A stretch of DNA of 64,000 nt from Afipia massiliensis (GTDB lineage: Bacteria > Pseudomonadota > Alphaproteobacteria > Rhizobiales > Xanthobacteraceae). Both the position numbers and the translations under genes were made by a program. Where the stretch lies: positions 124,001 to 188,000 of the forward strand of contig NZ_LBIA02000001.1 of assembly GCF_001006325.2 (NCBI RefSeq), read 5' to 3'. A model generated the notes under the pieces. The model worked only from the letters and a program-made list of their open reading frames with translations. It ran no database searches and had not been told where the DNA came from. How positions within the stretch are numbered: position 1 is the first letter of the stretch; the number at the start of each line of letters is the position of its first letter. Below, one piece after another: positions 1 through 64,000 of this stretch.

Positions 1-322
1 CACGGCGCAATACATCGCCGATTGCACGCGCACACATAAATCGACTATCAGCCGCGCCGTCGCCCACCTGCTGGAACAGCAACTGATCGAACGCGTGGAA
101 AACAAGGATGACCGGCGCGAGCTGGCGCTGCAACTCACCGGCAAGGGGCGCGCGCTTTACGAGGAACTGATTCCACGCCTGCTCCTCAAGGAGCAGGACA
201 TCCTGTCATGCCTGACGGCGGTGGAGCGCAGGGATTTCGCCAACGCGCTCGGCAAGATCGAGCGCCAGCTCGATCTGGTTCAGACCGTGAAGGATGCACG
301 CGCCAAGAAGGATGCGTATTAG
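1..322 (+). CDS. MarR family transcriptional regulator, C-terminal part
   Basis: Open reading continues from the left edge in the frame starting at base 2 and stops at 320-322, so the start is outside the window. The visible residues give the recognition helix of a winged helix (a TRTHKSTISRAVAHLLEQ-like stretch), the wing (RVENKDDRRELALQLT) and the C-terminal dimerisation helices ending in ARAKKDAY. This order is that of MarR-family one-component regulators, which usually respond to small phenolic or carboxylic ligands. The target cannot be inferred because upstream genes are not visible. Confidence 0.8.
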   Translation, partial: TAQYIADCTRTHKSTISRAVAHLLEQQLIERVENKDDRRELALQLTGKGRALYEELIPRLLLKEQDILSCLTAVERRDFANALGKIERQLDLVQTVKDARAKKDAY

Positions 323-342
323 GTGCGAAGACAACAACTCCG

Positions 343-424
343 CGTCATTGCGAGCGAAGCGAAGCAATCCAGAGTCGCACACAAGGACTGGATTGCTTCG
401 TCGCAACTGCTCCTCGCAATGACG
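343..424. repeat. 82-bp palindromic intergenic repeat, family A copy 1
   Basis: Begins CGTCATTGCGAGCGAAGCGA and ends with CTCGCAATGACG; inner arms AAGCAATCCAG and CTGGATTGCTTCG pair. The whole unit can fold as a long imperfect hairpin. Near-identical units occur at 4074-4154, 15394-15474 and 17239-17319. This is a REP-like non-coding repeat; no gene is seen in it. Confidence 0.85.
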
Positions 425-442
425 ACGTGGAACGCAAGGGAT

Positions 443-568
443 GTCGTCCCGGCGCAGGCCGGGACCCATAACCACTAAACATCGCGATGATGTTGTGGAG
501 ATTGCTCCGGCATCTTCTCCAAATCTCTAGCTCAGGGAGTATGGGTCCCGGCCTACGCCGGGACGACC
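443..568. repeat. Palindromic intergenic repeat, family B copy 1
   Basis: Two inverted arms, GTCGTCCCGGCGCAGGCCGG followed by GACCCATAACCAC on the left and GGGAGTATGGGTCCCGG followed by CCTACGCCGGGACGAC on the right, flank about 60 bp of variable sequence. A second copy with the same architecture lies at 10432-10561. It separates the end of the MarR gene from the end of the chemoreceptor gene. Confidence 0.8.
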
Positions 569-611
569 TGAATAGAGATCGTGCACGCCGCCTCAACGGC
601 TACGACAGTCA

Positions 612-2660
612 TCACGCCGCGCGGATGTTCTCCATGAAGCGATCCAGTTCCTGACGCAGCCGCGTGCTTTCAACCGCCAGCGTCTGCGCGGAGTTCAAAA
701 CTTCACCCGAGGCCGACCCGGTTTCACTCGCGCCACGGTTAACCTCGGAGATGCCCTCCGCGATTTCCAGCGTGCCGCTGGCAGCGCTCTGGACGTTGCG
801 CGCGATTTCGGTCGTCGCGGTGGTCTGCTGCTCGATCGCTGCGGCGATGTTGCCGGCGATCTTGGAAATCTGGCCGATGGTCTCGCCGATTTCCTTGATG
901 GCGGAGACGGATTCCTGCGTGGCGGCCTGCATGCCGGTGATGTGCGACGAAATCTCGTCGGTCGCCTTCGCGGTCTGGCTCGCCAGCGACTTCACTTCGG
1001 ACGCGACCACGGCAAAGCCCCGCCCCGCGTCGCCCGCCCGCGCAGCCTCAATGGTGGCGTTCAGCGCCAGCAGGTTGGTCTGCTCGGCAATCGCCGTGAT
1101 CAGCTTGACCACGTCGCCGATCTCCTGCGCCGCGCGCGACAGCTTGGCGATGCGCGCGTCGGTGGCTTCGGCCTGCGACACCGCCGCCGCGGCGATCCGG
1201 CTCGACTCCTTGACCTGCCGGCCGATCTCGTTGACCGAAGCCGACAGTTCCTCCGTAGCCGCTGCGACGGACTGCACATTCGCCGATGCTTCTTCCGACG
1301 CGCCCGCGACCTTGCCGGACAACTCCTGCGCGGTCTCGACGGTCCGGGTCAGGGTCGTTGCGGACGACTCAAGCTGGCTCGCCGAAGACGAGACGCTCGA
1401 CACGATCACGCCGACGGCGGTTTCGAAATCGTCGGCGAAACGGTGAAGCTCCGCGCTGCGGGCAGCGCTGGCGGATTTGCCCTGCGCTTCGCGTTCCGCC
1501 GCCTCGCTCTGCGCCTTGGCAACGGCGCGCATCTTGAACTCCTCGACGGCGCCCGCCATCTCGCCGATTTCATCCTTCTGGCCAAGCCCTGGCAGCACAA
1601 CGTCGAAGTTGCCGCCGGCGAGCTGCCGCATCGCGTTGCACATGGCGATCATCGGCCGGGAAATTCCGCGGCCCAGCATCCATGCGAGGAACGCGCCGAA
1701 CACGATGCCCGCACCACCGAGCGCCGTCACGAACTGGCTGGTCGAATGCGCCGCCGTGGCGGATTCCTTGGCGAGTTGCGTCTGCCGGACCACCAGACCA
1801 TCCTTGATGGTCTTTGCTTCCTGCGTCACTGATGACGCCGCATCGTTCATCTTGGCCGAGAGCGCGGTGATCTTCGCGGTGTTCTCGACGAACTTCGCGA
1901 AATTCGTCCTGTAGGCGTCAAGCTCAGAGGTGATTTCCGCGATCTTGGATGAGAGCTTTGCGTCCTCCGAGGTCAGCGATCCGAGGCTGTTCTTCAGGAG
2001 CTGCATGCGCGCGCTGACGCTGTTCGCAACCGCGTTGTCCGGCCGCAGGATGTAATTGCTGATGTTGGCGGTGATGGCCGCCGAGTGGGTCGCCAGTTCC
2101 TTCGCATTCTGCTGGATCGACGTCAGGCCGGCGAGAATCGCGGTGTCCGCCAGATCGTCGAACTTGTAGCGGATCACGTTGCCCATGCGGAGCAACTGGT
2201 TCGACGCGATCGCCGCGTTTTCGGTCTTGAGCTTGATGACATCCGCGAACAGCGCAGCGAATTCGCCGTAGCTGGCGGAAAGGCTAAGCACGCTCTTGCG
2301 GTTGTCGGCGGTGGCGACACGCGCGGCACGCTCAATCGCACTGCCGAGACTCTTCTCGGCGGCACGCGCAGCTTCTTCGTCCGCCGGAAGGCCGGTGGTC
2401 ACGTAATGGCGGGCCAGAAGCTGATAGGCCACCAGCTCGCGATCGATCTCGCGTGCGCTGTCACTCTCGGCGACGATGCCTTGATAGGACTGAACGCCAC
2501 TCGCGATGCGGTCGAAACCGAAATAGGCGACGCCCATATTGATGGCGGAAATGCCCAGCACGATCACGAAGCCGAGCATGATCTTGGTTCGGAATCTAAG
2601 ATTTGAAAGGAAGCTGACGTTTGTCTTCTGCTTTGCCGGAGTGCCCTTGAACCAGCCCAT
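612..2660 (-). CDS. Methyl-accepting chemotaxis protein
   Basis: A transmembrane chemoreceptor of 682 residues. Start chosen at the ATG at 2658-2660 (protein begins [11 protein letters not shown]) because a GGGGTTGGGA ribosome site precedes it; an upstream in-frame start would add 26 unconvincing residues. The N-terminal membrane helix ([17 protein letters not shown]) is followed by a long helical periplasmic sensor domain of about 270 residues, a second membrane helix ([16 protein letters not shown]), a HAMP domain ([17 protein letters not shown]) and the cytoplasmic signalling hairpin with the conserved tip [18 protein letters not shown]. No C-terminal CheR pentapeptide is seen (ends FMENIRAA). 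Ligand unknown. It stands alone; no che genes adjoin it. Confidence 0.93.
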
Positions 2661-2774
2661 TCCCAACCCCCAAAAATTCTTTTTGCATGCCCGACCGGCC
2701 GGCCAATCAGCCGGCGGAAAGTCCCCCAAGGTAAACAAAATTGAATAACACCCCGTAAATTGCTACCGCGCGCA

Positions 2775-2804
2775 GAAAAAAACGCCCGCCAGGCGGGCGT
2801 TTCT
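2775..2804 (-). terminator. Rho-independent terminator after nrdB
   Basis: ACGCCCGCC-AG-GCGGGCGT forms a perfect 9-bp GC stem with a two-base loop at 2782-2800. On the minus strand it is followed by a run of seven T residues, and it lies about 70 bp past the nrdB stop. Confidence 0.85.
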
Positions 2805-2875
2805 TGCTAACGATGTGTGCAACTGCAGCGGGCTGAGCAATATCCCGGCACCGCTGGCGCCGAAAGATTAACAAT

Positions 2876-4036
2876 TCATTCCCAGCTTAGCGCGCCGCCG
2901 TTCTGGTATTCGATCACGCGGGTCTCGAAGAAGTTCTTCTCCTTCTTCAGGTCCATCGCCTCCGACATCCAAGGGAACGGATTGTCCGTCTCGTCGAATA
3001 CGCGCGTGAGCCCAAGCTGGGCGCAGCGGCGGTTGGCGATGAAGTGCATGTACTGCTCGCACAGCGCGGCGTTCAGCCCCAGAAATCCCCTCGGCATGGT
3101 GTCGCGGCTGTAGGCGGCCTCCAGTTCGGCGGCCTCGCGGATCATGCCGCGGATCTCGTCCTGAAATTCGCGCGTCCACAGGTGCGGATTTTCCATCTTG
3201 ATCTGGTTGATGACATCGATGCCGAAGTTCAGGTGAATCGATTCATCGCGCAGGATGTACTGATACTGTTCGGCGATGCCGACCATCTTGTTGCGGCGGC
3301 CGAGCGACAGGATCTGCGCAAAACCTGTGTAGAACCACATGCCCTCGAAGATCACGTAGAACGCGACGAGATCGCGCAGAAACGCCTGATCGGATTCCGG
3401 CGTGCCGGTCTTGAAGTCCGGGTTCTCGAGATTCTGCGTGTGCTTCAGCGCCCAGGCCGCCTTGTCGGTGATCGACGGCACCTCGCGGTACATGTTGAAC
3501 AGCTCGCCCTCGTCGAGGCCGAGACTTTCGACGATGTACTGAAACGTGTGCGTGTGCACCGCCTCCTCAAACGCCTGACGCAGCAGGTACTGGCGGCATT
3601 CGGGATTGGTCAGATGGCGATAGATCGCCAGCACGATGTTGTTGGCGACGAGGCTCTCGGAGGCCGCGAAGAATCCGAGATTACGCTTGATCGCGCGGCG
3701 CTCGTCCTCGGTGAGGCCGTCGCGCGATTTCCACAGCGCGATATCGGCCTGCATCGAAACTTCGGTTGGCATCCAGTGGTTGTTGCAGCCGGCAAGATAC
3801 TTCTCCCACGCCCATTTGTATTTCAGCGGCAGCAACTGGTTGACGTCGGCGCGGCAGTTGATCATCGCCTTGTCATCGACCGACACGCGCCCGCCCTTGC
3901 GGTCGATGGTGCCAAGCCCTGTTGAATCAAGTCCTGTTGAATCAAGTCCGGTCTGGTCAATCGCTGCGGATTGGCCGGTCAGGATTGGCGGGAGCGTGTT
4001 GGCGGCTTTGGGTGAGGTTTCGGACCAGTCGAGCAT
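2876..4036 (-). CDS. nrdB: Ribonucleoside-diphosphate reductase beta subunit, class Ic-like (Phe in place of radical Tyr)
   Basis: Small (R2) subunit of aerobic ribonucleotide reductase, 386 residues, partner of NrdA encoded 127 bp upstream. Dimetal ligands read E127, E158, H161, E231, E265 and H268 (motifs EEAVHTHTF and RDESIHLNF). The residue at the radical position, four after H161, is F165, not Tyr. These positions map with a constant offset of 38 onto my recollection of the Chlamydia trachomatis R2 set (E89, E120, H123, F127, E193, E227, H230), the class Ic enzyme that uses a Mn/Fe cofactor. The first ligand is Glu where class Ia enzymes have Asp. The N-terminal 50 residues are poorly conserved and include a duplicated DSTGL from two perfect 15-bp DNA repeats at 3919-3948. 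Expression should follow the nrdA cobalamin riboswitch. Confidence 0.95.
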
Positions 4037-4073
4037 GGACTTCGCTTTCTATATAATGTGGGGCATTGCTGAT

Positions 4074-4154
4074 CGTCATTGCGAGGAGGCGGAGCCGACG
4101 AAGCAATCCAGTTTTCTTTTTGCTCTGGATTGCTTCGCTTCGCTCGCAATGACG
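4074..4154. repeat. Palindromic repeat family A copy 2, between nrdA and nrdB
   Basis: Starts CGTCATTGCGAGGAGG and ends CGCTCGCAATGACG; inner arms GAAGCAATCCAG and CTGGATTGCTTCG match copy 1. It fills most of the 127-bp spacer between the nrdA stop and the nrdB start, so the nrdAB message would carry a large hairpin there. Confidence 0.85.
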
Positions 4155-4163
4155 GCGAGTCTG

Positions 4164-7082
<2,919 letters not shown>

Positions 7083-7199
7083 CGGCAGACCCCGTGCGTG
7101 TTGCAATTTTTTGGGGGCTTGGGCCGAGAGAACGCTGCATGACGACCGGCAAGCGCCGGCAATGCTGCAAGCGACCTCCGGACACCCCGCCCGTGGACG

Positions 7200-7375
7200 T
7201 TCTTTTGGTGTCGCGGCAGGTCTCCTGGCTCGCAGGTCAGCGTTGAACCCGGTCTTCCCGATGCGAAAAACGCACCAGTGACATCGGTCGGATTCAACTC
7301 ACTGCTTACAGTTGCGGGGGCAGCGCCGGACTTGCTGCATCAAACGTGCAGCTCACCGGCTTCCCTCTTAGCCAC
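7200..7375 (-). promoter_or_regulatory. Cobalamin (B12) riboswitch upstream of nrdAB
   Basis: Read on the minus strand, the conserved elements are in order: GCCGGTGAGCTGCACG, AGTCCGGCGCTGCCCCCGCA followed by ACTGTAAGC, GGGAAGACCGGG, and the B12 box GCCAGGAGACCTGCCGCG (7212-7229). It lies about 120 bases ahead of the nrdA start with no gene between, so cobalamin should repress nrdAB. B12 control of a class I reductase is known where a B12-dependent class II enzyme also exists. The leader then holds a small GCCGGC/GCCGGT hairpin (7145-7160) and the SD region GGGG (7090-7093). Confidence 0.92.
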
Positions 7376-7714
7376 TAGATTTTGACGTCCAGCGGACCGT
7401 GACATCTACATGTGGTGATATAAGGCTCAAAGAGTCAACAAAAGATTAAAAAGCATCCCCGTTATCCCTAGGCCCTTCGAGAAACCGCTGTTTCTCAACA
7501 CTGGGTTAGAGTGCTTCGATTCTGTTTCCACGGCCAAGATAATTCAGAACCACGCCACGATATCGCACCTCAGGACAAATCAACGAGAATCAGTGACGGC
7601 GACGCCATCAAGTTTCTGCCCACAGGCGTCGCGCGCGATCTTCTGAGGTGCCCGGTGGGAAGCTTTCCCTTTGACCGACCGGAATGCGCTTCTCATAACT
7701 TGACCATCGCGGTT
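7376..7714. promoter_or_regulatory. Divergent promoter region between nrdA and metE leaders
   Basis: About 340 bp with no convincing gene. It must hold the two divergent promoters feeding the riboswitch leaders. It is more AT-rich near 7405-7460 than the flanking leaders and contains a small perfect hairpin GAGAAAC-CGCT-GTTTCTC at 7479-7496. I could not assign -35/-10 boxes with confidence. Confidence 0.5.
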
Positions 7715-7912
7715 CTGCGGATCGGTGGTCCGGAGCCAAGAGGGAATGCGGTGCGCGCGGTCCAGGTGGATTGCGCAAGTCCGAAGCTGCCCCCGCAACT
7801 GTAAGCGGCGAGCCTTTGTCCATCACTGCCACTGCGGCGCAAGCCGCGGGAAGGCCGGACTTAAGGCGTCGACCCGCAAGCCAGGAGACCTGCCGCGATC
7901 ACAGTACGTCCA
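7715..7912 (+). promoter_or_regulatory. Cobalamin (B12) riboswitch upstream of metE
   Basis: Conserved elements in order: GCCAAGAGGGAATGCGGTG, GCAAGTCCGAAGCTGCCCCC followed by GCAACTGTAAGC, GGGAAGGCCGG, and the B12 box AAGCCAGGAGACCTGCCGCG at about 7877-7896. It ends roughly 100 bases ahead of the metE ATG. Repression of the B12-independent methionine synthase by cobalamin is a standard role of this riboswitch. Eighteen bases after the B12 box (ACGTCCACGGGCGGGGTG) are identical to the same position of the nrdA leader. Confidence 0.95.
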
Positions 7913-7987
7913 CGGGCGGGGTGCCCCGGTGTGTCGCTTGCGGAGGACGGCACTTCCGTCTCTGTCGTTCGCGCATGTCCGGCCCTG

Positions 7988-8003
7988 CCCCAACATCACG
8001 GGG
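7988..8003 (+). promoter_or_regulatory. Possible SD-sequestering hairpin before metE
   Basis: CCCC (7988-7991) can pair with GGGG (8000-8003), and that GGGG is the only Shine-Dalgarno-like run, six bases before the ATG at 8010. Such pairing would let the riboswitch act on translation. The nrdA leader has a CCCCC run and a GGGG site in comparable places. Confidence 0.4.
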
Positions 8004-8009
8004 TTTCCG

Positions 8010-10361
8010 ATGACGAATTCTGCTTCCACTGCTTCCATTCCTGTCGCCACGCTCGGCGTGCCGCGCATCGGCCCACGCCGCGAACTGAAAATGGCGCTGG
8101 AGAAATTCTGGTCCGGCAAGATCGACGAGGCCGCGCTGCGCGAGGCCGCCGCGAAAATCCGCGCCGACAACTGGACGCGCCAGCGCGATCTCGGCGTCAC
8201 CGTGATCCCGTCGAACGATTTCTCGCTCTACGATCAGGTGCTCGACACCAGCGCCATGGTCGGTGCGATTCCGAAGATCTACGGCTGGACCGGCGGGCCG
8301 GTGTCTTTCGAGACATATTTCGCGATGGCGCGCGGCAGCCAGAAAGGCTTGTCTCACAAGGACTCGGGCGACCACGACGGCTGCGCGCATGGCCATAGCC
8401 ACGGGCAAGGCGTTCCGGCGCAGGAAATGACCAAGTGGTTCGACACCAACTATCATTACATGGTGCCGGAGTTCTCGAAGGATCAGACCTTCGCCCTCTC
8501 CTCCACCAAGGCGATCGATGAATACCGCGAAGCCAAGGCGCTCGGAATCCAGACCCGGCCGGTGCTGGTCGGCCCCGTGACGTTCCTCAAGCTCGGCAAG
8601 GGTGAGAACCGGCTGTCGCTGTTGCCGAAGCTGCTGCCGGTCTACATCGAGTTGCTCAACAGGCTCGCAGCCGAAGGCGCGGACTGGGTGCAGATCGACG
8701 AGCCGTGTCTCGTGCTCGATCTCGACGCGGATGAAAAGGCCGCGCTGAAGACGGCGTACAGCGAACTCGCGCTGAAGGTGCCCGGCGTCAAGATCATGCT
8801 AGCCACCTATTTCGGCGAACTCGGCGACAACGCCGATCTCGTCACCAAGCTGCCGGTCGCGGGCGTGCATCTCGATCTGGTGCGCGGCAAGGGCCAGATC
8901 AACTCCGTCCTCGACAAGATGCCAGCAGACCGCGTGATGTCGCTGGGGGTGATCGACGGACGCAACATCTGGCGCGCCGATCTCACACGGGTCTTCAATT
9001 TCTCCAACGACGCCATCGCGCTCCGTGGCGCGGACAGAATCCAGATCGCGCCGTCGTGCTCGATGCTGCATGTGCCGATCGATCTCGATCAGGAAACCGA
9101 TCTCGACGCCGACCTGAAGAGCTGGCTTGCGTTCTCGGTGCAGAAGATGGGCGAACTGGCCGCGCTGAGCCGCGCGCTGTCGTCGGGACGCGAGTCCGTC
9201 AAGGATGTGTTCGCGGCCTCGGACGATGCTGCCAAGAAGCGCGCATCGTCGCCGAAGATTCATAATCCTGCCGTGCAATCGCGTGCGGCGGAAAAATCTT
9301 CGGCCCTGTCGGAGCGCAAGAGCGCGTTCAGCGCGCGGCAGAAACTGCAGAGCAAGGTGCTGGGCCTGCCCTCGTTCCCGACCACGACCATCGGCTCGTT
9401 CCCGCAGACCGAGGAGGTGCGCAAGGCGCGCGCCGCTCACGCCAAGGGCCAGCTCAGCGACGCCGAGTACGACACGTTCCTGCGCAAGGAAACCGAGACC
9501 GCCGTGCGCTGGCAGGAAGATATCGGCATCGACGTGCTGGTGCACGGCGAGTTCGAGCGCAACGACATGGTGCAGTATTTCGGCGAGCAACTGTCGGGCT
9601 ACGCCTTCACCAAGCACGGCTGGGTGCAAAGCTACGGCTCGCGCTATGTCCGCCCGCCGATCATCTTCGGCGACGTCTCGCGCCCCAAGCCGATGACGGT
9701 CGGCTGGTCGTCCTATGCGCAGTCGCTGACCACGCGGCCGATGAAAGGCATGCTCACCGGCCCGGTCACCATGCTGCAATGGTCGTTCGTGCGCGACGAC
9801 CTGTCGCGCGATCAGGTCTGCCGCCAGATTGCCTTCGCGCTGCGCGACGAGGTGACCGATCTGGAAAAGGCCGGCATCGGCGTGATCCAGATCGACGAGC
9901 CGGCGTTGCGCGAGGGTCTTCCGCTGCGCAAGGGCGACTGGAAGGCGTATCTCGACTGGGCGGTGGACTGCTTCAAGGTCTCGCAAGCTGGCGTGAAGGA
10001 CGAAACCCAGATCCACACCCACATGTGCTACGCCGAGTTCAACGACATCATCGACGCCATCGGCGCGATGGACGCCGACGTGATCTCGATCGAGACCTCG
10101 CGCTCGAAAATGGAGCTGCTCGACGCCTTCGTGACCTACAAGTATCCGAACGAAATCGGACCCGGCGTCTACGACATCCATTCGCCGCGCGTGCCGGAAG
10201 TGCCGGAGATGATGGAGCTGATCGGCAAGGCGCGGCGCAACCTGTCGCCGGAGCAGATCTGGATCAATCCGGATTGCGGCCTCAAGACGCGCGGCTGGCC
10301 GGAGGTGAAGTCCGCGCTGAGCAATATGGTCGAGGCCGCACGGCAGGCGCGCGTGGCGTAG
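8010..10361 (+). CDS. metE: 5-methyltetrahydropteroyltriglutamate-homocysteine methyltransferase (B12-independent methionine synthase)
   Basis: Transfers the methyl group of 5-methyltetrahydrofolate polyglutamate to homocysteine without cobalamin, the last step of methionine synthesis. 783 residues, the usual length. The start at 8010 ([20 protein letters not shown]) follows a GGGG site; an upstream open frame only translates the riboswitch. The N-terminal half carries the folate-binding duplicate barrel. The C-terminal half begins at [20 protein letters not shown] and contains the zinc/homocysteine site: [15 protein letters not shown] and [12 protein letters not shown] His-rich insert ([11 protein letters not shown]) lies in the N-terminal half. 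Single gene behind its own riboswitch. Confidence 0.97.
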
Positions 10362-10387
10362 TCGTCGTTCTGTTGATGCCAGTTCTC

Positions 10388-10413
10388 CCTCTCCCCGTTC
10401 TTACGGGGAGAGG
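10388..10413. terminator. Hairpin after metE, possible terminator
   Basis: CCTCTCCCCGT-TCTT-ACGGGGAGAGG is a perfect 11-bp inverted repeat 26 bp after the metE stop. There is no T-run on the plus side, so it may act only as an mRNA 3' end stabiliser or be part of the adjacent repeat. Confidence 0.45.
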
Positions 10414-10431
10414 CGAAGAACAGTATCTCGC

Positions 10432-10561
10432 GTCGTCCCCGCGAAGGCGGGGACCCATAACCACCGAATTCACCGTTGCGCGTGATGCCGCACCGCTTGC
10501 CCGGCTATCAATCTTAAATGAGAGTTTAGGGAGTATGGGTCCCCGCCTTCGCGGGGACGAC
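10432..10561. repeat. Palindromic intergenic repeat, family B copy 2
   Basis: Same layout as 443-568: left arm GTCGTCCCCGCGAAGGCGGG plus GACCCATAACCAC, right arm GGGAGTATGGGTCCCCG plus CCTTCGCGGGGACGAC, with a different centre. It lies between the convergent ends of metE and the cytochrome c gene. Confidence 0.8.
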
Positions 10562-10600
10562 ATTGTGCGTGCGGGTCGTTCGCGCGCCCGGAACGTCGGA

Positions 10601-10993
10601 TTACTTCTTCTTCCCGTCCGCGCCGTACTGCTTGAGGAATGCGGTGAGATCCTTGATCTCGTCTTCCTTCTTGATGCCGGCGAACGCCATCTTGGTGCCG
10701 GGGATCTTGGCCTTCGGGTCCTTGATGTACTCGGCGAACACCGCGTCATCCCAGGTGATGCCCGAATTCTTGTTGGCGTCGGTATAGTTGTAGCCCTCGA
10801 TCGTTCCCGATTTGCGGCCGAACAATCCGTTCAGCACCGGACCCACCGTGTTCTTGGCGGTCTCGCCGACCTGATGGCAGGCGCGGCACTTGTTGAAGGA
10901 CTTCTCGCCCGCGGCAACGTCCTGAGCATTGGCGGAAGTGGCAAAGCTGACAGCGGCAAGAGCGAGGGCGGCGACGAGCGAACGAGCAATCAT
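10601..10993 (-). CDS. Periplasmic class I cytochrome c (c2-like)
   Basis: Small soluble electron carrier of 130 residues. A Sec signal peptide (MIARSLVAALALAAVSFATSANA) precedes the mature chain, the heme motif is CRACH, and the distal Met ligand lies in IPGTKMAFAG. The GRKSGTIEGYNYT segment is typical of cytochrome c2/c550. It is the last gene of the leftward sox cluster, 158 bp past the flavocytochrome flavoprotein, so it plausibly accepts electrons from the Sox system or the sulfide dehydrogenase and passes them to a terminal oxidase. It may also have its own promoter in that gap. Confidence 0.9.
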   Translation of the reverse strand: MIARSLVAALALAAVSFATSANAQDVAAGEKSFNKCRACHQVGETAKNTVGPVLNGLFGRKSGTIEGYNYTDANKNSGITWDDAVFAEYIKDPKAKIPGTKMAFAGIKKEDEIKDLTAFLKQYGADGKKK

Positions 10994-11151
10994 GTGGTTT
11001 GACCTTTGAAGCGGGCAGGAAGGCTGGCAGGTGGTGAGAGTGAGAACTATGGGCGGGAAGACTTAGAGAGGAAGACTTGAGAGAAGAGGATTTGGGGCAT
11101 GAGACCGAACCCCACCGCGCCCCGCGGCGGGTTCCGTCAACGATCAGTTCA

Positions 11152-12426
11152 TCAGCCGAATATATCGGCCGTGATCCCGGTATACCAACCCATGTTTTCC
11201 GCCTGCGTCTGCTTGCGCAGATCGGCGCTCTCGCCGGTCTTTGAGATAAACGTGGAAGACGCGCCGATCTTGCCGTCCTTGGCTTCGTAAGCGCCGCCAA
11301 CCTTCACGGCGTCATCGGTGTCGATCATGCTCCAGCAGGTGTTGGTGTAACGCGCCGGGAACGTGCGCGCCGAAGCCAGTTCGCCCCGGATCATCATGGC
11401 GGCGACCTTGGCCTGGCTGTTGGCGGAGAACGCCGATTTTGGCATCTCGCCGGCGATGCAGGCATCGCCGAGAACGTAGATGTTGGAATCGATCGCCGAC
11501 TTCATGTTCGTCGGATCGATGGCGCAAAAGCCGGTGGCATTGGCCAGGCCGGCATCGCGCGCGATTGCACCGGCCATCTGCGCGGGGATGACGTTGACCA
11601 GCGCCGCGTTCTTGTAGGTCTCGAAACCGGTGACGACGGTGTTGGTCTTCGGGTCGACCGACTTCAATCCGTCATGCACCTTCGGGCCGAGCCATTCGAC
11701 CATGCCCTTGTAGCGGTTTTCCCAGCCTTCCTGAAACAGCGCCTGCTTGGAGAAGGTTTCCTTCGGATCGATGATGATGATCTTGCTGCGATCCTTCTTC
11801 GCCTTCTTCAACGCATGAGCCATCATCGAGACGCGCTCGTAAGGTCCGGGCGGGCAGCGATAGGGATTCGGCGGAGCGATCATCACGATGACGCCGCCGT
11901 TTGGCACCGCGTCGAGACGCTTCTTCAGGAGCAGCGTCTGCGCACCCGGCTTCCAGGCATGCGGCATCACTTTTTCGGCGGCCTGCGACCAGCCGGGAAC
12001 GGAATCGTATTTCAGGTCGATGCCCGGCGAGACCACGAGGCGGTCGTAAGGAAGCTTCTTGCCGTTGGCGAGAATGACCTCTTTCTTGTCGCGATCGATC
12101 TTCGCGGCCATGCCGTTGACGACGGTGACGCCATGCTTCTTCATCCCGTTGTAGCGGTGCGTGATCGACGCAAAGTCCCTGACGCCGCCGAGGTAGAGAT
12201 TGCTGTGGAAGCAGGTCTGATACCTTGGGTTCGCCTCGACCAGGGTGACGGAAATCGCGCCCGCGCTGTCCTTGGCGATGTACTTCGCGGCCGTCGCGCC
12301 GCCCGCGCCGCCGCCGATCACCACAACGCGCGGCTTGCCCTGCCCGAGAACCGCAGGTGCGCCAAACATCATGACGCCCGCGAACGATGCCGATCCCGTA
12401 ATCAACTGCCGACGATTGATGCTCAT
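11152..12426 (-). CDS. soxF: Sulfide dehydrogenase flavoprotein subunit (FccB/SoxF-like)
   Basis: FAD-dependent sulfide:cytochrome c oxidoreductase large subunit, 424 residues, periplasmic. Start at 12424-12426 (MSINRRQLITGSASF) after GGAGG; the twin-arginine signal argues for this start rather than a longer form. Rossmann motif VVVIGGGAGGATAA, then NPRYQTCFHSNLYLGG, where C72 sits where FccB enzymes attach FAD covalently. The C-terminal part holds ILVLGDACIAG-like FAD contacts (YVLGDACIAGEMPKSAF). The partner cytochrome would be the small CVTCH protein at 13028-13336, separated here by a DsrE-like gene. Confidence 0.9.
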   Translation of the reverse strand: MSINRRQLITGSASFAGVMMFGAPAVLGQGKPRVVVIGGGAGGATAAKYIAKDSAGAISVTLVEANPRYQTCFHSNLYLGGVRDFASITHRYNGMKKHGVTVVNGMAAKIDRDKKEVILANGKKLPYDRLVVSPGIDLKYDSVPGWSQAAEKVMPHAWKPGAQTLLLKKRLDAVPNGGVIVMIAPPNPYRCPPGPYERVSMMAHALKKAKKDRSKIIIIDPKETFSKQALFQEGWENRYKGMVEWLGPKVHDGLKSVDPKTNTVVTGFETYKNAALVNVIPAQMAGAIARDAGLANATGFCAIDPTNMKSAIDSNIYVLGDACIAGEMPKSAFSANSQAKVAAMMIRGELASARTFPARYTNTCWSMIDTDDAVKVGGAYEAKDGKIGASSTFISKTGESADLRKQTQAENMGWYTGITADIFG

Positions 12427-12482
12427 GGTATCCCTCCAGTATTCTTGATTGAAAAATGGTTTCAGCAGGCAGGCCACGCCGG

Positions 12483-13004
12483 TCAGCCGACTTTCAGATA
12501 GGCAAAGCCTTTCGATTGCAGCGCCGCGACGGTGGCGACGCCCGACGGCACGAAGCTGATAAACGGCACGTCTCGCACCTTGCCCTTGTCGAGCTTCAGC
12601 CGCTGGAAGGTGATCTCGCACAGATGAACCTTAAGGCCATTCTTGGCGAGCGCGGTCACCCGCTCAAACAAGGCCGGATCGATGGTCTCGTCCTTCCACG
12701 GCGTTCCCTCCAGCGTGCTCAGGAAATACTTCACCGCGACGCTGTGCGCGATGATGACGAGTTGCAGGCCGAACGGATCGGCGCCGTAAGCCGAATAATG
12801 ATTGGAAATGTTGTTCAGCGTCTGGGCGAAGCGCGCGTTGTCGCCGTAGTCGCAATGATAGAGGCAAGCAACATCGCCTTCCTTCTTCAGGTCGGCCATC
12901 GACAGCGCCGGCGGCGCGGCGTGCGCCGTTGCCGCGGCCAGACCACCCGCAGCGGCTCCGATGATGACGCTGCGACGCGTTGTCGAACCCTTGTGGTCTG
13001 TCAT
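12483..13004 (-). CDS. Exported DsrE/DsrF-like sulfur-relay family protein
   Basis: 173 residues with a probable twin-arginine signal (STTRRSVIIGAAAGGLAAAT) and cleavage near AHAAPP. The remainder has DsrE-fold features: NARFAQTLNNISNHYSAYG, LQLVIIAHSVAVKYF and, near the centre, ITFQRLKL. Cysteines occur in CLYHC and in HLCEITF; the latter is in the position of the reactive Cys of DsrE proteins. Function in sulfur transfer is inferred from family and from its place between soxE-like and soxF genes (23 and 56 bp gaps). An exported DsrE protein is unusual because characterised members are cytoplasmic. Confidence 0.75.
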   Translation of the reverse strand: MTDHKGSTTRRSVIIGAAAGGLAAATAHAAPPALSMADLKKEGDVACLYHCDYGDNARFAQTLNNISNHYSAYGADPFGLQLVIIAHSVAVKYFLSTLEGTPWKDETIDPALFERVTALAKNGLKVHLCEITFQRLKLDKGKVRDVPFISFVPSGVATVAALQSKGFAYLKVG

Positions 13005-13027
13005 GACAACCTCCGATGTTGGAACCG

Positions 13028-13336
13028 CTATTTCTGCGTCTTGAAATAAGCCGCCAGAGCCGCGATGTCACCCGCTTCGAGCCGTCCCGCGATGGTTTGC
13101 ATCACCGGGTTGTCGCGCTGCTTGTCCTTATAGGCATTCATCACCGCGATGAACTGGTCTTCCGGCCATCCAGCGATTTTCGGAATGCCCTGCGCATTCT
13201 GACCCGAAACGCGGTGACAGGTCACGCATTCCGACGACAGATATTGTCCAAGTTCTCGGTCTCCCGCAGCAGCATTTTCCAGCGCAAGGCCCGCCGCCAG
13301 AACGAAAAGCATCGCCCTCGCCGACGGCCGCCTCAT
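13028..13336 (-). CDS. Small monoheme cytochrome c (SoxE/FccA-like)
   Basis: 102 residues. Start at the ATG at 13334-13336 (MRRPSARAMLFVLAAGLALE), which overlaps the soxD stop as TGATG, indicating translational coupling. Signal peptide, then heme motif CVTCH and a Met in NPVMQTIAGRLEAGDIAALA, as in cytochrome subunits of flavocytochrome c sulfide dehydrogenase. Well-studied SoxE proteins are diheme; this one has a single CxxCH. Probably the electron acceptor of the SoxF-like flavoprotein. Confidence 0.8.
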   Translation of the reverse strand: MRRPSARAMLFVLAAGLALENAAAGDRELGQYLSSECVTCHRVSGQNAQGIPKIAGWPEDQFIAVMNAYKDKQRDNPVMQTIAGRLEAGDIAALAAYFKTQK

Positions 13337-14040
13337 CAATCGACCTTCGGCCCGGATTTGCTGTCGGGCGTCACGTCCACCGAGATCGCCCGGCCGGTCA
13401 CCTTCGGTGCGCTGCGGCAATCCTTCATGCACGGGTCTTTCTTCCAGAACTGTTTTTCAGCGGTCTCGCGGTCGTCGTCGTAAAACGCCGCCGCATTCGG
13501 CATCTTGATGGACGTAAAGTTCCTGTCATTCAATTCGAAATTTTCGCCTTTGACGATATCATTCATGCTGAGAAGGTAGGCCGTCAGAGCATAAACATCA
13601 TCATCGGACAGCGACCGCGCATTCCCGTAAGGCATCGCGCGCTTGATGTAGTCGAACGCGGTCGACAGATCCGGCCAGAACGAGCCGATGGTCTTGTCGG
13701 GGCGATCCGCCTTCAGCGTTCCGGCGCCCCCGGAAAGCACCGGCCAGCGGCCAGCACCTTCACCGAATTCGCCGTGGCAGGACGCGCATTGCGCCTGAAA
13801 AATCACGTCCCCCTGCTTCACCGTGCCCTTGCCCGGCGGAAGGCCCTTGCCGTCCGCCCGCACATCGGTGTCCCACGCCTTGATTTCGTCCGGCAGCGCG
13901 GGACGTCCGAGCCCGAGCTTAGACGAGGTCTTCGCGGCCGCCTGTGCGGCAATTTGCTGCGCTTCGATCCGCGAGTTCGCAACTGCGAGCGCGACGCCGC
14001 ATAACAGCGCGACTGCGGCGAGCTTAACCGATCTCGACAT
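13336..14040 (-). CDS. soxD: Sulfane dehydrogenase cytochrome subunit SoxD
   Basis: c-type cytochrome partner of SoxC, 234 residues, periplasmic. Start at 14038-14040 (MSRSVKLAAVALLCGVALAV), overlapping soxC by 17 bp. Signal peptide, then GLPPGKGTVKQGDVIFQAQCASCHGEFGEG with one CASCH heme motif, and YIKRAMPYGNARSLSDDDVYALTAYLL with the probable Met ligand. It is shorter than the diheme Paracoccus SoxD and resembles the monoheme form. A C-terminal DPCMKDC pair is conserved in such proteins. SoxCD oxidises the SoxY-bound sulfane sulfur. Confidence 0.92.
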   Translation of the reverse strand: MSRSVKLAAVALLCGVALAVANSRIEAQQIAAQAAAKTSSKLGLGRPALPDEIKAWDTDVRADGKGLPPGKGTVKQGDVIFQAQCASCHGEFGEGAGRWPVLSGGAGTLKADRPDKTIGSFWPDLSTAFDYIKRAMPYGNARSLSDDDVYALTAYLLSMNDIVKGENFELNDRNFTSIKMPNAAAFYDDDRETAEKQFWKKDPCMKDCRSAPKVTGRAISVDVTPDSKSGPKVD

Positions 14041-15301
14041 TTTCAGTCTCCCCGCCTGAACGCACCAGCCAGGTCTGAATGCCGTTGTTGTGGTAGATCG
14101 AGTTGACGCCGCGCACCTTGCGCAGTTCGTCCTTGGTCGGCTGCACATAGCCTGTCGAATCCATCGCGCGGGACTGGATCATCAGTTCCTGACCGTTCCA
14201 GTCGAAGTCGACATAGAAGCGCACCAGCGACTTGTCGAACACCGGCCCGTCGATCCGCGCGGTCTGCCAGTTGCGCCCGCCGTCCATCGAGACATCGACG
14301 CGCTTCACGGTGCCGCGCCCGGACCATGCAAGGCCGCTCAGCACGTTGCGACCTTTGTGTTTCAGCGGCGCCTGCGGCGACGGATTGGTCACCACCGACT
14401 TCGCATCCATGACGAAGGTGTGCTTGCGCGAACGTCCATCGGCCAGCAGATCCGTGTATTTCGATGTTTCCTCGCGGGTCTGCCATGGCTGGTCGCCAAC
14501 CTCGATGCGGCGAATCCATTTCACCCAGAGATTGCCCTCCCAGCCCGGGATCACCGCACGCAGCGGATAGCCCTGCTCGGGCCGCAGCGCCTCGCCGTTC
14601 ATGGCGAATGCGAGCATGCAATCGTTCAGCGCCTTCTCGATCGGGAGCGAGCGGTTCATGGCGGCCGCGTCCGCGCCTTCCAGCATCAGCCACTTCGCAT
14701 TCGGCTTCAGGCCCGCTTCATCCAGCAGCGTCTTCAGCGACACGCCGGTGTACATGACGTTGTGCACCATGCCGTGGGTGAACTGGCAGCCGTTGAGCTG
14801 CGCGCCGCGCCATTCCATGCCGGAATTGGCCGCGCATTCGAGGAAGTAGACCTTGTTCATGCGCGGCATGCGCTTGATATCGTCCATCGTGAACACCAGC
14901 GGCTTGTCCACGAGACCGTTGATCATCAGCCGGTGTTCGGCGGGATTGATGTCCGCGACGCCGGAGTGATGCCGTTCGAAGCACAGCCCCGACGGCGTGA
15001 TGATGCCGTCGAGTTCGTGCAGCGGCGTGAAGTTCACCGAGGACTCCGGCGATGCCGTGAGCCACGACACGTCGCGGCGGATCACGTTCTTCTCGAACTT
15101 CGACGGCACGCCGTAAGGCTTCTTGTCGACGCCGTCGCCGAGATAGCGATTCCAGTCCTGAATCTCGGTGATCAGCGGATCAGGCTTGACGCCTTCCGCC
15201 ATCGCAGGCTTTGCGCCGAGTGCAGCGCCTGCGCCGGCGAGACCAACTGCGCCGAGAAACTTGCGGCGGTTGAGAATATCCGCAGATGATTTGTCACTCA
15301 T
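14024..15301 (-). CDS. soxC: Sulfane dehydrogenase molybdopterin subunit SoxC
   Basis: Sulfite-oxidase-family molybdoenzyme, 425 residues, exported by Tat (NRRKFLGAVGLAGAGAALGA). The molybdenum-binding Cys is C156 in YFLECAANSG; dimerisation-domain sequence SMDGGRNWQTARI follows near residue 330. With SoxD it removes electrons from SoxY-thiocysteine sulfane, allowing complete oxidation of thiosulfate to sulfate without sulfur globules. soxC is followed by overlapping soxD and preceded by soxB with a repeat between them. Confidence 0.96.
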   Translation of the reverse strand: MSDKSSADILNRRKFLGAVGLAGAGAALGAKPAMAEGVKPDPLITEIQDWNRYLGDGVDKKPYGVPSKFEKNVIRRDVSWLTASPESSVNFTPLHELDGIITPSGLCFERHHSGVADINPAEHRLMINGLVDKPLVFTMDDIKRMPRMNKVYFLECAANSGMEWRGAQLNGCQFTHGMVHNVMYTGVSLKTLLDEAGLKPNAKWLMLEGADAAAMNRSLPIEKALNDCMLAFAMNGEALRPEQGYPLRAVIPGWEGNLWVKWIRRIEVGDQPWQTREETSKYTDLLADGRSRKHTFVMDAKSVVTNPSPQAPLKHKGRNVLSGLAWSGRGTVKRVDVSMDGGRNWQTARIDGPVFDKSLVRFYVDFDWNGQELMIQSRAMDSTGYVQPTKDELRKVRGVNSIYHNNGIQTWLVRSGGETENVEIG

Positions 15302-15393
15302 GCGGCATCCTTTCTATTTATCTCGATACGTGAATATGTTGAACGCAGCTTGTCCATCGATGTTGCTTCTCACAGCGACTGATCGGATTCAGC

Positions 15394-15474
15394 CGTCATT
15401 GCGAGCGAAGCGAAGCAATCCAGAGCAACAAGGAAGAACTGGATTGCTTCGTCGCTATGCTCCTCGCAATGACG
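15394..15474. repeat. Palindromic repeat family A copy 3, between soxB and soxC
   Basis: CGTCATTGCGAGCGAAGCGA at the left and CTCGCAATGACG at the right, inner arms as in copies 1, 2 and 4. It occupies part of the 218-bp soxB-soxC spacer within the presumed operon. Confidence 0.85.
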
Positions 15475-15519
15475 GAGCGGAACGCTCAAATTCGTGGTTC
15501 GCATGCCTTCAGCCTCTCG

Positions 15520-17217
15520 TCAGACACCTGAGACTTTGACGGCGGTGTTCGGTTCGACCTTGACGGTGCCGCGCTTGCCGACATGCGCCGACACAACGTC
15601 CCAGATCGGCGGACCCTGGGTGTTTTCGTTGACGCTGGCCCAGCCCGCGACGGTGTAGCTCTTCGCGGCGTCGATCGGCTTGCCGGATTTCAGATGCGTC
15701 AGTTCGGAAATGCGCGAGCCCATCGGCTTCGACACATCGATCGAATAACCCATGCCGCCGATGCGGACCATGTCGCCGCCGCCCTGGAAGTACGGATCGG
15801 GATGGAAGATGTTGTCGGCGACGTCCTCGAGAATTTCCTTGAGCTGCGCGCCGGTCATCTGGTTGCGATAGCAGTTCGGATAGGTGATCGCGGTGGCGTT
15901 GGTCACGTCTTCCCATGTGATCGGGCTGTCCGGAAGCAGCGTGCCGCCCCAGCGGAAGCCGGGCGACAGCGCGATTTCGACGTCGCGTTCCGACAGCATC
16001 GCGTCGCAGATCAGATCGTCGAAGGTGCCGTTGAAATTGCCGCGTCGATACAGCAGCGAATCCGTCTTGCCGATGACGCGCGCCAGATCCTTGGCGAACG
16101 GCGCCCTCACCTTCTCGACCAGCGCGGTCATCGCGCTGTCCGGTTTGATCGCATCGGTGAACACCGGCATCAGCTTGAAGCGGACGCCGGCGACCTTCTT
16201 GTCCTTCACCTCGATATCGAGGCGCGACACGAACTTGCCGTGCGAACCGGTCGCGACCAGCACCGTGTCGCCCACGCGCACGAGGCCCGGCATCGCATCA
16301 TGCGTATGCGCGGTCAGGATCACGTCGAGGCCCTTGACCCGGCCCGCGAGCTTGCGGTCAACGTCGAAGCCGTCGTGCGACAGCAGCACGACGATCTGCG
16401 CACCCTCGGCGCGCGCCTCATCGACTTGCTTCTGCATATCCTCTTCGCGGATGCCAAATTCCCATTTTGGGAACATCCAGCGCGGATTGGCCACCGCCGT
16501 GCGCGGCAATGCCTGTCCGATCACGGCGATCTTCGCACCGCCGCGTTCGAACATCTTGCGCGCCTCGAACACCGGCTCCTGCCATTCGTTGTCGCGGATG
16601 TTCTGCGCGAGAAATGCGAACGGCGCCTTGTCGGCTATTTCCTTGACGCGCTCGGCGCCGTAGGTGAATTCCCAGTGGCCGACCATGGCGTCGAGCTTCA
16701 GCGCCGACATGACGTCGACCATGTCCTGCGCCTTGGTCTGCAGCGAGGACCAGCTTCCCTGCCAGGTGTCGCCGCCGTCGAGCAGCAATACCTTGTCCGC
16801 ACCGCGTTCCGCGCGCACCGCATTGATCAGTGTTGCCACGCGATCCATGCCGCCCATGCGGCCGTAATTGCGCGCCAGCGAGACGAAATCGTCCGACGTC
16901 AGCGCGTAGGCATCCGCCGATCCGGCGGCGACATTGAAATATTTCCGGAACGCGTCGTCGGTGAGATGCGGGGGAAGTCCGCGATCCGCGCCGACGCCGA
17001 GGTTGACCGACGGCTCGCGGAAATACAGCGGCATCAACTGCGCATGGATGTCGGCAACATAGAGCAGCGTCACCGTGCCCAGCGGATCGAAGCGCGTGAT
17101 GTCGGCCTGCGTCAGGCGCTGCTGCGCGGCCACGCGTCCGAGCGAACCAAGTCCGCTTCCGATCGTCAGCGCAGACGCAGCCGCGGTCGCCTGCAGGAAT
17201 TCCCGCCTCGATATCAT
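15520..17217 (-). CDS. soxB: Thiosulfohydrolase SoxB
   Basis: Di-manganese 5'-nucleotidase-fold enzyme that hydrolyses the sulfone group from SoxY-bound thiosulfate, releasing sulfate. 565 residues. Start at 17215-17217 (MISRREFLQATAAASALTIG), giving a Tat signal; the longer open frame reads into repeat DNA. Metal-site motifs: YVADIHAQLMPLYF, LDGGDTWQGSW, MVGHWEFTYG (the usual Asn-His region), LLSHDGFDVD and ILTAHTHDAMP. The C-terminal nucleotidase domain includes NVLS-type substrate loops around GNFNGTFDDLICDAM. Periplasmic, key marker of the Sox pathway. Confidence 0.96.
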   Translation of the reverse strand: MISRREFLQATAAASALTIGSGLGSLGRVAAQQRLTQADITRFDPLGTVTLLYVADIHAQLMPLYFREPSVNLGVGADRGLPPHLTDDAFRKYFNVAAGSADAYALTSDDFVSLARNYGRMGGMDRVATLINAVRAERGADKVLLLDGGDTWQGSWSSLQTKAQDMVDVMSALKLDAMVGHWEFTYGAERVKEIADKAPFAFLAQNIRDNEWQEPVFEARKMFERGGAKIAVIGQALPRTAVANPRWMFPKWEFGIREEDMQKQVDEARAEGAQIVVLLSHDGFDVDRKLAGRVKGLDVILTAHTHDAMPGLVRVGDTVLVATGSHGKFVSRLDIEVKDKKVAGVRFKLMPVFTDAIKPDSAMTALVEKVRAPFAKDLARVIGKTDSLLYRRGNFNGTFDDLICDAMLSERDVEIALSPGFRWGGTLLPDSPITWEDVTNATAITYPNCYRNQMTGAQLKEILEDVADNIFHPDPYFQGGGDMVRIGGMGYSIDVSKPMGSRISELTHLKSGKPIDAAKSYTVAGWASVNENTQGPPIWDVVSAHVGKRGTVKVEPNTAVKVSGV

Positions 17218-17238
17218 CGAACCACCTACAGTAAAGCT

Positions 17239-17319
17239 GTCATTGCGAGCGAAGCGAAGCAATCCACTCTTGAAGAGAGAAGCTGGATTGCTTCGCCGCT
17301 CGCGCTCCTCGCAATGACG
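17239..17319. repeat. Palindromic repeat family A copy 4, between soxZ and soxB
   Basis: GTCATTGCGAGCGAAGCGAA at left, CTCGCAATGACG at right, inner arms AAGCAATCCA and TGGATTGCTTCG. It fills nearly all of the soxZ-soxB spacer. Confidence 0.85.
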
Positions 17320-17327
17320 GTCCCGCC

Positions 17328-17657
17328 TCAGCCGACCGTCAGCTTGTTCTTGGCCGTGTATTCTGAACCGTCGTCATCCTTCCAGGTGAAGGTGAACTCG
17401 CCGGTCTCAGAGGCCTTGTAGAAAAATGACTGATACGGATTCGCCGAGATCGCCGGATTCCAGTCCGCTTCGAACACCGGCTTGCCGTTGAACGTCGCCG
17501 AGAACTTGTTGATGATCTTGCGCGGCACGACCTTGCCGGACGAATCCTTGCGCTGGCCGGATTCCATTTCGTGCGAAATGAGGGTCTTGATTTCGATCAT
17601 CTCGCCGGCCTTCGCGGCGGCAGGAACACGAACGCGCGGGGTGGGTGCATTGGCCAT
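17328..17657 (-). CDS. soxZ: Sulfur carrier complex subunit SoxZ
   Basis: 109 residues, immunoglobulin-like partner of SoxY. No signal peptide, as expected, because it is exported with SoxY. Family features: RVRVPAAAKAGEMIEIKTLI, ISHEMESGQRKDSSGKVVPR, IINKFSATFNGKPVFEADW and the C-terminal FTWKDDDGSEYTAKNKLTV. It follows soxY by 49 bp. Confidence 0.96.
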   Translation of the reverse strand: MANAPTPRVRVPAAAKAGEMIEIKTLISHEMESGQRKDSSGKVVPRKIINKFSATFNGKPVFEADWNPAISANPYQSFFYKASETGEFTFTWKDDDGSEYTAKNKLTVG

Positions 17658-17706
17658 GGGAAAATTCCTCGCCTGAGTATCTTTTTCTTAAGTGAACGCC
17701 GCTCGA

Positions 17707-18171
17707 TCAGCCGCCGCAGCCACCGATGGTGACCTTCACGTTTGCTTTCGCCATGTAGAGATTGCCGTCCGACATTTCCGCGACGCAGACGATGTTCTGG
17801 GTCTGCGCAAGGCGCATGCGGGTCGACGCGGAGGCCTTGCCGCAGGCAGGCGTGAATTTGTAGGTGACGACGCCCGGAAGCGGATTGCCGTCGGCGAACA
17901 CATGTACCGCCTTCACGTAATCCTTGTCGGTCATCGGGCTTTCGACTTCGACGTTGACCGGCACCACGAGGCCGTTCTCGGCGATCTCGGGCACATCGAG
18001 CTTGATCTTGCCGCTGGCGGGCTTCTTGTCGCCGTAGAGCTTCTTGATTTCGGCGGCGACGGCGTTCTCGTCGGCGAACGACATCTTCGGCGCGAGGAAT
18101 GCCGCGAGCCCCGCGATGGCCGCGAGCGTCAGCGTTTCGCGACGGGTTGTTTCAACGGTCTTCAAATTCAT
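17707..18171 (-). CDS. soxY: Thiosulfate/sulfur carrier protein SoxY
   Basis: 154 residues. Start at 18169-18171 (MNLKTVETTRRETLTLA), preceded by GGAGGAAT; the Tat-type signal supports it. The last five residues are GGCGG, the swinging arm whose Cys carries the covalently bound sulfur species through SoxAX, SoxB and SoxCD. First gene of the leftward operon soxYZBCD and accessories, divergent from soxAX. Confidence 0.97.
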   Translation of the reverse strand: MNLKTVETTRRETLTLAAIAGLAAFLAPKMSFADENAVAAEIKKLYGDKKPASGKIKLDVPEIAENGLVVPVNVEVESPMTDKDYVKAVHVFADGNPLPGVVTYKFTPACGKASASTRMRLAQTQNIVCVAEMSDGNLYMAKANVKVTIGGCGG

Positions 18172-18417
18172 CGAATGATTCCTCCAGCGGGAGTCTTTTG
18201 CATCCCTTGACGATAGTATCGCTTGACGATGCCAAGTGTGATCTATCATGATCCGAGACACATCATTATATTGTTTTTCTTGAATGTAAAGATGTGCCGG
18301 TGTGGTGGTTCGCTAGTTCGCATCTGCGAAATAAAATGAACTTCAGATTCACGACACCAGGCTAATCCGGGGAACCGAAAGGGTCGCACAGACGGCCTGA
18401 CGGAGGGAGGAACAAGA
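18172..18417. promoter_or_regulatory. Divergent sox promoter region (soxY / soxA)
   Basis: 246-bp intergenic region that must drive both sox operons. An AT-rich stretch at about 18262-18298 (TTATATTGTTTTTCTTGAAT and onward) stands out from the GC-rich background and is the likeliest promoter/operator for the ArsR-type SoxR found at 24025. I did not find a perfect palindrome there. Confidence 0.5.
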
Positions 18418-19242
18418 ATGAGACAGACCACGATTCGGTCGGCGATAGCTTTCGCCATTCTGGTGTGCGCTTCGGGCGCCCCCGTTCATGCACAGGATGC
18501 GAGTGAAAAGGAAATCGAGCGTTATCGCGCGATGATTTCCGATCCGATGTCGAATCCCGGCTTTCTCGCGGTCGACCGCGGCGAAGTCCTGTGGAGCCAG
18601 AAGCGCGGCACCAAGGATGTTTCCCTTGAAACCTGCGATCTGGGTCAGGGTCCTGGCAAGCTGGAAGGCGCTTTCGCCAAGCTGCCACGCTATTTCAAGG
18701 ACGCCGACAAGGTCATGGACACCGAGCAGCGCCTGCTGTGGTGCATGACGAACATTCAGGGTCTCGACACCAAGGACGTGATCGCCCGCCGGTTCTCCGG
18801 CCCCGGCCGCGCATCCGACATGGAAGACCTCGTCGCCTTCATCGCCAACAAGTCGAGCGGCATGAAGATCGACGTTCCGCTCAGCCATCCGAAAGAACAG
18901 GAAATGGTCGCCGTCGGCGAGGAATTGTTCTATCGGCGCGGCGGCGTGATGGATTTTTCGTGCGCCACCTGCCACGCCGAGGAAGGCAAGCGCATCCGGC
19001 TTCAGGGTCTGCCGGACCTGTCGAAGCCTGGCAAACAGGCGCAGGAAACCATGGGTGTATGGCCGACCTATCGCGTGTCGCAAGGTGCGCTGCGCACGAT
19101 GCAGCACCGCCTGTGGGATTGCTTCCGGCAGCAGCGCTGGCCGGTTCCGGAATACGGCTCGGACGCTCTCACCGCCCTGACCGTGTTCCTGCAGAAGCAG
19201 GCGGCCGGCGCTGAAATCAACGTCCCGTCGATCAAGCGTTGA
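18418..19242 (+). CDS. soxA: SoxAX cytochrome complex subunit A
   Basis: L-cysteine S-thiosulfotransferase catalytic subunit, 274 residues with signal peptide ending at APVHAQ. It joins thiosulfate to the SoxY Cys. A single heme motif, CATCH, is present; the active-site heme ligand Cys is in [11 protein letters not shown]. The N-terminal half has a degenerate cytochrome domain with Cys in [10 protein letters not shown] and [10 protein letters not shown] (disulfide) but no second CxxCH, so this is the monoheme SoxA type. soxX follows 14 bp downstream. Confidence 0.95.
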
Positions 19243-19256
19243 GAGAGGAGCGCATC

Positions 19257-19919
19257 ATGAAAACAATTTCAAAATTTGCCGCGCTGATCTTGACCGCCGC
19301 CGGCATCGGAACGCTCGCTCTCGCCGCGCAGGCGCAGACGGCGGCAAAAAAGGCCGACGTTGCATCCACCGTCAAGAAGGTCGATCCGGCGTTGGTGGAT
19401 ACGTATGTGAAAGCGACCTTCGGCAAGGCCCCGCCGGAATGGCAGGCCCGCATCGAACCGGATGAAACGCTGAAGCTCTGCAATCAGTATCGCAACGATG
19501 TGCCATCGGCGGAGGCCGACAAGATCATCGCGCGCGAACTGGCGAAGGTTGTCTTCCCCGCCGACGGGAAAATGCTCGGCGACTGGAAGGAAGGCAAGAA
19601 GATCGCCAACAACGGTCGCGGCGGACAGTTTTCGGACGCGCCGGACACCGTGAGCGGCGGCAACTGTTACGCCTGCCATCAGCTGGAAAAGGCCGAACTC
19701 AGCTACGGCACGATCGGCCCAAGCCTGTTGGCTTACGGCAAGGATCGCAAATACGCGCCCGACGAGATCAAAACCACGTTCACGAAGATCTACGATTCCC
19801 ATGCGGTGCTGGCGTGCTCCAACATGCCGCGCTTCGGCGCGAATAAGGTGCTGACGGAAAAGCAGATCACCGATCTCGTCGCATTGCTGTTCGATCCGGA
19901 ATCGCCGGTCAACAAGTAG
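19257..19919 (+). CDS. soxX: SoxAX cytochrome complex subunit X
   Basis: Electron-accepting c-type cytochrome of the SoxAX complex, 220 residues. Start at 19257 (MKTISKFAALILTAAGIG) after GAGAGGAGCGC; signal peptide ends at AAQAQ. Heme motif CYACH; Met ligand in NMPRFGANKVLT. The N-terminal extension of about 100 residues with NQYRNDVPSAEADKIIAREL is found in the longer SoxX variants. Confidence 0.95.
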   Translation: MKTISKFAALILTAAGIGTLALAAQAQTAAKKADVASTVKKVDPALVDTYVKATFGKAPPEWQARIEPDETLKLCNQYRNDVPSAEADKIIARELAKVVFPADGKMLGDWKEGKKIANNGRGGQFSDAPDTVSGGNCYACHQLEKAELSYGTIGPSLLAYGKDRKYAPDEIKTTFTKIYDSHAVLACSNMPRFGANKVLTEKQITDLVALLFDPESPVNK

Positions 19920-19953
19920 ACCCGGCAATCCTGCGCAAAGCGGAGATAACGAG

Positions 19954-20451
19954 ATGAAGGTGCAATATCTGCTGGCGATGGCGGCTGTTTGCGCCCTCGC
20001 CTCGTTTCCCGCGCGCGCGCAGGACGCGACCGTCACATACAAATCGCTCAGCCCCGAACTGGCGCTGGACGCGGCGAAGGCCGCGTTCGCCGATTGCCGC
20101 AAGCGCGGCTATCAGGTGTCGGTCGCCGTGGTCGATCGTTTCGGCACGCCGCAGGTGATGCTGCGTGATCGCTTCGCGGGTGCGCATACGCCGCCGACCG
20201 CGACTGGCAAGGCATGGACCGCGGTCAGCTTCCGCAGCAGCACAACCGAGCTCAACACGGCAACGCAGGCGCCCGCGATGCAGGGCCTGCGCAATCTGCC
20301 CAACGTCGTGGTGATCGGCGGCGGCGTGATGATCGAAGCCGGCGGCTCATTGCTCGGCGCGATCGGCGTTTCCGGCGCACCGGGCGGCGACGCCGACGAA
20401 GCCTGCGCCAAGGCCGGCATCGCCGCGATCAGCGACAAGCTCGACTTCTAA
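19954..20451 (+). CDS. DUF336 / GlcG-HbpS-like heme-binding family protein, exported
   Basis: 165 residues with a Sec signal peptide (MKVQYLLAMAAVCALASFPA, then RAQ). The rest matches the GlcG/HbpS fold: LALDAAKAAFADCRKRGYQV, VAVVDRFGTPQVMLRDRFAG, and the glycine-rich IGGGVMIEAGGSLLGAIGVS. Family members bind heme or cobalamin or have unknown roles. It lies 34 bp after soxX with its own ribosome site (CGGAG), so it is probably cotranscribed with soxAX. Its job in sulfur oxidation is not established; heme handling for SoxAX is one guess. Confidence 0.8.
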   Translation: MKVQYLLAMAAVCALASFPARAQDATVTYKSLSPELALDAAKAAFADCRKRGYQVSVAVVDRFGTPQVMLRDRFAGAHTPPTATGKAWTAVSFRSSTTELNTATQAPAMQGLRNLPNVVVIGGGVMIEAGGSLLGAIGVSGAPGGDADEACAKAGIAAISDKLDF

Positions 20452-20477
20452 AGCCGCACGTCTCATCCGCTGTCGAT

Positions 20478-21077
20478 TCAGGCCGGAGCCTTGAGCTTCC
20501 TCAGCCGGAACGACAGCCCGATGAAAATAACACCCATGAGCATCGAAAACCAGGCGATCGTCCAGACCAGCGCCAATGCGCCGGCGCCCGGCCGGACCAG
20601 CAGGAGAACACCGAAGGCGATCGAAACCAGACCGCCGAGGATCAGCCACCATTCGCCTTCAATTTCCTTGCGCAATTGAATCGCGCCCCAGATCTCCAGC
20701 ACGCCGATCACGATCGACCAGACGGCGATGAACATCAGCAGCACCAGGGCGGTCGTGCCGGGCCAGAAGAACGCCAGCAAGCCCGCGACAATGCCGGCGA
20801 TGCCGACGAAAGCGAGCCACCAGCGCGGTGCAATGGCGTCACCTCTGCCGGATATCGCGGCCCATAGCGACAACACCCCGTCAGCGAGCGCGAATGCGCC
20901 CCAGAACAACGTGAGAGTCAGCAGCGTCAGACCCGGCCAGACAAACGCCAGTATGCCGAAGAGAATGGCGGCGATGCCGCGCAACAACACCAGCCACCAG
21001 TTTTGGGCGAGAGCTTCACGCAGCGCAAATCCTGAACCGGGTAAGGTCGCCCGCGATGGGGCCGATGTGTCGGACAT
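20478..21077 (-). CDS. HdeD family membrane protein
   Basis: 199 residues, start at 21075-21077 (MSDTSAPSRATLPGSGFALR) after GGAGAG. Six hydrophobic segments in three similar pairs (LVLLRGIAAILFGILAFVWP; AFVGIAGIVAGLLAFFWPGT; LILGGLVSIAFGVLLLVRPG), the internal repeat pattern of HdeD/DUF308 proteins linked to acid resistance in E. coli. Convergent with the sox operon and probably unrelated to it. Confidence 0.88.
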   Translation of the reverse strand: MSDTSAPSRATLPGSGFALREALAQNWWLVLLRGIAAILFGILAFVWPGLTLLTLTLFWGAFALADGVLSLWAAISGRGDAIAPRWWLAFVGIAGIVAGLLAFFWPGTTALVLLMFIAVWSIVIGVLEIWGAIQLRKEIEGEWWLILGGLVSIAFGVLLLVRPGAGALALVWTIAWFSMLMGVIFIGLSFRLRKLKAPA

Positions 21078-21360
21078 TGGATCTCTCCGTTCTTTCGACG
21101 TTGCACCAACCGTCTCCAGGGAGCGACCGATGGCATCGGCATATTCGAACGCAGGAGCCGCCTTCAGCGCATCCTCGTGACACCGGTCAGAATTTGCCTG
21201 TTGCCGGCCGGTGTCAACTTTTGAAACCGGCATGGGCCGCAGAGCGCCAATGCATGAGCGCGAGGACGCCTTGGTTAAAGAGGTCTTCCGCAAGAAGAAA
21301 CAATGCGCAAGGACCGGCACGCGCAGGATTGAATCAATGGGGCGGGCCGATTTCTCCACC

Positions 21361-21472
21361 CGTCATTCCGGGATGCGCCCCTTGGCGCAGGCCCGGAATC
21401 CATGCTTCGAGGGAATCAATAGTCCGGTGATGGATTCCGTGCTCGCGCGAAGACGCGCGCCCCGGAATGACG
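21361..21472. repeat. Palindromic intergenic repeat, family C
   Basis: CGTCATTCCGGGATGCGCCC on the left and GCGCGCCCCGGAATGACG on the right, with inner GGCCCGGAATCCAT and ATGGATTCCG pairing. About 112 bp, REP-like; only this copy was seen in the window. Confidence 0.75.
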
Positions 21473-22051
21473 GCGGACAATATCGCGCACACGCAGGCTG
21501 CAACATTTCGTGATGGGGATACGAATCCCCGCGCGCTGAACCTCTCGTATGTTCGACGTGTCCTGTTCGTGAGGGGCGCTTTCTAGAGGCGTCTTGAAGG
21601 CGGAGCAGGATGCGGCGCCTGCGCGCACGGTTCGCACCCGTTGCGCCCGGGAGGCTGGGGTCACCGTCCGGGCCAACTACGTGGCTCTGCCGTTCGCGGC
21701 TGGACGTCGGTGAGGACGAAGGCGGCGAAAGCCGGCCGGATCGGGACGTGAAAGCGTCCGTCCTCACCCGGAAGTACGGTCCCCTCGCCAAAAATCGCCG
21801 CCAAATAGCAGTCAAGCTTGCGCAGACTGCGTAAACTTGTCTGCGGAGCGCCGCAAGGCGATGCGCTTCCGGAGTTCATCGCCTCGCAAGCGATGCCGGA
21901 AGCGAAACGATACAAGGTGCGCCTCGCGGCGCTCCATGCCCCTCGGTTTCAGGGGCGGAACCAAAAGCTCACCTCGCGCATTCATGTGCGAGAGCAATCA
22001 CGCGCGGCTGTTTGAAAATTGAATCTGGATGGAGTGCGCGATGCTCGTTAT
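21473..22051. other. Intergenic region without a recognisable gene
   Basis: About 580 bp between the family C and family D repeats. Short open frames exist on both strands, but none has a convincing start, ribosome site or recognisable family. On the minus strand a reading of about 55 residues ending AEPRSWPGR, and on the plus strand one ending KLAQTA, overlap across 21661-21834. I suspect a larger dispersed repeat or decayed sequence but cannot show it. Confidence 0.4.
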
Positions 22052-22191
22052 CTCCCTCCCCCTCCGTGGGGAGGGTCGGCCGAGCGAAGCGGAGGCCGGG
22101 GTGGGGCAAAGCGAAACGCGGTGATCACCCCCACCCGGCCCGTCGTTCGCTGCGCTCACAACGCGCCACCCTCCCCACAAGGGGGAGGGAA
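22052..22191. repeat. Palindromic intergenic repeat, family D
   Basis: Left end CTCCCTCCCCCTCCGTGGGG plus AGGGTCGGCCG, right end CGCGCCACCCTCCCCACAAG plus GGGGAGGGA; centre includes GGGGTGGGGC and CCCCCACCCGGCCCG, which pair. Typical of Rhizobiales intergenic repeats. It sits directly after the soxW stop and could serve as a transcript end. Confidence 0.75.
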
Positions 22192-22199
22192 AAGAAAGC

Positions 22200-22787
22200 T
22201 CACGCCTGCCGCTTGAGCCACTCCGGGAACGGCGCGGACTCATAACCCTTCTCGCGGACATAACGGAACATCGCGAGAAATTCGTTTGGCTCCAGCAGTC
22301 CCGGCAGGCGCGCGACTTCCCGCGCCTGTCCGCTCTTCGCCGCAAGGCCCGTCGCGGTCTCGGGAAAGAACTGGATCGTCGGCGTGAAGCGAACGCCGTA
22401 AGCCTCGGCGAACGCCTTCTCGCCGCGCTTGCGTCCGTCGAAGTCGGTCACTTCGCGTGAACCGATATGGTTGAGATGGAGGATCTCGAAATTGTCGCGG
22501 ACGTAGCTTTCGATCTTCGGGTCCAGCATATGCACCTCGTGCATCCGCTTGCAGGCCGGGCAACCTTTCAGGCCCCACATGATCGCGAAGCGTTTGCCTT
22601 TCGCGGTCGCGCCGGCGAGATCCTCGGACACATCAAGGAAGCTGTCGAGATACCAGTCCATGTGATAGATGCCGTCGTCGCCGAGCTTTGCCTTCGCGAA
22701 GGCCGGCGCAGCGCGCAGGCTCAAGGCGCCGATGCCGAGTGCCGCGATGGCGTGCCGCCGGGTCAAGAGTTTTTTGTTGTTGGGCAA
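22200..22787 (-). CDS. soxW: Thioredoxin-fold protein SoxW
   Basis: 195 residues. The start is taken as a TTG at 22785-22787 (PNNKKLLTRRHAIAALGIG after the initiator) because GGGAGG lies five bases upstream and a Tat-like signal follows. Redox motif WGLKGCPACKRMHEVH with C76 and C79. SoxW is a periplasmic thiol-disulfide protein kept reduced by SoxV, and is thought to keep SoxY and partners active. Lies 20 bp after soxV on the same strand. Confidence 0.85.
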   Translation of the reverse strand: MPNNKKLLTRRHAIAALGIGALSLRAAPAFAKAKLGDDGIYHMDWYLDSFLDVSEDLAGATAKGKRFAIMWGLKGCPACKRMHEVHMLDPKIESYVRDNFEILHLNHIGSREVTDFDGRKRGEKAFAEAYGVRFTPTIQFFPETATGLAAKSGQAREVARLPGLLEPNEFLAMFRYVREKGYESAPFPEWLKRQA

Positions 22788-22807
22788 GAAGACCTCCCTC
22801 GTCCGCG

Positions 22808-23551
22808 TCAGCCGACCGATCCGAACGCCGGAAATGTTTCCAAGAGCCAACCGGCGATGCGCGGCATGCCGCCAGTCAAAAACAGCACCCCCGTCAGCAC
22901 AAGAGCGCCGCCGATCACCTTTTCGATAGTGCCCATATGGCCGCGCAGCCGCGCCATCAGCCGCATGAACGGCGCGGAGAACAGCGACGCCAGCATAAAC
23001 GGAATGCCGATCCCGAGCGCATAGGCCCCGAGCAGCGACGCGCCGCGCGTTGCCGATCCCTCGACACCAGCAACCACAAGGATCGCAGCCAGCACCGGTC
23101 CGACGCACGGCGTCCAGCCGAATGCGAAAGCGAGGCCGACGACATAAGCGCCGAGAAATCCCGCGGGCTTCGAGGCGGTTTGAAACCGCGCCTCGCGAAA
23201 CAAGAGCCCGATCCTGAACACACCAAGGAAATGCAGGCCGAGAATGATGATGATCACGCCGGCGATGATGGCGAGCGTGTCGAAATACGCGGTGATGGTC
23301 TTGCCGAGCGCCGAGGCCGACGCGCCGAGCGCGACGAACACGGTGGCGAAGCCGAGCACGAAGGCGAAAGACAGCGCCACCACGCGCCAGTTCGGTCGCC
23401 AACCGGGCGCGGCGTCATCCTTGGTCAGATCATCGAGGCTGATGCCCGCCAAAAAGCACAGATACGGCGGCACCAGCGGCAAAACACAGGGCGAGAGGAA
23501 CGACAGCAGCCCCGCCCCCAGCGCGCCGATCAAGGAAATGGAAGAAACCAC
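22808..23551 (-). CDS. soxV: CcdA-family thiol reductant transporter SoxV
   Basis: 247 residues with about six membrane helices. It moves electrons from cytoplasmic thioredoxin to the periplasm. Paired cysteines on two half-repeats: SFLSPCVLPLVP (C22) and FGWTPCVGPVLAAI. Operon with soxW; divergent from soxS across only 49 bp. Confidence 0.9.
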   Translation of the reverse strand: MVSSISLIGALGAGLLSFLSPCVLPLVPPYLCFLAGISLDDLTKDDAAPGWRPNWRVVALSFAFVLGFATVFVALGASASALGKTITAYFDTLAIIAGVIIIILGLHFLGVFRIGLLFREARFQTASKPAGFLGAYVVGLAFAFGWTPCVGPVLAAILVVAGVEGSATRGASLLGAYALGIGIPFMLASLFSAPFMRLMARLRGHMGTIEKVIGGALVLTGVLFLTGGMPRIAGWLLETFPAFGSVG

Positions 23552-23570
23552 GGATTTTCCGGCTCTGGCA

Positions 23571-23598
23571 GATACATGCGAATTCGTGTATATGTATC
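23571..23598. promoter_or_regulatory. Inverted repeat in the soxV-soxS promoter region, candidate SoxR operator
   Basis: GATACAT (23571-23577) and ATGTATC (23592-23598) form a perfect 7-bp inverted repeat with a 14-bp spacer that holds CGAATTCG. It lies in the 49-bp gap between divergent soxV and soxS. The neighbouring ArsR-type regulator is the obvious binder; this is inference. Confidence 0.45.
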
Positions 23599-23600
23599 AC

Positions 23601-23993
23601 ATGTCTGGACAAACGCTCGCAAAAACCGTCGCCGCGGCTGCGCTTTCAACAAGCATGCTGTGGCCGGTCATGACGCAGGCCGCCGAACTCGTCATGTTCG
23701 AGCAGGCCGGCTGCATCTATTGCCAGCGCTGGGACCGCGACGTCGGCGCGCTCTATGAGCGGACCGATGAAGCCAAGGCGATGCCGCTCCGGCGCATCGA
23801 TATCCGGGATCAGAAAGCCAGCGGGATCGTTCTCACCGCGCCGGTGCGCTACACGCCTACATTCGTGGTCGCTGAAAACGGCCGCGAGATCGGGCGCATC
23901 ACCGGTTACAGCAATGACAATGCATTCTGGGGACTGCTCGACGCGCTCGCCGCGAAGCTGCGTCCCTCGCCGCGCGAACCCAGTCGAATCTGA
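23601..23993 (+). CDS. soxS: Thioredoxin-like protein SoxS
   Basis: 130 residues, exported (signal about MSGQTLAKTVAAAALSTSML, cleavage near TQA). Redox motif EQAGCIYCQRW with C38 and C41, and a cis-Pro loop VRYTPTFVV. SoxS proteins reactivate SoxYZ or act as periplasmic reductases. Start at 23601 or at the ATG at 23592; neither has a strong ribosome site. First gene of soxS-soxR. Confidence 0.85.
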   Translation: MSGQTLAKTVAAAALSTSMLWPVMTQAAELVMFEQAGCIYCQRWDRDVGALYERTDEAKAMPLRRIDIRDQKASGIVLTAPVRYTPTFVVAENGREIGRITGYSNDNAFWGLLDALAAKLRPSPREPSRI

Positions 23994-24024
23994 CGACGTT
24001 TCACCGTTTGAAAAGATAAAGCCA

Positions 24025-24402
24025 ATGACATCGATCCTTTCATCCGAACTGGAAACCGAACTTCGCGACGGCGCGGAGTATTCGCCCGAACTCGACCAGT
24101 TGATGCGCAAGGCGCGCAAGGCCAGCAACTTTCTCAAAGCCCTCTCGCACGAGAACCGGCTGCTGCTGCTGTGTCTTCTTGCAGAGCGCGAACGGTCGGT
24201 CACCGAGCTTGAGAACATCCTGTCGCTGCGCCAGTCCGCCGTGTCGCAGCAACTCGCGCGATTGCGTTACGACGGCATGGTCGATACGCGACGCGACGGC
24301 AAGACCATCTACTACAGCCTCGCCAATGACGATGTCCGTCGGGTGATCTCGGTGGTCTACGATATTTTCTGCGCGCCGGTGGACGCCGCAGACAAGAAAT
24401 AA
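24025..24402 (+). CDS. soxR: ArsR-family sulfur-responsive repressor (SoxR/SqrR/BigR type)
   Basis: 125 residues with a winged helix: ALSHENRLLLLCLLAERERS, recognition helix SLRQSAVSQQLARLRYDGMV and wing TRRDGKTIYYSL. Two cysteines, C50 and C116 (VVYDIFCAP), are 66 residues apart, the spacing of the pair that forms a polysulfide bridge in persulfide sensors such as SqrR and BigR. No ArsR metal site ELCVCDL is present. Located 31 bp after soxS. Likely represses the sox operons until sulfane sulfur appears. Confidence 0.88.
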   Translation: MTSILSSELETELRDGAEYSPELDQLMRKARKASNFLKALSHENRLLLLCLLAERERSVTELENILSLRQSAVSQQLARLRYDGMVDTRRDGKTIYYSLANDDVRRVISVVYDIFCAPVDAADKK

Positions 24403-24473
24403 TCCTGCCGCAACGGCAGGCGGACGCAACGCAGCCCGCAAGGCTGACGTCGCGCCGATCCGGGAGAAACGCC

Positions 24474-25583
24474 ATGCAGAATATGTCTGCCTGGATGCAA
24501 GCTTTGGGCGGCTTCGCCATCGGCGCGACTGCGGGCTTCGCTGTGCGCCATGCGCGGCTGTGCACATTCGGCGCCATCGAGGATGCGCTGATGGGCGGCG
24601 ACAGCCGGCGGCTGCGCGTGTTCGGGCTGGCGCTCGGCATCGCCATTCTCGGAACGCAGGCCCTGATCCTCGGCGGCGTCCTCGATCCCGCATTGGTGAC
24701 CTACACGCCGTCTGCGTTGCCGCTGGTTGCGATCGCCATCGGCAGCGTGATGTTCGGCATCGGCATGGCGATGGTCGGCACCTGCGGCTTCGGCTCGCTG
24801 GTGCGGCTCGGCACCGGCGACCTGCGCAGTCTCGTCGTGGTGCTGGTGCTGGGCGGCGCGGCCTATGCGACTTTGCGCGGAATCTTTGCCGGATTCCGGA
24901 TCGACTTTCTGGAATCCCTGTCGCTTCCGATGCCGAACGGCACACGCGCCGAGATCGCATCGCTGTCCTCGCAATTTCTGGGCATCGATACGCGGATCAT
25001 CATTGCGGCCATCGCAGGGGCCGGACTGTGCTGGCTGGCACTCCGCGACCCGCGGCTCAGGCGCGCGCCGCGTCTTCTATCAGCGGGAATCGCGCTCGGC
25101 GTCCTCATCGTCGCCGGCTGGATCGTCACGGTGTCAGTCGTGGATGAGTTCGCTGGCCCGTCACGTCCGCAAAGCCTGACCTTCGTCTCCACCGTCGGCA
25201 AGGCGCTGTACGCGGGCCTGCTGAACGTGACTAATTTCGCGGACTTCGGTGTCGCCAGCGTGTTCGGCGTCATCGCCGGATCGTGGCTCGCCGCATGGCG
25301 CGCGGCGGAATTGCGCTGGGAAGCGTTCGACGACGATCACGAGATGCGGCGTCACCTCGGCGGCGGCGTGCTGATGGGCATCGGCGGCATTCTCGCCGGC
25401 GGTTGCACCATCGGTCAGGGCCTGACCGCCGGATCGATGCTGGCGCTGTCCGCACCGCTCGCCGTTGGCGGCATGATTATCGGCGCGCGGCTTGGCATCG
25501 CCATTCTGGTCGATGGTTCGCCGCGCGACATCATTCAGCGCCGCTGGGCCAGCCTGCTCGGCAAAGGCGGTCCTGCGGAATAG
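24474..25583 (+). CDS. soxT: YeeE/YedE family sulfur transporter (SoxT-like)
   Basis: 369-residue membrane protein with many hydrophobic helices, preceded by GGGAG. Conserved Cys motifs of the thiosulfate/sulfur transporter family occur three times: RHARLCTFGAIEDAL, VGTCGFGSLVRLGTGDLRS and AGGCTIGQGLTAGS. Position after soxS-soxR matches SoxT transporters, proposed to import a sulfur compound for signalling or oxidation. Substrate unproven. Confidence 0.85.
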   Translation: MQNMSAWMQALGGFAIGATAGFAVRHARLCTFGAIEDALMGGDSRRLRVFGLALGIAILGTQALILGGVLDPALVTYTPSALPLVAIAIGSVMFGIGMAMVGTCGFGSLVRLGTGDLRSLVVVLVLGGAAYATLRGIFAGFRIDFLESLSLPMPNGTRAEIASLSSQFLGIDTRIIIAAIAGAGLCWLALRDPRLRRAPRLLSAGIALGVLIVAGWIVTVSVVDEFAGPSRPQSLTFVSTVGKALYAGLLNVTNFADFGVASVFGVIAGSWLAAWRAAELRWEAFDDDHEMRRHLGGGVLMGIGGILAGGCTIGQGLTAGSMLALSAPLAVGGMIIGARLGIAILVDGSPRDIIQRRWASLLGKGGPAE

Positions 25584-25599
25584 GCGGTCTTTTGAGCGG

Positions 25600-25644
25600 G
25601 CATGATCTTTTCCGAAAACCGGTATCCACTTTTCGGGATCATGC
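25600..25644. terminator. Bidirectional hairpin between convergent soxT and DsrE genes
   Basis: GCATGATC at 25600 and GATCATGC at 25637 with inner TTTTCCGAAAA and CACTTTTCGG that can pair. It lies 16 bp after the soxT stop and just before the stop of the gene on the other strand. The sequence also has the look of a dispersed Rhizobiales repeat. Confidence 0.5.
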
Positions 25645-25647
25645 CAT

Positions 25648-26118
25648 TCAGGGACGAATGACGGTGTAGCCGCTCTCGCTCAAGGTCAGCAGTTGCCCGA
25701 CGCCGACCTGAACCTCGATGGCATGCGGATTGATCTTCGGCCGCTGCCCGGTCTCGTGCTCGATGGTGTCGAGCGTGTTGCCGCAGACATCGAAACGCAC
25801 GCCCTGCGTGATCAGACTGTCCACCAGTTGCCGATTCTCGCTCGTGTCGCGCAACAGATCGATACCGGGTCCGAAAGCCACCACCTCGATGGCGATCTTG
25901 TCCTGCCCGTAGGCCTTCTGGAGGTTGCTCGCGACGCTAAGCACAAGCCGCTGCTTCTTCGGATCGGAGTCGGACAGTTGCAACGCGATGAAGTGTTCCG
26001 CGAACGGCTTGTCCTCAGGCGGCTTGGGCCCAGCCTTCGTTTGCGCGCCAGCCGGACACGAAACGGCCGAGGTCAACGCAGCAAGAGCGGCTGAGTAAAA
26101 CAGTTCACGGCGGTTCAT
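25648..26118 (-). CDS. Exported DsrE-like family protein
   Basis: 156 residues, start at 26116-26118 (MNRRELFYSAALAALTSAVS) after GGGAGGGG, signal cleavage probably after CPAGA. DsrE-like core: FIALQLSDSDPKKQRLVLSV, ASNLQKAYGQDKIAIEVVAF, GPGIDLLRD and the Cys-bearing GVRFDVCGNTL, near the reactive Cys position of DsrE proteins. Downstream of a YeeE transporter gene by 115 bp, so probably part of a sulfur import or trafficking pair. It is a distant paralogue of the gene at 12483. Confidence 0.75.
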   Translation of the reverse strand: MNRRELFYSAALAALTSAVSCPAGAQTKAGPKPPEDKPFAEHFIALQLSDSDPKKQRLVLSVASNLQKAYGQDKIAIEVVAFGPGIDLLRDTSENRQLVDSLITQGVRFDVCGNTLDTIEHETGQRPKINPHAIEVQVGVGQLLTLSESGYTVIRP

Positions 26119-26233
26119 AGTGGCTTGCCCCTCCCGGCCGACAACGCGGCGGGAGAATGCAGGAGCACTTTCAGGACGACAAGGTGTCGTCGCAAACGTT
26201 CTGGTGAACGCTCCGGGAACCGGGATATTGCCG

Positions 26234-27283
26234 TTAGCGCGTCGCCAGCGCCGGAATGATAACCGATCCGCGAATGCCGAACGCCGCACCCGCGAGAATT
26301 CCGGCGACCGCGATGAACGACGGCATGCCCAGCGTGGACAAGCCGGTCAGTCCCTGCCCGATCGAGCAGCCGTACGCCATCGCGCCGCCAATGCCCATCA
26401 ACGCCGCGCCGGAAATCGAGCGCACCATGTGGTTCGGCGAGGTGTAACCCTCGAGCTTGAAACGTCCGGTCACAACCGCCGTCACAAGGCTGCCGGAGAG
26501 CACACCGGCCACGAGCGCGATGCCAAAGCTCAGCGTCAGGCCGGTGGAGAGCATCGTATACTGCAACGAATCCGCGATCGGCGAGACGAAGGAGAGCGAC
26601 GTCACCGGAATCGGGTTGAAATCATCGGCGCCGAGCCAGCCGGTGGTGAGCCAGCCGGCAGTGACCAGAAGGCCAACAGCGAGGCCGGCCGCGATCTGGC
26701 CGTAAGCACGGCGGAACTGGCGGTCGGAGAATGCGAAGATCAGCAGCGCGCCGCTCGCGATCAGCGTCACGGCGATGCGGGCTACGAACTCGTCAATGCC
26801 CATGCTGGCGAGCAGTCCCGGCGCGGAAACGGCGGCCGGCGTGGTCTGCGTCGCCTGGAGAACGCCGAGACGCGCAGGCGCGATCAGGCCCTTCAGGGTC
26901 ATCTGCGCGGCGATGCCGATGATGGCGATCACGACCAGCGAACGAAGGTTGCCCTTGCCGAGCAGCACCAGAGCGCGCGAGGCGCAGCCGTTGGAAAGAA
27001 CCATGCCGAAGCCGAACAGCAAGCCACCGGCGAAAATCAGCGGGGCGGAGAATGACGGCTGCAGGTAGATCGACTTGGCGATATCGACGAGGCCTGCGCC
27101 CGCGATGAACTGCGTTCCCAGAATCGCGACGGCCAGCGCCAGCGCGTAACTGCGGACCTTGCGGCCGTCATTGGCGGTCCACCAGTCGCGAAGGCTGCTC
27201 ATCAGGCAGAAGCCGCTGAGAAGACCGACGACGCCGAACGCGAGACCAATCGCGAAACCAGCAGAAACCGGGATACCGGGCAT
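26234..27283 (-). CDS. YeeE/YedE family sulfur transporter, second copy
   Basis: 349-residue membrane protein; start at 27281-27283 (MPGIPVSAGFAIGLAFGVVG) after AAGGAAA. Cys motifs LLSGFCLMSSLRDWW, LSNGCASRALVLLGKGNLRS and AYGCSIGQGLTGLS match the family and differ in detail from the soxT copy. Followed by the exported DsrE gene. Probably moves thiosulfate or a sulfane carrier; substrate unknown. Confidence 0.82.
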   Translation of the reverse strand: MPGIPVSAGFAIGLAFGVVGLLSGFCLMSSLRDWWTANDGRKVRSYALALAVAILGTQFIAGAGLVDIAKSIYLQPSFSAPLIFAGGLLFGFGMVLSNGCASRALVLLGKGNLRSLVVIAIIGIAAQMTLKGLIAPARLGVLQATQTTPAAVSAPGLLASMGIDEFVARIAVTLIASGALLIFAFSDRQFRRAYGQIAAGLAVGLLVTAGWLTTGWLGADDFNPIPVTSLSFVSPIADSLQYTMLSTGLTLSFGIALVAGVLSGSLVTAVVTGRFKLEGYTSPNHMVRSISGAALMGIGGAMAYGCSIGQGLTGLSTLGMPSFIAVAGILAGAAFGIRGSVIIPALATR

Positions 27284-27575
27284 GACGGAGTTTCCTTGAC
27301 CACAATCGATAACGTCTGGAGAACAAATATCTATTCGCCCGCTTGCAAAGGGTCCATATCGTTGAAAAACTAAGGATATTCTTGCCCACGCAGCGAAAAA
27401 TGGAGAGAGTCCTGCTATTCTGAGAGGCGCCAGGCGGAAATCCTTCTCCCATGGTTCAGCAAAAAATCGCGCTGCCGGCGGCACTCTCTATAATCCTGCC
27501 CCATAGGCGGTCTATTCTGGCCGCATGAGATCAAACGCACCCCTTCCCGCCCCCGCCAATTCCCCCAGAGACGGT

Positions 27576-30410
27576 ATGAACCCAGTTAAAGCTCTCACGA
27601 CTTATGGCCAGGCCATCTGGCTCGATTTCCTTGCACGCGGTTTCATCGCCAATGGCGAACTCAAGGCGCTGGTCGACAGCGACGGGGTGCGCGGCGTCAC
27701 GTCCAATCCCTCGATCTTCGAGAAGGCGATTGGCGGCAGCGATGAGTATGACGGAGCTGTCTCCGCACTTTTGAAAGAGCGCGACCGGCCGGTGGCCGAT
27801 CTTTATGAAGCCCTCGCCGTGGAAGACATTCAGCGCGCAGCAGACGCGCTGCATTCGGTCTATGACGAACTGAAGGGAACCGACGGCTATGTCAGCCTCG
27901 AAGTCTCGCCTTATCTCGCGCGCGACACCGAAGGCACCATCGCCGAGGCGCAGCGGCTCTGGAAAGATGTCGGCCGCGCCAACCTGATGGTGAAGGTGCC
28001 GGGAACACGCGAGGGCGTACCCGCGATCCGCGCGCTGATTTCGCAGGGCATCAGTATCAATGTCACGCTGCTGTTCTCGCAGAAGATGTACGCCGAAGTT
28101 CTTGAAGCCTATATCTCCGGCCTTGAAACCTTCATCGCCGGCGGCGGCGACCCGAAGCGCATCGCCAGCGTGGCCAGCTTCTTCGTCAGCCGCATCGATA
28201 CCGCCGTCGACACTCAGCTCGACGGCAAGATCGCCGCCGCGAGCGGCGATGAGAAGGCAAAGCTTGAAGCCCTCAAGGGAAAGGTCGCCATCGCCAACGC
28301 AAAGCTGGCGTATCAGCATTACCTGAAGGTGATCGGAAGCGAACGCTGGAAGAAACTCGCCGCAAAAGGCGCACAGGTCCAGCGCCTGCTGTGGGCCTCC
28401 ACCGGCACCAAGAACAAGGCCTACAGCGACGTGCTGTATGTCGAGGAACTGATCGGCCGCGACACGGTCAACACTGTACCGCCCGCGACCCTCGATGCCT
28501 TCCGCGATCACGGCAAGCCACGTGACAGTCTCGAAGAAAACATTGCAGACGCGGAGCACGTGCTTGCCGGCCTCGCGAAAAGCGGCATCTCGCTCGACGC
28601 GATCACCGAGGCGCTGGTCGACGACGGCGTAAAGCTATTCGCAGAGGCCTTCGACAAGCTGCTTGGCGCCGTCGCGCAAAAGCGTGCTGCAATTCTCGGT
28701 TCGCGTATCAATGCGCAGACCATCAAGCTGACGACGGAGATCGAGAAGGACGCCAGGACTTTGTCGGAGCGCTGGCGTGCGGATGGGACTATCCGCGCGT
28801 TGTGGCAGCGCGATTCGTCGGTCTGGACCGGCGCTGATGAGAGCAAGTGGCTCGGATGGCTCGACGTCGTCGCCCGCGAGCAGAGCGACTCGGCTCGCTA
28901 TGTCGCGTTCTCCGGATGGGTGAAGAGCAAGAACTTCAGCGATGTTGTCGTGCTCGGCATGGGCGGCTCGAGTCTCGGACCGGAAGTGCTTGCCGAAACT
29001 TACGGCCAGATCGACGGCTTTCCGAAGCTGCGCATTGTGGATTCGACCGATCCAGCGCAAGTGCGGCGGACCGAAGCCGCGATCAATCTCGACAGGACGC
29101 TGTTCATCGTGTCGAGCAAATCCGGCGGCACCACCGAGCCCAATGCGTTGATGGAGTATTTCTTCATACGCGCCGGCGCAAAGGCCGCTGAACGCTTTAT
29201 CGCGGTGACCGACCCCGGCTCGTCGCTTGAAAAAGTCGCAACCGCGCGCGGCTTCGCACAGATTTTCCACGGCGAGCCGACCATCGGCGGCCGTTACTCG
29301 GTGCTGTCGCCGTTCGGCCTCGTGCCGGCGGCTGCAGCTGGAATTGATGTGGCCGAATTCCTCGGGCTTGCTGCTGCGATGGTGCGCTCCTGCGGTCCGG
29401 ATGTGCCGCCTGCGGAAAATCCGGGCGTGCAGCTCGGGCTGGCACTGGGTGCTGCCGCGAAGCATGGCCGCGACAAGCTCACCCTGACGGGATCGAAGCG
29501 CATCGCAGACTTCGGCGCGTGGGCCGAGCAGTTGATCGCCGAATCTACAGGCAAGAATGGCAAGGCGCTGATCCCGCTGGAGGGCGAGCCTCTCGGCAAG
29601 CCCGAGGTTTACGGCGCGGACCGCGTGTTTATCGACCTGCGACTGAAGGACGATAGCGACAACGCGCGCGACACCGCACTTGCAGCGCTGGAGGCCGCAG
29701 GCCATCCGGTCGTTCGCATTACCGTGACTAGCCCCGCACACATCGGACAGGAATTCTTCCGCTTCGAGATCGCGACCGCCGTCGCAGGCGCGGTCATGGG
29801 CATCAATCCCTTCGACCAGCCCGACGTCGAGGCCGCGAAAATCAAGACGCGCGAGCTGACATCCGCGTTCGAAATATCCGGCGCGCTGCCGACCGAAACC
29901 GCTGTTGCAGCCGACCGAACGATTGCGATCTATACAGATACGGCGAACGCCGACGCATTGCGCAAGTCCGGCGCCGGCAGCGATCTCGTGTCATGGCTCA
30001 AGGCTCATCTCGCTCGCATCAAGGCGAATGATTATGTGGCCACCCTCGCCTATCTCGACCGCAGCGAAGCCAACATCGCCGCGATACAAGCTATCCGCAT
30101 GGCGATCCGCGACAGCAAACATGTCGCCACCTGTGTCGGCTTCGGGCCGCGCTTCCTGCACTCCACCGGACAGGCTTACAAAGGCGGGCCGAACAATGGT
30201 GTGTTTCTGCAGATCACGGCAGACAACGCCGCCGATCTGGATGTCCCCGGCCAGAAGACCAGTTTCGGCGTCATCGAAGCGGCGCAGTCACGCGGCGATT
30301 TCGACGTGCTGACGGAACGCGGCAGGCGGGCGCTGCGGCTTCACATCACCGGCGATGTGGCGAAGGGACTCGCGATCATCGGAGCAGCTGTTCAGGGCGC
30401 CTTGAAATAG
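27576..30410 (+). CDS. Bifunctional transaldolase / glucose-6-phosphate isomerase
   Basis: 944-residue fusion. Start at 27576 (MNPVKALTTYGQAIWLDF). Residues about 1-370 are transaldolase: GVTSNPSIFEKAIGGS, VMVKVPGT-like LMVKVPGTREGVPAIRAL, and VASFFVSRID. The rest is phosphoglucose isomerase: VVVLGMGGSSLGPEVLAE, FIVSSKSGGTTEPNALMEYF and the C-terminal catalytic GFGPRFLHSTGQAYKGG. It links the non-oxidative pentose phosphate pathway with hexose phosphate metabolism. Such fusions are common in Bradyrhizobium relatives. Stand-alone and convergent with the next gene (7 bp gap). Confidence 0.95.
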   Translation: MNPVKALTTYGQAIWLDFLARGFIANGELKALVDSDGVRGVTSNPSIFEKAIGGSDEYDGAVSALLKERDRPVADLYEALAVEDIQRAADALHSVYDELKGTDGYVSLEVSPYLARDTEGTIAEAQRLWKDVGRANLMVKVPGTREGVPAIRALISQGISINVTLLFSQKMYAEVLEAYISGLETFIAGGGDPKRIASVASFFVSRIDTAVDTQLDGKIAAASGDEKAKLEALKGKVAIANAKLAYQHYLKVIGSERWKKLAAKGAQVQRLLWASTGTKNKAYSDVLYVEELIGRDTVNTVPPATLDAFRDHGKPRDSLEENIADAEHVLAGLAKSGISLDAITEALVDDGVKLFAEAFDKLLGAVAQKRAAILGSRINAQTIKLTTEIEKDARTLSERWRADGTIRALWQRDSSVWTGADESKWLGWLDVVAREQSDSARYVAFSGWVKSKNFSDVVVLGMGGSSLGPEVLAETYGQIDGFPKLRIVDSTDPAQVRRTEAAINLDRTLFIVSSKSGGTTEPNALMEYFFIRAGAKAAERFIAVTDPGSSLEKVATARGFAQIFHGEPTIGGRYSVLSPFGLVPAAAAGIDVAEFLGLAAAMVRSCGPDVPPAENPGVQLGLALGAAAKHGRDKLTLTGSKRIADFGAWAEQLIAESTGKNGKALIPLEGEPLGKPEVYGADRVFIDLRLKDDSDNARDTALAALEAAGHPVVRITVTSPAHIGQEFFRFEIATAVAGAVMGINPFDQPDVEAAKIKTRELTSAFEISGALPTETAVAADRTIAIYTDTANADALRKSGAGSDLVSWLKAHLARIKANDYVATLAYLDRSEANIAAIQAIRMAIRDSKHVATCVGFGPRFLHSTGQAYKGGPNNGVFLQITADNAADLDVPGQKTSFGVIEAAQSRGDFDVLTERGRRALRLHITGDVAKGLAIIGAAVQGALK

Positions 30411-30417
30411 GCGGCTG

Positions 30418-31308
30418 TTACCGATCCTCAACGGCCGACGCGATGAAGCGATAGATGTCGGTGTGATCGGCATTCTTGTCGAGCGCGGCCTTGGCGTTCT
30501 CCCAGAGCGACGCGATCGTTTCCGCGTTCGACGAATCGAGCCCGACGAGTTTCGACAGATCGGCGGCGATGCGCAGATCCTTGGCCATCAGGGCCAAAGA
30601 GAAGCCTGACGCGAAGGTCTCCGAGATCACGAACTGCTTCATCTTGACGTCGGTGGAGTTGTTCTTGCCGGTCGAGGCGTTGAGTACGTCGATGACAGTC
30701 TCCGGCTGCAGGCCGAAACGACGACCCACCAGCAACGCTTCGCAGGCGGCAACAAGCCCGGCCGCGGAAACATAGTTGTTCAGCGCCTTCATCGCATGGC
30801 CTGAGCCAAGCGGTCCGGTGGCGAAGACCGACTTCGCCATGGCTTGCAGCACCGGCTTCGCGCGTTCCACCAGCGCGGCATCGCCGCCGGCCATGATCGA
30901 CAAGCTGCCGTCGATGGCGCGCTTGACGCCACCGGAGACCGGCGCGTCGATCAGCGCGATCCCGCGCGCGGCGAGATCCTTGCCGAGCGATTGCGTATCG
31001 ACCGGCACCGATGAACTCATGTCGATGATCAATGCGTTCTTCGCAAGAACATCGGCCACGCCCTGCTCGCCGAGTACAGCCTCGCGCACGATCCTGCTGT
31101 CCGGCAGCATGGTGATCAACATCGACGCATCTTTTGCGGCGTCGCGTCCGCTCGCGAACACCTCTCCGCCCGCAGCAGCAAGCGCGTCGCGCGCGGGCGC
31201 TGACGGGTCCGCACCGCGAACCTTGTAACCTGCGGCGATGCAGCGCTTCGCCATGGGCAGACCCATTTGCCCTAGACCTATGAACACAACAGTATCGGGT
31301 GTCGCCAT
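30418..31308 (-). CDS. Beta-hydroxyacid dehydrogenase (3-hydroxyisobutyrate dehydrogenase family)
   Basis: 296 residues, cytoplasmic, NAD(P)-dependent. Rossmann motif FIGLGQMGLPMAKRCIAAGY, substrate motif LIDAPVSGGVKRAIDGSLSI, catalytic Lys in GHAMKALNNYVSA and the second substrate-binding segment MAKDLRIAADL. The substrate within this family (3-hydroxyisobutyrate, tartronate semialdehyde, 2-hydroxymethylglutarate and others) cannot be fixed from sequence. It follows an aldehyde dehydrogenase gene by 83 bp that hold a terminator-like hairpin. Confidence 0.9.
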   Translation of the reverse strand: MATPDTVVFIGLGQMGLPMAKRCIAAGYKVRGADPSAPARDALAAAGGEVFASGRDAAKDASMLITMLPDSRIVREAVLGEQGVADVLAKNALIIDMSSSVPVDTQSLGKDLAARGIALIDAPVSGGVKRAIDGSLSIMAGGDAALVERAKPVLQAMAKSVFATGPLGSGHAMKALNNYVSAAGLVAACEALLVGRRFGLQPETVIDVLNASTGKNNSTDVKMKQFVISETFASGFSLALMAKDLRIAADLSKLVGLDSSNAETIASLWENAKAALDKNADHTDIYRFIASAVEDR

Positions 31309-31346
31309 GGTGCTTATCGATCCGTGTTGGTCTTAGAATAAAATAT

Positions 31347-31372
31347 GCCGGCGCGAGGAACCCCGCGCCGGC
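31347..31372 (-). terminator. Terminator-like hairpin between aldehyde dehydrogenase and beta-hydroxyacid dehydrogenase genes
   Basis: GCCGGCGCG and CGCGCCGGC form a perfect 9-bp stem with an 8-base loop; on the minus strand it is followed by ATATTTTATT. It probably ends or attenuates the upstream gene's transcript. Confidence 0.65.
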
Positions 31373-31391
31373 AAAATCATATCGAACAATC

Positions 31392-32822
31392 TCAAGCTGC
31401 GTTGAAGCCTGCGATCGCCTTGGCTTCGAGATACTCCTCGAGGCCGAACTTGCCCCACTCGCGGCCGTTGCCCGACTGCTTGTAGCCGCCAAATGGCGCG
31501 GTACGCTCGTTCGGCACACCATTCAGGTTGATGTTGCCGGCACGAAGCTGACGGCCAACCTTGCGTGCGCGCTCGACGGTGCCCGCCGAAACATAGCCCG
31601 CAAGCCCGTATGGCGTATCGTTGCCGATTTTTACAGCCTCGGCTTCGTCCTTGGCGCCCATGATGACCAGAACCGGCCCGAAGATTTCCTCGTTGGCAAT
31701 CGTCATGTTGCTGGTGACATCCGAGAATATGGTCGGACGAACGTAGAAGCCCTTGTTGACTCCCTCAGGAAGGCCGACGCCGCCGGCGACCAGCGTCGCG
31801 CCCTCGTCGATGCCCTTCTGGATCAGGCTCTGGATCTTGTCCCACTGCGTGCGGTTGACCACCGGACCGATCGTGGTGCCCTCAGCGCGCGGGTCGCCCG
31901 CCTTGGTCTTGTCGGCGACGGCCTTGGCGATCGCCGCGATCTCCTTGATCTTCGCCTGCGGCACGATCATGCGCGACGGCGCGTTGCAGGACTGGCCGGA
32001 GTTGTTGAACATGTGCGCCACGCCGCCGGTCACGGCCTTGGTGAAGTCTGCGTCATCAAGAATGATGTTCGGCGACTTGCCGCCCAGTTCCTGGCTGACG
32101 CGCTTCACGGTGTTGGCGGCGCGCTTCGCAACGTCGATACCGGCGCGGGTCGAACCGGTGAACGAGATCATGTCGATCCCGGGATGTTCGCTCATGGCAA
32201 CGCCGACATCGGGGCCGAGGCCGTTGATCAGGTTGAAGACACCCTTCGGCACGCCCGCTTCATGCAGGATTTCCGCGAAGATCAGCGCCGACGACGGCGT
32301 GTATTCCGATGGCTTCAGGACCATGGTGCAGCCGGCCGCGATCGCGGGCGCAACCTTGCAGGCGATCTGGTTGAGCGGCCAGTTCCATGGCGTGATCATG
32401 CCGATGACGCCGACGGGCTCGCGCACAACGACCGCCGAGCCGATCGGTTCTTCGAACTGGTAATCCTTGAGAACCTGAAGCGTCGAGGAAAGATGGCCGA
32501 GACCGGCACCTGCCTGCATCTTCTCTGCCATCGGCAGCGGTGCGCCCATTTCATCGGACACGGCGGCACCGATATCCTTCATCCGGGTCTTGTAGACCGC
32601 GATGATCTTTTCGAGCAGCGCAACGCGCTCTTCGCGGCTGGTCTGCGAGAAGGTCTCGAAGGCGCGGCGCGCGGCGGCGACCGCCTTGTCGACGTCGGCT
32701 TTCGATCCAACCGCGATTTCATAGATCGCTTCTTCCGTCGCCGGATTGACCACCGGAATCGACTTTTTGATGGCCGGATCCACCCAGCTACCGTCGATAT
32801 AGAACTGCATACGATTGGTCAT
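31392..32822 (-). CDS. NAD(P)-dependent aldehyde dehydrogenase
   Basis: 476 residues, start at 32820-32822 (MTNRMQFYIDGSWVDPAIKK). Full ALDH fold: PWNWPLNQIACKVAPAIAAG, FTGSTRAGIDVAKRA, catalytic Glu in SQELGGKSPNIIL and catalytic Cys in NNSGQSCNAPSRM, C-terminal NLNGVPNERTAPFGGYKQSG. Substrate unknown. Divergent from the LysR gene, which is its likely regulator, and followed by the beta-hydroxyacid dehydrogenase. Confidence 0.93.
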   Translation of the reverse strand: MTNRMQFYIDGSWVDPAIKKSIPVVNPATEEAIYEIAVGSKADVDKAVAAARRAFETFSQTSREERVALLEKIIAVYKTRMKDIGAAVSDEMGAPLPMAEKMQAGAGLGHLSSTLQVLKDYQFEEPIGSAVVVREPVGVIGMITPWNWPLNQIACKVAPAIAAGCTMVLKPSEYTPSSALIFAEILHEAGVPKGVFNLINGLGPDVGVAMSEHPGIDMISFTGSTRAGIDVAKRAANTVKRVSQELGGKSPNIILDDADFTKAVTGGVAHMFNNSGQSCNAPSRMIVPQAKIKEIAAIAKAVADKTKAGDPRAEGTTIGPVVNRTQWDKIQSLIQKGIDEGATLVAGGVGLPEGVNKGFYVRPTIFSDVTSNMTIANEEIFGPVLVIMGAKDEAEAVKIGNDTPYGLAGYVSAGTVERARKVGRQLRAGNINLNGVPNERTAPFGGYKQSGNGREWGKFGLEEYLEAKAIAGFNAA

Positions 32823-33144
32823 GACGTTTCCTTTACTGGCCGCGTTCGTGCGTAGATATTGATGGAATCGATCGTGCGATCGGTGAATTAGCAGACCGGC
32901 CCTCGCCGGCATACCCGGATCGTACCGCTCTTGCCGCTGAAGCGAAAGACCATTCCCGGTCGTTTCTCATGACGTGCGGTCGCAGCGCATGCGAGGCATG
33001 CGTTCTCCTTTGAGTTTCGAGGTTTCGTGCGGCGGAATGCTGCAGCATCGCCAGCCACAAGCGCCTTTTGAACCACCGCAATCATTTTGACAATAGCATA
33101 GCATATCGGGTTAATATCGACTTCTCCGATATGAGGGACGGTCG
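32823..33144. promoter_or_regulatory. Divergent promoter region between aldehyde dehydrogenase and LysR genes
   Basis: 322 bp with no gene recognised. It holds a perfect inverted repeat CATATCGG (33102-33109) and CCGATATG (33126-33133), 16 bp apart and ending 11 bp before the LysR start; this is the probable LysR operator and autoregulatory site. Confidence 0.6.
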
Positions 33145-34044
33145 ATGGATACCGAGTTGGCGAGAACGTTTCTGACCGTCGTCGAGGCGGGCAACTTCAT
33201 CAACGCTGCTGAACGGCTCCATGTGAGCCAGTCAACCGTCAGCACCCGAATCCACACGCTCGAGAATCTGCTTGGCTGCGTCATGTTCGTGCGCAACAAG
33301 GCTGGCACCACGTTGACGCCGGCCGGTCGTCAGTTTCAGAGACACGCGACCGCACTGGTCAGGACAGTCGCTCAGGCGCGGCACGATATCGGCCTCCCCG
33401 AGGGCTTCAGCGGAGCGCTGGTGATCGGCGGCCGCATCGGGCTGTGGGAAGAATTCCTGCTGCATTGGCTACCGCTCATGCAAAAGGCGACACCCACAGT
33501 CTCCATTCGGGCCGAAAGCAGCCTCGAACCCGAAATCATGCAGGGACTGATCGAGGGCCGGATCGATATCGGCGTGATGTACACGCCGCAAAGCCGTCCC
33601 GGCCTGAAGGTTGAACAGCTGTTCGACGAGCGCCTTGTGATGGTCTCAACCAGCGCCAGGAACGCGCCCGAGCCGCAGGCTGGATATGTTTACGTGGATT
33701 GGGGTCCGGAATTTTACGCGCGGCACAGCGCCTGCTTCCCAAACTTCGGCGGACCATCGCTCACGGCAAACATCGGCTGGCTGGGACTGCAACACGTCAT
33801 GAAGAGCGGAGGATCCGGCTATTTCCCGATGCGGATCGTCCTCCCCCACATCGCCGCGAAACGGTTGCATCTTGTCGCAGGTGCACCTGAATTTTCCGTG
33901 CCTGCGTATGTGGTCTATCCCGTCGATAGCGAACGCGAGGTGATCGCGAGCGCGATCGACATCATGCATCGGCTGGCCAGCTCAGCGACAAAAAGCAAGA
34001 CTGCGGTAAAACCGGTCAAGTACGTAACCCGGGCGAAGCGGTAG
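33145..34044 (+). CDS. LysR family transcriptional regulator
   Basis: 299 residues. N-terminal winged helix (TFLTVVEAGNFINAAERLHV, SQSTVSTRIHTLENLLG), then a periplasmic-binding-like effector domain from GALVIGGRIGLWEEF. Orientation opposite to the aldehyde dehydrogenase suggests it controls that gene. The effector is unknown. Confidence 0.92.
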   Translation: MDTELARTFLTVVEAGNFINAAERLHVSQSTVSTRIHTLENLLGCVMFVRNKAGTTLTPAGRQFQRHATALVRTVAQARHDIGLPEGFSGALVIGGRIGLWEEFLLHWLPLMQKATPTVSIRAESSLEPEIMQGLIEGRIDIGVMYTPQSRPGLKVEQLFDERLVMVSTSARNAPEPQAGYVYVDWGPEFYARHSACFPNFGGPSLTANIGWLGLQHVMKSGGSGYFPMRIVLPHIAAKRLHLVAGAPEFSVPAYVVYPVDSEREVIASAIDIMHRLASSATKSKTAVKPVKYVTRAKR

Positions 34045-34164
34045 CTTTCACGATGCGGCGCCGATGTATCCGGTTCTTCGATACAACCGGCCAATATTTA
34101 TCACTTGCCAACCACTCCTTCGGGGCGAGGATAACAGATGCACACAATCAGTAACGGAGGAACG

Positions 34165-34344
34165 ATGTATCGAACGCCATCCGGACAAGAAACTGTCCTC
34201 GCCAGCATGATCCGGAAAAGTACGGCCTCCCCATGCTGGCCTCGCGACGCCGACATGGAGCAGTCTTCCGAAAAATCTCTCAGCAAACTGGCGTCTTCTG
34301 CGCCATCCGCGGCTGCCGATGCCCGGCGAGACGAAAGAACATGA
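34165..34344 (+). CDS. Small protein translationally coupled to the PAS gene
   Basis: 59 codons starting MYRTPSGQETVLASMIRKST. GGAGG stands four bases before the ATG, and the stop codon overlaps the ATG of the next gene as ATGA (34341-34344). Another ATG at 34138 in the same frame also has GAGGA upstream. The C-terminal half is rich in Ser, Ala and Asp. No family is recognised. The ribosome site and the overlap are the evidence that it is real. Confidence 0.5.
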   Translation: MYRTPSGQETVLASMIRKSTASPCWPRDADMEQSSEKSLSKLASSAPSAAADARRDERT

Positions 34345-34784
34345 CCGCAGTTTCAGCCGGTCTTGCCGATGCGCTGCTGGCATCAGCGTCAGATGCCATC
34401 ATCGCAACCGACCGTGACGGCCTCGTTACTTTCTGGAATCCCGGTGCCGTGCGAATTTTCGGCTTCTCGTCCGACGAGGCGATGGGACAACCGCTCGACT
34501 TCATCATTCCCGAGAATCTCAGGGCACGCCATTGGGCCGGATATCGGAACACGATGGCAACCGGTGAAAGCCGTTATGGCGAAGGGGATCTGCTGTCGGT
34601 TCCAGCGCTGACCAAGAGCGGCCAGCGCATCTCCGTCGAGTTCACGATTGTCATGTTGCGCGACGAACGCGGTCTGCCTGATGGAACGGTCGCTGTGCTG
34701 CGCGACGTGACCAAGAATTTCACGGAGAAACTCGCGTTGAGGCGCGAGGTTGCGGAGCTTCGACGGTCCACCTCCAGCACGTGA
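34341..34784 (+). CDS. Single PAS domain protein
   Basis: 147 residues made of one PAS domain: LASASDAIIATDRDGLVTFW, NPGAVRIFGFSSDEAMGQPL, DFIIPENLRARHWAGY and the C-terminal strands ISVEFTIVMLRDERGLPDG. A short helix (EKLALRREVAELRR) follows, and there is no output domain. It may bind a ligand or cofactor and act through a partner. Start overlaps the preceding small gene. Confidence 0.85.
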   Translation: MTAVSAGLADALLASASDAIIATDRDGLVTFWNPGAVRIFGFSSDEAMGQPLDFIIPENLRARHWAGYRNTMATGESRYGEGDLLSVPALTKSGQRISVEFTIVMLRDERGLPDGTVAVLRDVTKNFTEKLALRREVAELRRSTSST

Positions 34785-35017
34785 ACCGTCTCCGCCGTCC
34801 ATTTCTGAAAACCTGATCTGATTTGACACCGTTCGGAACGAAAGGATAGCGTTCCGCCGACGTCATTCCCGCGACTCCAGCCACGCGCTGGCATCCAAAA
34901 TCGACGCACGTTGCGTTGCAAAAACCGCATCCTGGCTGGACGGCTGGGCAAAAGAATGTGCAGGACTATGATGGATGACGATCAGCCCCTGCGGACAATT
35001 GGAAAAGGCCCTGTAGC

Positions 35018-36076
35018 GTGAGCGAGAATATTGTTGCGGAGACGGCGGAGCGGATTTTTGCGGATCTTGCGGACGCGCAGAACATCAACGGCGCCGCGAA
35101 TGATGGCTGGAAGCAGCCGCTGTGGAGCGCGCTGACGGATGCAGGTCTGCCGCTGTCGTGGGTGCCGGAGGAGTGCGACGGCTCCGGCGCGAGCCTCGCG
35201 GATGGTTTTGCGGTTGCGGCTTCCGCCGGAAAATTTGCGGTGCCTGTTCCGCTGGTCGAAACAATGCTGGCGGGCTGGCTGCTGGCGCAGGCTGGGATTC
35301 CCTCCCCCGCAGGCAGGATGACGGTTGCACCGGCGCGACCGCAGGATCGCGTCGCGCTTAATGCCGACGGTACGCTCAGCGGACGGCTTCGCGGGGTGCC
35401 GTTCGCATCCGAGGCCGCGCATATCGCGGTAATCGCACAAAGTGCGAAGGGATACTCCATTGCACTGGTGGAGACATCGGCCTGCCGGATCGAGACCGGC
35501 GAGAGCCTCGGCAATGACGCATCGGACACCGTGACGCTCGACAATGTCAGGCCCGTTTCGTCCAAACCGGCGCCATCCGCTTTCACGCCGACATCACTGA
35601 TGCAGATGGGCGCGACGGTGCGCAGCCTGCAGATCGCTGGTGCGCTGGAGACGATGCTCGAGATCACCGTGCGCTATTCGAACGAGCGTGTGGCGTTCGA
35701 GAAGAAAATCTCGAAGTTCCAAGCCGTGCAGCACAACCTCGCACGGCTCGCGGGCGAAGTCGCCGCCGCCGTCGCCGCGGCAGGATCGGCCGCCGACGCG
35801 ATCGCAAGCAGTTCGTTGTTCGACGATGCGGTGTTTCTGGAGGTTGCATCGGCCAAGGTCCGCTGTGCGGAAGCCGCCGAGAAAGGCACCGCGATCGCGC
35901 ATCAGGTGCATGGCGCCATCGGCTTCTCGATGGAGCACATCCTGCATCGCTACACGCTACGCGCGTTGGGCTGGCGCGACGATTTCGGCCACGAGAGTTA
36001 CTGGGCGACCGAGCTTGGCAAGTTTGTCGCTGCTCGCGGCGCGGATGAGCTGTGGCCGCTGGTCGCGTCGCGGTAA
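35018..36076 (+). CDS. Acyl-CoA dehydrogenase, short subunit type
   Basis: 352 residues with a GTG start at 35018 (SENIVAETAERIFADLAD after the initiator). ACAD fold but shorter than the standard 380 residues, with a divergent middle part; the C-terminal helical domain has RVAFEKKISKFQAVQHNLAR and HQVHGAIGFSMEHILHRYTL. Next to a larger ACAD gene (33 bp gap), the two probably form a heteromeric FAD enzyme as in small/large subunit pairs of pimeloyl-CoA or steroid degradation. Substrate unknown. Confidence 0.87.
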   Translation: MSENIVAETAERIFADLADAQNINGAANDGWKQPLWSALTDAGLPLSWVPEECDGSGASLADGFAVAASAGKFAVPVPLVETMLAGWLLAQAGIPSPAGRMTVAPARPQDRVALNADGTLSGRLRGVPFASEAAHIAVIAQSAKGYSIALVETSACRIETGESLGNDASDTVTLDNVRPVSSKPAPSAFTPTSLMQMGATVRSLQIAGALETMLEITVRYSNERVAFEKKISKFQAVQHNLARLAGEVAAAVAAAGSAADAIASSSLFDDAVFLEVASAKVRCAEAAEKGTAIAHQVHGAIGFSMEHILHRYTLRALGWRDDFGHESYWATELGKFVAARGADELWPLVASR

Positions 36077-36109
36077 TCAAATCACAATCGAATTTTCAGG
36101 AAATATGAG

Positions 36110-37270
36110 ATGACCGCAGCGCTTCGTTTCGACCAGATCCGTTTGCCGGAAGAATGCGAGACGCTGCGACGCGAAGTGCGTGCGTTCCTCGCCGAGGAGA
36201 TCGCCGCCGGCACCTTCAATCCGCATGAACCGCAGCGCGAGGACACCGACATTCCGGAGTTCAGCCAACGGGTCGGCGAGCGCGGCTGGATCGGCATGAC
36301 CTGGCCGAAACAATATGGTGGTCACGAGCGCACCTTTCTGGAACGCTATGTCGTCACCGAGGAGATGCGCGTCGCCAATGCGCCGACCCGCCGCTTCTTC
36401 GTCGCCGACCGCCAGAGCGGCCCGGTGCTGCTCAAATATGCCAACGAGCGGATCAAGATGGACATTGTACCGCGGATCTGCCGCGGCGAGGTCTGCTTCG
36501 CGATCGGCATGAGCGAACCGAACTCCGGCTCTGACCTGTTCGCAGCCAAGACCAAGGCCACCAAAACCGACGGCGGCTGGCTAATCAACGGGACCAAGAT
36601 CTGGACTACCTCAGCGCACATGGCCGACTACATGCTCGCGATTTTCCGCACCTCGCCGCCGACCAAGGAGAATCGCCGCCACGGCCTGACCCAGTTCCTG
36701 GTCGACATGAAGACACCTGGCATCACGGTCAACCCGATCGAGCAAATCAGCGGGCTGAAGGAATTCAACGAGGTTGTCTTCCAGGACGCCTTCATGCCGG
36801 ATGACCATCTGCTGGGCGAAATCGACGGCGCGTGGAAACAGGCCACCAGCGAACTCGCCTATGAGCGCAGCGGGCCGGAACGGTTCCTTGAGACCTACTA
36901 CGTGCTGACCGAACTCGTGCGCGCACTCGGGTCAAACCCCGACACGCGCGGCGCGGAAGGCATCGGCCGGCTCGTCGCCCAGCTTCACACCATGCGCCGC
37001 ATGTCGGTGTCGGTTGCAGGCATGCTGCAGGCCGGCAAGGAACCTGTCGTCGAAGCGTCCATCGTCAAGGACATCGGCACCATCTGGGAGCAGCAGTTGC
37101 CGCACCGGGTGCGCGACCTTGCGGCTTTCATTGACTTTGACGCGTCCAACCACCAGACGCTGGAAGATCAGCTCACGTTCGCCATCAAGACCGCACCAAA
37201 ACTGACAATCCAGGGCGGCACCACCGAAGTCCTGCGCGGCATCATCGCGCGCGGACTCGGGCTACGCTGA
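36110..37270 (+). CDS. Acyl-CoA dehydrogenase, large subunit type
   Basis: 386 residues. FAD-binding motifs FAIGMSEPNSGSDLFAAKTK and WLINGTKIWTTSAHMADYML, and the C-terminal IQGGTTEVLRGIIARGLGLR. Forms a three-gene operon with the smaller dehydrogenase before it and an enoyl-CoA hydratase 31 bp after it, suggesting one round of beta-oxidation of a specific acyl-CoA. Confidence 0.92.
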   Translation: MTAALRFDQIRLPEECETLRREVRAFLAEEIAAGTFNPHEPQREDTDIPEFSQRVGERGWIGMTWPKQYGGHERTFLERYVVTEEMRVANAPTRRFFVADRQSGPVLLKYANERIKMDIVPRICRGEVCFAIGMSEPNSGSDLFAAKTKATKTDGGWLINGTKIWTTSAHMADYMLAIFRTSPPTKENRRHGLTQFLVDMKTPGITVNPIEQISGLKEFNEVVFQDAFMPDDHLLGEIDGAWKQATSELAYERSGPERFLETYYVLTELVRALGSNPDTRGAEGIGRLVAQLHTMRRMSVSVAGMLQAGKEPVVEASIVKDIGTIWEQQLPHRVRDLAAFIDFDASNHQTLEDQLTFAIKTAPKLTIQGGTTEVLRGIIARGLGLR

Positions 37271-37301
37271 GACAACAACAAACATCGAACGAGGAAAATC
37301 A

Positions 37302-38087
37302 ATGAGCGGCTTCACCGATATCGGCGTCGAGAAACATGGCCACGTCACGCTGATCGAAATTCGCCGGCCGCCGCTGAATTTCTTCGATCTCTCCCTGATC
37401 CGCCAGATCGCCGACGCGCTCGGGCAAATCGACAACGACATGGACAGCCGCGCCGTGGTGCTCGCCTCGCAAGGGAAAGCGTTTTGCGCGGGCGCGAACT
37501 TCAACCGGCCTGCGGGCTTTGATGGAGACGCAGCGTCCGGCGACGGCACAACCGGTGACCTTTACCGCGAGGCCGTGCGCATCTTCAGCAACAAGAAGCC
37601 GATCGTTGCAGCCGTCCAGGGCGCGGCCATCGGTGGCGGGTTGGGCCTTGCGGTCTCGGCGGATTTCCGCGTCACCTGCCCCGAGGCCCGCTTCGCAGCG
37701 AATTTCACCAAGCTTGGTTTTCACCCCGGCTTCGGCCTCACCGTGACACTTCCCGAAGTGGTCGGAAAGAACAACGCCGCGCTGATGTTTTACACCAGCC
37801 GCCGCGTGACCGGCGAGGAAGCGTTCAACATGGGACTGGCCAACGTGTTGGTGCCGCAGGATCAGGTGCGCGACGAAGCGTTCAAACTCGCACACGAGAT
37901 CGCAGAAAATTCGCCGCTGGGATTGATGTCAACACGCGCAACCATGCGTGCGGGATTGGCGGATCGCGTCAAGGCGCAAACCGATCATGAACTCGCTGAG
38001 CAAACGTGGCTGCGCGACACCGAGGACTTCCAGGAAGGCATCAAGGCGACCGCAGAGCGCCGCGCCGGCAACTTCAAGGGGCGGTGA
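37302..38087 (+). CDS. Enoyl-CoA hydratase/isomerase family protein
   Basis: 261 residues of the crotonase fold: oxyanion-hole sequences VVLASQGKAFCAGANF and VQGAAIGGGLGLAVSADFRV, then FAANFTKLGFHPGFGLTVTL. Glu residues at the usual catalytic places are only partly conserved, so hydratase and isomerase remain possible. Last gene of the operon; its 3' end overlaps the convergent Wzz-like gene by 14 bp. Confidence 0.9.
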   Translation: MSGFTDIGVEKHGHVTLIEIRRPPLNFFDLSLIRQIADALGQIDNDMDSRAVVLASQGKAFCAGANFNRPAGFDGDAASGDGTTGDLYREAVRIFSNKKPIVAAVQGAAIGGGLGLAVSADFRVTCPEARFAANFTKLGFHPGFGLTVTLPEVVGKNNAALMFYTSRRVTGEEAFNMGLANVLVPQDQVRDEAFKLAHEIAENSPLGLMSTRATMRAGLADRVKAQTDHELAEQTWLRDTEDFQEGIKATAERRAGNFKGR

Positions 38088-39477
38088 CGGGTCCCTTCGG
38101 CTCGTCCATCAGTTCCAGTAGCCATGCAAGGCTGACGCCGAGGCCGAGCCCAATCAGCAAGCTGGTGAGCAGCACACCGATGGGAAACGCCCCGCTGGGC
38201 TCAAGCGGTGCTGTCGCACGACTGAGTATCCGGGCATTCGATCTGTCAGGTTGCTGTTGGCCGCCAAGGTCGCGAGACCGGGCCAGCACAGCCTGATAGG
38301 CAACCCGGCTCGCCTCCACATCCCGTTCAAGCTCCTTGAGACGTGCAACCGTTTCGTTGGACTTCATCAGGTCCTGTTTAGACGCCTCAATACGATTTCT
38401 GAGCTGCGTTACCGACGAGCGCGCCCGCTCCAATTCGCTCGTGGCTGACTGAACAGCCCCTTGGATCGACTGATCCAGCAGCCGTTTTGCTTCGTTAGCC
38501 CGCATCCGCGCAATGATGAGATCGGGATGGCGGGGCCCAAGCGTCTCGGACAGGTCGAGCTCAAGTTGCCTCGCCGCTGCGTAGCGATTTCCAAGCGCGC
38601 CCACGGCTCCTCCGCGAGCCGTGTCGGGAATGCCTCCAGCTTCCAGAGTCTTTCTGGCACGCTGAAGCTGGTTGAGTGTCGAACGCAGACCAGCGACCTT
38701 GGCCTCGGCAGCGCTCATCTGGCCGGAAATCTCGTTCATCTGCTTCTCGGCATTGGATGAACCGGTCGCGACAACCGTCTGGTTCTCACCGCGAAACATC
38801 TCATAGCGTTGTTCCGCGTTCCGCACGCGGGACTGGAGCGTTTCCAGCCGTGGACCGAGAGATGCGGCGGCGCTGGGCGATACTCCCTTGCGCGCCTGCG
38901 CCTGTTCCTCGACATAGCCATCCATTACGGCATTGGCGACACGAGCCGAGGTCTCACGATCCGGTGTGACGACGTTGACGTCGACGGTATGAGAGCCGGG
39001 ATTGCGCACGATGCTGACCGCACGGTCGAGCTGGCGCAGCGCCATCGCGTGCCGATCGACGGCAGGAGCAAGCCCGACGCCGGCCAGAAGCGCGGAGAGA
39101 ATGCCTTTCGATTTGCCGCCAAAGAGCGGATCGGTTTCGAGTTTCTCCTGCGCAATGACCCGATCGTAAACACTGCGCGATGTCATGACGTGGATCTGGT
39201 TTTCGACGCCCGTCGCGTCCGCGTTACCCGCTGCCGGAGCCGCGCCACCACTGCTAACCTGGGCTCCCGGCACGTCGAGCAAAATCCGGCCGGAAGCGAC
39301 ATACTTTGGAGCCGACAGCAGAATCCAGGCAAGGCAAATACCCGCGCATGCAAGCGTCACGGCGGTAATGAATGCAGCCCGGCGGCGCAACATCGCCGCG
39401 ATGCCGTCCACATCCAGGGCGGGCGCCTGAATGCGCGGCAGGTACGCGTCGTGCCTGTCGCTCTCGGATATCGCCAT
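38074..39477 (-). CDS. Wzz/GumC-like chain-length determinant protein
   Basis: 467 residues, start at 39475-39477 (MAISESDRHDAYLPRIQAPA). N-terminal membrane helix (FITAVTLACAGICLAWILLS), large periplasmic coiled-coil region (about 200-400, e.g. NEISGQMSAAEAKVAGLRST) and C-terminal helix (FPIGVLLTSLLIGLGLGVSL). No BY-kinase domain follows. Such proteins regulate polysaccharide export, but no glycosyltransferases or Wza adjoin, so its polymer is unknown. Confidence 0.85.
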   Translation of the reverse strand: MAISESDRHDAYLPRIQAPALDVDGIAAMLRRRAAFITAVTLACAGICLAWILLSAPKYVASGRILLDVPGAQVSSGGAAPAAGNADATGVENQIHVMTSRSVYDRVIAQEKLETDPLFGGKSKGILSALLAGVGLAPAVDRHAMALRQLDRAVSIVRNPGSHTVDVNVVTPDRETSARVANAVMDGYVEEQAQARKGVSPSAAASLGPRLETLQSRVRNAEQRYEMFRGENQTVVATGSSNAEKQMNEISGQMSAAEAKVAGLRSTLNQLQRARKTLEAGGIPDTARGGAVGALGNRYAAARQLELDLSETLGPRHPDLIIARMRANEAKRLLDQSIQGAVQSATSELERARSSVTQLRNRIEASKQDLMKSNETVARLKELERDVEASRVAYQAVLARSRDLGGQQQPDRSNARILSRATAPLEPSGAFPIGVLLTSLLIGLGLGVSLAWLLELMDEPKGPVTAP

Positions 39478-39544
39478 ATTAACGGCCCTACGCAGTACAA
39501 TCCGAGCCAGTTTAGCCCCTCTCCGCGCTCCCTGGGGAGACATC

Positions 39545-39565
39545 TTTGTTCAATGATTGAACAAA
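39545..39565. promoter_or_regulatory. Perfect inverted repeat upstream of the Wzz-like gene
   Basis: TTTGTTCA and TGAACAAA separated by five bases, 68 bp upstream of the Wzz-like start and 83 bp past the hydrolase stop. No T-run follows on the minus strand, so an operator is as likely as a terminator. Confidence 0.4.
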
Positions 39566-39647
39566 ATCTGCCCTCAGACCGGGCCGCTGAAGGCACCTGC
39601 GCCAAGCGGCTGGAGCCACAAACGCCGCGATGAGCCGGATATGCGCG

Positions 39648-40484
39648 TTAGTCCGCGAGTTCGATAAAGATTGGCTGGTGGTCAGACGCCGCGGTCTTGG
39701 CGTCCACCTCAATGTGGCGAATCCGGCCGCTCAGATCCTCGCTCGCGAAGATGAAATCGCGGCAGTCGGGCCCGTCCGACCATTGCACGCGATCGTATAG
39801 TCCGCATGTCATCGCGTGAGACTTTCCGGGATGACAGATCAACCAGGCATCGCGATAGTTCAACCCCGCACGGGCTGATTCATTGATCAGCGCGTGCTGA
39901 GGATCCGAGACATCGAAATTGAAATCGCCGCAGAGCAGGCTTGACGCTGCCAGTGTCTGGGCCGCATAGGGCTCGTTGTGTGAACCGCTCGCCTTGGCGC
40001 TTGTCGATGCCTCTTCCTGAAGATCAAGCAACCGCTTGATCTGCGCTTCGCGCTGATCGGCCGAATGATACTCGAGGTGGGTGTTGACAACGCGCAACGC
40101 ACCGGACGCCGTCTGAACCGTCACATCGAGCGCGTGACGCCGCATGCTGCGGACAGTGCCGGCTCCCGGCCACGGCAGCAAATGATTGGATATCTGTGTC
40201 ACCGGCAACCGCGACAGCGTCATGTTTCCGAACCGGTGCGTGCGTCCGCCGCCATCGATGGTTTCAATTGCCGGACGAAAGACCGGCACATATCCGGGCA
40301 GCAGAGATGCCAGCTGCGCGCTTTGATCGGCGCCACCGTCGAGATTGGCAAAATTGTCGGAGACTTCCTGAAAGCAGTAAACGTCCGCGTCAGCCAACTC
40401 CTTTGCGACGGAGACGATGCGCGCAAGATCGGTCACGCCATCGCAGCCCTTGCCGCACTGAATATTCCAGGTCAGCAGCCGCAT
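39648..40484 (-). CDS. Endonuclease/exonuclease/phosphatase family hydrolase
   Basis: 278 residues with the EEP catalytic set: LLTWNIQCGKG, YCFQEVSDNF, RVVNTHLEYHSADQREAQI, LLCGDFNFDVSD and the final TAASDHQPIFIEL. No signal peptide. The start overlaps the stop of the upstream permease (TGATG), so it belongs to the Ugp-like transporter operon. In E. coli the equivalent place in ugpBAECQ holds the glycerophosphodiesterase UgpQ. By analogy this enzyme may cleave imported phosphodiesters in the cytoplasm; that role is inference. Confidence 0.85.
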   Translation of the reverse strand: MRLLTWNIQCGKGCDGVTDLARIVSVAKELADADVYCFQEVSDNFANLDGGADQSAQLASLLPGYVPVFRPAIETIDGGGRTHRFGNMTLSRLPVTQISNHLLPWPGAGTVRSMRRHALDVTVQTASGALRVVNTHLEYHSADQREAQIKRLLDLQEEASTSAKASGSHNEPYAAQTLAASSLLCGDFNFDVSDPQHALINESARAGLNYRDAWLICHPGKSHAMTCGLYDRVQWSDGPDCRDFIFASEDLSGRIRHIEVDAKTAASDHQPIFIELAD

Positions 40485-41293
40485 CAGCGAATGCCCGCAC
40501 GCATGAAGGATTGTACGAACTGCCTCTGGAACAGCAGGAACGCAATCAGCAACGGGCCCATCGTCATCACCGTGGCTGCCGTGATGATCGACCAGTCCAC
40601 GCCGGTCTCAGGGGCCCCGAACACCGCAAGGCCGACCGTGAGAGGCCGGCTTTCCACCGAGTTCGTCACGATCAAAGGCCACAGGAAGTTGTTCCAGTGA
40701 TAGCTGACAGACACGAGGCCGAAGGCCACGTAAGTCGGCCGCGCCAGCGGAACGTAGACCTTCCAGAGAATCTGCAGCGGGCCTGCCCCTTCGACACGGG
40801 CTGCCTCGACCAGTTCCTGCGGCACGCTCTTGAACGTCTGCCGCAACAGAAAAATTCCGAACGCGCTTGCGAGGTATGGCAGCGCAATCGCGGGAATCGT
40901 GTCGAGCAAGCCAAGCTTCCCGATCATGCGATAGTTCTCGACGATCAGCACGTCCGGCATGATCATCAACTGCAATAGCACCAGTGCGAAGGCGATCCCG
41001 CTTCCACGGAACGTGAAACGCGCGAAAGCGTAGGCCGCAAGCGTCGAAAGTATCAGCTGACCGATCAGAATGATGACGACCAATACGACCGTGTTGATGT
41101 AGTACCGCCCGAACGGCGCCTGATCCCACGCGCGTGCAAAATTCTCCAGTGTCCACGGCGCGGACAGGCTGAACGATGTCGCGTAAGCCGCTGGATGCAG
41201 TGCGCTCCAGAATGCGTAGACCAGCGGTGCGAGCCAAAGCAGCGCCAGCAGCCACGCCGCAATCGCTTCAAGAGGATGCGTGCGGCCGTTCAT
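40484..41293 (-). CDS. Ugp-like ABC transporter permease (UgpE/MalG type)
   Basis: 269 residues with six membrane helices and the EAA loop LPQELVEAARVEGAGPLQIL in the form VPQELVEAARVEGAGPLQIL. Overlaps the upstream permease gene by 4 bp and the downstream hydrolase by 1 base, so it is translationally coupled to both. Confidence 0.9.
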   Translation of the reverse strand: MNGRTHPLEAIAAWLLALLWLAPLVYAFWSALHPAAYATSFSLSAPWTLENFARAWDQAPFGRYYINTVVLVVIILIGQLILSTLAAYAFARFTFRGSGIAFALVLLQLMIMPDVLIVENYRMIGKLGLLDTIPAIALPYLASAFGIFLLRQTFKSVPQELVEAARVEGAGPLQILWKVYVPLARPTYVAFGLVSVSYHWNNFLWPLIVTNSVESRPLTVGLAVFGAPETGVDWSIITAATVMTMGPLLIAFLLFQRQFVQSFMRAGIR

Positions 41294-42210
41294 TGATAAT
41301 GAATCCTGCGATCGAGGTAGCCGAATTTGATCAATGCGACCGCGCTGAGCAGAACCAAGAGCACCACCGTCAGGGTCGCGGCGTAGGCGGAATCCTGGAA
41401 CGTGAACGCGACTTCATAGATGTAATACAGCAGCAACGTACTGGCGTTGTTGGGCCCGCCCTTGGTCATGATGACGAGATGGTCGACCAGTTTGAACGAA
41501 TTGATCACTGCGTTGATTGTCACAAACAACGTCGTCGGCATCAGCAGCGGGAAGGTAATGCGGCGGAAAGTGTACCAGCGGCTTGCGCCTTCGACTGCGG
41601 CGGCTTCCTCCAGATCCGGCGACAACTGCTGAAGCGCGGCCAGATAGAAGATCATGAAGAATCCGGCTTCCTTCCAGATCACCATCACAACAAGACAGCC
41701 CATCACCGTGCTGGGATCGCCGAGCCAGTTCCAGCCGGCTAATCCAAAAACCCCGCGCAACTGATCGAGCAGTCCGTAATCCGGCGTGTAGAAGAACAAC
41801 CAGATGTTCGCGACCGCGATCATCGGCAGTACGGTCGGCGTGAAGAAGGCAAGCCGCAGAAAGCCGCGGCCACGCATGTTGCGATTGACCCAGATCGCCA
41901 TCAACAGCGCCAGAGCGATCGACGTCGGGATGGTGCCCAGCGCAAACCAGAAATTGTTGACCAGCGCCTTCCAGAAAATCGGATCGGCAGCCATCGCATG
42001 ATAGCTCTCCAGGCCGACGAAAACTTCCGTGCCGTTCCGGCGCGTAATAAAGAACGAATGCCGGATGGTCGCCAGGATTGGATAATGCGTGAACGCGATC
42101 AGCAGCACCGCCGCTGGCAATAGCAGAAGCCAGGCGTTCACAGCATTCCACCACGCATGCGATTTCGGCCTGCGTGCGGCAACTGACATGGTGGCGGCTT
42201 GATCTGTCAT
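41290..42210 (-). CDS. Ugp-like ABC transporter permease (UgpA/MalF type)
   Basis: 306 residues; start at 42208-42210 (MTDQAATMSVAARRPKSHAW), with MSVAARR 21 bases later as alternative. Six membrane helices and the EAA loop LSPDLEEAAAVEGASRWYTF. Operon partner of the permease at 40484 and of the binding protein 45 bp upstream. Confidence 0.9.
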   Translation of the reverse strand: MTDQAATMSVAARRPKSHAWWNAVNAWLLLLPAAVLLIAFTHYPILATIRHSFFITRRNGTEVFVGLESYHAMAADPIFWKALVNNFWFALGTIPTSIALALLMAIWVNRNMRGRGFLRLAFFTPTVLPMIAVANIWLFFYTPDYGLLDQLRGVFGLAGWNWLGDPSTVMGCLVVMVIWKEAGFFMIFYLAALQQLSPDLEEAAAVEGASRWYTFRRITFPLLMPTTLFVTINAVINSFKLVDHLVIMTKGGPNNASTLLLYYIYEVAFTFQDSAYAATLTVVLLVLLSAVALIKFGYLDRRIHYQ

Positions 42211-42255
42211 CGGACAATTGACCGGATGGCGGCGAACCGCCAACCGGTCTTTTCT

Positions 42256-43533
42256 TTACTTGTAAGCGCGCAGCACGCGGTCGGCTTGCTGCTGGGCAGC
42301 AGCAAGAGCTTCCGACGGCTTCTGCGTACCCGTCACCGCAGCCTGAATGGCGTCGTTGACGAACTTGTAGATACGGCCGTTCTCGTGAACCGACAGCTCA
42401 GGGACAGCATGTTCGAGCTGATCGCGAGCGACCAGAGCTGCAGGGAAGCCCTTCGCGTATGCCTCCATTGCCGGCGTCTTGTAAGCCGCGGGCGAAACAG
42501 CGGCATACCCGGTCTTGATGCTCCATTCGGCCGCGCGCTCAGGCGTCGTCATCCACTGGATGAACTTCACCGCCGCCTTCTGCTGCTCGGGCGAAGCGCC
42601 CTTAAAGATGTAGAAGCTGCCGCCGCCGGTTGGCGAGCCACGGCGTTCCTTGGCAGGCAGCATGGCGACACCAAAGTTGAACTTGGCGCCGTCCTTCACC
42701 GCGGTCAGATTGCCCGTGGTGTGCCACATCATCGCGGTCTTGCCTTCGAGGAAATCGGTACGCAGCGTCGCCCAGTCGATGCTGCCCGGAGGCATCACCG
42801 CCTGCTTGCGCGACAGATCAACCCAGTAATCCAGCGCACCAACGGTCTTCGGCGCGGTGAGATAGACCTCATTGCCCGCCTCGTTCATCAGCCTCTGGCC
42901 GTTTTCGATCGCCAGCGCCTGAAGCATCCAGTAACCGTAGCCTGTCGTCGGAATTTCGACGCCCCAGCGGGTGGTGTTACCGGATGCATCCTTCTTGACG
43001 AGCTTCTTGCTCATCTCGGTCATTTCGTCCCAGCTGGCGGGCGCCTTTTCCGGATCGAGACCCGCTTCCTTGAAAGCGTCCTTGTTCCAGTACAGCACGA
43101 TGGTCGACCGCTGGAACGGAATGCTCCAGGTCTTGCCGTCGACCTGCCCGTTCGCCATGAACGCCGGATAGAATTCCTTGAACCACGCCTTGTCGGCAAC
43201 GAGGTCGTCCATCGGCACGATGGCTTTTTCATCCATCAGCGTGAACACGTCGGTCGAGAGCAGCACCGACAACTGCGGCGGCTGGCCGCCCTTCATCGCC
43301 GTCATCGCCTTGGTCATCGTATCGGTGTAGTTGCCGGCATAAACTGCGGTCACCTTGATGTCCGCGTTCTCCTTCTCGAAACGCGCCACCATGTCGTCGA
43401 TGATCTTGGTCACCGGGCCGCCGACCGCGACAGGATAATACATGGTGAGATCAACCGCAGCCGCAGGCCGCGAACCGAAAGACAGAGCCGCAAGCGCAGC
43501 CGCCGCAAGCATCGTTCGTCCAAAAAATTTCAT
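42256..43533 (-). CDS. Extracellular solute-binding protein (UgpB-like)
   Basis: 425 residues, strong ribosome site GGGGAGGA, Sec signal ending PAAA before VDLTMYYPVAVGG. Family 1 binding protein; VTAVYAGNYTDTMTKAMTAM matches the YxGNY segment of glycerol-3-phosphate binder UgpB. C-terminal GFPAALVARDQLEHAVPELS and TQKPSEALAAAQQQADRVL are usual for this family. Substrate proposed: sn-glycerol-3-phosphate or its diesters. Confidence 0.88.
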   Translation of the reverse strand: MKFFGRTMLAAAALAALSFGSRPAAAVDLTMYYPVAVGGPVTKIIDDMVARFEKENADIKVTAVYAGNYTDTMTKAMTAMKGGQPPQLSVLLSTDVFTLMDEKAIVPMDDLVADKAWFKEFYPAFMANGQVDGKTWSIPFQRSTIVLYWNKDAFKEAGLDPEKAPASWDEMTEMSKKLVKKDASGNTTRWGVEIPTTGYGYWMLQALAIENGQRLMNEAGNEVYLTAPKTVGALDYWVDLSRKQAVMPPGSIDWATLRTDFLEGKTAMMWHTTGNLTAVKDGAKFNFGVAMLPAKERRGSPTGGGSFYIFKGASPEQQKAAVKFIQWMTTPERAAEWSIKTGYAAVSPAAYKTPAMEAYAKGFPAALVARDQLEHAVPELSVHENGRIYKFVNDAIQAAVTGTQKPSEALAAAQQQADRVLRAYK

Positions 43534-43582
43534 ATCATCCTCCCCTTGTTATCGTTCGACTGCCTGACGCCCTGTTAGGGCC

Positions 43583-44599
43583 TCAGACAGCAGCAACCCT
43601 TTTCGTTTCGCCTGCCGCGGGTTCGATCCGCCGCTCCGATGTTTTGTCGAACTGATGCTCGAAACCCGCATCCCAAACGAGCCGGATGTCGTCTCCCGGC
43701 TGTGATTTGCAAAATCCGTCCTGTCGCACCGAAACCCGCTGACCGTCGATTTCACAAAGAATGATGCTGTCAGCGCCGAGATGCTCGACCGCCTTTACGC
43801 GCGCCGAATGACCGTCATGCGACACGACGCGAATATGTTCTGGACGAATGCCGAGCAACCGGTCGCCCCGCGCAATCAGATTCATCGGCGGCGTCCCGAT
43901 GAAGCGCGCCGTGAAAGCGGTTGCCGGTCGATTGTAAAGCTCTTCAGGCGTGCCGTTCTGCTCGATACGGCCGTCACGCATCAGCACCACGCGATCGGCC
44001 ATGGTCATGGCTTCGGTCTGATCGTGAGTCACATAAACCATCGTCATGCCGAGACGCTGCTGAAGCGAACGAATTTCGGTGCGCATTTCATGGCGCAGCT
44101 TGGCGTCGAGGTTGGAGAGCGGCTCGTCCATCAGGCAGACTTTCGCCTCAGCGATAATGGCGCGACCGAGCGCGACACGCTGACGCTGGCCGCCGGAAAG
44201 CTGCGACGGTTTGCGCTCCAGCAGATGGCCGAGACCAACGATGTCGGCGACGCGCTTGAGCCGTGCATCACGCTCCGCGCGGGACACGCGGCGTACACGC
44301 AGGCCAAAGACGATATTCTCTCTGACACTCAGATGCGGAAATAGCGCGTAGGACTGAAAGACCATCGAGATCTTGCGCTGAGCCGGCGTCAGATTCGTTA
44401 CATCGGCCCCGCCGATTGTAATGGTGCCGCCATCCGGCTGCTCGAGGCCAGCGATCAACCGCAAGGTCGTGGATTTTCCGCAACCCGATGGCCCCAGAAG
44501 CACCAGCAGCGAGCCCTGATCCGCCGTGAGACTCACGTCGTCAACGGCGCGCATCGGGCCCCAGTTCTTGGAGATATGATCGAGACTGATCGCCGACAT
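43583..44599 (-). CDS. Ugp-like ABC transporter ATP-binding protein
   Basis: 338 residues, start at 44597-44599 (MSAISLDHISKNWGPMRAVD). Walker A LLGPSGCGKSTTLRLIAG, signature LSGGQRQRVALGRA, Walker B CLMDEPLSNLDA, H-loop VTHDQTEAMTMAD, and a C-terminal OB/TOBE domain with LLGIRPEHIRVV. MalK/UgpC type. First gene of the transporter operon, divergent from the DeoR regulator. Confidence 0.93.
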   Translation of the reverse strand: MSAISLDHISKNWGPMRAVDDVSLTADQGSLLVLLGPSGCGKSTTLRLIAGLEQPDGGTITIGGADVTNLTPAQRKISMVFQSYALFPHLSVRENIVFGLRVRRVSRAERDARLKRVADIVGLGHLLERKPSQLSGGQRQRVALGRAIIAEAKVCLMDEPLSNLDAKLRHEMRTEIRSLQQRLGMTMVYVTHDQTEAMTMADRVVLMRDGRIEQNGTPEELYNRPATAFTARFIGTPPMNLIARGDRLLGIRPEHIRVVSHDGHSARVKAVEHLGADSIILCEIDGQRVSVRQDGFCKSQPGDDIRLVWDAGFEHQFDKTSERRIEPAAGETKRVAAV

Positions 44600-44756
44600 G
44601 AACCTACCCGGTCCGGACAAATTGAGAGATACGAGAGCCTCTCCTTGTGCACGGGCATGCGCGCCGGACGATCCCGCTGGTCCGAGACTGCCACAACCGG
44701 CTCACGTCAAAAGAACGCTTCGTTCCCGTCCAAGGCAACATCAAAAAGCTCTCCAT

Positions 44757-44772
44757 ATGTTCATTCGAACAT
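44757..44772. promoter_or_regulatory. Palindrome resembling a GlpR operator
   Basis: ATGTTC-ATTC-GAACAT, between the divergent transporter operon and DeoR gene. The ATGTTCG/CGAACAT half-sites resemble the E. coli GlpR consensus, although the spacing here is shorter. Confidence 0.55.
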
Positions 44773-44849
44773 AAATCTTGATCAAACGAAATAAGAAATT
44801 GCGCGTTTCTGGTTCGGATGATAATATTTCAATCAGATACATGCTCAAG

Positions 44850-45629
44850 ATGACAAACAAGCGACAGACGCTGATCCTCGAAATCGTGCGCGAAAAGGGT
44901 TTCGCCTCGATCGAGCATCTTGCTGCGCATTTCAACGTGACGCAGCAAACCGCACGCCGGATCGTGAACCAGCTTTGCGATCAGGGTTTGCTGCGCCGCA
45001 TCCATGGCGGTGTTGGCCTGCCGGTCTCGAACCAGAATCTCGCCTATGAAAGCCGGCAAGGCCTGAACTTCGAGGCCAAGCGGCAGATCGCGCAGGCGGT
45101 CTTCAATTTCATTCCCGACGGCGCGTCGATCATGATCGGGCTCGGGACGACGCCCGAATATGTCGCGCGGGCGCTCGCGGACCGAAAAAATCTGCGCGTC
45201 ATCACCAACAATCTCAATGTGGCGTCTGCGTTCGCACGCAACCCCGATGTCGAAATCACAATCGCGGGCGGAACGCTACGCCCGCTCGATCGCGACATCA
45301 TCGGCGACGCGGCGGTGCGCTTCTTCTCGCGCTTCAAGACCGATATCGGGATTTTCGGTGTCGGCGGCATCGACGAGGAAGGCACGTTGCTCGATTTTTA
45401 TTCCGGCGAGGTCCAGGCGCGCCAGGCCATCGTTGCGAATTGCCGGACTGCCCTGCTGGTCGCCGACGCCAGCAAGTTCGGCCGCAGCGCCACCGTCCGC
45501 GGCGGACACATCAGCGACTGCCATCATCTTTTCACAGACAAGCCGCTTCAGGCTGATTTTCAACGGATCGCCGAACAGTATGGCGACAAGATCCGCGTCG
45601 TGGGCGACGGCCGCGTGCAGGCCGCCTAG
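44850..45629 (+). CDS. DeoR family regulator, GlpR-like
   Basis: 259 residues from 44850 (MTNKRQTLILEIVREKGFAS); an ATG at 44841 is equally possible. N-terminal helix-turn-helix (IEHLAAHFNVTQQTARRIVN) and the sugar-phosphate isomerase-like effector domain: IMIGLGTTPEYVARAL, VITNNLNVASAFARNPD, IFGVGGIDEEGTLLDFYSGE. GlpR proteins respond to glycerol-3-phosphate. Probably represses the divergent Ugp-like operon; the Na/Pi gene follows by 31 bp. Confidence 0.9.
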   Translation: MTNKRQTLILEIVREKGFASIEHLAAHFNVTQQTARRIVNQLCDQGLLRRIHGGVGLPVSNQNLAYESRQGLNFEAKRQIAQAVFNFIPDGASIMIGLGTTPEYVARALADRKNLRVITNNLNVASAFARNPDVEITIAGGTLRPLDRDIIGDAAVRFFSRFKTDIGIFGVGGIDEEGTLLDFYSGEVQARQAIVANCRTALLVADASKFGRSATVRGGHISDCHHLFTDKPLQADFQRIAEQYGDKIRVVGDGRVQAA

Positions 45630-45660
45630 ACTCCTTTCGGCGCTCTAAGGGGACTCGATC

Positions 45661-47310
45661 ATGACCCTGGCCATCAACCTGATCGACCTTGCCGGGTTCA
45701 TCGCCTTGCTGCTGTGGGGCACCCATATGGTGCAAACCGGCATCCAGCGCGCCTTCGGTTCGAAGTTGCGCGCGATCCTCGGCAGCGCCTTGCGCAATCG
45801 CTTTCGCGCGTTCCTTGCAGGCATGGGTGTCACGGCAGTCCTCCAGAGCAGCACCGCAACCGGATTGATGACGGCCGGTTTCGCAGCGGGCGGCTTTATG
45901 GGACTGGTGCCCGCCCTCGCCGTCATGCTTGGCGCCAATGTCGGGACGACCTTGATCGTCCAGGTTCTCTCGTTCGACGTCACACTGGTCGCACCCGCCC
46001 TCGTCCTGATCGGCATGCTGATGTTCCGCAGGGATTCGCGGACGCAGGCCCACGACCTTGGCCGCGTGTTCATTGGTCTCGGATTGATGCTCCTTGCGCT
46101 GCGCCACCTCCTCGATCTCATGACGGGCTACGAGAGTTCTCCGACCTTGGCCGCGCTGCTGGGCCTGATCTCATCATCATGGTTGCTGGATGTATGTCTT
46201 GCGGCCGCATTGACATGGGCCGCCCATTCGAGCGTTGCCATCGTCCTGCTGATCATGTCGCTGGCGACAAAGGGGATCGTACCCCCGGACGCCGCATTCG
46301 CGCTGGTACTCGGCGCAAACATCGGAACGGCTATCAATCCCCTGATTGAAGGCCCGGCGGGAGACGATCCTGCGGCCAAACGTCCCGCGCTGGGAAATCT
46401 GATCGGTCGCCTTGTCGGCGTTGCTCTCGCAATCGGCTTTCTGGGGCCGATCAGTCAGTTCATCATGGCGATAGAGCCAAACAAAGCGCGCGCCGTTGCC
46501 GACTTTCACACGCTTTTCAACCTGGCCATCGCGGTGGTGTCGCTGCCGCTGCTGACACCTTTTGCATCGCTGCTTCACCGCTTGCTTCCTGACCGCGCCG
46601 ATCCGGCCGATCCCGCGCGGCCACTCTACCTCGACCCCGCGGCAAAGGAGACGCCCATCGTTGCGCTCGGCGCAGCTTCGCGCGAAGCGCTGCGTCTGGC
46701 GGACGTGCTGGAAGAAATGCTGCTCGGGGTCAACGCCGGGCTCGCAAAGGGAGACCGCCGGCTACTCGTGGAAATCCGGCGGCGCGAAGATATCCTCGAC
46801 AAGCTTAACATTGCGATCAAGTCCTACCTGACATCGCTCGATCCGGACGAACTGAATGAGACGGATCAGCGTCGCCTGAATGAAATTCTGACGTTCACAA
46901 TGAACATCGAACAAGCCGGCGATGTGGTGGACCGCAATTTCCTGCCGCACGCCTCCAAGCGGCTCAAGCGCGGCCTTGTTTTCTCCCACGAGGAGCAGAA
47001 CGACCTGACTGCGATGATCGCGCGACTTGCGGTCAATCTCAAGACGGCGGCTTCGCTGTTCGTCACCGAAGACCCGCGAACTGCACGGCTGCTGGTCGAT
47101 GAGAAGGCCGTTTTCAGGGATGCAGAATCAAAGGCAACCGCTTCGCATTTCGACAGACTCAGGGACAGCGATCTTCAGACCGCCCAAGCCAGCTCGATCC
47201 ATCTCGATCTGTTGCGCGACATGAAGCTGATCAATTCATATATTGTGGCCGCAGCCGCGTATCCCGTGCTGGAGCGCACCGGAGCATTGTTGCCAAGCCG
47301 CATGACATAA
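45661..47310 (+). CDS. Na/Pi cotransporter family protein with PhoU-like domain
   Basis: 549 residues. Membrane part about 1-310 with duplicated motifs VTAVLQSSTATGLMTAGFAA and TWAAHSSVAIVLLIMS, and LGANVGTTLIVQVL / LGANIGTAINPLI. The C-terminal cytoplasmic half from about 335 is helical and PhoU-like (REALRLADVLEEMLLGVNAG). Members move inorganic phosphate, often outward. In an operon with the GlpR-like gene, so it may export phosphate released from imported organophosphates. Confidence 0.9.
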   Translation: MTLAINLIDLAGFIALLLWGTHMVQTGIQRAFGSKLRAILGSALRNRFRAFLAGMGVTAVLQSSTATGLMTAGFAAGGFMGLVPALAVMLGANVGTTLIVQVLSFDVTLVAPALVLIGMLMFRRDSRTQAHDLGRVFIGLGLMLLALRHLLDLMTGYESSPTLAALLGLISSSWLLDVCLAAALTWAAHSSVAIVLLIMSLATKGIVPPDAAFALVLGANIGTAINPLIEGPAGDDPAAKRPALGNLIGRLVGVALAIGFLGPISQFIMAIEPNKARAVADFHTLFNLAIAVVSLPLLTPFASLLHRLLPDRADPADPARPLYLDPAAKETPIVALGAASREALRLADVLEEMLLGVNAGLAKGDRRLLVEIRRREDILDKLNIAIKSYLTSLDPDELNETDQRRLNEILTFTMNIEQAGDVVDRNFLPHASKRLKRGLVFSHEEQNDLTAMIARLAVNLKTAASLFVTEDPRTARLLVDEKAVFRDAESKATASHFDRLRDSDLQTAQASSIHLDLLRDMKLINSYIVAAAAYPVLERTGALLPSRMT

Positions 47311-47349
47311 GCCGCACTGGTTTTGCGCCAGCAGTACGATGCTCGTCGA

Positions 47350-48123
47350 CTAGCGTTCGACGAACGCCTTTTCGATCACGAACTCGCCCGGCTCGCCGTG
47401 ATTGCCTTCGGTAAAGCCCTTGTCGAGCAACAGCGTACGGGTGTCCTGCAACAACGCGGGGCTGCCGCAGATCATGACGCGATCATGTGCAGCCTCGAGT
47501 GGCGCGAGACCCGTATCGTTGAACAGCTTGCCTGATGTCATCAGATCGGTGATCCGGCCGCGATTGCGGAACGGGTCGCGGGTGACCGTCGGATAGTAGA
47601 TCAGCTGGTTGCGCACCAGTTCGCCGATCAAGTCGTCCTTTGGGAGATGCTCATTGATCATCTCGCCATAGGCCAGCTCAGCGACATGGCGGCAACCATG
47701 CAGCAACACGACCTTCTCGAAGCGGTCGTAGGTTTCCGGATCCTTGATGACGCTCAGGAACGGCGCGAGCCCGGTGCCGGTACCGACCAGATAGAGATTT
47801 CGGCCATTCCTCAGATTATCGATGACGAGCGTGCCGGTCGCCTTGCGCCCAACGATGATCTCGTCGCCTTCCTTCAGATGTTGAAGCCGCGAGGTCAACG
47901 GGCCATCTTGCACCTTGATCGAAAAGAACTCGAGTCGGTCCTCATAATTGGCGCTCGCCACGCTGTAGGCGCGCAGCAGCGGCTTCTCCCCGACCTTCAG
48001 GCCGATCATGGTGAACTCGCCGTTGCGGAAGCGGAACGACGGATCGCGTGTGGTGGTGAAGCTGAACAGCGTGTCGGTCCAGTGATGGACGCTGAGGACG
48101 CTTTCCTGATTGAAGTTGCTCAT
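47350..48123 (-). CDS. fpr: Ferredoxin-NADP+ reductase
   Basis: 257 residues, start at 48121-48123 (MSNFNQESVLSVHHWTDTLF). Subclass of bacterial FNRs: FAD motif LLRAYSVASANYED, NADP motif LVGTGTGLAPFLSVI, HGCRHVAELAYGE, and C-terminal GEPGEFVIEKAFVER. It transfers electrons between NADPH and ferredoxin. Divergent from the enamidase gene across 176 bp with a regulon palindrome between them. The 6-hydroxynicotinate reductase family uses ferredoxin, so this may be its electron supply. Confidence 0.93.
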   Translation of the reverse strand: MSNFNQESVLSVHHWTDTLFSFTTTRDPSFRFRNGEFTMIGLKVGEKPLLRAYSVASANYEDRLEFFSIKVQDGPLTSRLQHLKEGDEIIVGRKATGTLVIDNLRNGRNLYLVGTGTGLAPFLSVIKDPETYDRFEKVVLLHGCRHVAELAYGEMINEHLPKDDLIGELVRNQLIYYPTVTRDPFRNRGRITDLMTSGKLFNDTGLAPLEAAHDRVMICGSPALLQDTRTLLLDKGFTEGNHGEPGEFVIEKAFVER

Positions 48124-48199
48124 GTCGCTCGATCCGGTGTGCGGGTCTGATCGCGGGGCAAAATCAAAAAACGCAGAGACAGATTGCCTCGCCAAATTT

Positions 48200-48215
48200 C
48201 GTTTGTATACTAATG
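48200..48215. promoter_or_regulatory. Palindromic operator copy 1 (fpr / ena intergenic)
   Basis: CGTTTGTATACTAATG differs at two positions from the perfect palindrome at 58650-58665. It is central in the fpr-ena gap, about 80 bp from each start codon. Confidence 0.65.
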
Positions 48216-48299
48216 AATAATCCAACTTGATCCCGCCGTCAAGGCGCGCTCAAGTTGGCGCCGACCCGCCGCCAAGCCCCTGAACCAAAGGAATAATCC

Positions 48300-49499
48300 A
48301 TGTCCCACGATGCGCCCCAGGGCACCACCGGCCCCACCAAGCTGGTGATCCGCAACATCGGTCTGATCCTGAGCGGGGCGATGGAAAAGCCTATACTGGA
48401 CGCGGACACCATCATCGCGGAGAACGGCAAGATCACCGCGATCGGGCGGGCAAAGGACATCGACGCGGAAGGCGCGACCACCATCATCGATGCCAATGGC
48501 ACGACAGTGACTCCCGGCCTGATCGACAGTCACGTTCACCCCGTAGCAGGCGACTGGACGCCGCGACAGAATCAGATCGGCTGGATCGACAGTTTTCTGA
48601 ACGGCGGCGTGACCACCATGATCTCGGCTGGCGAGGTTCACATGCCCGGCCGTCCGCGCGACATTGTCGGCGTGAAGGCCATGGCGATCTTTGCCCAGCG
48701 TGCGTTCGACAATCTTCGCCCCGGCGGCGTCAAGGTTCACGCAGGAGCGCCGGTAATCGAGCCGGGAATGACAGAAGAGGACTTCAAGGAACTGGCCGCA
48801 GCGGGCGTCAGGCTGCTCGGCGAAGTCGGCCTCGGCGGCGTCAAGGACGGCCCAACCGCGCGCAAGATGGTGGCATGGGCGCGCAAATACGGCATCCAGA
48901 GCACGATTCACACCGGCGGTCCGTCGATTCCCGGATCCGGCCTGATCGACGCGGACGTCGTGCTGGAAGCCGACACCGACGTCGTCGGGCACATCAATGG
49001 CGGCCACACCGCCCTGCCCGATGGACAGATCCGCTGCATCTGCGAGGGCTGCAAGCGCGGCCTCGAACTGGTTCACAACGGCAACGAGCGCGCCGCGCTC
49101 TATACGCTGCGGATCGCCCGCGAGATGAAGGAACTGAACCGGGTTATTCTCGGCACTGATGCTCCCGCCGGTTCAGGCGTGCAGCCGCTCGGCATCCTGC
49201 GCATGGTGTCGCTGCTGTCGTCGCTCGGCGATGTGCCTGCCGAAATCGCGTTCTGCTTTGCCACCGGCAACACCGCGCGGATGCGCGCGCTGGATTGCGG
49301 CATTATCGAAGTCGGCCGCGCCGCAGACTTCGTCATCATGGACAGAGCGCAGCACTCGGCCGGAAAGAATATTCTGGAGAGTGTTCAGCTCGGCGACCTG
49401 CCCGGCATCGGCATGACCATCATCGACGGTATCGTCCGCACCCAGCGCAGCCGTAACACGCCGCCAGCAACCAACGTGCCGGAGATTGTCGCGCACTAA
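48300..49499 (+). CDS. ena: Enamidase (1,4,5,6-tetrahydro-6-oxonicotinate hydrolase)
   Basis: Amidohydrolase-superfamily enzyme, 399 residues, ribosome site AAAGGA. Metal ligands in order: H78 and H80 (GLIDSHVHP), E175 (LLGEVGLGG), H204 (STIHTGG), H231 (VVGHINGG) and D287 (ILGTDAPAG). It closely resembles the Eubacterium barkeri enamidase as I recall it, including GGVTTMISAG, MPGRPRD, and the C-terminal RSRNTPPA. That enzyme opens tetrahydro-6-oxonicotinate to 2-formylglutarate and ammonium. Context with hnr and nicAB supports the same reaction here. Confidence 0.88.
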   Translation: MSHDAPQGTTGPTKLVIRNIGLILSGAMEKPILDADTIIAENGKITAIGRAKDIDAEGATTIIDANGTTVTPGLIDSHVHPVAGDWTPRQNQIGWIDSFLNGGVTTMISAGEVHMPGRPRDIVGVKAMAIFAQRAFDNLRPGGVKVHAGAPVIEPGMTEEDFKELAAAGVRLLGEVGLGGVKDGPTARKMVAWARKYGIQSTIHTGGPSIPGSGLIDADVVLEADTDVVGHINGGHTALPDGQIRCICEGCKRGLELVHNGNERAALYTLRIAREMKELNRVILGTDAPAGSGVQPLGILRMVSLLSSLGDVPAEIAFCFATGNTARMRALDCGIIEVGRAADFVIMDRAQHSAGKNILESVQLGDLPGIGMTIIDGIVRTQRSRNTPPATNVPEIVAH

Positions 49500-49510
49500 T
49501 CAGCGATAGA

Positions 49511-50047
49511 TCACCTCAGCTTGCTCAGCAGCGTCACAAAAGTTTCGCGCTCCTTTGCATCCAGCGGAGCGAGTGTTTCCTTGGTGATGGCCAGCGCATT
49601 CGGCGCGGCCTTCTCGGCCATTACCTGCCCTGCACGGGTCAGGCTGACCAAAAGCCGGCGGCCGTCCTGCGGGTCGGAACTTGTTTCGGTCAATCCGCGC
49701 GCGGTCAAGCGGTCGATGACACCCTTGATGGTGGCAACATCCATTGCCGTCAAACGACCGAGCTGGTTCTGGGAGCATGGCCCGGTCTCGGTGAGCTTCG
49801 CCAAAGCCGCCCATTGCGTCGGTGTCAGATTGATCCCGATTTCCTTCGCAAAGATCGTCGCGTGGCGTTGCCAGACCTGACGCAGGATGAATCCGATCTG
49901 ATCATCGAGGACATAGGGTGGCTTTGGCCCCTTGGTACTCCGCTTGGGAGCGGCTCCCTTGACCAAGGCTGTTGCTTTACCTTGAGCGCCAGCATTGTTC
50001 AGAGCGGCCTTACTAAGAGCAGCTTTATTCAGAGCAGCTTTGGCCAT
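49511..50047 (-). CDS. MarR family regulator with Ala/Lys-rich N-terminal tail
   Basis: 178 residues, start at 50047 after GGGGGAAAAGA. The first 45 residues are low complexity with a repeated AALNKAALSKAALNN unit and basic APKRSTKG, unlike usual MarR proteins of about 145 residues. The winged helix follows: PTQWAALAKLTETGPCSQNQ, LGRLTAMDVATIKGVIDRLT, and wing SSDPQDGRRLLVSLT. It ends the transporter operon and converges on ena. Probable repressor of the nicotinate genes, acting at the GTTTGTATAC palindromes; ligand perhaps a pathway intermediate. Confidence 0.88.
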   Translation of the reverse strand: MAKAALNKAALSKAALNNAGAQGKATALVKGAAPKRSTKGPKPPYVLDDQIGFILRQVWQRHATIFAKEIGINLTPTQWAALAKLTETGPCSQNQLGRLTAMDVATIKGVIDRLTARGLTETSSDPQDGRRLLVSLTRAGQVMAEKAAPNALAITKETLAPLDAKERETFVTLLSKLR

Positions 50048-50097
50048 TCTTTTCCCCCAGCATTTCTTCTTGCCTGACGGTGTAAGCCGCCCACCAG

Positions 50098-50802
50098 TTA
50101 CACAGCCAGATGTGCATCGCGAATGTCCGGGCGAGCCTCGAGTTCGCTCATCGTGCCGCTGAAGCAGATGCGGCCACGCTCGATGATATAGGCGCGATCC
50201 GATATCAGATTCGCAAAGTGAAGATTCTGCTCGGAGACGACGATGCTGACACCCTCCTTCTTCATCGCAAGGATCGCGCCCACCATCTGCTCGACGATCT
50301 TGGGCGACAATCCTTCGGATGGCTCATCCAGCAATACCAGCGACGGATTGCCCATCAAGGTCCTTGCGATGGTCAGCATCTGTTGCTCGCCGCCGCTCAT
50401 GCGCCCGCCCATGCGGCCGCGCATCTCGCCGAGATTGGGAAACAGGTTGAACAGCTTCTCGCGGGTCCACCGCGGTGCATTCAATCGCGGCGGCTGGCGT
50501 CCAACTTCGAGATTTTCATCAACGGTAAGGTCTGTGAATATCCGCCGCTCTTCCGGCACATAGCCAAGCCCGCTGCGGACAATGGCGTGGGTCGGCTGGT
50601 TCGAAACGTCCTGTCCTTCGAAAACAATCTGGCCTTCGCGCTGCTCGACCAGACCGACAATCGACCTGAACGTCGTCGACTTTCCCGCGCCGTTTCGACC
50701 GAGAAGCGCCACGACTTCTCCATCACCCACCTCAAGCGCAACATCGAACAGGATATGCGCTGGCCCGTAATAGCTGTTCAGTCCCTGCACCGAGAGCTTC
50801 AT
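50098..50802 (-). CDS. Branched-chain-type ABC transporter ATP-binding protein (LivF-like)
   Basis: 234 residues. Walker A LLGRNGAGKSTTFRSIVG, signature MSGGEQQMLTIARTL, Walker B SLVLLDEPSEGLSP. LivF-type because it lacks the longer C-terminal part of LivG. Overlaps livG-like gene by 4 bp. HAAT transporters in catabolic clusters often carry aromatic acids; nicotinate or 6-hydroxynicotinate is the likely substrate here. Confidence 0.92.
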   Translation of the reverse strand: MKLSVQGLNSYYGPAHILFDVALEVGDGEVVALLGRNGAGKSTTFRSIVGLVEQREGQIVFEGQDVSNQPTHAIVRSGLGYVPEERRIFTDLTVDENLEVGRQPPRLNAPRWTREKLFNLFPNLGEMRGRMGGRMSGGEQQMLTIARTLMGNPSLVLLDEPSEGLSPKIVEQMVGAILAMKKEGVSIVVSEQNLHFANLISDRAYIIERGRICFSGTMSELEARPDIRDAHLAV

Positions 50803-51590
50803 GCCGAAGCCCCCTCGCGATGGCGTGCGTCGTACACCAGGCCTTCTCCAAGATAGATTGCGCGGACCTGCGGATTGCGCCGAACTTCCTCCGGCGAGCC
50901 CTCCGCGATCAGCGAGCCGCGGTTGAGCACAAGGATACGGTCGGCATGCTCGAACACCACATCCATGTCGTGCTCGGTGAACAGAACCCCGATCGACTTC
51001 TCCCGCGCGATCCGCGCGGTGAGCTGCATCAGCGCGATACGCTCGCGCGGCGCCATGCCTGCGGTCGGCTCATCCATCAAAAGCAGCTTGGGCTGATTGG
51101 CGAGCGCGATTGCAAGCTCAAGCCGCTTGAGGTCGCCATAGGCGAGTTCTCCACATGGCCGGTCCGCATAGCCACTCATCCCGACGAGATCGAGCAGACG
51201 GTCGGCCTCAGTACGCTCAAATCCAGCGGTCGAGCGCCACATATTAAAAAGCTCGGAATTGTATGACACGAGGGGGACCTGCACGTTTTCACGCACAGTC
51301 ATGGTGGGAAACGTCGCCGTAATCTGGAAGGTGCGCCCGACACCGAGCCGCCAGATGGTACGTGGTTTCTTGCCAACCGTGTCCTGGCCAAGCAGATGGA
51401 TCTTGCCGCTGTCCGGCATGTTCTGGCCGTTGAGCATGTCGAAACACGTGCTCTTGCCAGCGCCGTTCGGACCGATCAGCGCCAGAATTTCGCCCGCCAT
51501 TAGCGAGAACGACACGCCGCGCACGGCGTGAACGCCACCGTAGGATTTGGTCAGGCCTTCGACTGCAAGCAGTGTGGGTGCGACACTCAT
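50799..51590 (-). CDS. Branched-chain-type ABC transporter ATP-binding protein (LivG-like)
   Basis: 263 residues, start at 51588-51590 (MSVAPTLLAVEGLTKSYGGV), overlapping the permease stop by 4 bp. Walker A LIGPNGAGKSTCFDMLNG, LAYGDLKRLELAIALA as signature, Walker B LLLMDEPTAGMAP, VRAIYLGEGL near the end as in LivG. Confidence 0.92.
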   Translation of the reverse strand: MSVAPTLLAVEGLTKSYGGVHAVRGVSFSLMAGEILALIGPNGAGKSTCFDMLNGQNMPDSGKIHLLGQDTVGKKPRTIWRLGVGRTFQITATFPTMTVRENVQVPLVSYNSELFNMWRSTAGFERTEADRLLDLVGMSGYADRPCGELAYGDLKRLELAIALANQPKLLLMDEPTAGMAPRERIALMQLTARIAREKSIGVLFTEHDMDVVFEHADRILVLNRGSLIAEGSPEEVRRNPQVRAIYLGEGLVYDARHREGASA

Positions 51591-53473
51591 TCGGCGGTCT
51601 CGATCCGTGATGCCACAATGGCAGATTTCGACGATTGCGACTGACGCCGTGCGCGAATGGTTTCGATCATACCGACAATGCCCTTCGGGAAGGCAACCAC
51701 GATCAGCACGATAATCGCGCCAAGCACCAGTTTGGACAAATCCGTCTGGCTCACCAGCCAGATGTTGAGGGCCTTGAAGACGATCGCGCCGACCACCGCG
51801 CCTGATACCGTCTCGACGCCGCCGAGCAGCACCATCACCAGCGCATCCACCGAAAGCGAGATGCCCAGACTGTCGGGGAAAACGCTGCCCTTGAGATACG
51901 CGAACAACGCACCGGCTACACCCGCGACGGTGCCTGCGATCACGAACGCGGTCCATTGAATGCGTTTGCCGTCGATACCGATCGCTTCGCTCCGCAGGAT
52001 GGAATCCCGTGTCGCGCGCAAAGCGTAACCGAACGGCGAGAACACGATGATGCGAAGCACCACAACTGCCAGCGTCGCGATGCCCAGCGACAGCCAGTAG
52101 AAACTGGCAGGCCCTGCTGCCCACGCCGCGGGCCAGACTCCCAATATTCCATTATCACCGCCGGTCACGCTCACCCACTGGAACGCAATCGACCAGACGA
52201 TTTGTGCAAAGGCCAGCGTCAGCATCGCAAAATAGACGCCTGACAGTTGAACCGCGAAAAATCCGAAAATCGCCGCACCGAACAGCCCAAAAAGCGGCCC
52301 GAGCAGCAGACACGCAATCATCGGCAGGCCCGCGGCCTTGGCGAAGAATGCGACGCCATAGGCCCCAAGGCCGAAGTAGGCCGCATGGCCAAACGACGCG
52401 AGGCCGCCGACCGACATCAGGAAATGCAGACTGGCCGCGAAGACCACAAAGATCGCGATCTCCGCGCCGACGTTGAGTGCGTAGTTGCCGCCAAACAGCG
52501 GCAACGCTGCTGCCACAATCAACACAGCCAGCGTCGCAAAACGTTCGTTCATCGTGAGAGGCCGCCACGGACGAACCGTAAGTCCTGGCGTCTTGCGCGC
52601 CGGCGCTTCCGGCTTCCCGAACAGACCCCACGGACGAACGATGAGGACCGCAGCCATGACAAGAAAGACGAGAATGATCGATATCTTTGGGAATATCAGG
52701 ATTCCGAACGCATTGAGTTCGGAGACCAGAACGGCTGCAACGAACGCACCAATGATGCTGCCGAGGCCGCCGATCACGACCACCACGAAAACATCAACGA
52801 TGATGCGCAGATCCATCGCATGATGAACAGCGTCACGCGGGATTTGCAACGCGCCACCGAGTGCGGCCAGAAACACACCAAGCGCGAACACGCTGGTGAA
52901 AAGCCACTTCTGGTTGACACCGAGCGCGGCCACCATGTCGCGATCCTGCGTCGCCGCGCGAACCAGAACGCCCCAGCGCGTGCGCCGGAACAACAGCCAC
53001 AAGGCGCCCAGCACCACGGGACTGAGCACAATCAGAAACAGGTCATAGGTTGGAATGTTCTGGCCGAAGAAGTCCACCGCACCGCGAAATCCGGGCGCAC
53101 GCCGGCCCACCAGATCGTCCGGCCCCCAGATCAGGACTACGATATCCTGAACCATCAGGGTCAGGCCGAAGGTGGCGAGAAGCTGGAACAGTTCCGGCGA
53201 CTTATAAATCCGCCGCAGCAGCACCATTTCGACCAGCACGCCCAGAACCGCAACGACAAGCGCCGCAACGACAATGCCGCCCCAGAATCCCAGCGCGCCG
53301 GACAGCCGCTCAGTCAGGGTGAACGCAACATAGGCGCCCAGCATATAGAACGCGCCATGCGCGAAATTCACGATCCGCGTCACGCCGAAGATAATCGACA
53401 GGCCCGATGCCACGAGGAACAGCGACGCCGCGCTCGCAAGACCGGTCAGGAACTGAACAAAGTAGAAGCTCAT
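51587..53473 (-). CDS. Fused LivH-LivM ABC transporter permease
   Basis: 628 residues that join both permeases. Residues about 1-290 are LivH-like (IIFGVTRIVNFAHGAFYMLG, LGVNQKWLFTSVFALGVFLA, VIGGLGSIIGAFVAAVL). Residues about 310-610 are LivM-like (LASFGHAAYFGLGAYGVAFF, AIGIDGKRIQWTAFVIAGTV, LGGVETVSGAVVGAIVF). Most such systems have separate genes. Between the binding protein and this gene is a strong hairpin. Confidence 0.92.
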   Translation of the reverse strand: MSFYFVQFLTGLASAASLFLVASGLSIIFGVTRIVNFAHGAFYMLGAYVAFTLTERLSGALGFWGGIVVAALVVAVLGVLVEMVLLRRIYKSPELFQLLATFGLTLMVQDIVVLIWGPDDLVGRRAPGFRGAVDFFGQNIPTYDLFLIVLSPVVLGALWLLFRRTRWGVLVRAATQDRDMVAALGVNQKWLFTSVFALGVFLAALGGALQIPRDAVHHAMDLRIIVDVFVVVVIGGLGSIIGAFVAAVLVSELNAFGILIFPKISIILVFLVMAAVLIVRPWGLFGKPEAPARKTPGLTVRPWRPLTMNERFATLAVLIVAAALPLFGGNYALNVGAEIAIFVVFAASLHFLMSVGGLASFGHAAYFGLGAYGVAFFAKAAGLPMIACLLLGPLFGLFGAAIFGFFAVQLSGVYFAMLTLAFAQIVWSIAFQWVSVTGGDNGILGVWPAAWAAGPASFYWLSLGIATLAVVVLRIIVFSPFGYALRATRDSILRSEAIGIDGKRIQWTAFVIAGTVAGVAGALFAYLKGSVFPDSLGISLSVDALVMVLLGGVETVSGAVVGAIVFKALNIWLVSQTDLSKLVLGAIIVLIVVAFPKGIVGMIETIRARRQSQSSKSAIVASRIETAE

Positions 53474-53496
53474 ATGCGATCCAGGGCTGGAAAATG

Positions 53497-53521
53497 CCGC
53501 GGGCGCATCGCGCGCCCGCGG
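53497..53521 (-). terminator. Intercistronic hairpin after the binding-protein gene
   Basis: CCGCGGGCG and CGCCCGCGG form a perfect 9-bp stem with a 7-base loop, followed on the minus strand by CATTTTCC. It probably attenuates transcription so that the binding protein is made in excess of the membrane parts. Confidence 0.6.
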
Positions 53522-53530
53522 TCGTCAACA

Positions 53531-54751
53531 TCAATCCTTCGGGCGCAGCTTCTCGACCTCCGCATCGCTCGGCAGGAAGTCCTCGCCCTTGCGATACACG
53601 GAGTCGACCATTACGCCCTTGCCGTCCTTCAGCGCTGTCTTGCCGACATAGGCACCGAGCGTCGATTGATGATCATTCTTGCGGAAGGTGATCTGACCGA
53701 ACGGCGACGACATCGACAGGCCTTCCGCCGCCGCGATCATCTTTTCCGGATCAGTCGAATTGGCCTTGGTGAGAATCGCCGCTGCGGCCTTGATCGTCTG
53801 ATAACCGACGATGGAGCCCAGCCGCGGATAGTCGTTGAACTTGCCCTGATAGGCTTTCAGGAACGCATCATGTTCGGGCGTCTTGATGCTGTACCAGGGA
53901 TAACCGGTGACGATCCAGCCTGAGGGAGTTTCTTCCTTCAGCGGATCCAGATATTCCGGCTCGCCGGTGAGGAAGCTGACCACCGAACGATCCTTAAACA
54001 GACCGCGGGTGTTGCCCTCGCGAACGAACTTCACGAGATCCGCACCAAAGGTCACGTTGAGAATGGCCTCCGGATTTGCGTTCGCCAGCGCCTGCACGAT
54101 CGGGCCTGCATCGATCTTGCCCTGCGGCGGCCACTGCTCGTCAACCCACTGGATGTCGGGCCGCTTCTCCGACAGCAGCTTCTTGAAAATGCCAACTGCG
54201 GACTGGCCGTACTCGTAGTTCGGCGCGATGGTTGCCCAGCGCTTTGCTGGCAGCTTGGCGGCTTCATCGACCAGCATCGCCGCCTGCATGTAGTTCGATG
54301 GCCGCAGGCGGAACGTATAACGATTGCCCTTTGACCAGGTGATCGCGTCGGTCAAAGGCTCGGCAGCCAGGAAGAACACCTTCTTCTGCTTGGCAAAGTC
54401 GCTCACCGCGAGCCCGATGTTGGACAGGAACGTGCCGGTCAGCATGACCACGTTCTCGTTCGAGACCAGTTCGTTCGCGGCGGTCTGCGCGTCAGCGGGT
54501 TTACCGCTATCGTCCTTGGACACGACAACCAGCTTCTTGCCGTTGATTCCGCCTGCCGCGTTGACCTCCTCGACCGCGAGTTGCCAGCCTTTGCGATAAG
54601 GCTCGGTGAACGCCGGCAATAGCGAATAGCTGTTGATCTCGCCAATCTTGATTTCGCCGCTCTGCGCCATGGCGGATGTCGCCATGCTGCCGAACACCAC
54701 GCAGAGACTTGTGCCTAACAGGCCTTTCAAAAGAAATTTGCGTCGTTGCAT
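53531..54751 (-). CDS. Branched-chain-type ABC transporter substrate-binding protein
   Basis: 406 residues, ribosome site GGAGG, Tat/Sec-like signal (MQRRKFLLKGLLGTSLCVVF, cleavage near SAMAQ). Leu/Ile/Val-binding family: GEIKIGEINSYSLLPAFTEP, ELVSNENVVMLTGTFLSNIG, YGQSAVGIFKKLLSEKRPDI. Ligand inferred from context to be nicotinate or 6-hydroxynicotinate. Confidence 0.9.
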   Translation of the reverse strand: MQRRKFLLKGLLGTSLCVVFGSMATSAMAQSGEIKIGEINSYSLLPAFTEPYRKGWQLAVEEVNAAGGINGKKLVVVSKDDSGKPADAQTAANELVSNENVVMLTGTFLSNIGLAVSDFAKQKKVFFLAAEPLTDAITWSKGNRYTFRLRPSNYMQAAMLVDEAAKLPAKRWATIAPNYEYGQSAVGIFKKLLSEKRPDIQWVDEQWPPQGKIDAGPIVQALANANPEAILNVTFGADLVKFVREGNTRGLFKDRSVVSFLTGEPEYLDPLKEETPSGWIVTGYPWYSIKTPEHDAFLKAYQGKFNDYPRLGSIVGYQTIKAAAAILTKANSTDPEKMIAAAEGLSMSSPFGQITFRKNDHQSTLGAYVGKTALKDGKGVMVDSVYRKGEDFLPSDAEVEKLRPKD

Positions 54752-54768
54752 CCCAGACCTCCAATGTT

Positions 54769-54788
54769 GGCGAAGCGTCTGCTTCGCC
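54769..54788. promoter_or_regulatory. Hairpin upstream of the binding-protein gene
   Basis: GGCGAAGC-GTCT-GCTTCGCC, a perfect 8-bp stem about 20 bases upstream of the binding-protein ATG, within the only sizeable gap (111 bp) in the upper part of this operon. It may stabilise the processed downstream message or end some upstream transcripts. Confidence 0.4.
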
Positions 54789-54862
54789 GTGACATCCGTC
54801 CATCCCTTCTCTCACTCGGGGATGGTCCGGCAATTCCTCTCGCACGTTCAGGAATCAGACAG

Positions 54863-55447
54863 CTACCGAAGGCCATCCTCACCCTTGATTTCTTCAATCG
54901 TCAGGCCGCCGACACGCGGCAGCGGACGCCCGCTATCGGTCACGGCAACCGCAACCATGATTTCGTTGGCGCGCGGCGCATCGTTGATCTGCACTTCCAT
55001 GCCGTCGAAATGACTGCGCACGAACGCCGCGTCCTTGTGACCCAGCGGAATATCAAGCACTGTTCCCAAACCTCCACGCTTCTTGGATGACGGTATCAGC
55101 GCAGCACCCTTGCCCAGCACCTTGCGCACCGGCGCGCCCATTTTGGGATGCAAGATTGCTGCCGCATGCTCGAGTTCGCCATTCTCGCCGACCGCCGCCG
55201 CCTTGCCGTAGCTTTGCGCCTTGCTGCCTTCGATGCCCAGTGCCGCGACCGCCCGGGCGGCAAGCAATTCGCCCAGTTCCTCGCCAATGGCGATGAGGGG
55301 CGCGAGATCATCGACAAATTTTCCGGAAAATGGATTATCGATCACCGCGATCGCCGCCGCGCGGCGGGTCGGCGGCGAGACATTCCGGCCACCCTCCATC
55401 AAAGTCTCCTCGACGACGATAACGATCTTGCGAATGACGGCACTCAT
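54863..55447 (-). CDS. PF06684 (DUF1185, amino acid synthesis family) protein, paralogue 2
   Basis: 194 residues, no signal peptide. Shared with its neighbour: VIDNPFSGKFVDDLAPLI, AQSYGKAAAVGENGELEHAA, AFVRSHFDGMEVQINDAPRA and the common C-terminus EIKGEDGLR. About 50 percent similar by eye to the upstream copy, with which it overlaps by 4 bp. Members often occur near hydrolases of nitrogen heterocycles and LIV transporters; the reaction is unknown. Here it may act on 2-formylglutarate or the ring-opened amide, which is speculation. Confidence 0.82.
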   Translation of the reverse strand: MSAVIRKIVIVVEETLMEGGRNVSPPTRRAAAIAVIDNPFSGKFVDDLAPLIAIGEELGELLAARAVAALGIEGSKAQSYGKAAAVGENGELEHAAAILHPKMGAPVRKVLGKGAALIPSSKKRGGLGTVLDIPLGHKDAAFVRSHFDGMEVQINDAPRANEIMVAVAVTDSGRPLPRVGGLTIEEIKGEDGLR

Positions 55448-56028
55448 CGCAGTCCATCCTCCCCCTTGATCTCGCTGGCCTTGAGACCACCGACCCGGGC
55501 ATGAATCCGCGAACCGGTGGTCATCACAAGCGCCAAGAGCAATTCATCAGCGCGCGGGGCATCGGAGATGCCGACTTCCATGGCATCAAAATGGGATCGC
55601 ACATAAGACGCGTTGATGTGTGTCACCGGCACGTCAAGCCGGGCACCCGGCCCCCCGACCTTCTTGGCAGACGGCACGATAGCCTTCGCCTCGCCGAGAA
55701 TTTCCCGCATCGCGTAGCCACCGGGCACATGCCACAACGCGCCGTGTTCCAGTTCACCGGCGGAGCCGATGATCGCTCCCTTGCCATATCCCTGAATGAC
55801 GGCAGGATCGCCACCGAGCGCCTTCAACAATGCGCCCGCCATCGCGATTCCAAGCGGCGTGAGATCGTCCATGAAGCCGGCGATATCTTCGACATAACGC
55901 CCGGCAAACGGATTACGGATCACGCATAGGATCGCGCCGCGGCGTAACGGTCGCACCGCCGGCTTTCCACCCTCATGGAAAATCTCTTCAATCAGCGTGA
56001 CGCGTTTGCGGATCGCAATCTCAGACAT
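55444..56028 (-). CDS. PF06684 (DUF1185, amino acid synthesis family) protein, paralogue 1
   Basis: 194 residues, the same length as the downstream copy. Motifs: VIRNPFAGRYVEDIAGFMDD, VIQGYGKGAIIGSAGELEHG, SYVRSHFDAMEVGISDAPRA, EIKGEDGLR at the end. It overlaps the UPF0280 gene by 8 bp and the second copy by 4 bp. The pair probably forms a heteromer or divides two steps. No catalytic residues are known to me. Confidence 0.82.
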   Translation of the reverse strand: MSEIAIRKRVTLIEEIFHEGGKPAVRPLRRGAILCVIRNPFAGRYVEDIAGFMDDLTPLGIAMAGALLKALGGDPAVIQGYGKGAIIGSAGELEHGALWHVPGGYAMREILGEAKAIVPSAKKVGGPGARLDVPVTHINASYVRSHFDAMEVGISDAPRADELLLALVMTTGSRIHARVGGLKASEIKGEDGLR

Positions 56029-56929
56029 ACATCAAACTTTCGGTTCGGACCGTCGAGCGCTGTAACGGCGCAACACCATCGGCGATCCTCAGAGCGACAA
56101 CGCACGTCTCGCCCTGCAGATGAAGTGCTGCACCATCGATCAATCCCGCAGCAAGCAACAGCCGCGCACTGTCCGCGCCAGCCTCGAGAGCGACGGCAAT
56201 ATCGTCTGGCGGCAAATGGCCGACATCCCGGGTGACGAGACGCGCACCGAGATCGCTGTCGAGCTGAACCTCAGCCGCCGGGCAACGGGCGACGGCGGGA
56301 TGCCCCGGCAGATCAACCGAATTAGCAATAATGGTTGCGGCGGCATCGGCCTGCGCAGCGGTTCGCGCCAGAACCGTGACTGCGTCAGCAATACCGAGTG
56401 AGAAACTGCGCCCACGCCATCCGCTGGTCGCGACACCTCGTGTCGGATCGCTCGCCGCAATGACCGTCGTCCCGATCAAGGCCGGTGTATCGGGCCGGTT
56501 CACCAGACCAACTCTGAAATGCTCGTCATTGGCAAGATGCAGCGCGATATCGCCGCCGTTGTTGACATAGGCACGATCAAGATCGGCCGCTTGCGTCATG
56601 GCGCCAAGAATTTCCTCGGCGACGGAACCGGCGACCGCCGCCATCGGCGTGATGAAATGATCCGTGGCAAACGGCGCGACCGCGTCATGCATGCGACGTG
56701 CGACAACGCCGTTCAAGGAGCAGACGTCAGGCCGCGCAGCCTTGCGCAGTTCCAGCAACTCTTCGCAAAGTTCGTCGAGGAGTCCGGTGAATTGCCGAAT
56801 GGAAGCTTCATATGCCGCACGAACAGCAGCCCCCGCGCCACGCGCCTCCACAATCAGATCGATGGGACCATCCTGCAGGTGAAGCCGCCTGCCGTCCGCC
56901 AGCCATCCAATCTGCGGGAGCCGTGTCAT
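56021..56929 (-). CDS. UPF0280 family protein with ApbE-like fold
   Basis: 302 residues. The features AYVNNGGDIALHL, GVATSGWRGRSFSLGIADAV and PMAAVAGSVAEEIL are those of UPF0280, a relative of ApbE flavin transferases. Its start overlaps the hnr stop by 4 bp, so it is coupled to the reductase. A role in attaching or inserting flavin into Hnr is inferred. A C-terminal extension with two Cys-poor segments (about 230-300) is present. Confidence 0.8.
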   Translation of the reverse strand: MTRLPQIGWLADGRRLHLQDGPIDLIVEARGAGAAVRAAYEASIRQFTGLLDELCEELLELRKAARPDVCSLNGVVARRMHDAVAPFATDHFITPMAAVAGSVAEEILGAMTQAADLDRAYVNNGGDIALHLANDEHFRVGLVNRPDTPALIGTTVIAASDPTRGVATSGWRGRSFSLGIADAVTVLARTAAQADAAATIIANSVDLPGHPAVARCPAAEVQLDSDLGARLVTRDVGHLPPDDIAVALEAGADSARLLLAAGLIDGAALHLQGETCVVALRIADGVAPLQRSTVRTESLMYV

Positions 56930-58395
56930 GGGCGCGATCTCGGCTCAGAAGTTTGTCGCGGCAATTGACGGATTTCCGTGCTGTCCTTCAATGACGCCAA
57001 TGGCCGCACGTGATCCATGTGACCGCCGAGCGCGGCATAATCCGAAAGCCGCAGGGTGAACTCGATGGGCGCGACCAGCGCAGGTGTCGGCACATAGCCA
57101 AAGGCTCCCTCCGGAACCTGAGTCACGTCGACCATGAAAGTGATGCCGCCGCCCGGCCAGACATAGACCGGCGCACCGCCGCAGGTTACCGACGTCAGCG
57201 CATCCTTCACGGATCGCGTGAGCCGCACGGGGTTGTCGGTGACGCCCGCCCTCAGCGATCCGCCCGCGCCGCCCATGAACAGCACCGTGCACAGGGCCGG
57301 TTCGCAGTTTTCCTGAATCCGCTCAACCGATAGCTTGAGGTCGGCCGGCATCTCTTTCTCGACGGGTTTCAGCGCCTCGTCGAGTTCGAAATAAGCGGCG
57401 TGTTCGCCGGTGGTGCTCACCATCATCATCCGCATGCCGGGATGCGCGGTCTTGGGATCGAACGGACCCAGCACCGAAAGAGGATCGGAGATGTTGGTCC
57501 CGCCCCAGCCGGTGCCGGGTTCGGCGACCTGGAAATAGCGCCCGGGTGTCGAGCGCCGGCCCTTCATCTTGATACCGGTGTCGGGAATATCGAGAAGCTT
57601 GCCCGCCTGATGCTCCGACAGGACGCCGGTGATGTGATCGTCGACCACGACCACTTCATCAACCTTGCCATGCCACTGCTTGGCGAACATGCCGATTGTC
57701 GCAGAGCCGCAGCCGACGCGCATGCGCTCTTCGGGAACGCCGTTGACGATCGGCGGGTAACCAGCCTGCACCACCACCGTCGCGCCACCGTCGATTGTGA
57801 GTTCGACAGGCTTTCCGTTGGACAGATCCATCAGCGCGTCACAAGTGATACGCCCCTCTTTCTTCGATCCCCCGGTCAGGTGATGCACGCCGCCGAGCGA
57901 CAGCATCTGCGAGCCATATTCTCCGGTCGTGACGTGCCCCACCGCCTCGCCCTGCACGCGCACCGTCGCGGTTTCAGGCCCGAGATAGCGATCGGTATCG
58001 ATCTTCACCTTGACGCCGCAGTAGCTGAAGATGCCCTCGGTCACCACCGTGACCATATCGACACCGTCTATCTCGGAAGAAACGATGAATGGCGCAGGCT
58101 TGTAATCGGGATAGGTCGTGCCGGCACCGATGGCCGTGACGAAAACGCCAGGCTCATGAACGATCTTGCCGTCCCAATCGCCACCGGCCTGAAACGGAAC
58201 CAGCCGACCGCCATGCGAAACCGTGCGCTCGAGCACGACATGCGGATCGACGCGCACCAGTTCGCCATTGTTGTTTGCATAGCGATCGCACGCACCCGCG
58301 GCGCCGGGCTTGATGTAACACATCACCGGGCACGCATCGCAGCGGATCTTGTCCGCGCTGCCGGGCGCTGTAACGGAGGTCACCTCGGTTTGCAT
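56926..58395 (-). CDS. hnr: 6-hydroxynicotinate reductase family protein
   Basis: 489 residues, start at 58393-58395 (MQTEVTSVTAPGSADKIRCD). N-terminal iron-sulfur motif with C19, C22, C26 and C36 (RCDACPVMCYIKPGAAGACD), closely matching the E. barkeri 6-hydroxynicotinate reductase as I recall it. The body has GIFSYCGVKVKIDTDRYLGP, SLGGVHHLTGGSKKEGRITC and RVGCGSATIGMFAKQWHGKV. That enzyme uses reduced ferredoxin to make 1,4,5,6-tetrahydro-6-oxonicotinate. Head of a nine-gene leftward operon, divergent from nicAB. Family members in aerobes have not, to my knowledge, been purified. Confidence 0.85.
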   Translation of the reverse strand: MQTEVTSVTAPGSADKIRCDACPVMCYIKPGAAGACDRYANNNGELVRVDPHVVLERTVSHGGRLVPFQAGGDWDGKIVHEPGVFVTAIGAGTTYPDYKPAPFIVSSEIDGVDMVTVVTEGIFSYCGVKVKIDTDRYLGPETATVRVQGEAVGHVTTGEYGSQMLSLGGVHHLTGGSKKEGRITCDALMDLSNGKPVELTIDGGATVVVQAGYPPIVNGVPEERMRVGCGSATIGMFAKQWHGKVDEVVVVDDHITGVLSEHQAGKLLDIPDTGIKMKGRRSTPGRYFQVAEPGTGWGGTNISDPLSVLGPFDPKTAHPGMRMMMVSTTGEHAAYFELDEALKPVEKEMPADLKLSVERIQENCEPALCTVLFMGGAGGSLRAGVTDNPVRLTRSVKDALTSVTCGGAPVYVWPGGGITFMVDVTQVPEGAFGYVPTPALVAPIEFTLRLSDYAALGGHMDHVRPLASLKDSTEIRQLPRQTSEPRSRP

Positions 58396-58479
58396 GACCA
58401 AACTCGCGTGCAAGCCAGCGAACTGATGCGCGGCGCCAATGCCGCGAGGATTAGTTCAGTCAGTCCGCATTGGCATTTT

Positions 58480-58493
58480 GTTCGTATACGAAC
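58480..58493. promoter_or_regulatory. Palindromic operator copy 2 (hnr side)
   Basis: GTTCGTATACGAAC, a perfect 14-bp palindrome 85 bp upstream of the hnr ATG. It shares the GTATAC core and outer GTT/AAC with copies 1 and 3. Confidence 0.7.
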
Positions 58494-58649
58494 GATGTTG
58501 CGCGCAGTCCCGAAAGCTGTCAAGCGCCGTCGCGCGTAAAAACCGGAACTGCCGAATAAAAACTCAGTTGCCTACTTTGCGTGTTCAGAAATCATGCAAT
58601 GCATCATCGCACGGGACACGCGACACTCTGGGCGCATCATGCGCTTGCA

Positions 58650-58665
58650 CGTTTGTATACAAACG
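58650..58665. promoter_or_regulatory. Palindromic operator copy 3 (nicA side)
   Basis: CGTTTGTATACAAACG, a perfect 16-bp palindrome 58 bp upstream of the nicA ATG. Palindromes of this length are typical of MarR-family operators. Confidence 0.75.
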
Positions 58666-58723
58666 GTATCGTCGCAGGCAGACATTGCCGACCTTTTGCA
58701 GCGCAGCAGATCGGACCGTGACG

Positions 58724-59212
58724 ATGAATATGACGCAGCAACCGATCCGCCTGACAGTGAACGGCAGGATCCACGATGTCGGCGCCGCGCCCGACACCCC
58801 GCTGCTTTACGTGTTGCACAACGATCTTGAATTGAACGGCCCCAAGTATGGCTGCGGGCTCGGCGAATGCGGCGCATGTACCGTCATCATCGACGGTGTG
58901 GCAGCCCGCTCCTGCGTGATACCGGTCAGCGGCTGTGTGCAGCGAGACATACTGACGCTCGAAGGCCTCGGATCGCGCGACCATCCCGACCCCGTGCAGC
59001 ACGCCTTCATCGAGGAACAGGCCGCGCAATGCGGTTACTGCCTTAACGGCATGATCATGAGCACGAAAGCTCTTCTCATGCAGAACCCGCGCCCCTCGGA
59101 AACGGAGGTGCTCCAGGCCTTGCGATACAACCTGTGTAGGTGTGGCGCGCACGTCGAGATCCTACGCGCGGTCATGCGTGCTGCAGGTCATGCCGTCGAA
59201 GGACTCGAGTAA
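58724..59212 (+). CDS. nicA: Nicotinate dehydrogenase small (2Fe-2S) subunit
   Basis: 162 residues, start at 58724 (MNMTQQPIRLTVNGRIHDVG). Two [2Fe-2S] clusters: plant-type CGLGECGACTVIIDG and the C-terminal cluster QCGYCLNGMI with NLCRCGAHVEI. It passes electrons from the molybdenum centre in the large subunit. Its TAA stop overlaps the nicB ATG (TAATG). The length equals the P. putida NicA class. Other Mo hydroxylases such as isoquinoline oxidoreductase have similar subunits, but the hnr/ena context favours nicotinate. Confidence 0.9.
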   Translation: MNMTQQPIRLTVNGRIHDVGAAPDTPLLYVLHNDLELNGPKYGCGLGECGACTVIIDGVAARSCVIPVSGCVQRDILTLEGLGSRDHPDPVQHAFIEEQAAQCGYCLNGMIMSTKALLMQNPRPSETEVLQALRYNLCRCGAHVEILRAVMRAAGHAVEGLE

Positions 59213-62200
59213 TGGTGGCGGATTCCCAGACAGATCGAGAACAACTTCCTTCCGGATCGCTGTCCGTCGTTCGCCCGGCATCTTCCGGCAACACTGGATC
59301 GGCTTTCGAGACCTTCATCAAGATCACCGCGAACGGGGTTATCACTGCCTTCAATGGTCATGTCGATCTCGGGACCGGCATCCGCACGGCGCTTGGACAG
59401 ATCGTCGCGGAAGAACTGGACGTCTCGTTCGCGCGTGTCATCGTCGTACTGGGCGACACTTCGCTCGTTCCCAATCAAGGGGCGACCATCGCCAGCGAAA
59501 CCATCCAGATCACTGCGGTGCCACTGCGTAAAGCGGCCGCGCAAGCACGTCACTTTCTGATCGCACGCGCCGCGCAGAGGCTTGAGCTACCGGAAAGTGA
59601 ACTGTCGGTAGAGGACGGCCTGATCCGGGGTCACGATAACCGCAGCATCAGTTACGGCGAACTGATCGGAGACGAAACCATCCGGCTCGATCTCGCCGAT
59701 GATGCTCCGGTGAAAGCGGTCGAATCCTACAAAATCGTCGGACAATCTACGCCGCGCGTCGATCTCCCGGCCAAGGCAACCGGTGAACTGGTCTACGTGC
59801 ATGATGTGCGCGTTCCCGGCATGCTGCATGGGCGCGTGGTGCGTCCGCCCTACGCCGGTGTCGATGCCGGAAGTTTCGTCGGAACGAGTCTGATTGCCGT
59901 CGACGAGTCGTCCGTTCGCGATATTCCCGGCATGGTGTCGGTTGTGCAGGTCGGCGACTTCGTCGGTGTCGTCGCCGAACGCGAGGAAAACGCGGTCAAG
60001 GCGGCCGCTCAACTCAAGGTGACGTGGAAACCGACACCGACGCTGCCCAATCTGAAAGATATCGAAACGGCGCTCCGCGCTAATCCGAGTACGCCACGCA
60101 CATTGCTCGACAAGGGCGACGTGGATGCCGCCATCGCGGATGCCGCAAAGCCGATGCAACGAACCTACATCTGGCCCTACCAGATGCACGGATCAATCGG
60201 ACCTTCGTGTTCTGTGGCAGATGTTCGGGAGGGATTCGCGCGGGTATGGTCCGGCACGCAGAATCCGCACATCCTGCGATCCGACCTCGCACTGCTTCTC
60301 GCACTGCCGGAAACTCAGATCGACGTGATCCGACTGGAGGCCGCCGGTTGCTACGGCCGCAACTGCGCCGATGACGTCTCCGCCGACGCGGTGTTGCTGT
60401 CGCGCGCAGTCGGCAGGCCGGTGCGCGTACAGCTAACCCGTGAGCAGGAACACGCGTGGGAGCCCAAAGGCACAGCGCAACTGATGGACGTCAACGGCGG
60501 CCTGCATGCCGATGGCAGCGTCGCGGGCTATGACTTCGCCACGCGCTATCCCTCGAACGGAGCACCGACGCTGGCGCTGCTTCTGACCGGCATCGTCCCG
60601 CCTGTTCCGGCGGTCTTTGAGATGGGCGACCGCACCGCGATCCCGCCTTATGACTACGATGCGATGCGGGTGACCGCCCACGATATGCCGCCCATCGTGC
60701 GGGCGTCATGGTTTCGCGGCGTCTCGGCATTGCCCAACACGTTTGCGCACGAATCCTACATTGACGAACTCGCGGCCGAGGCTGGCGTCGATCCGATTGA
60801 ATACCGCCTGCGCTATCTGAAGGATCCGCGTGCAGTCGATCTGGTCAAGGCCGTCGCCAAGCGCGCCGACTGGACTCCTCGCCCGCTCTGGAAGGAGCAG
60901 GAAGCCGAGGGCGATGTGGTGCGTGGACGCGGCTTCGCTTACGCGCTCTATGTCCACAGCAAATTCCCCGGCTACGGCGCTGCATGGTCAGCCTGGATTG
61001 CGGACGTCGCGGTCAACAAATCGACCGGCGATGTGAGCGTGACGCGCGTCGTTGCCGGGCAGGATTCCGGACTGATGATCAACCCGGACGGCGTGCGCCA
61101 TCAGATCCACGGCAACGTCATCCAGTCGACCAGCCGCGCGCTGATGGAAGAAGTCTCGTTCGATCGTGCCGCTGTGGCCAGCCGGGAATGGGGTACCTAC
61201 CCGATCATCACATTCCCGGACATTCCCAAGATCGATGTGTTGATGCTGCCACGGCAAGATCAGCCGCCGCTCGGCGTCGGTGAATCCGCGTCGGTCCCGA
61301 GCGCCGCGGCTATCGCAAACGCAATTTTCGATGCAACCGGTGTGCGCTTCCGCGAACCGCCGTTCACGCCCGAGCGCATTCTTGCGGGATTGCGCGGCGA
61401 TGCTCCCGCACCGCAGGCCTTGTTGCCGGCGGCCAGTTTCAAGCCGCAGGAACGAATTCCGGATACGCCAAGTCCGTTCTTTAAACGCCGCAGTACGCTC
61501 GCAGGTATCGCCGCAGTCTGCACAGCGGCTGTCGGCATCGCCGCAGCGGTGCTGCCGTGGCGATCAATTGCACCCATCGCGCGGCCGGATGTATCGACGT
61601 ATTCCGCGGCGACCATTGCCCGCGGCCAGCAACTCGCGGCGCTCGGCAACTGCGCCGGCTGCCATACCGACATAAGCGGGATCGCCAATGCGGGCGGACG
61701 GGCGCTCGAGACACCGTTTGGCATCGTTTACAGCACCAACATCACCCCCGATGTCGAGACCGGTATCGGGGCGTGGTCATACCCGGCCTTCGAGCGCTCG
61801 ATGCGCGAAGGCATCCATCGCGACGGCCGGCATCTCTACCCGGCATTTCCCTACAATCACTTTGCCAAGACAACCGATGCAGATTTGCAGGCGCTCTACG
61901 CTTATCTGATGGCGCAGGAGCCGGTGCACGCCGTCAACCGCGAAACTGCTCTGGCATTCCCTTTCAGCCTTCGTCCGCTGCTGGCAGGCTGGAACGCGCT
62001 GTTTCACGAACCGGCCCTCTTCAAGGCAAATCCCGCGAAATCAACCGTCTGGAATCGCGGCGCTTATCTGGTCGAGAGTCTCGGTCATTGTGGAGCTTGC
62101 CATACGCCGAGGAATGCATTGGGCGCGGAAAGAACAGCCAAAGCCTATCTGGCCGGCGGCGTCGCGGAAGGCTGGGAAGCGCCGCCACTGACGTCCCTGT

Positions 62201-62781
62201 CGCACGCGCCGATCCCGTGGAGCGAGGACGAACTCTTCGCCTATCTGCGAACGGGCATCTCCCGCTTCCATGGTGTTGCCGCAGGGCCTATGGCGCCGAT
62301 CGTAAGAGAGCTGGCAGCCGTGCCTGACAGCGACATTCGCGCCATGGCGGTTTATCTCGCCTCTTTCAACGAGACCACAGAAACGCCAGCGGCGCAGGAA
62401 ACGCTGGCAACGCGGCTGGAAACCATAACGAGCGTGAAGGCCGTCTCTGCCTCAGCTCTTGGCGCGCGCATCTATGATGGCGCTTGCGCGGTCTGCCATC
62501 AGATCGGCGGGCCTGTTCTGTTTGGCAGCAAACCCTCACTGGCGCTGAATAGCAACTTGCACAGCACCATGCCCGATAACCTTATTCAGGTCATTCTCCA
62601 CGGCATCGAGCAGCCGGTCTCCAGCGATCTCGGCTATATGCCTGCCTTCAAGAACAGCCTCAATGATGAACAGGTCTTGGAGCTGGTGTCCTACCTCAGG
62701 CAGCAGTTCGCTCCGGACAAGGCGCCCTGGACCGACGTCGCCGCCGCGATCGGCCGGGTCCGGCACGCCGCCAGACCATAA
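59212..62781 (+). CDS. nicB: Nicotinate dehydrogenase large subunit: molybdopterin domain fused to triheme cytochrome c
   Basis: 1189 residues, close to the length of P. putida NicB. Start ATG at 59212 overlapping the nicA stop. Residues about 20-750 form the xanthine-oxidase-family Mo domain (HVDLGTGIRTALGQIVAEEL, VWSGTQNPHILRSDLALLLA, RASWFRGVSALPNTFAHESY, GVGESASVPSAAAIANAIF with the catalytic Glu). A single membrane helix follows at about 765-785 (TLAGIAAVCTAAVGIAAAVL). Then three heme motifs: CAGCH (C814), CGACH (C960), CAVCH (C1092). It hydroxylates nicotinate at C6 with water and sends electrons to the respiratory chain. Confidence 0.9.
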   Translation: MVADSQTDREQLPSGSLSVVRPASSGNTGSAFETFIKITANGVITAFNGHVDLGTGIRTALGQIVAEELDVSFARVIVVLGDTSLVPNQGATIASETIQITAVPLRKAAAQARHFLIARAAQRLELPESELSVEDGLIRGHDNRSISYGELIGDETIRLDLADDAPVKAVESYKIVGQSTPRVDLPAKATGELVYVHDVRVPGMLHGRVVRPPYAGVDAGSFVGTSLIAVDESSVRDIPGMVSVVQVGDFVGVVAEREENAVKAAAQLKVTWKPTPTLPNLKDIETALRANPSTPRTLLDKGDVDAAIADAAKPMQRTYIWPYQMHGSIGPSCSVADVREGFARVWSGTQNPHILRSDLALLLALPETQIDVIRLEAAGCYGRNCADDVSADAVLLSRAVGRPVRVQLTREQEHAWEPKGTAQLMDVNGGLHADGSVAGYDFATRYPSNGAPTLALLLTGIVPPVPAVFEMGDRTAIPPYDYDAMRVTAHDMPPIVRASWFRGVSALPNTFAHESYIDELAAEAGVDPIEYRLRYLKDPRAVDLVKAVAKRADWTPRPLWKEQEAEGDVVRGRGFAYALYVHSKFPGYGAAWSAWIADVAVNKSTGDVSVTRVVAGQDSGLMINPDGVRHQIHGNVIQSTSRALMEEVSFDRAAVASREWGTYPIITFPDIPKIDVLMLPRQDQPPLGVGESASVPSAAAIANAIFDATGVRFREPPFTPERILAGLRGDAPAPQALLPAASFKPQERIPDTPSPFFKRRSTLAGIAAVCTAAVGIAAAVLPWRSIAPIARPDVSTYSAATIARGQQLAALGNCAGCHTDISGIANAGGRALETPFGIVYSTNITPDVETGIGAWSYPAFERSMREGIHRDGRHLYPAFPYNHFAKTTDADLQALYAYLMAQEPVHAVNRETALAFPFSLRPLLAGWNALFHEPALFKANPAKSTVWNRGAYLVESLGHCGACHTPRNALGAERTAKAYLAGGVAEGWEAPPLTSLSHAPIPWSEDELFAYLRTGISRFHGVAAGPMAPIVRELAAVPDSDIRAMAVYLASFNETTETPAAQETLATRLETITSVKAVSASALGARIYDGACAVCHQIGGPVLFGSKPSLALNSNLHSTMPDNLIQVILHGIEQPVSSDLGYMPAFKNSLNDEQVLELVSYLRQQFAPDKAPWTDVAAAIGRVRHAARP

Positions 62782-62829
62782 AATCACACGGGGGTGGCTG
62801 GCTGCCCCTGAAGGAGCCGGATATGATCC

Positions 62830-62904
62830 TAGTGATCCGGTTCTGACATTCGTACACACTCCTTCGCAAGCACTTTTACGAATGTCAGAACCAAAGGATC
62901 ACTA
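62830..62904. terminator. Long inverted repeat after nicB
   Basis: TAGTGATCCGGTTCTGACAT with TCGTA on the left pairs with TACGAATGTCAGAACC plus AAAGGATCACTA on the right, arms of about 25 bases. It lies 48 bp past the nicB stop and may end the nicAB transcript; it could also be a dispersed repeat. Confidence 0.55.
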
Positions 62905-62916
62905 AAATCATAATTC

Positions 62917-62993
62917 GCTTGTGTCCTTTCGTATCCGGCGTCCGCTCGGAAGGCGCTGCGAAGTGAAGCGAACGCCGGATACGGGACACAAGC
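62917..62993 (+). promoter_or_regulatory. Inverted repeat abutting the pncB start codon
   Basis: GCTTGTGTCC plus GTATCCGGCGT on the left (with TTTC inserted) pairs with ACGCCGGATAC plus GGGACACAAGC on the right. The right arm ends at the base before the pncB ATG and includes the only ribosome-site-like sequence, GGGACA. Confidence 0.65.
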
Positions 62994-64000
62994 ATGGCCA
63001 TTACAGACATCGCTTCGCGGACCTACAATCACGGCTGGCGGCTCGATCCGATCGTGCGCAGCCTTCTCGACACCGACTTCTACAAGCTCCTGATGCTTCA
63101 GATGATCCGGCGATTCTATCCGGATGAGCATGTGACGTTCTCGGTGATCAATCGCACGCATCATGTCCGCCTCGGCGAAGTGATCGACGAGGGAGAGCTT
63201 CGCGCCCAGCTCGATCATGCCCGCACCGTTCGCTTCACCAAAAAGGAGTTGATCTGGCTCGCCGGTAATACGTTCTACGGCAAGACCCAGATGTTCTCGC
63301 CGGGCTTCATCAGCTGGCTCGCGACGTTTCAGCTCCCCGAATACGAGCTGCGCACGGTCGATGGGCAGTACGAACTGCATTTCCACGGGCCGTGGACCCA
63401 CACGACCATGTGGGAAATTCCAGCGCTCGCCATCATCAATGAATTGCGCTCGCGGCAGGCCATGAAGGGACAAGGCCGGTTCGTTCTCGACGTTCTGTAC
63501 GCGCGGGCGAAGGCCAAGCTCTGGACCAAGGTCGAACGACTGCGCAAACTTGAAGGCCTGCGGCTGTCGGATTTCGGGACACGGCGGCGGCACGGCTTTC
63601 TGTGGCAGCGCTGGTGCGTCGAAGCCGTCAAGGAAGGGCTTGGCCCGGCCTTCACCGGCACCTCCAACGTACTGCTCGCGATGGACAACGATCTGGAAGC
63701 GATCGGCACCAACGCACATGAACTGCCGATGGTCGCAGCCGCGCTGGCGAAGGACGACACCGAACTGCGGTGGGCGCCTTACCTTATCCTCGATCAGTGG
63801 CGACAGACCTATGACGGAAATCTTCTGATCGCCCTGCCCGATGCGTTCGGCACCAAGGCATTTCTGCGGGATGCGCCCGAATGGGTGGCTGACTGGACGG
63901 GCTTCCGCCCGGACAGCGCGCCGCCGATAGCGGCAGGCGAAGAGATCATCAAGTGGTGGAAGGAAAAGGGACGCGATCCGAAGGAGAAACTGCTGATTTT
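62994..64000 (+). CDS. pncB: Nicotinate phosphoribosyltransferase, N-terminal part
   Basis: At least 335 residues from ATG 62994 ([20 protein letters not shown]); the frame is open to the window edge, so the C-terminus is missing. It makes nicotinate mononucleotide from nicotinate for NAD salvage. Family sequences: [80 protein letters not shown]. Lies next to the nicotinate catabolic genes and may be controlled by the hairpin over its start. Confidence 0.95.

Follow-up and report, generated by a model that had tools for sequence, protein, structure and literature searches.

Likely roles for UPF0280 and DUF1185 proteins in a nicotinate gene cluster of Afipia massiliensis

Judged from its sequence, a nicotinate gene cluster of Afipia massiliensis points to likely and testable roles for two protein families that carry no assigned function, UPF0280 and DUF1185, as partners of 6-hydroxynicotinate reductase (Hnr) and enamidase (Ena). 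The locus itself is of a published type, and the surprise expressed in an earlier, sequence-only reading of this DNA is not warranted. The question reaches beyond a few genomes, because Hnr is present in 44 of the 289 alphaproteobacterial genomes sampled in a class draw, and the comparison gives both families concrete and cheap tests. In its most far-reaching form, which we hold to be doubtful as a conjunction, the proposal has three parts: UPF0280 would represent a new ApbE branch, without the catalytic His, that serves Hnr alone as its flavin transferase; DUF1185-A would be a new enamine/imine (or Ser-Lys) hydrolase with a chorismate-mutase-like fold, the partner of Ena-type amidohydrolases; and lineages lacking Ena would open the tetrahydro-oxonicotinate ring with ATP-dependent HyuAB. 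If true, UPF0280 and DUF1185-A belong to the nicotinate pathway in fermenters and aerobes alike.

Layout of the locus and the proposed pathway

The window analyzed here is a stretch of 64,000 nucleotides, in which open reading frames and a Pfam domain search place the nicotinate locus at 47350-62781. The nicA gene (58724-59212, forward strand) encodes a 162-residue hydroxylase 2Fe-2S subunit with Fer2 and Fer2_2 domains, and nicB (59212-62781, forward) a 1189-residue subunit with molybdopterin-binding and cytochrome c domains and three c-type haem motifs (CxxCH). Both were assigned by architecture alone, as a 2Fe-2S subunit and a molybdenum subunit fused to cytochrome c. The hnr gene (56926-58413, reverse), recognized by alignments and homology to Eubacterium barkeri, diverges from nicA, and ena (48300-49499, forward) lies in the same locus, all as the sequence-only reading had it. 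Between hnr and ena, the reverse strand carries UPF0280 (56021-56929; PRK04334.1-2), two PF06684 genes, DUF1185-B (55444-56028) and DUF1185-A (54863-55447), and a putative nicotinate uptake system: an ABC transporter periplasmic binding protein (53531-54751, domain match), a fused LivH-LivM permease of 628 residues (51587-53473) and LivG-type (50799-51590) and LivF-type (50098-50802) ATPases, the last three named by sequence look only. A MarR-family regulator gene (49511-50047, reverse; domain match), with relatives in many related loci, completes this row. On the far side of ena lies fpr (47350-48156, reverse, frame open to 48225), whose ferredoxin-NADP reductase-like product scores 152 bits against PRK10926, under the cut-off of 390. 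Of the genes between hnr and ena, the sequence-only reading was silent on four that accompany the Liv-type ABC transporter: UPF0280, the two DUF1185 genes and the MarR gene.

Ring reduction and hydrolysis beside a cytochrome-linked hydroxylase, as originally proposed, is the best reading of the locus because Hnr and Ena are genuinely related to their E. barkeri namesakes. Over 454 residues, Hnr and the hnr product of E. barkeri VPI 5359 are 42% identical and have many invariant residues in common; Ena is 47% identical to the E. barkeri ena product and matches the solved E. barkeri enamidase 2vun over residues 13-395 (E = 1.2e-111). We have high confidence that the locus serves nicotinate catabolism by ring reduction, a route originally described in a fermenter, in a respiring bacterium, and good confidence that the pathway and the roles of UPF0280, DUF1185 and MarR together make the best explanation of the whole.

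What the computation shows is homology, synteny, co-occurrence and a shared palindrome; from these we infer each reaction, the route of the electrons and the assignment of the regulator to the palindrome. NicAB would convert nicotinate to 6-hydroxynicotinate and hand the electrons to the respiratory chain through its cytochrome c domains. It is presumably akin to Pseudomonas NicAB, with which it would share the layout of a small 2Fe-2S subunit and a large molybdenum subunit with three haem motifs. Unlike in the Pseudomonas route, 6-hydroxynicotinate would here be reduced, not oxygenated: Hnr would yield 1,4,5,6-tetrahydro-6-oxonicotinate with electrons from a putative ferredoxin, which the Fpr encoded nearby may keep reduced. 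Ena would hydrolyze the ring amide to 2-(aminomethylene)glutarate and then to 2-formylglutarate and ammonia, and DUF1185-A would finish the hydrolysis by acting on the enamine/imine released from Ena. DUF1185-B may do something related, with a closer tie to Hnr.

It is very unlikely that the cluster instead degrades another substituted pyridine, such as a related pyridine carboxylate, with enzymes that resemble NicAB and Hnr but have shifted in specificity. NicB-like proteins are indeed common (1109 plasmid records at any match strength, 265 over 80% of the query) and presumably act on many substrates, and true Ena is missing from 26 of the 44 Hnr genomes, so the Hnr module may serve more than one setting. 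Against this, all three E. barkeri-type steps occur together, at the Hnr and Ena identities given above, and strain SG-6C, reported with this cluster, degrades nicotinate and 6-hydroxynicotinate according to passages of PMC3511419.

The palindrome GTTYGTATACRAAC is common to the fpr/ena and hnr/nicA gaps, with three sites in the locus: one at 48201-48214, which keeps 12 of the 14 positions, and two further ones, GTTCGTATACGAAC proximal to hnr (58480-58493) and GTTTGTATACAAAC proximal to nicA (58651-58664). Because the palindrome is shared, it suggests one regulon, in which the MarR protein, as its putative binder, would govern the divergent promoters.

Published clusters and the E. barkeri counterpart

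The combination of NicAB with Hnr and Ena had been regarded as a novelty that was genetically little described. This does not hold: in 2012, according to passages of PMC3511419, such a cluster was found with the genes of E. barkeri in A. caulinodans, B. japonicum, R. palustris and strain SG-6C, and the layout recurs in the relatives of the window. Divergent nicAB and hnr, UPF0280 and DUF1185 are present in all five fetched loci of the window's family; in two of them (L097 and L098) marR is found without ena after it within the 2-3 kb remaining in the stretch. By description, the cluster of Azorhizobium, Bradyrhizobium, Rhodopseudomonas and SG-6C is of the same type, and the fetched relatives share the layout around hnr. 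The passages of PMC3511419 on the cluster neither name nor explain its unassigned proteins. Across the wider Alphaproteobacteria, nicAB is the less usual part of the arrangement: in the stretches around hnr from the Alphaproteobacteria draw, a cytochrome-type NicB lies beside hnr in none of the 43 other Hnr genomes, and 39 of the 44 stretches contain a fused 2Fe-2S/Mo hydroxylase (cluster c0).

The E. barkeri cluster (L077) shares a molybdenum hydroxylase, hnr, UPF0280, ena and DUF1185 with the window, which differs by its cytochrome-type NicAB, an Hnr without a ferredoxin domain, two DUF1185 genes and the lack of linkage to any of the downstream genes of L077. The division into an aerobic and an anaerobic half, as first drawn, holds only in part: the two are not cleanly separate, since the cluster of the fermenter has a molybdenum hydroxylase of its own. 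Likewise, the absence of E. barkeri-type downstream genes from the window stands for the genes present in L077—this stretch breaks off short of the later E. barkeri pathway genes, for example the mutase—with one generic exception. A 3-hydroxyisobutyrate-dehydrogenase-family gene at 30418-31308, 17 kb away and unlinked, is 36% like the E. barkeri family member.

Hnr and its companion UPF0280

Hnr has a four-cysteine motif, CxxCxxxCx9C, in the alignments. It shows no match in Pfam or NCBIfam; a search of the PDB gave four matches (best E = 0.046), taken as chance, and a second gave none. Alphaproteobacterial Hnr is without the N-terminal 2[4Fe-4S] ferredoxin domain of the E. barkeri protein: none of the 18 rows of alignment A1 has the domain, and all 6 non-alphaproteobacterial rows of A5 do. 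This suggests that Hnr in respiring cells takes its electrons from outside. In two genomes (G355 and G420) fpr is divergently adjacent to hnr.

UPF0280 accompanies Hnr in 98 of the 100 Hnr genomes from three draws; in the other two, the contig breaks off within hnr or shortly after it. In the class draw of 289 genomes, one set of 44 carries both families, and two weak UPF0280 matches come in addition; in the phylum draw, also of 289, both families are confined to one set of 21; in the order draw (199 genomes), 46 genomes are shared among 48 with Hnr and 47 with UPF0280. In E. barkeri and in eight further loci from outside the Alphaproteobacteria the gene is found immediately downstream of hnr, and G355 and G420 retain it although their hnr has relocated. 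Such constancy makes it almost certain that UPF0280 works for Hnr.

How it does so is suggested by profile comparison, in which UPF0280 is a distant relative of ApbE (PF02424; hhalign probability 94.9, E = 4.4e-8, compared to 0.1 for a control pair). The families share the GGD, TSG and ADxxAT stretches, and by alignment the catalytic Ser and the metal-binding Asp/Thr of ApbE have counterparts in UPF0280; by contrast, the HIIDPxTG motif is lacking and only about 97 columns align. The protein matches neither PF02424 nor any other Pfam family and has no signal sequence recognizable by eye, and its predicted structure has a mean pLDDT of 89.9. A dedicated role in installing the flavin of Hnr, which in E. 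barkeri is reportedly covalent, is likely because UPF0280 both accompanies Hnr and is a distant relative of ApbE; we give attachment as its actual chemistry an even chance. Less probable, though a serious contender, is that UPF0280 acts as an FAD pyrophosphatase, a flavin chaperone or another Hnr maturation factor, for example for an iron-sulfur cluster. Among the cofactors of Hnr, the covalent flavin is reportedly the sole peculiarity, and the genome of the window yielded no PF02424 ApbE, both of which argue for attachment. The missing general base argues the other way: the His of HxxDPxTG, whose loss in ApbE abolishes flavin transfer (PMC5655446), has no invariant counterpart in UPF0280 alignments A2 and A6, and the retained Ser of TSG and Asp/Thr of ADxxAT would suit FAD binding or hydrolysis.

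Ena and the DUF1185 proteins

DUF1185-A is found in all 18 Ena-bearing Hnr genomes compared to 3 of the 26 without Ena; A-like proteins (58-68% identity) occur without a true Ena in G080, G195 and G104. The p-values for such associations take no account of common descent. The gene adjoins ena in E. barkeri and lies beside Ena-like genes in three further loci (L122-L124). In the tree, the window protein falls into one clade with the product of the E. barkeri ena-linked gene and SPO0826 (2qtp), whereas its paralogue DUF1185-B belongs to another, which BB2672 (3byq) joins on a long branch. Ena-less Hnr loci frequently contain HyuA, in most cases together with HyuB (16 of 26), which suggests that a second, ATP-dependent opening of the reduced ring may exist.

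By this distribution, DUF1185-A very probably works with Ena. That it does so as an enamine/imine hydrolase is a tentative proposal, to which we give slightly under an even chance. A point against this role is that Ena of E. barkeri has been described as bifunctional (PMC9304392), which makes a further enamine hydrolase dispensable in principle. The DUF1185 structures 2qtp and 3byq, the only credible PDB matches of the family, have a reported chorismate-mutase-like (YjgF-type) fold; they have so far been filed under amino-acid metabolism, as their authors proposed, in a paper from which the word 'nicotinate' is absent (PMC2954203). The ring-opening amidases AtzD/CAH have the same fold and Ser-Lys dyads, according to passages of PMC4051656 and PMC3758960, and all 47 A-type rows have residues K82, S120 and K123, as do the B-type rows apart from 3byq, which lacks S120 and K123. 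DUF1185 proteins might hence work on the ring or on 2-formylglutarate as Ser-Lys hydrolases or tautomerases and not be enamine hydrolases, in keeping with the place of HcdD in a dihydrocoumarin pathway (PMC7913881). We consider this unlikely: the PDB search revealed no sequence similarity to solved AtzD- or RidA-like members, two of the three residues are missing in BB2672, and the ring would already have been opened by Ena.

Decarboxylation of 2-formylglutarate to glutarate semialdehyde, toward glutarate, is a distinctly improbable activity for DUF1185-A, and was dropped as a lead reading since the same gene stands beside ena in E. barkeri, whose pathway reportedly does not decarboxylate 2-formylglutarate. 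In its favor, TgnF, a homologue according to PMC7913881, is said to stimulate succinate semialdehyde oxidation, and the Azorhizobium route is said to pass through glutarate (Kitts 1992, as cited in a passage of PMC3511419). The genome of the window has 12 matches to the succinate-glutarate CoA-transferase family, none above the family cut-off, and the neighbours of the best of them (L140) do not resemble a glutarate locus. Approximately 7 kb from hnr, one relative (G210) has a gene for an acyl-CoA dehydrogenase and another whose product resembles succinate-glutarate CoA-transferase (508 bits, under the cut-off of 750).

Gene order and cluster type

The nicotinate locus of the window belongs to a cluster type already in print, and is not a new one. 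The sequence-only reading recognized this type correctly, as a NicAB nicotinate hydroxylase joined to Hnr (6-hydroxynicotinate reductase) and Ena (enamidase), and its positions for NicA, NicB, hnr and ena agree with the gene coordinates. Its suggestion that the route may be genetically little described is not borne out: excerpts of PMC3511419 report the cluster in A. caulinodans, B. japonicum, R. palustris and strain SG-6C, and the degradation of nicotinate and 6-hydroxynicotinate by SG-6C. Two unexplained gene families of the locus, UPF0280 and DUF1185, now have specific predictions. The first three genes are reportedly present in nine Proteobacteria, according to the Alhapel 2006 abstract.

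Rightward nicA (58724-59212, 162 residues) and nicB (59212-62781, 1189 residues with three CxxCH) are separated by 310 bases from the divergent, leftward hnr (56926-58413). Then follow UPF0280 (56021-56929), DUF1185-B (55444-56028) and DUF1185-A (54863-55447), whose ends overlap in this order by 4, 8 and 4 bases; these overlaps point to a single operon from hnr to DUF1185-A. Genes for a binding protein and a Liv-type ABC transporter come after this run, and ena (48300-49499) is convergent with the MarR gene and divergent from the ferredoxin-NADP reductase-like gene fpr. LivH and LivM are seemingly fused in one 628-residue permease gene (51587-53473, minus strand), and with this gene as query the transporter is matched across many related loci. 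The gene directly after nicB, truncated where the window stops, is for a nicotinate phosphoribosyltransferase (62994-64000, plus strand; PRK05321, 388 bits against a cut-off of 379), an enzyme of vitamin salvage encoded next to the breakdown genes. A gene related to Na/Pi cotransporters lies at 45661-47310 (plus strand); its protein cluster recurs in two Hnr stretches (L055, L063).

Six other genomes of the order draw belong to the window's family, and five of them carry Hnr. In all five fetched same-family loci, hnr is divergent from nicB-nicA and is followed by UPF0280, a single type-A DUF1185, a transporter and marR. Three of the five continue with ena and fpr; L097 and L098 lack ena in the 2-3 kb after marR, which is all that the stretch holds.

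A palindrome that is a putative protein-binding site, judged from its sequence, occurs at 58480 before hnr (GTTCGTATACGAAC) and at 58651 before nicA (GTTTGTATACAAAC), with a weaker copy (12 of 14 positions) at 48201 between fpr and ena. Allowing up to three mismatches, its 16-base form matches only these three window sites (0.47 expected), a number reached in 1 of 100 shuffles. The window and 74 loci (75 sequences, 1.37 Mb; related loci are not independent) hold 33 matches at 13 or more of the 14 positions, against 0.4 per base-shuffled set. These fall in 27 of the 75 sequences, the other 48 having none; 29 of the 33 lie outside matched genes and at most 400 bases from one, among them a match in L065 that stands 47 bases before hyuA.

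Hnr and UPF0280

The window enamidase is matched to 2vun, the solved structure of the E. barkeri enzyme, at E 1.2e-111. Hnr has no match in Pfam or NCBIfam and no credible one in PDB (best E 0.046 in one search, none in a second). Scanning genome contigs with the 2vun sequence yielded E. barkeri VPI 5359 (L077) along with ten further loci. Over 454 residues, the window Hnr and the hnr product of E. barkeri share 42% identity, so both enzymes are relatives of the E. barkeri ones, as first read. In one locus (L073, G028:C1:2969808-2971189) hnr was matched as two overlapping pieces, possibly through a frameshift or sequencing error.

The two forms of Hnr differ at the N-terminus. E. barkeri-type Hnr carries eight extra cysteines in a 2[4Fe-4S] ferredoxin domain, present in all six non-alphaproteobacterial rows of the alignment, whereas in all 18 aligned alphaproteobacterial rows Hnr lacks it and starts just ahead of the second four-Cys motif. 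Genes for 2-oxoacid:ferredoxin oxidoreductase lie near hnr in L047, L057, L058 and L069. It would fit that Hnr takes reduced ferredoxin from Fpr or from this oxidoreductase. An adrenodoxin-reductase-like gene stands alongside the oxidoreductase in L047, L057 and L058.

UPF0280 follows Hnr closely across genomes. In the class draw, an even sample of 289 alphaproteobacterial genomes, Hnr was found in 44; each of these also has UPF0280, which gave weak matches in two more (E 7e-4 and 1e-4). The order draw (199) gave 48 with Hnr, 47 with UPF0280 and 46 with both, and the phylum draw (289) the same 21 for each. Counting each genome of these overlapping draws once, UPF0280 is present in 98 of 100 Hnr genomes. 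Hnr stands without it in G405, where the hnr match ends 184 bases short of the contig end, and in G468, where an 82-residue Hnr fragment reaches base 2 of its contig; one genome, G470 (240 contigs), carries UPF0280 but lacks Hnr. Where hnr is relocated beside fpr (G355, G420), UPF0280 remains with the hydroxylase and DUF1185 genes. Of the 11 non-alphaproteobacterial loci of the 2vun scan, 9, E. barkeri included, have UPF0280 as the gene immediately downstream of hnr. In L081 hnr is limited to roughly its first 300 residues, in a frame that ends just short of the contig end, and all that L087 holds is a 25% amidohydrolase match.

Against a profile of ten ApbE proteins, UPF0280 scores 94.9% probability (E 4.4e-8, 97 columns), with GGD, TSG and ADxxAT in common; as a control, Hnr scores 0.1% with the same profile. 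A UPF0280 profile search of PDB returned only 2o34, an uncharacterized protein (E 2.5e-12), and no ApbE entry. ApbE itself (PF02424) is absent from the window's genome and present in 9 of 41 genomes of the same search. The ApbE triad is Asp-Ser-His (PMC12052999, in part); in alignments UPF0280 keeps the Ser and Asp positions and loses the His. An ApbE H257G mutant is given as inactive in excerpts of PMC5655446, and its activity as decreased in the review PMC12052999. On this evidence the link of UPF0280 to Hnr is near certain; that it attaches flavin to Hnr is about an even call. Searching the flavinylation survey PMC8238504 by term returned neither UPF0280 nor nicotinate, and the literature searched yielded no mention of UPF0280.

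Hydroxylase, ring opening and DUF1185

Forty-four stretches around hnr, some shortened by contig ends, were fetched from the 43 other Hnr genomes of the class draw. A fused 2Fe-2S/Mo hydroxylase was called in 39 and an FAD-subunit gene in 20; cytochrome-type NicB was beside hnr in none of the 44 (L037 has one 33% partial match). Twenty of the 47 other Hnr genomes of the order draw were fetched, chosen by highest identity, and in seven (L097-L101, L111, L114) hnr is adjacent to NicA and NicB. A VanA-like Rieske oxygenase gene occurs in or near L037, L039, L042, L043, L047, L052, L053 and L066.

Ena is found at E <=1e-60 in 22 of the 289 class-draw genomes, and at 69% identity or more in 18 of the 44 with Hnr; the other 26 lack it (G104 has a 41% match only). 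HyuA lies in the hnr stretch of 16 of these 26 (L038, L040, L043, L044, L050, L055-L059, L062, L063, L065, L068, L069, L073), 13 of them with HyuB, and of none of the 18 Ena-bearing genomes. We hypothesize that HyuAB may be a substitute ring opener in Ena-less loci. Ena-bearing G197 has a 42% HyuA match 9 kb from ena, away from its hnr (L118), and 10 of the 26 Ena-less genomes, some on short contigs, show neither Ena nor HyuA.

A midpoint-rooted tree of 84 DUF1185 (PF06684) sequences, with long branches flagged by the program, separates clade A (47 rows) from clade B (37 rows), each with 100/100 support. Clade A includes all eight Bacillota genes, that of E. barkeri among them, and the solved SPO0826 (2qtp); BB2672 (3byq) falls in clade B on a long branch. 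Clade A also takes in DUF1185 genes adjoining distant Ena-like enzymes (40-43% identical) in stretches without hnr: L122:8867-10701, L123:8848-10672 and L124:8783-10630, which perhaps represent other ring-opening routes. Their neighbours appear by eye oxygenase-like or aldolase-pathway-like.

Genome-wide, an A-like DUF1185 (at least 58% identity) is present in 18 of 18 Ena-bearing against 3 of 26 Ena-less Hnr genomes (G080, G195, G104), with p 1.3e-9 ignoring shared ancestry and with the identity limit set after the list was seen. G082, with Ena and no Hnr match, also has one; there and in G197 it is either far from ena or on a different contig. Proteins of the RidA/YjgF family act as enamine/imine deaminases. 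The DUF1185 fold is described as chorismate-mutase-like in parts of PMC2954203, a fold class called YjgF-like in parts of PMC4051656. Since Ena should release an enamine, we propose that DUF1185-A would finish its hydrolysis. A Ser-Lys mechanism is a possible alternative: K82, S120 and K123 are invariant in the alignment except for S120 and K123 of 3byq. The literature searched, partly as excerpts, yielded no paper tying DUF1185 to nicotinate.

The absence of E. barkeri-type downstream genes, also noted from sequence, holds in a comparison limited to the downstream genes present in L077, none of which is linked to the window locus. The fate of 2-formylglutarate had been left open; glutarate is its likely product by analogy with Azorhizobium work, as cited in excerpts of PMC3511419, and a search of the window's genome did not demonstrate this route. 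The same genome has a third, more distant DUF1185 gene (G000:C1:1063965-1064495), 40% identical to DUF1185-A.
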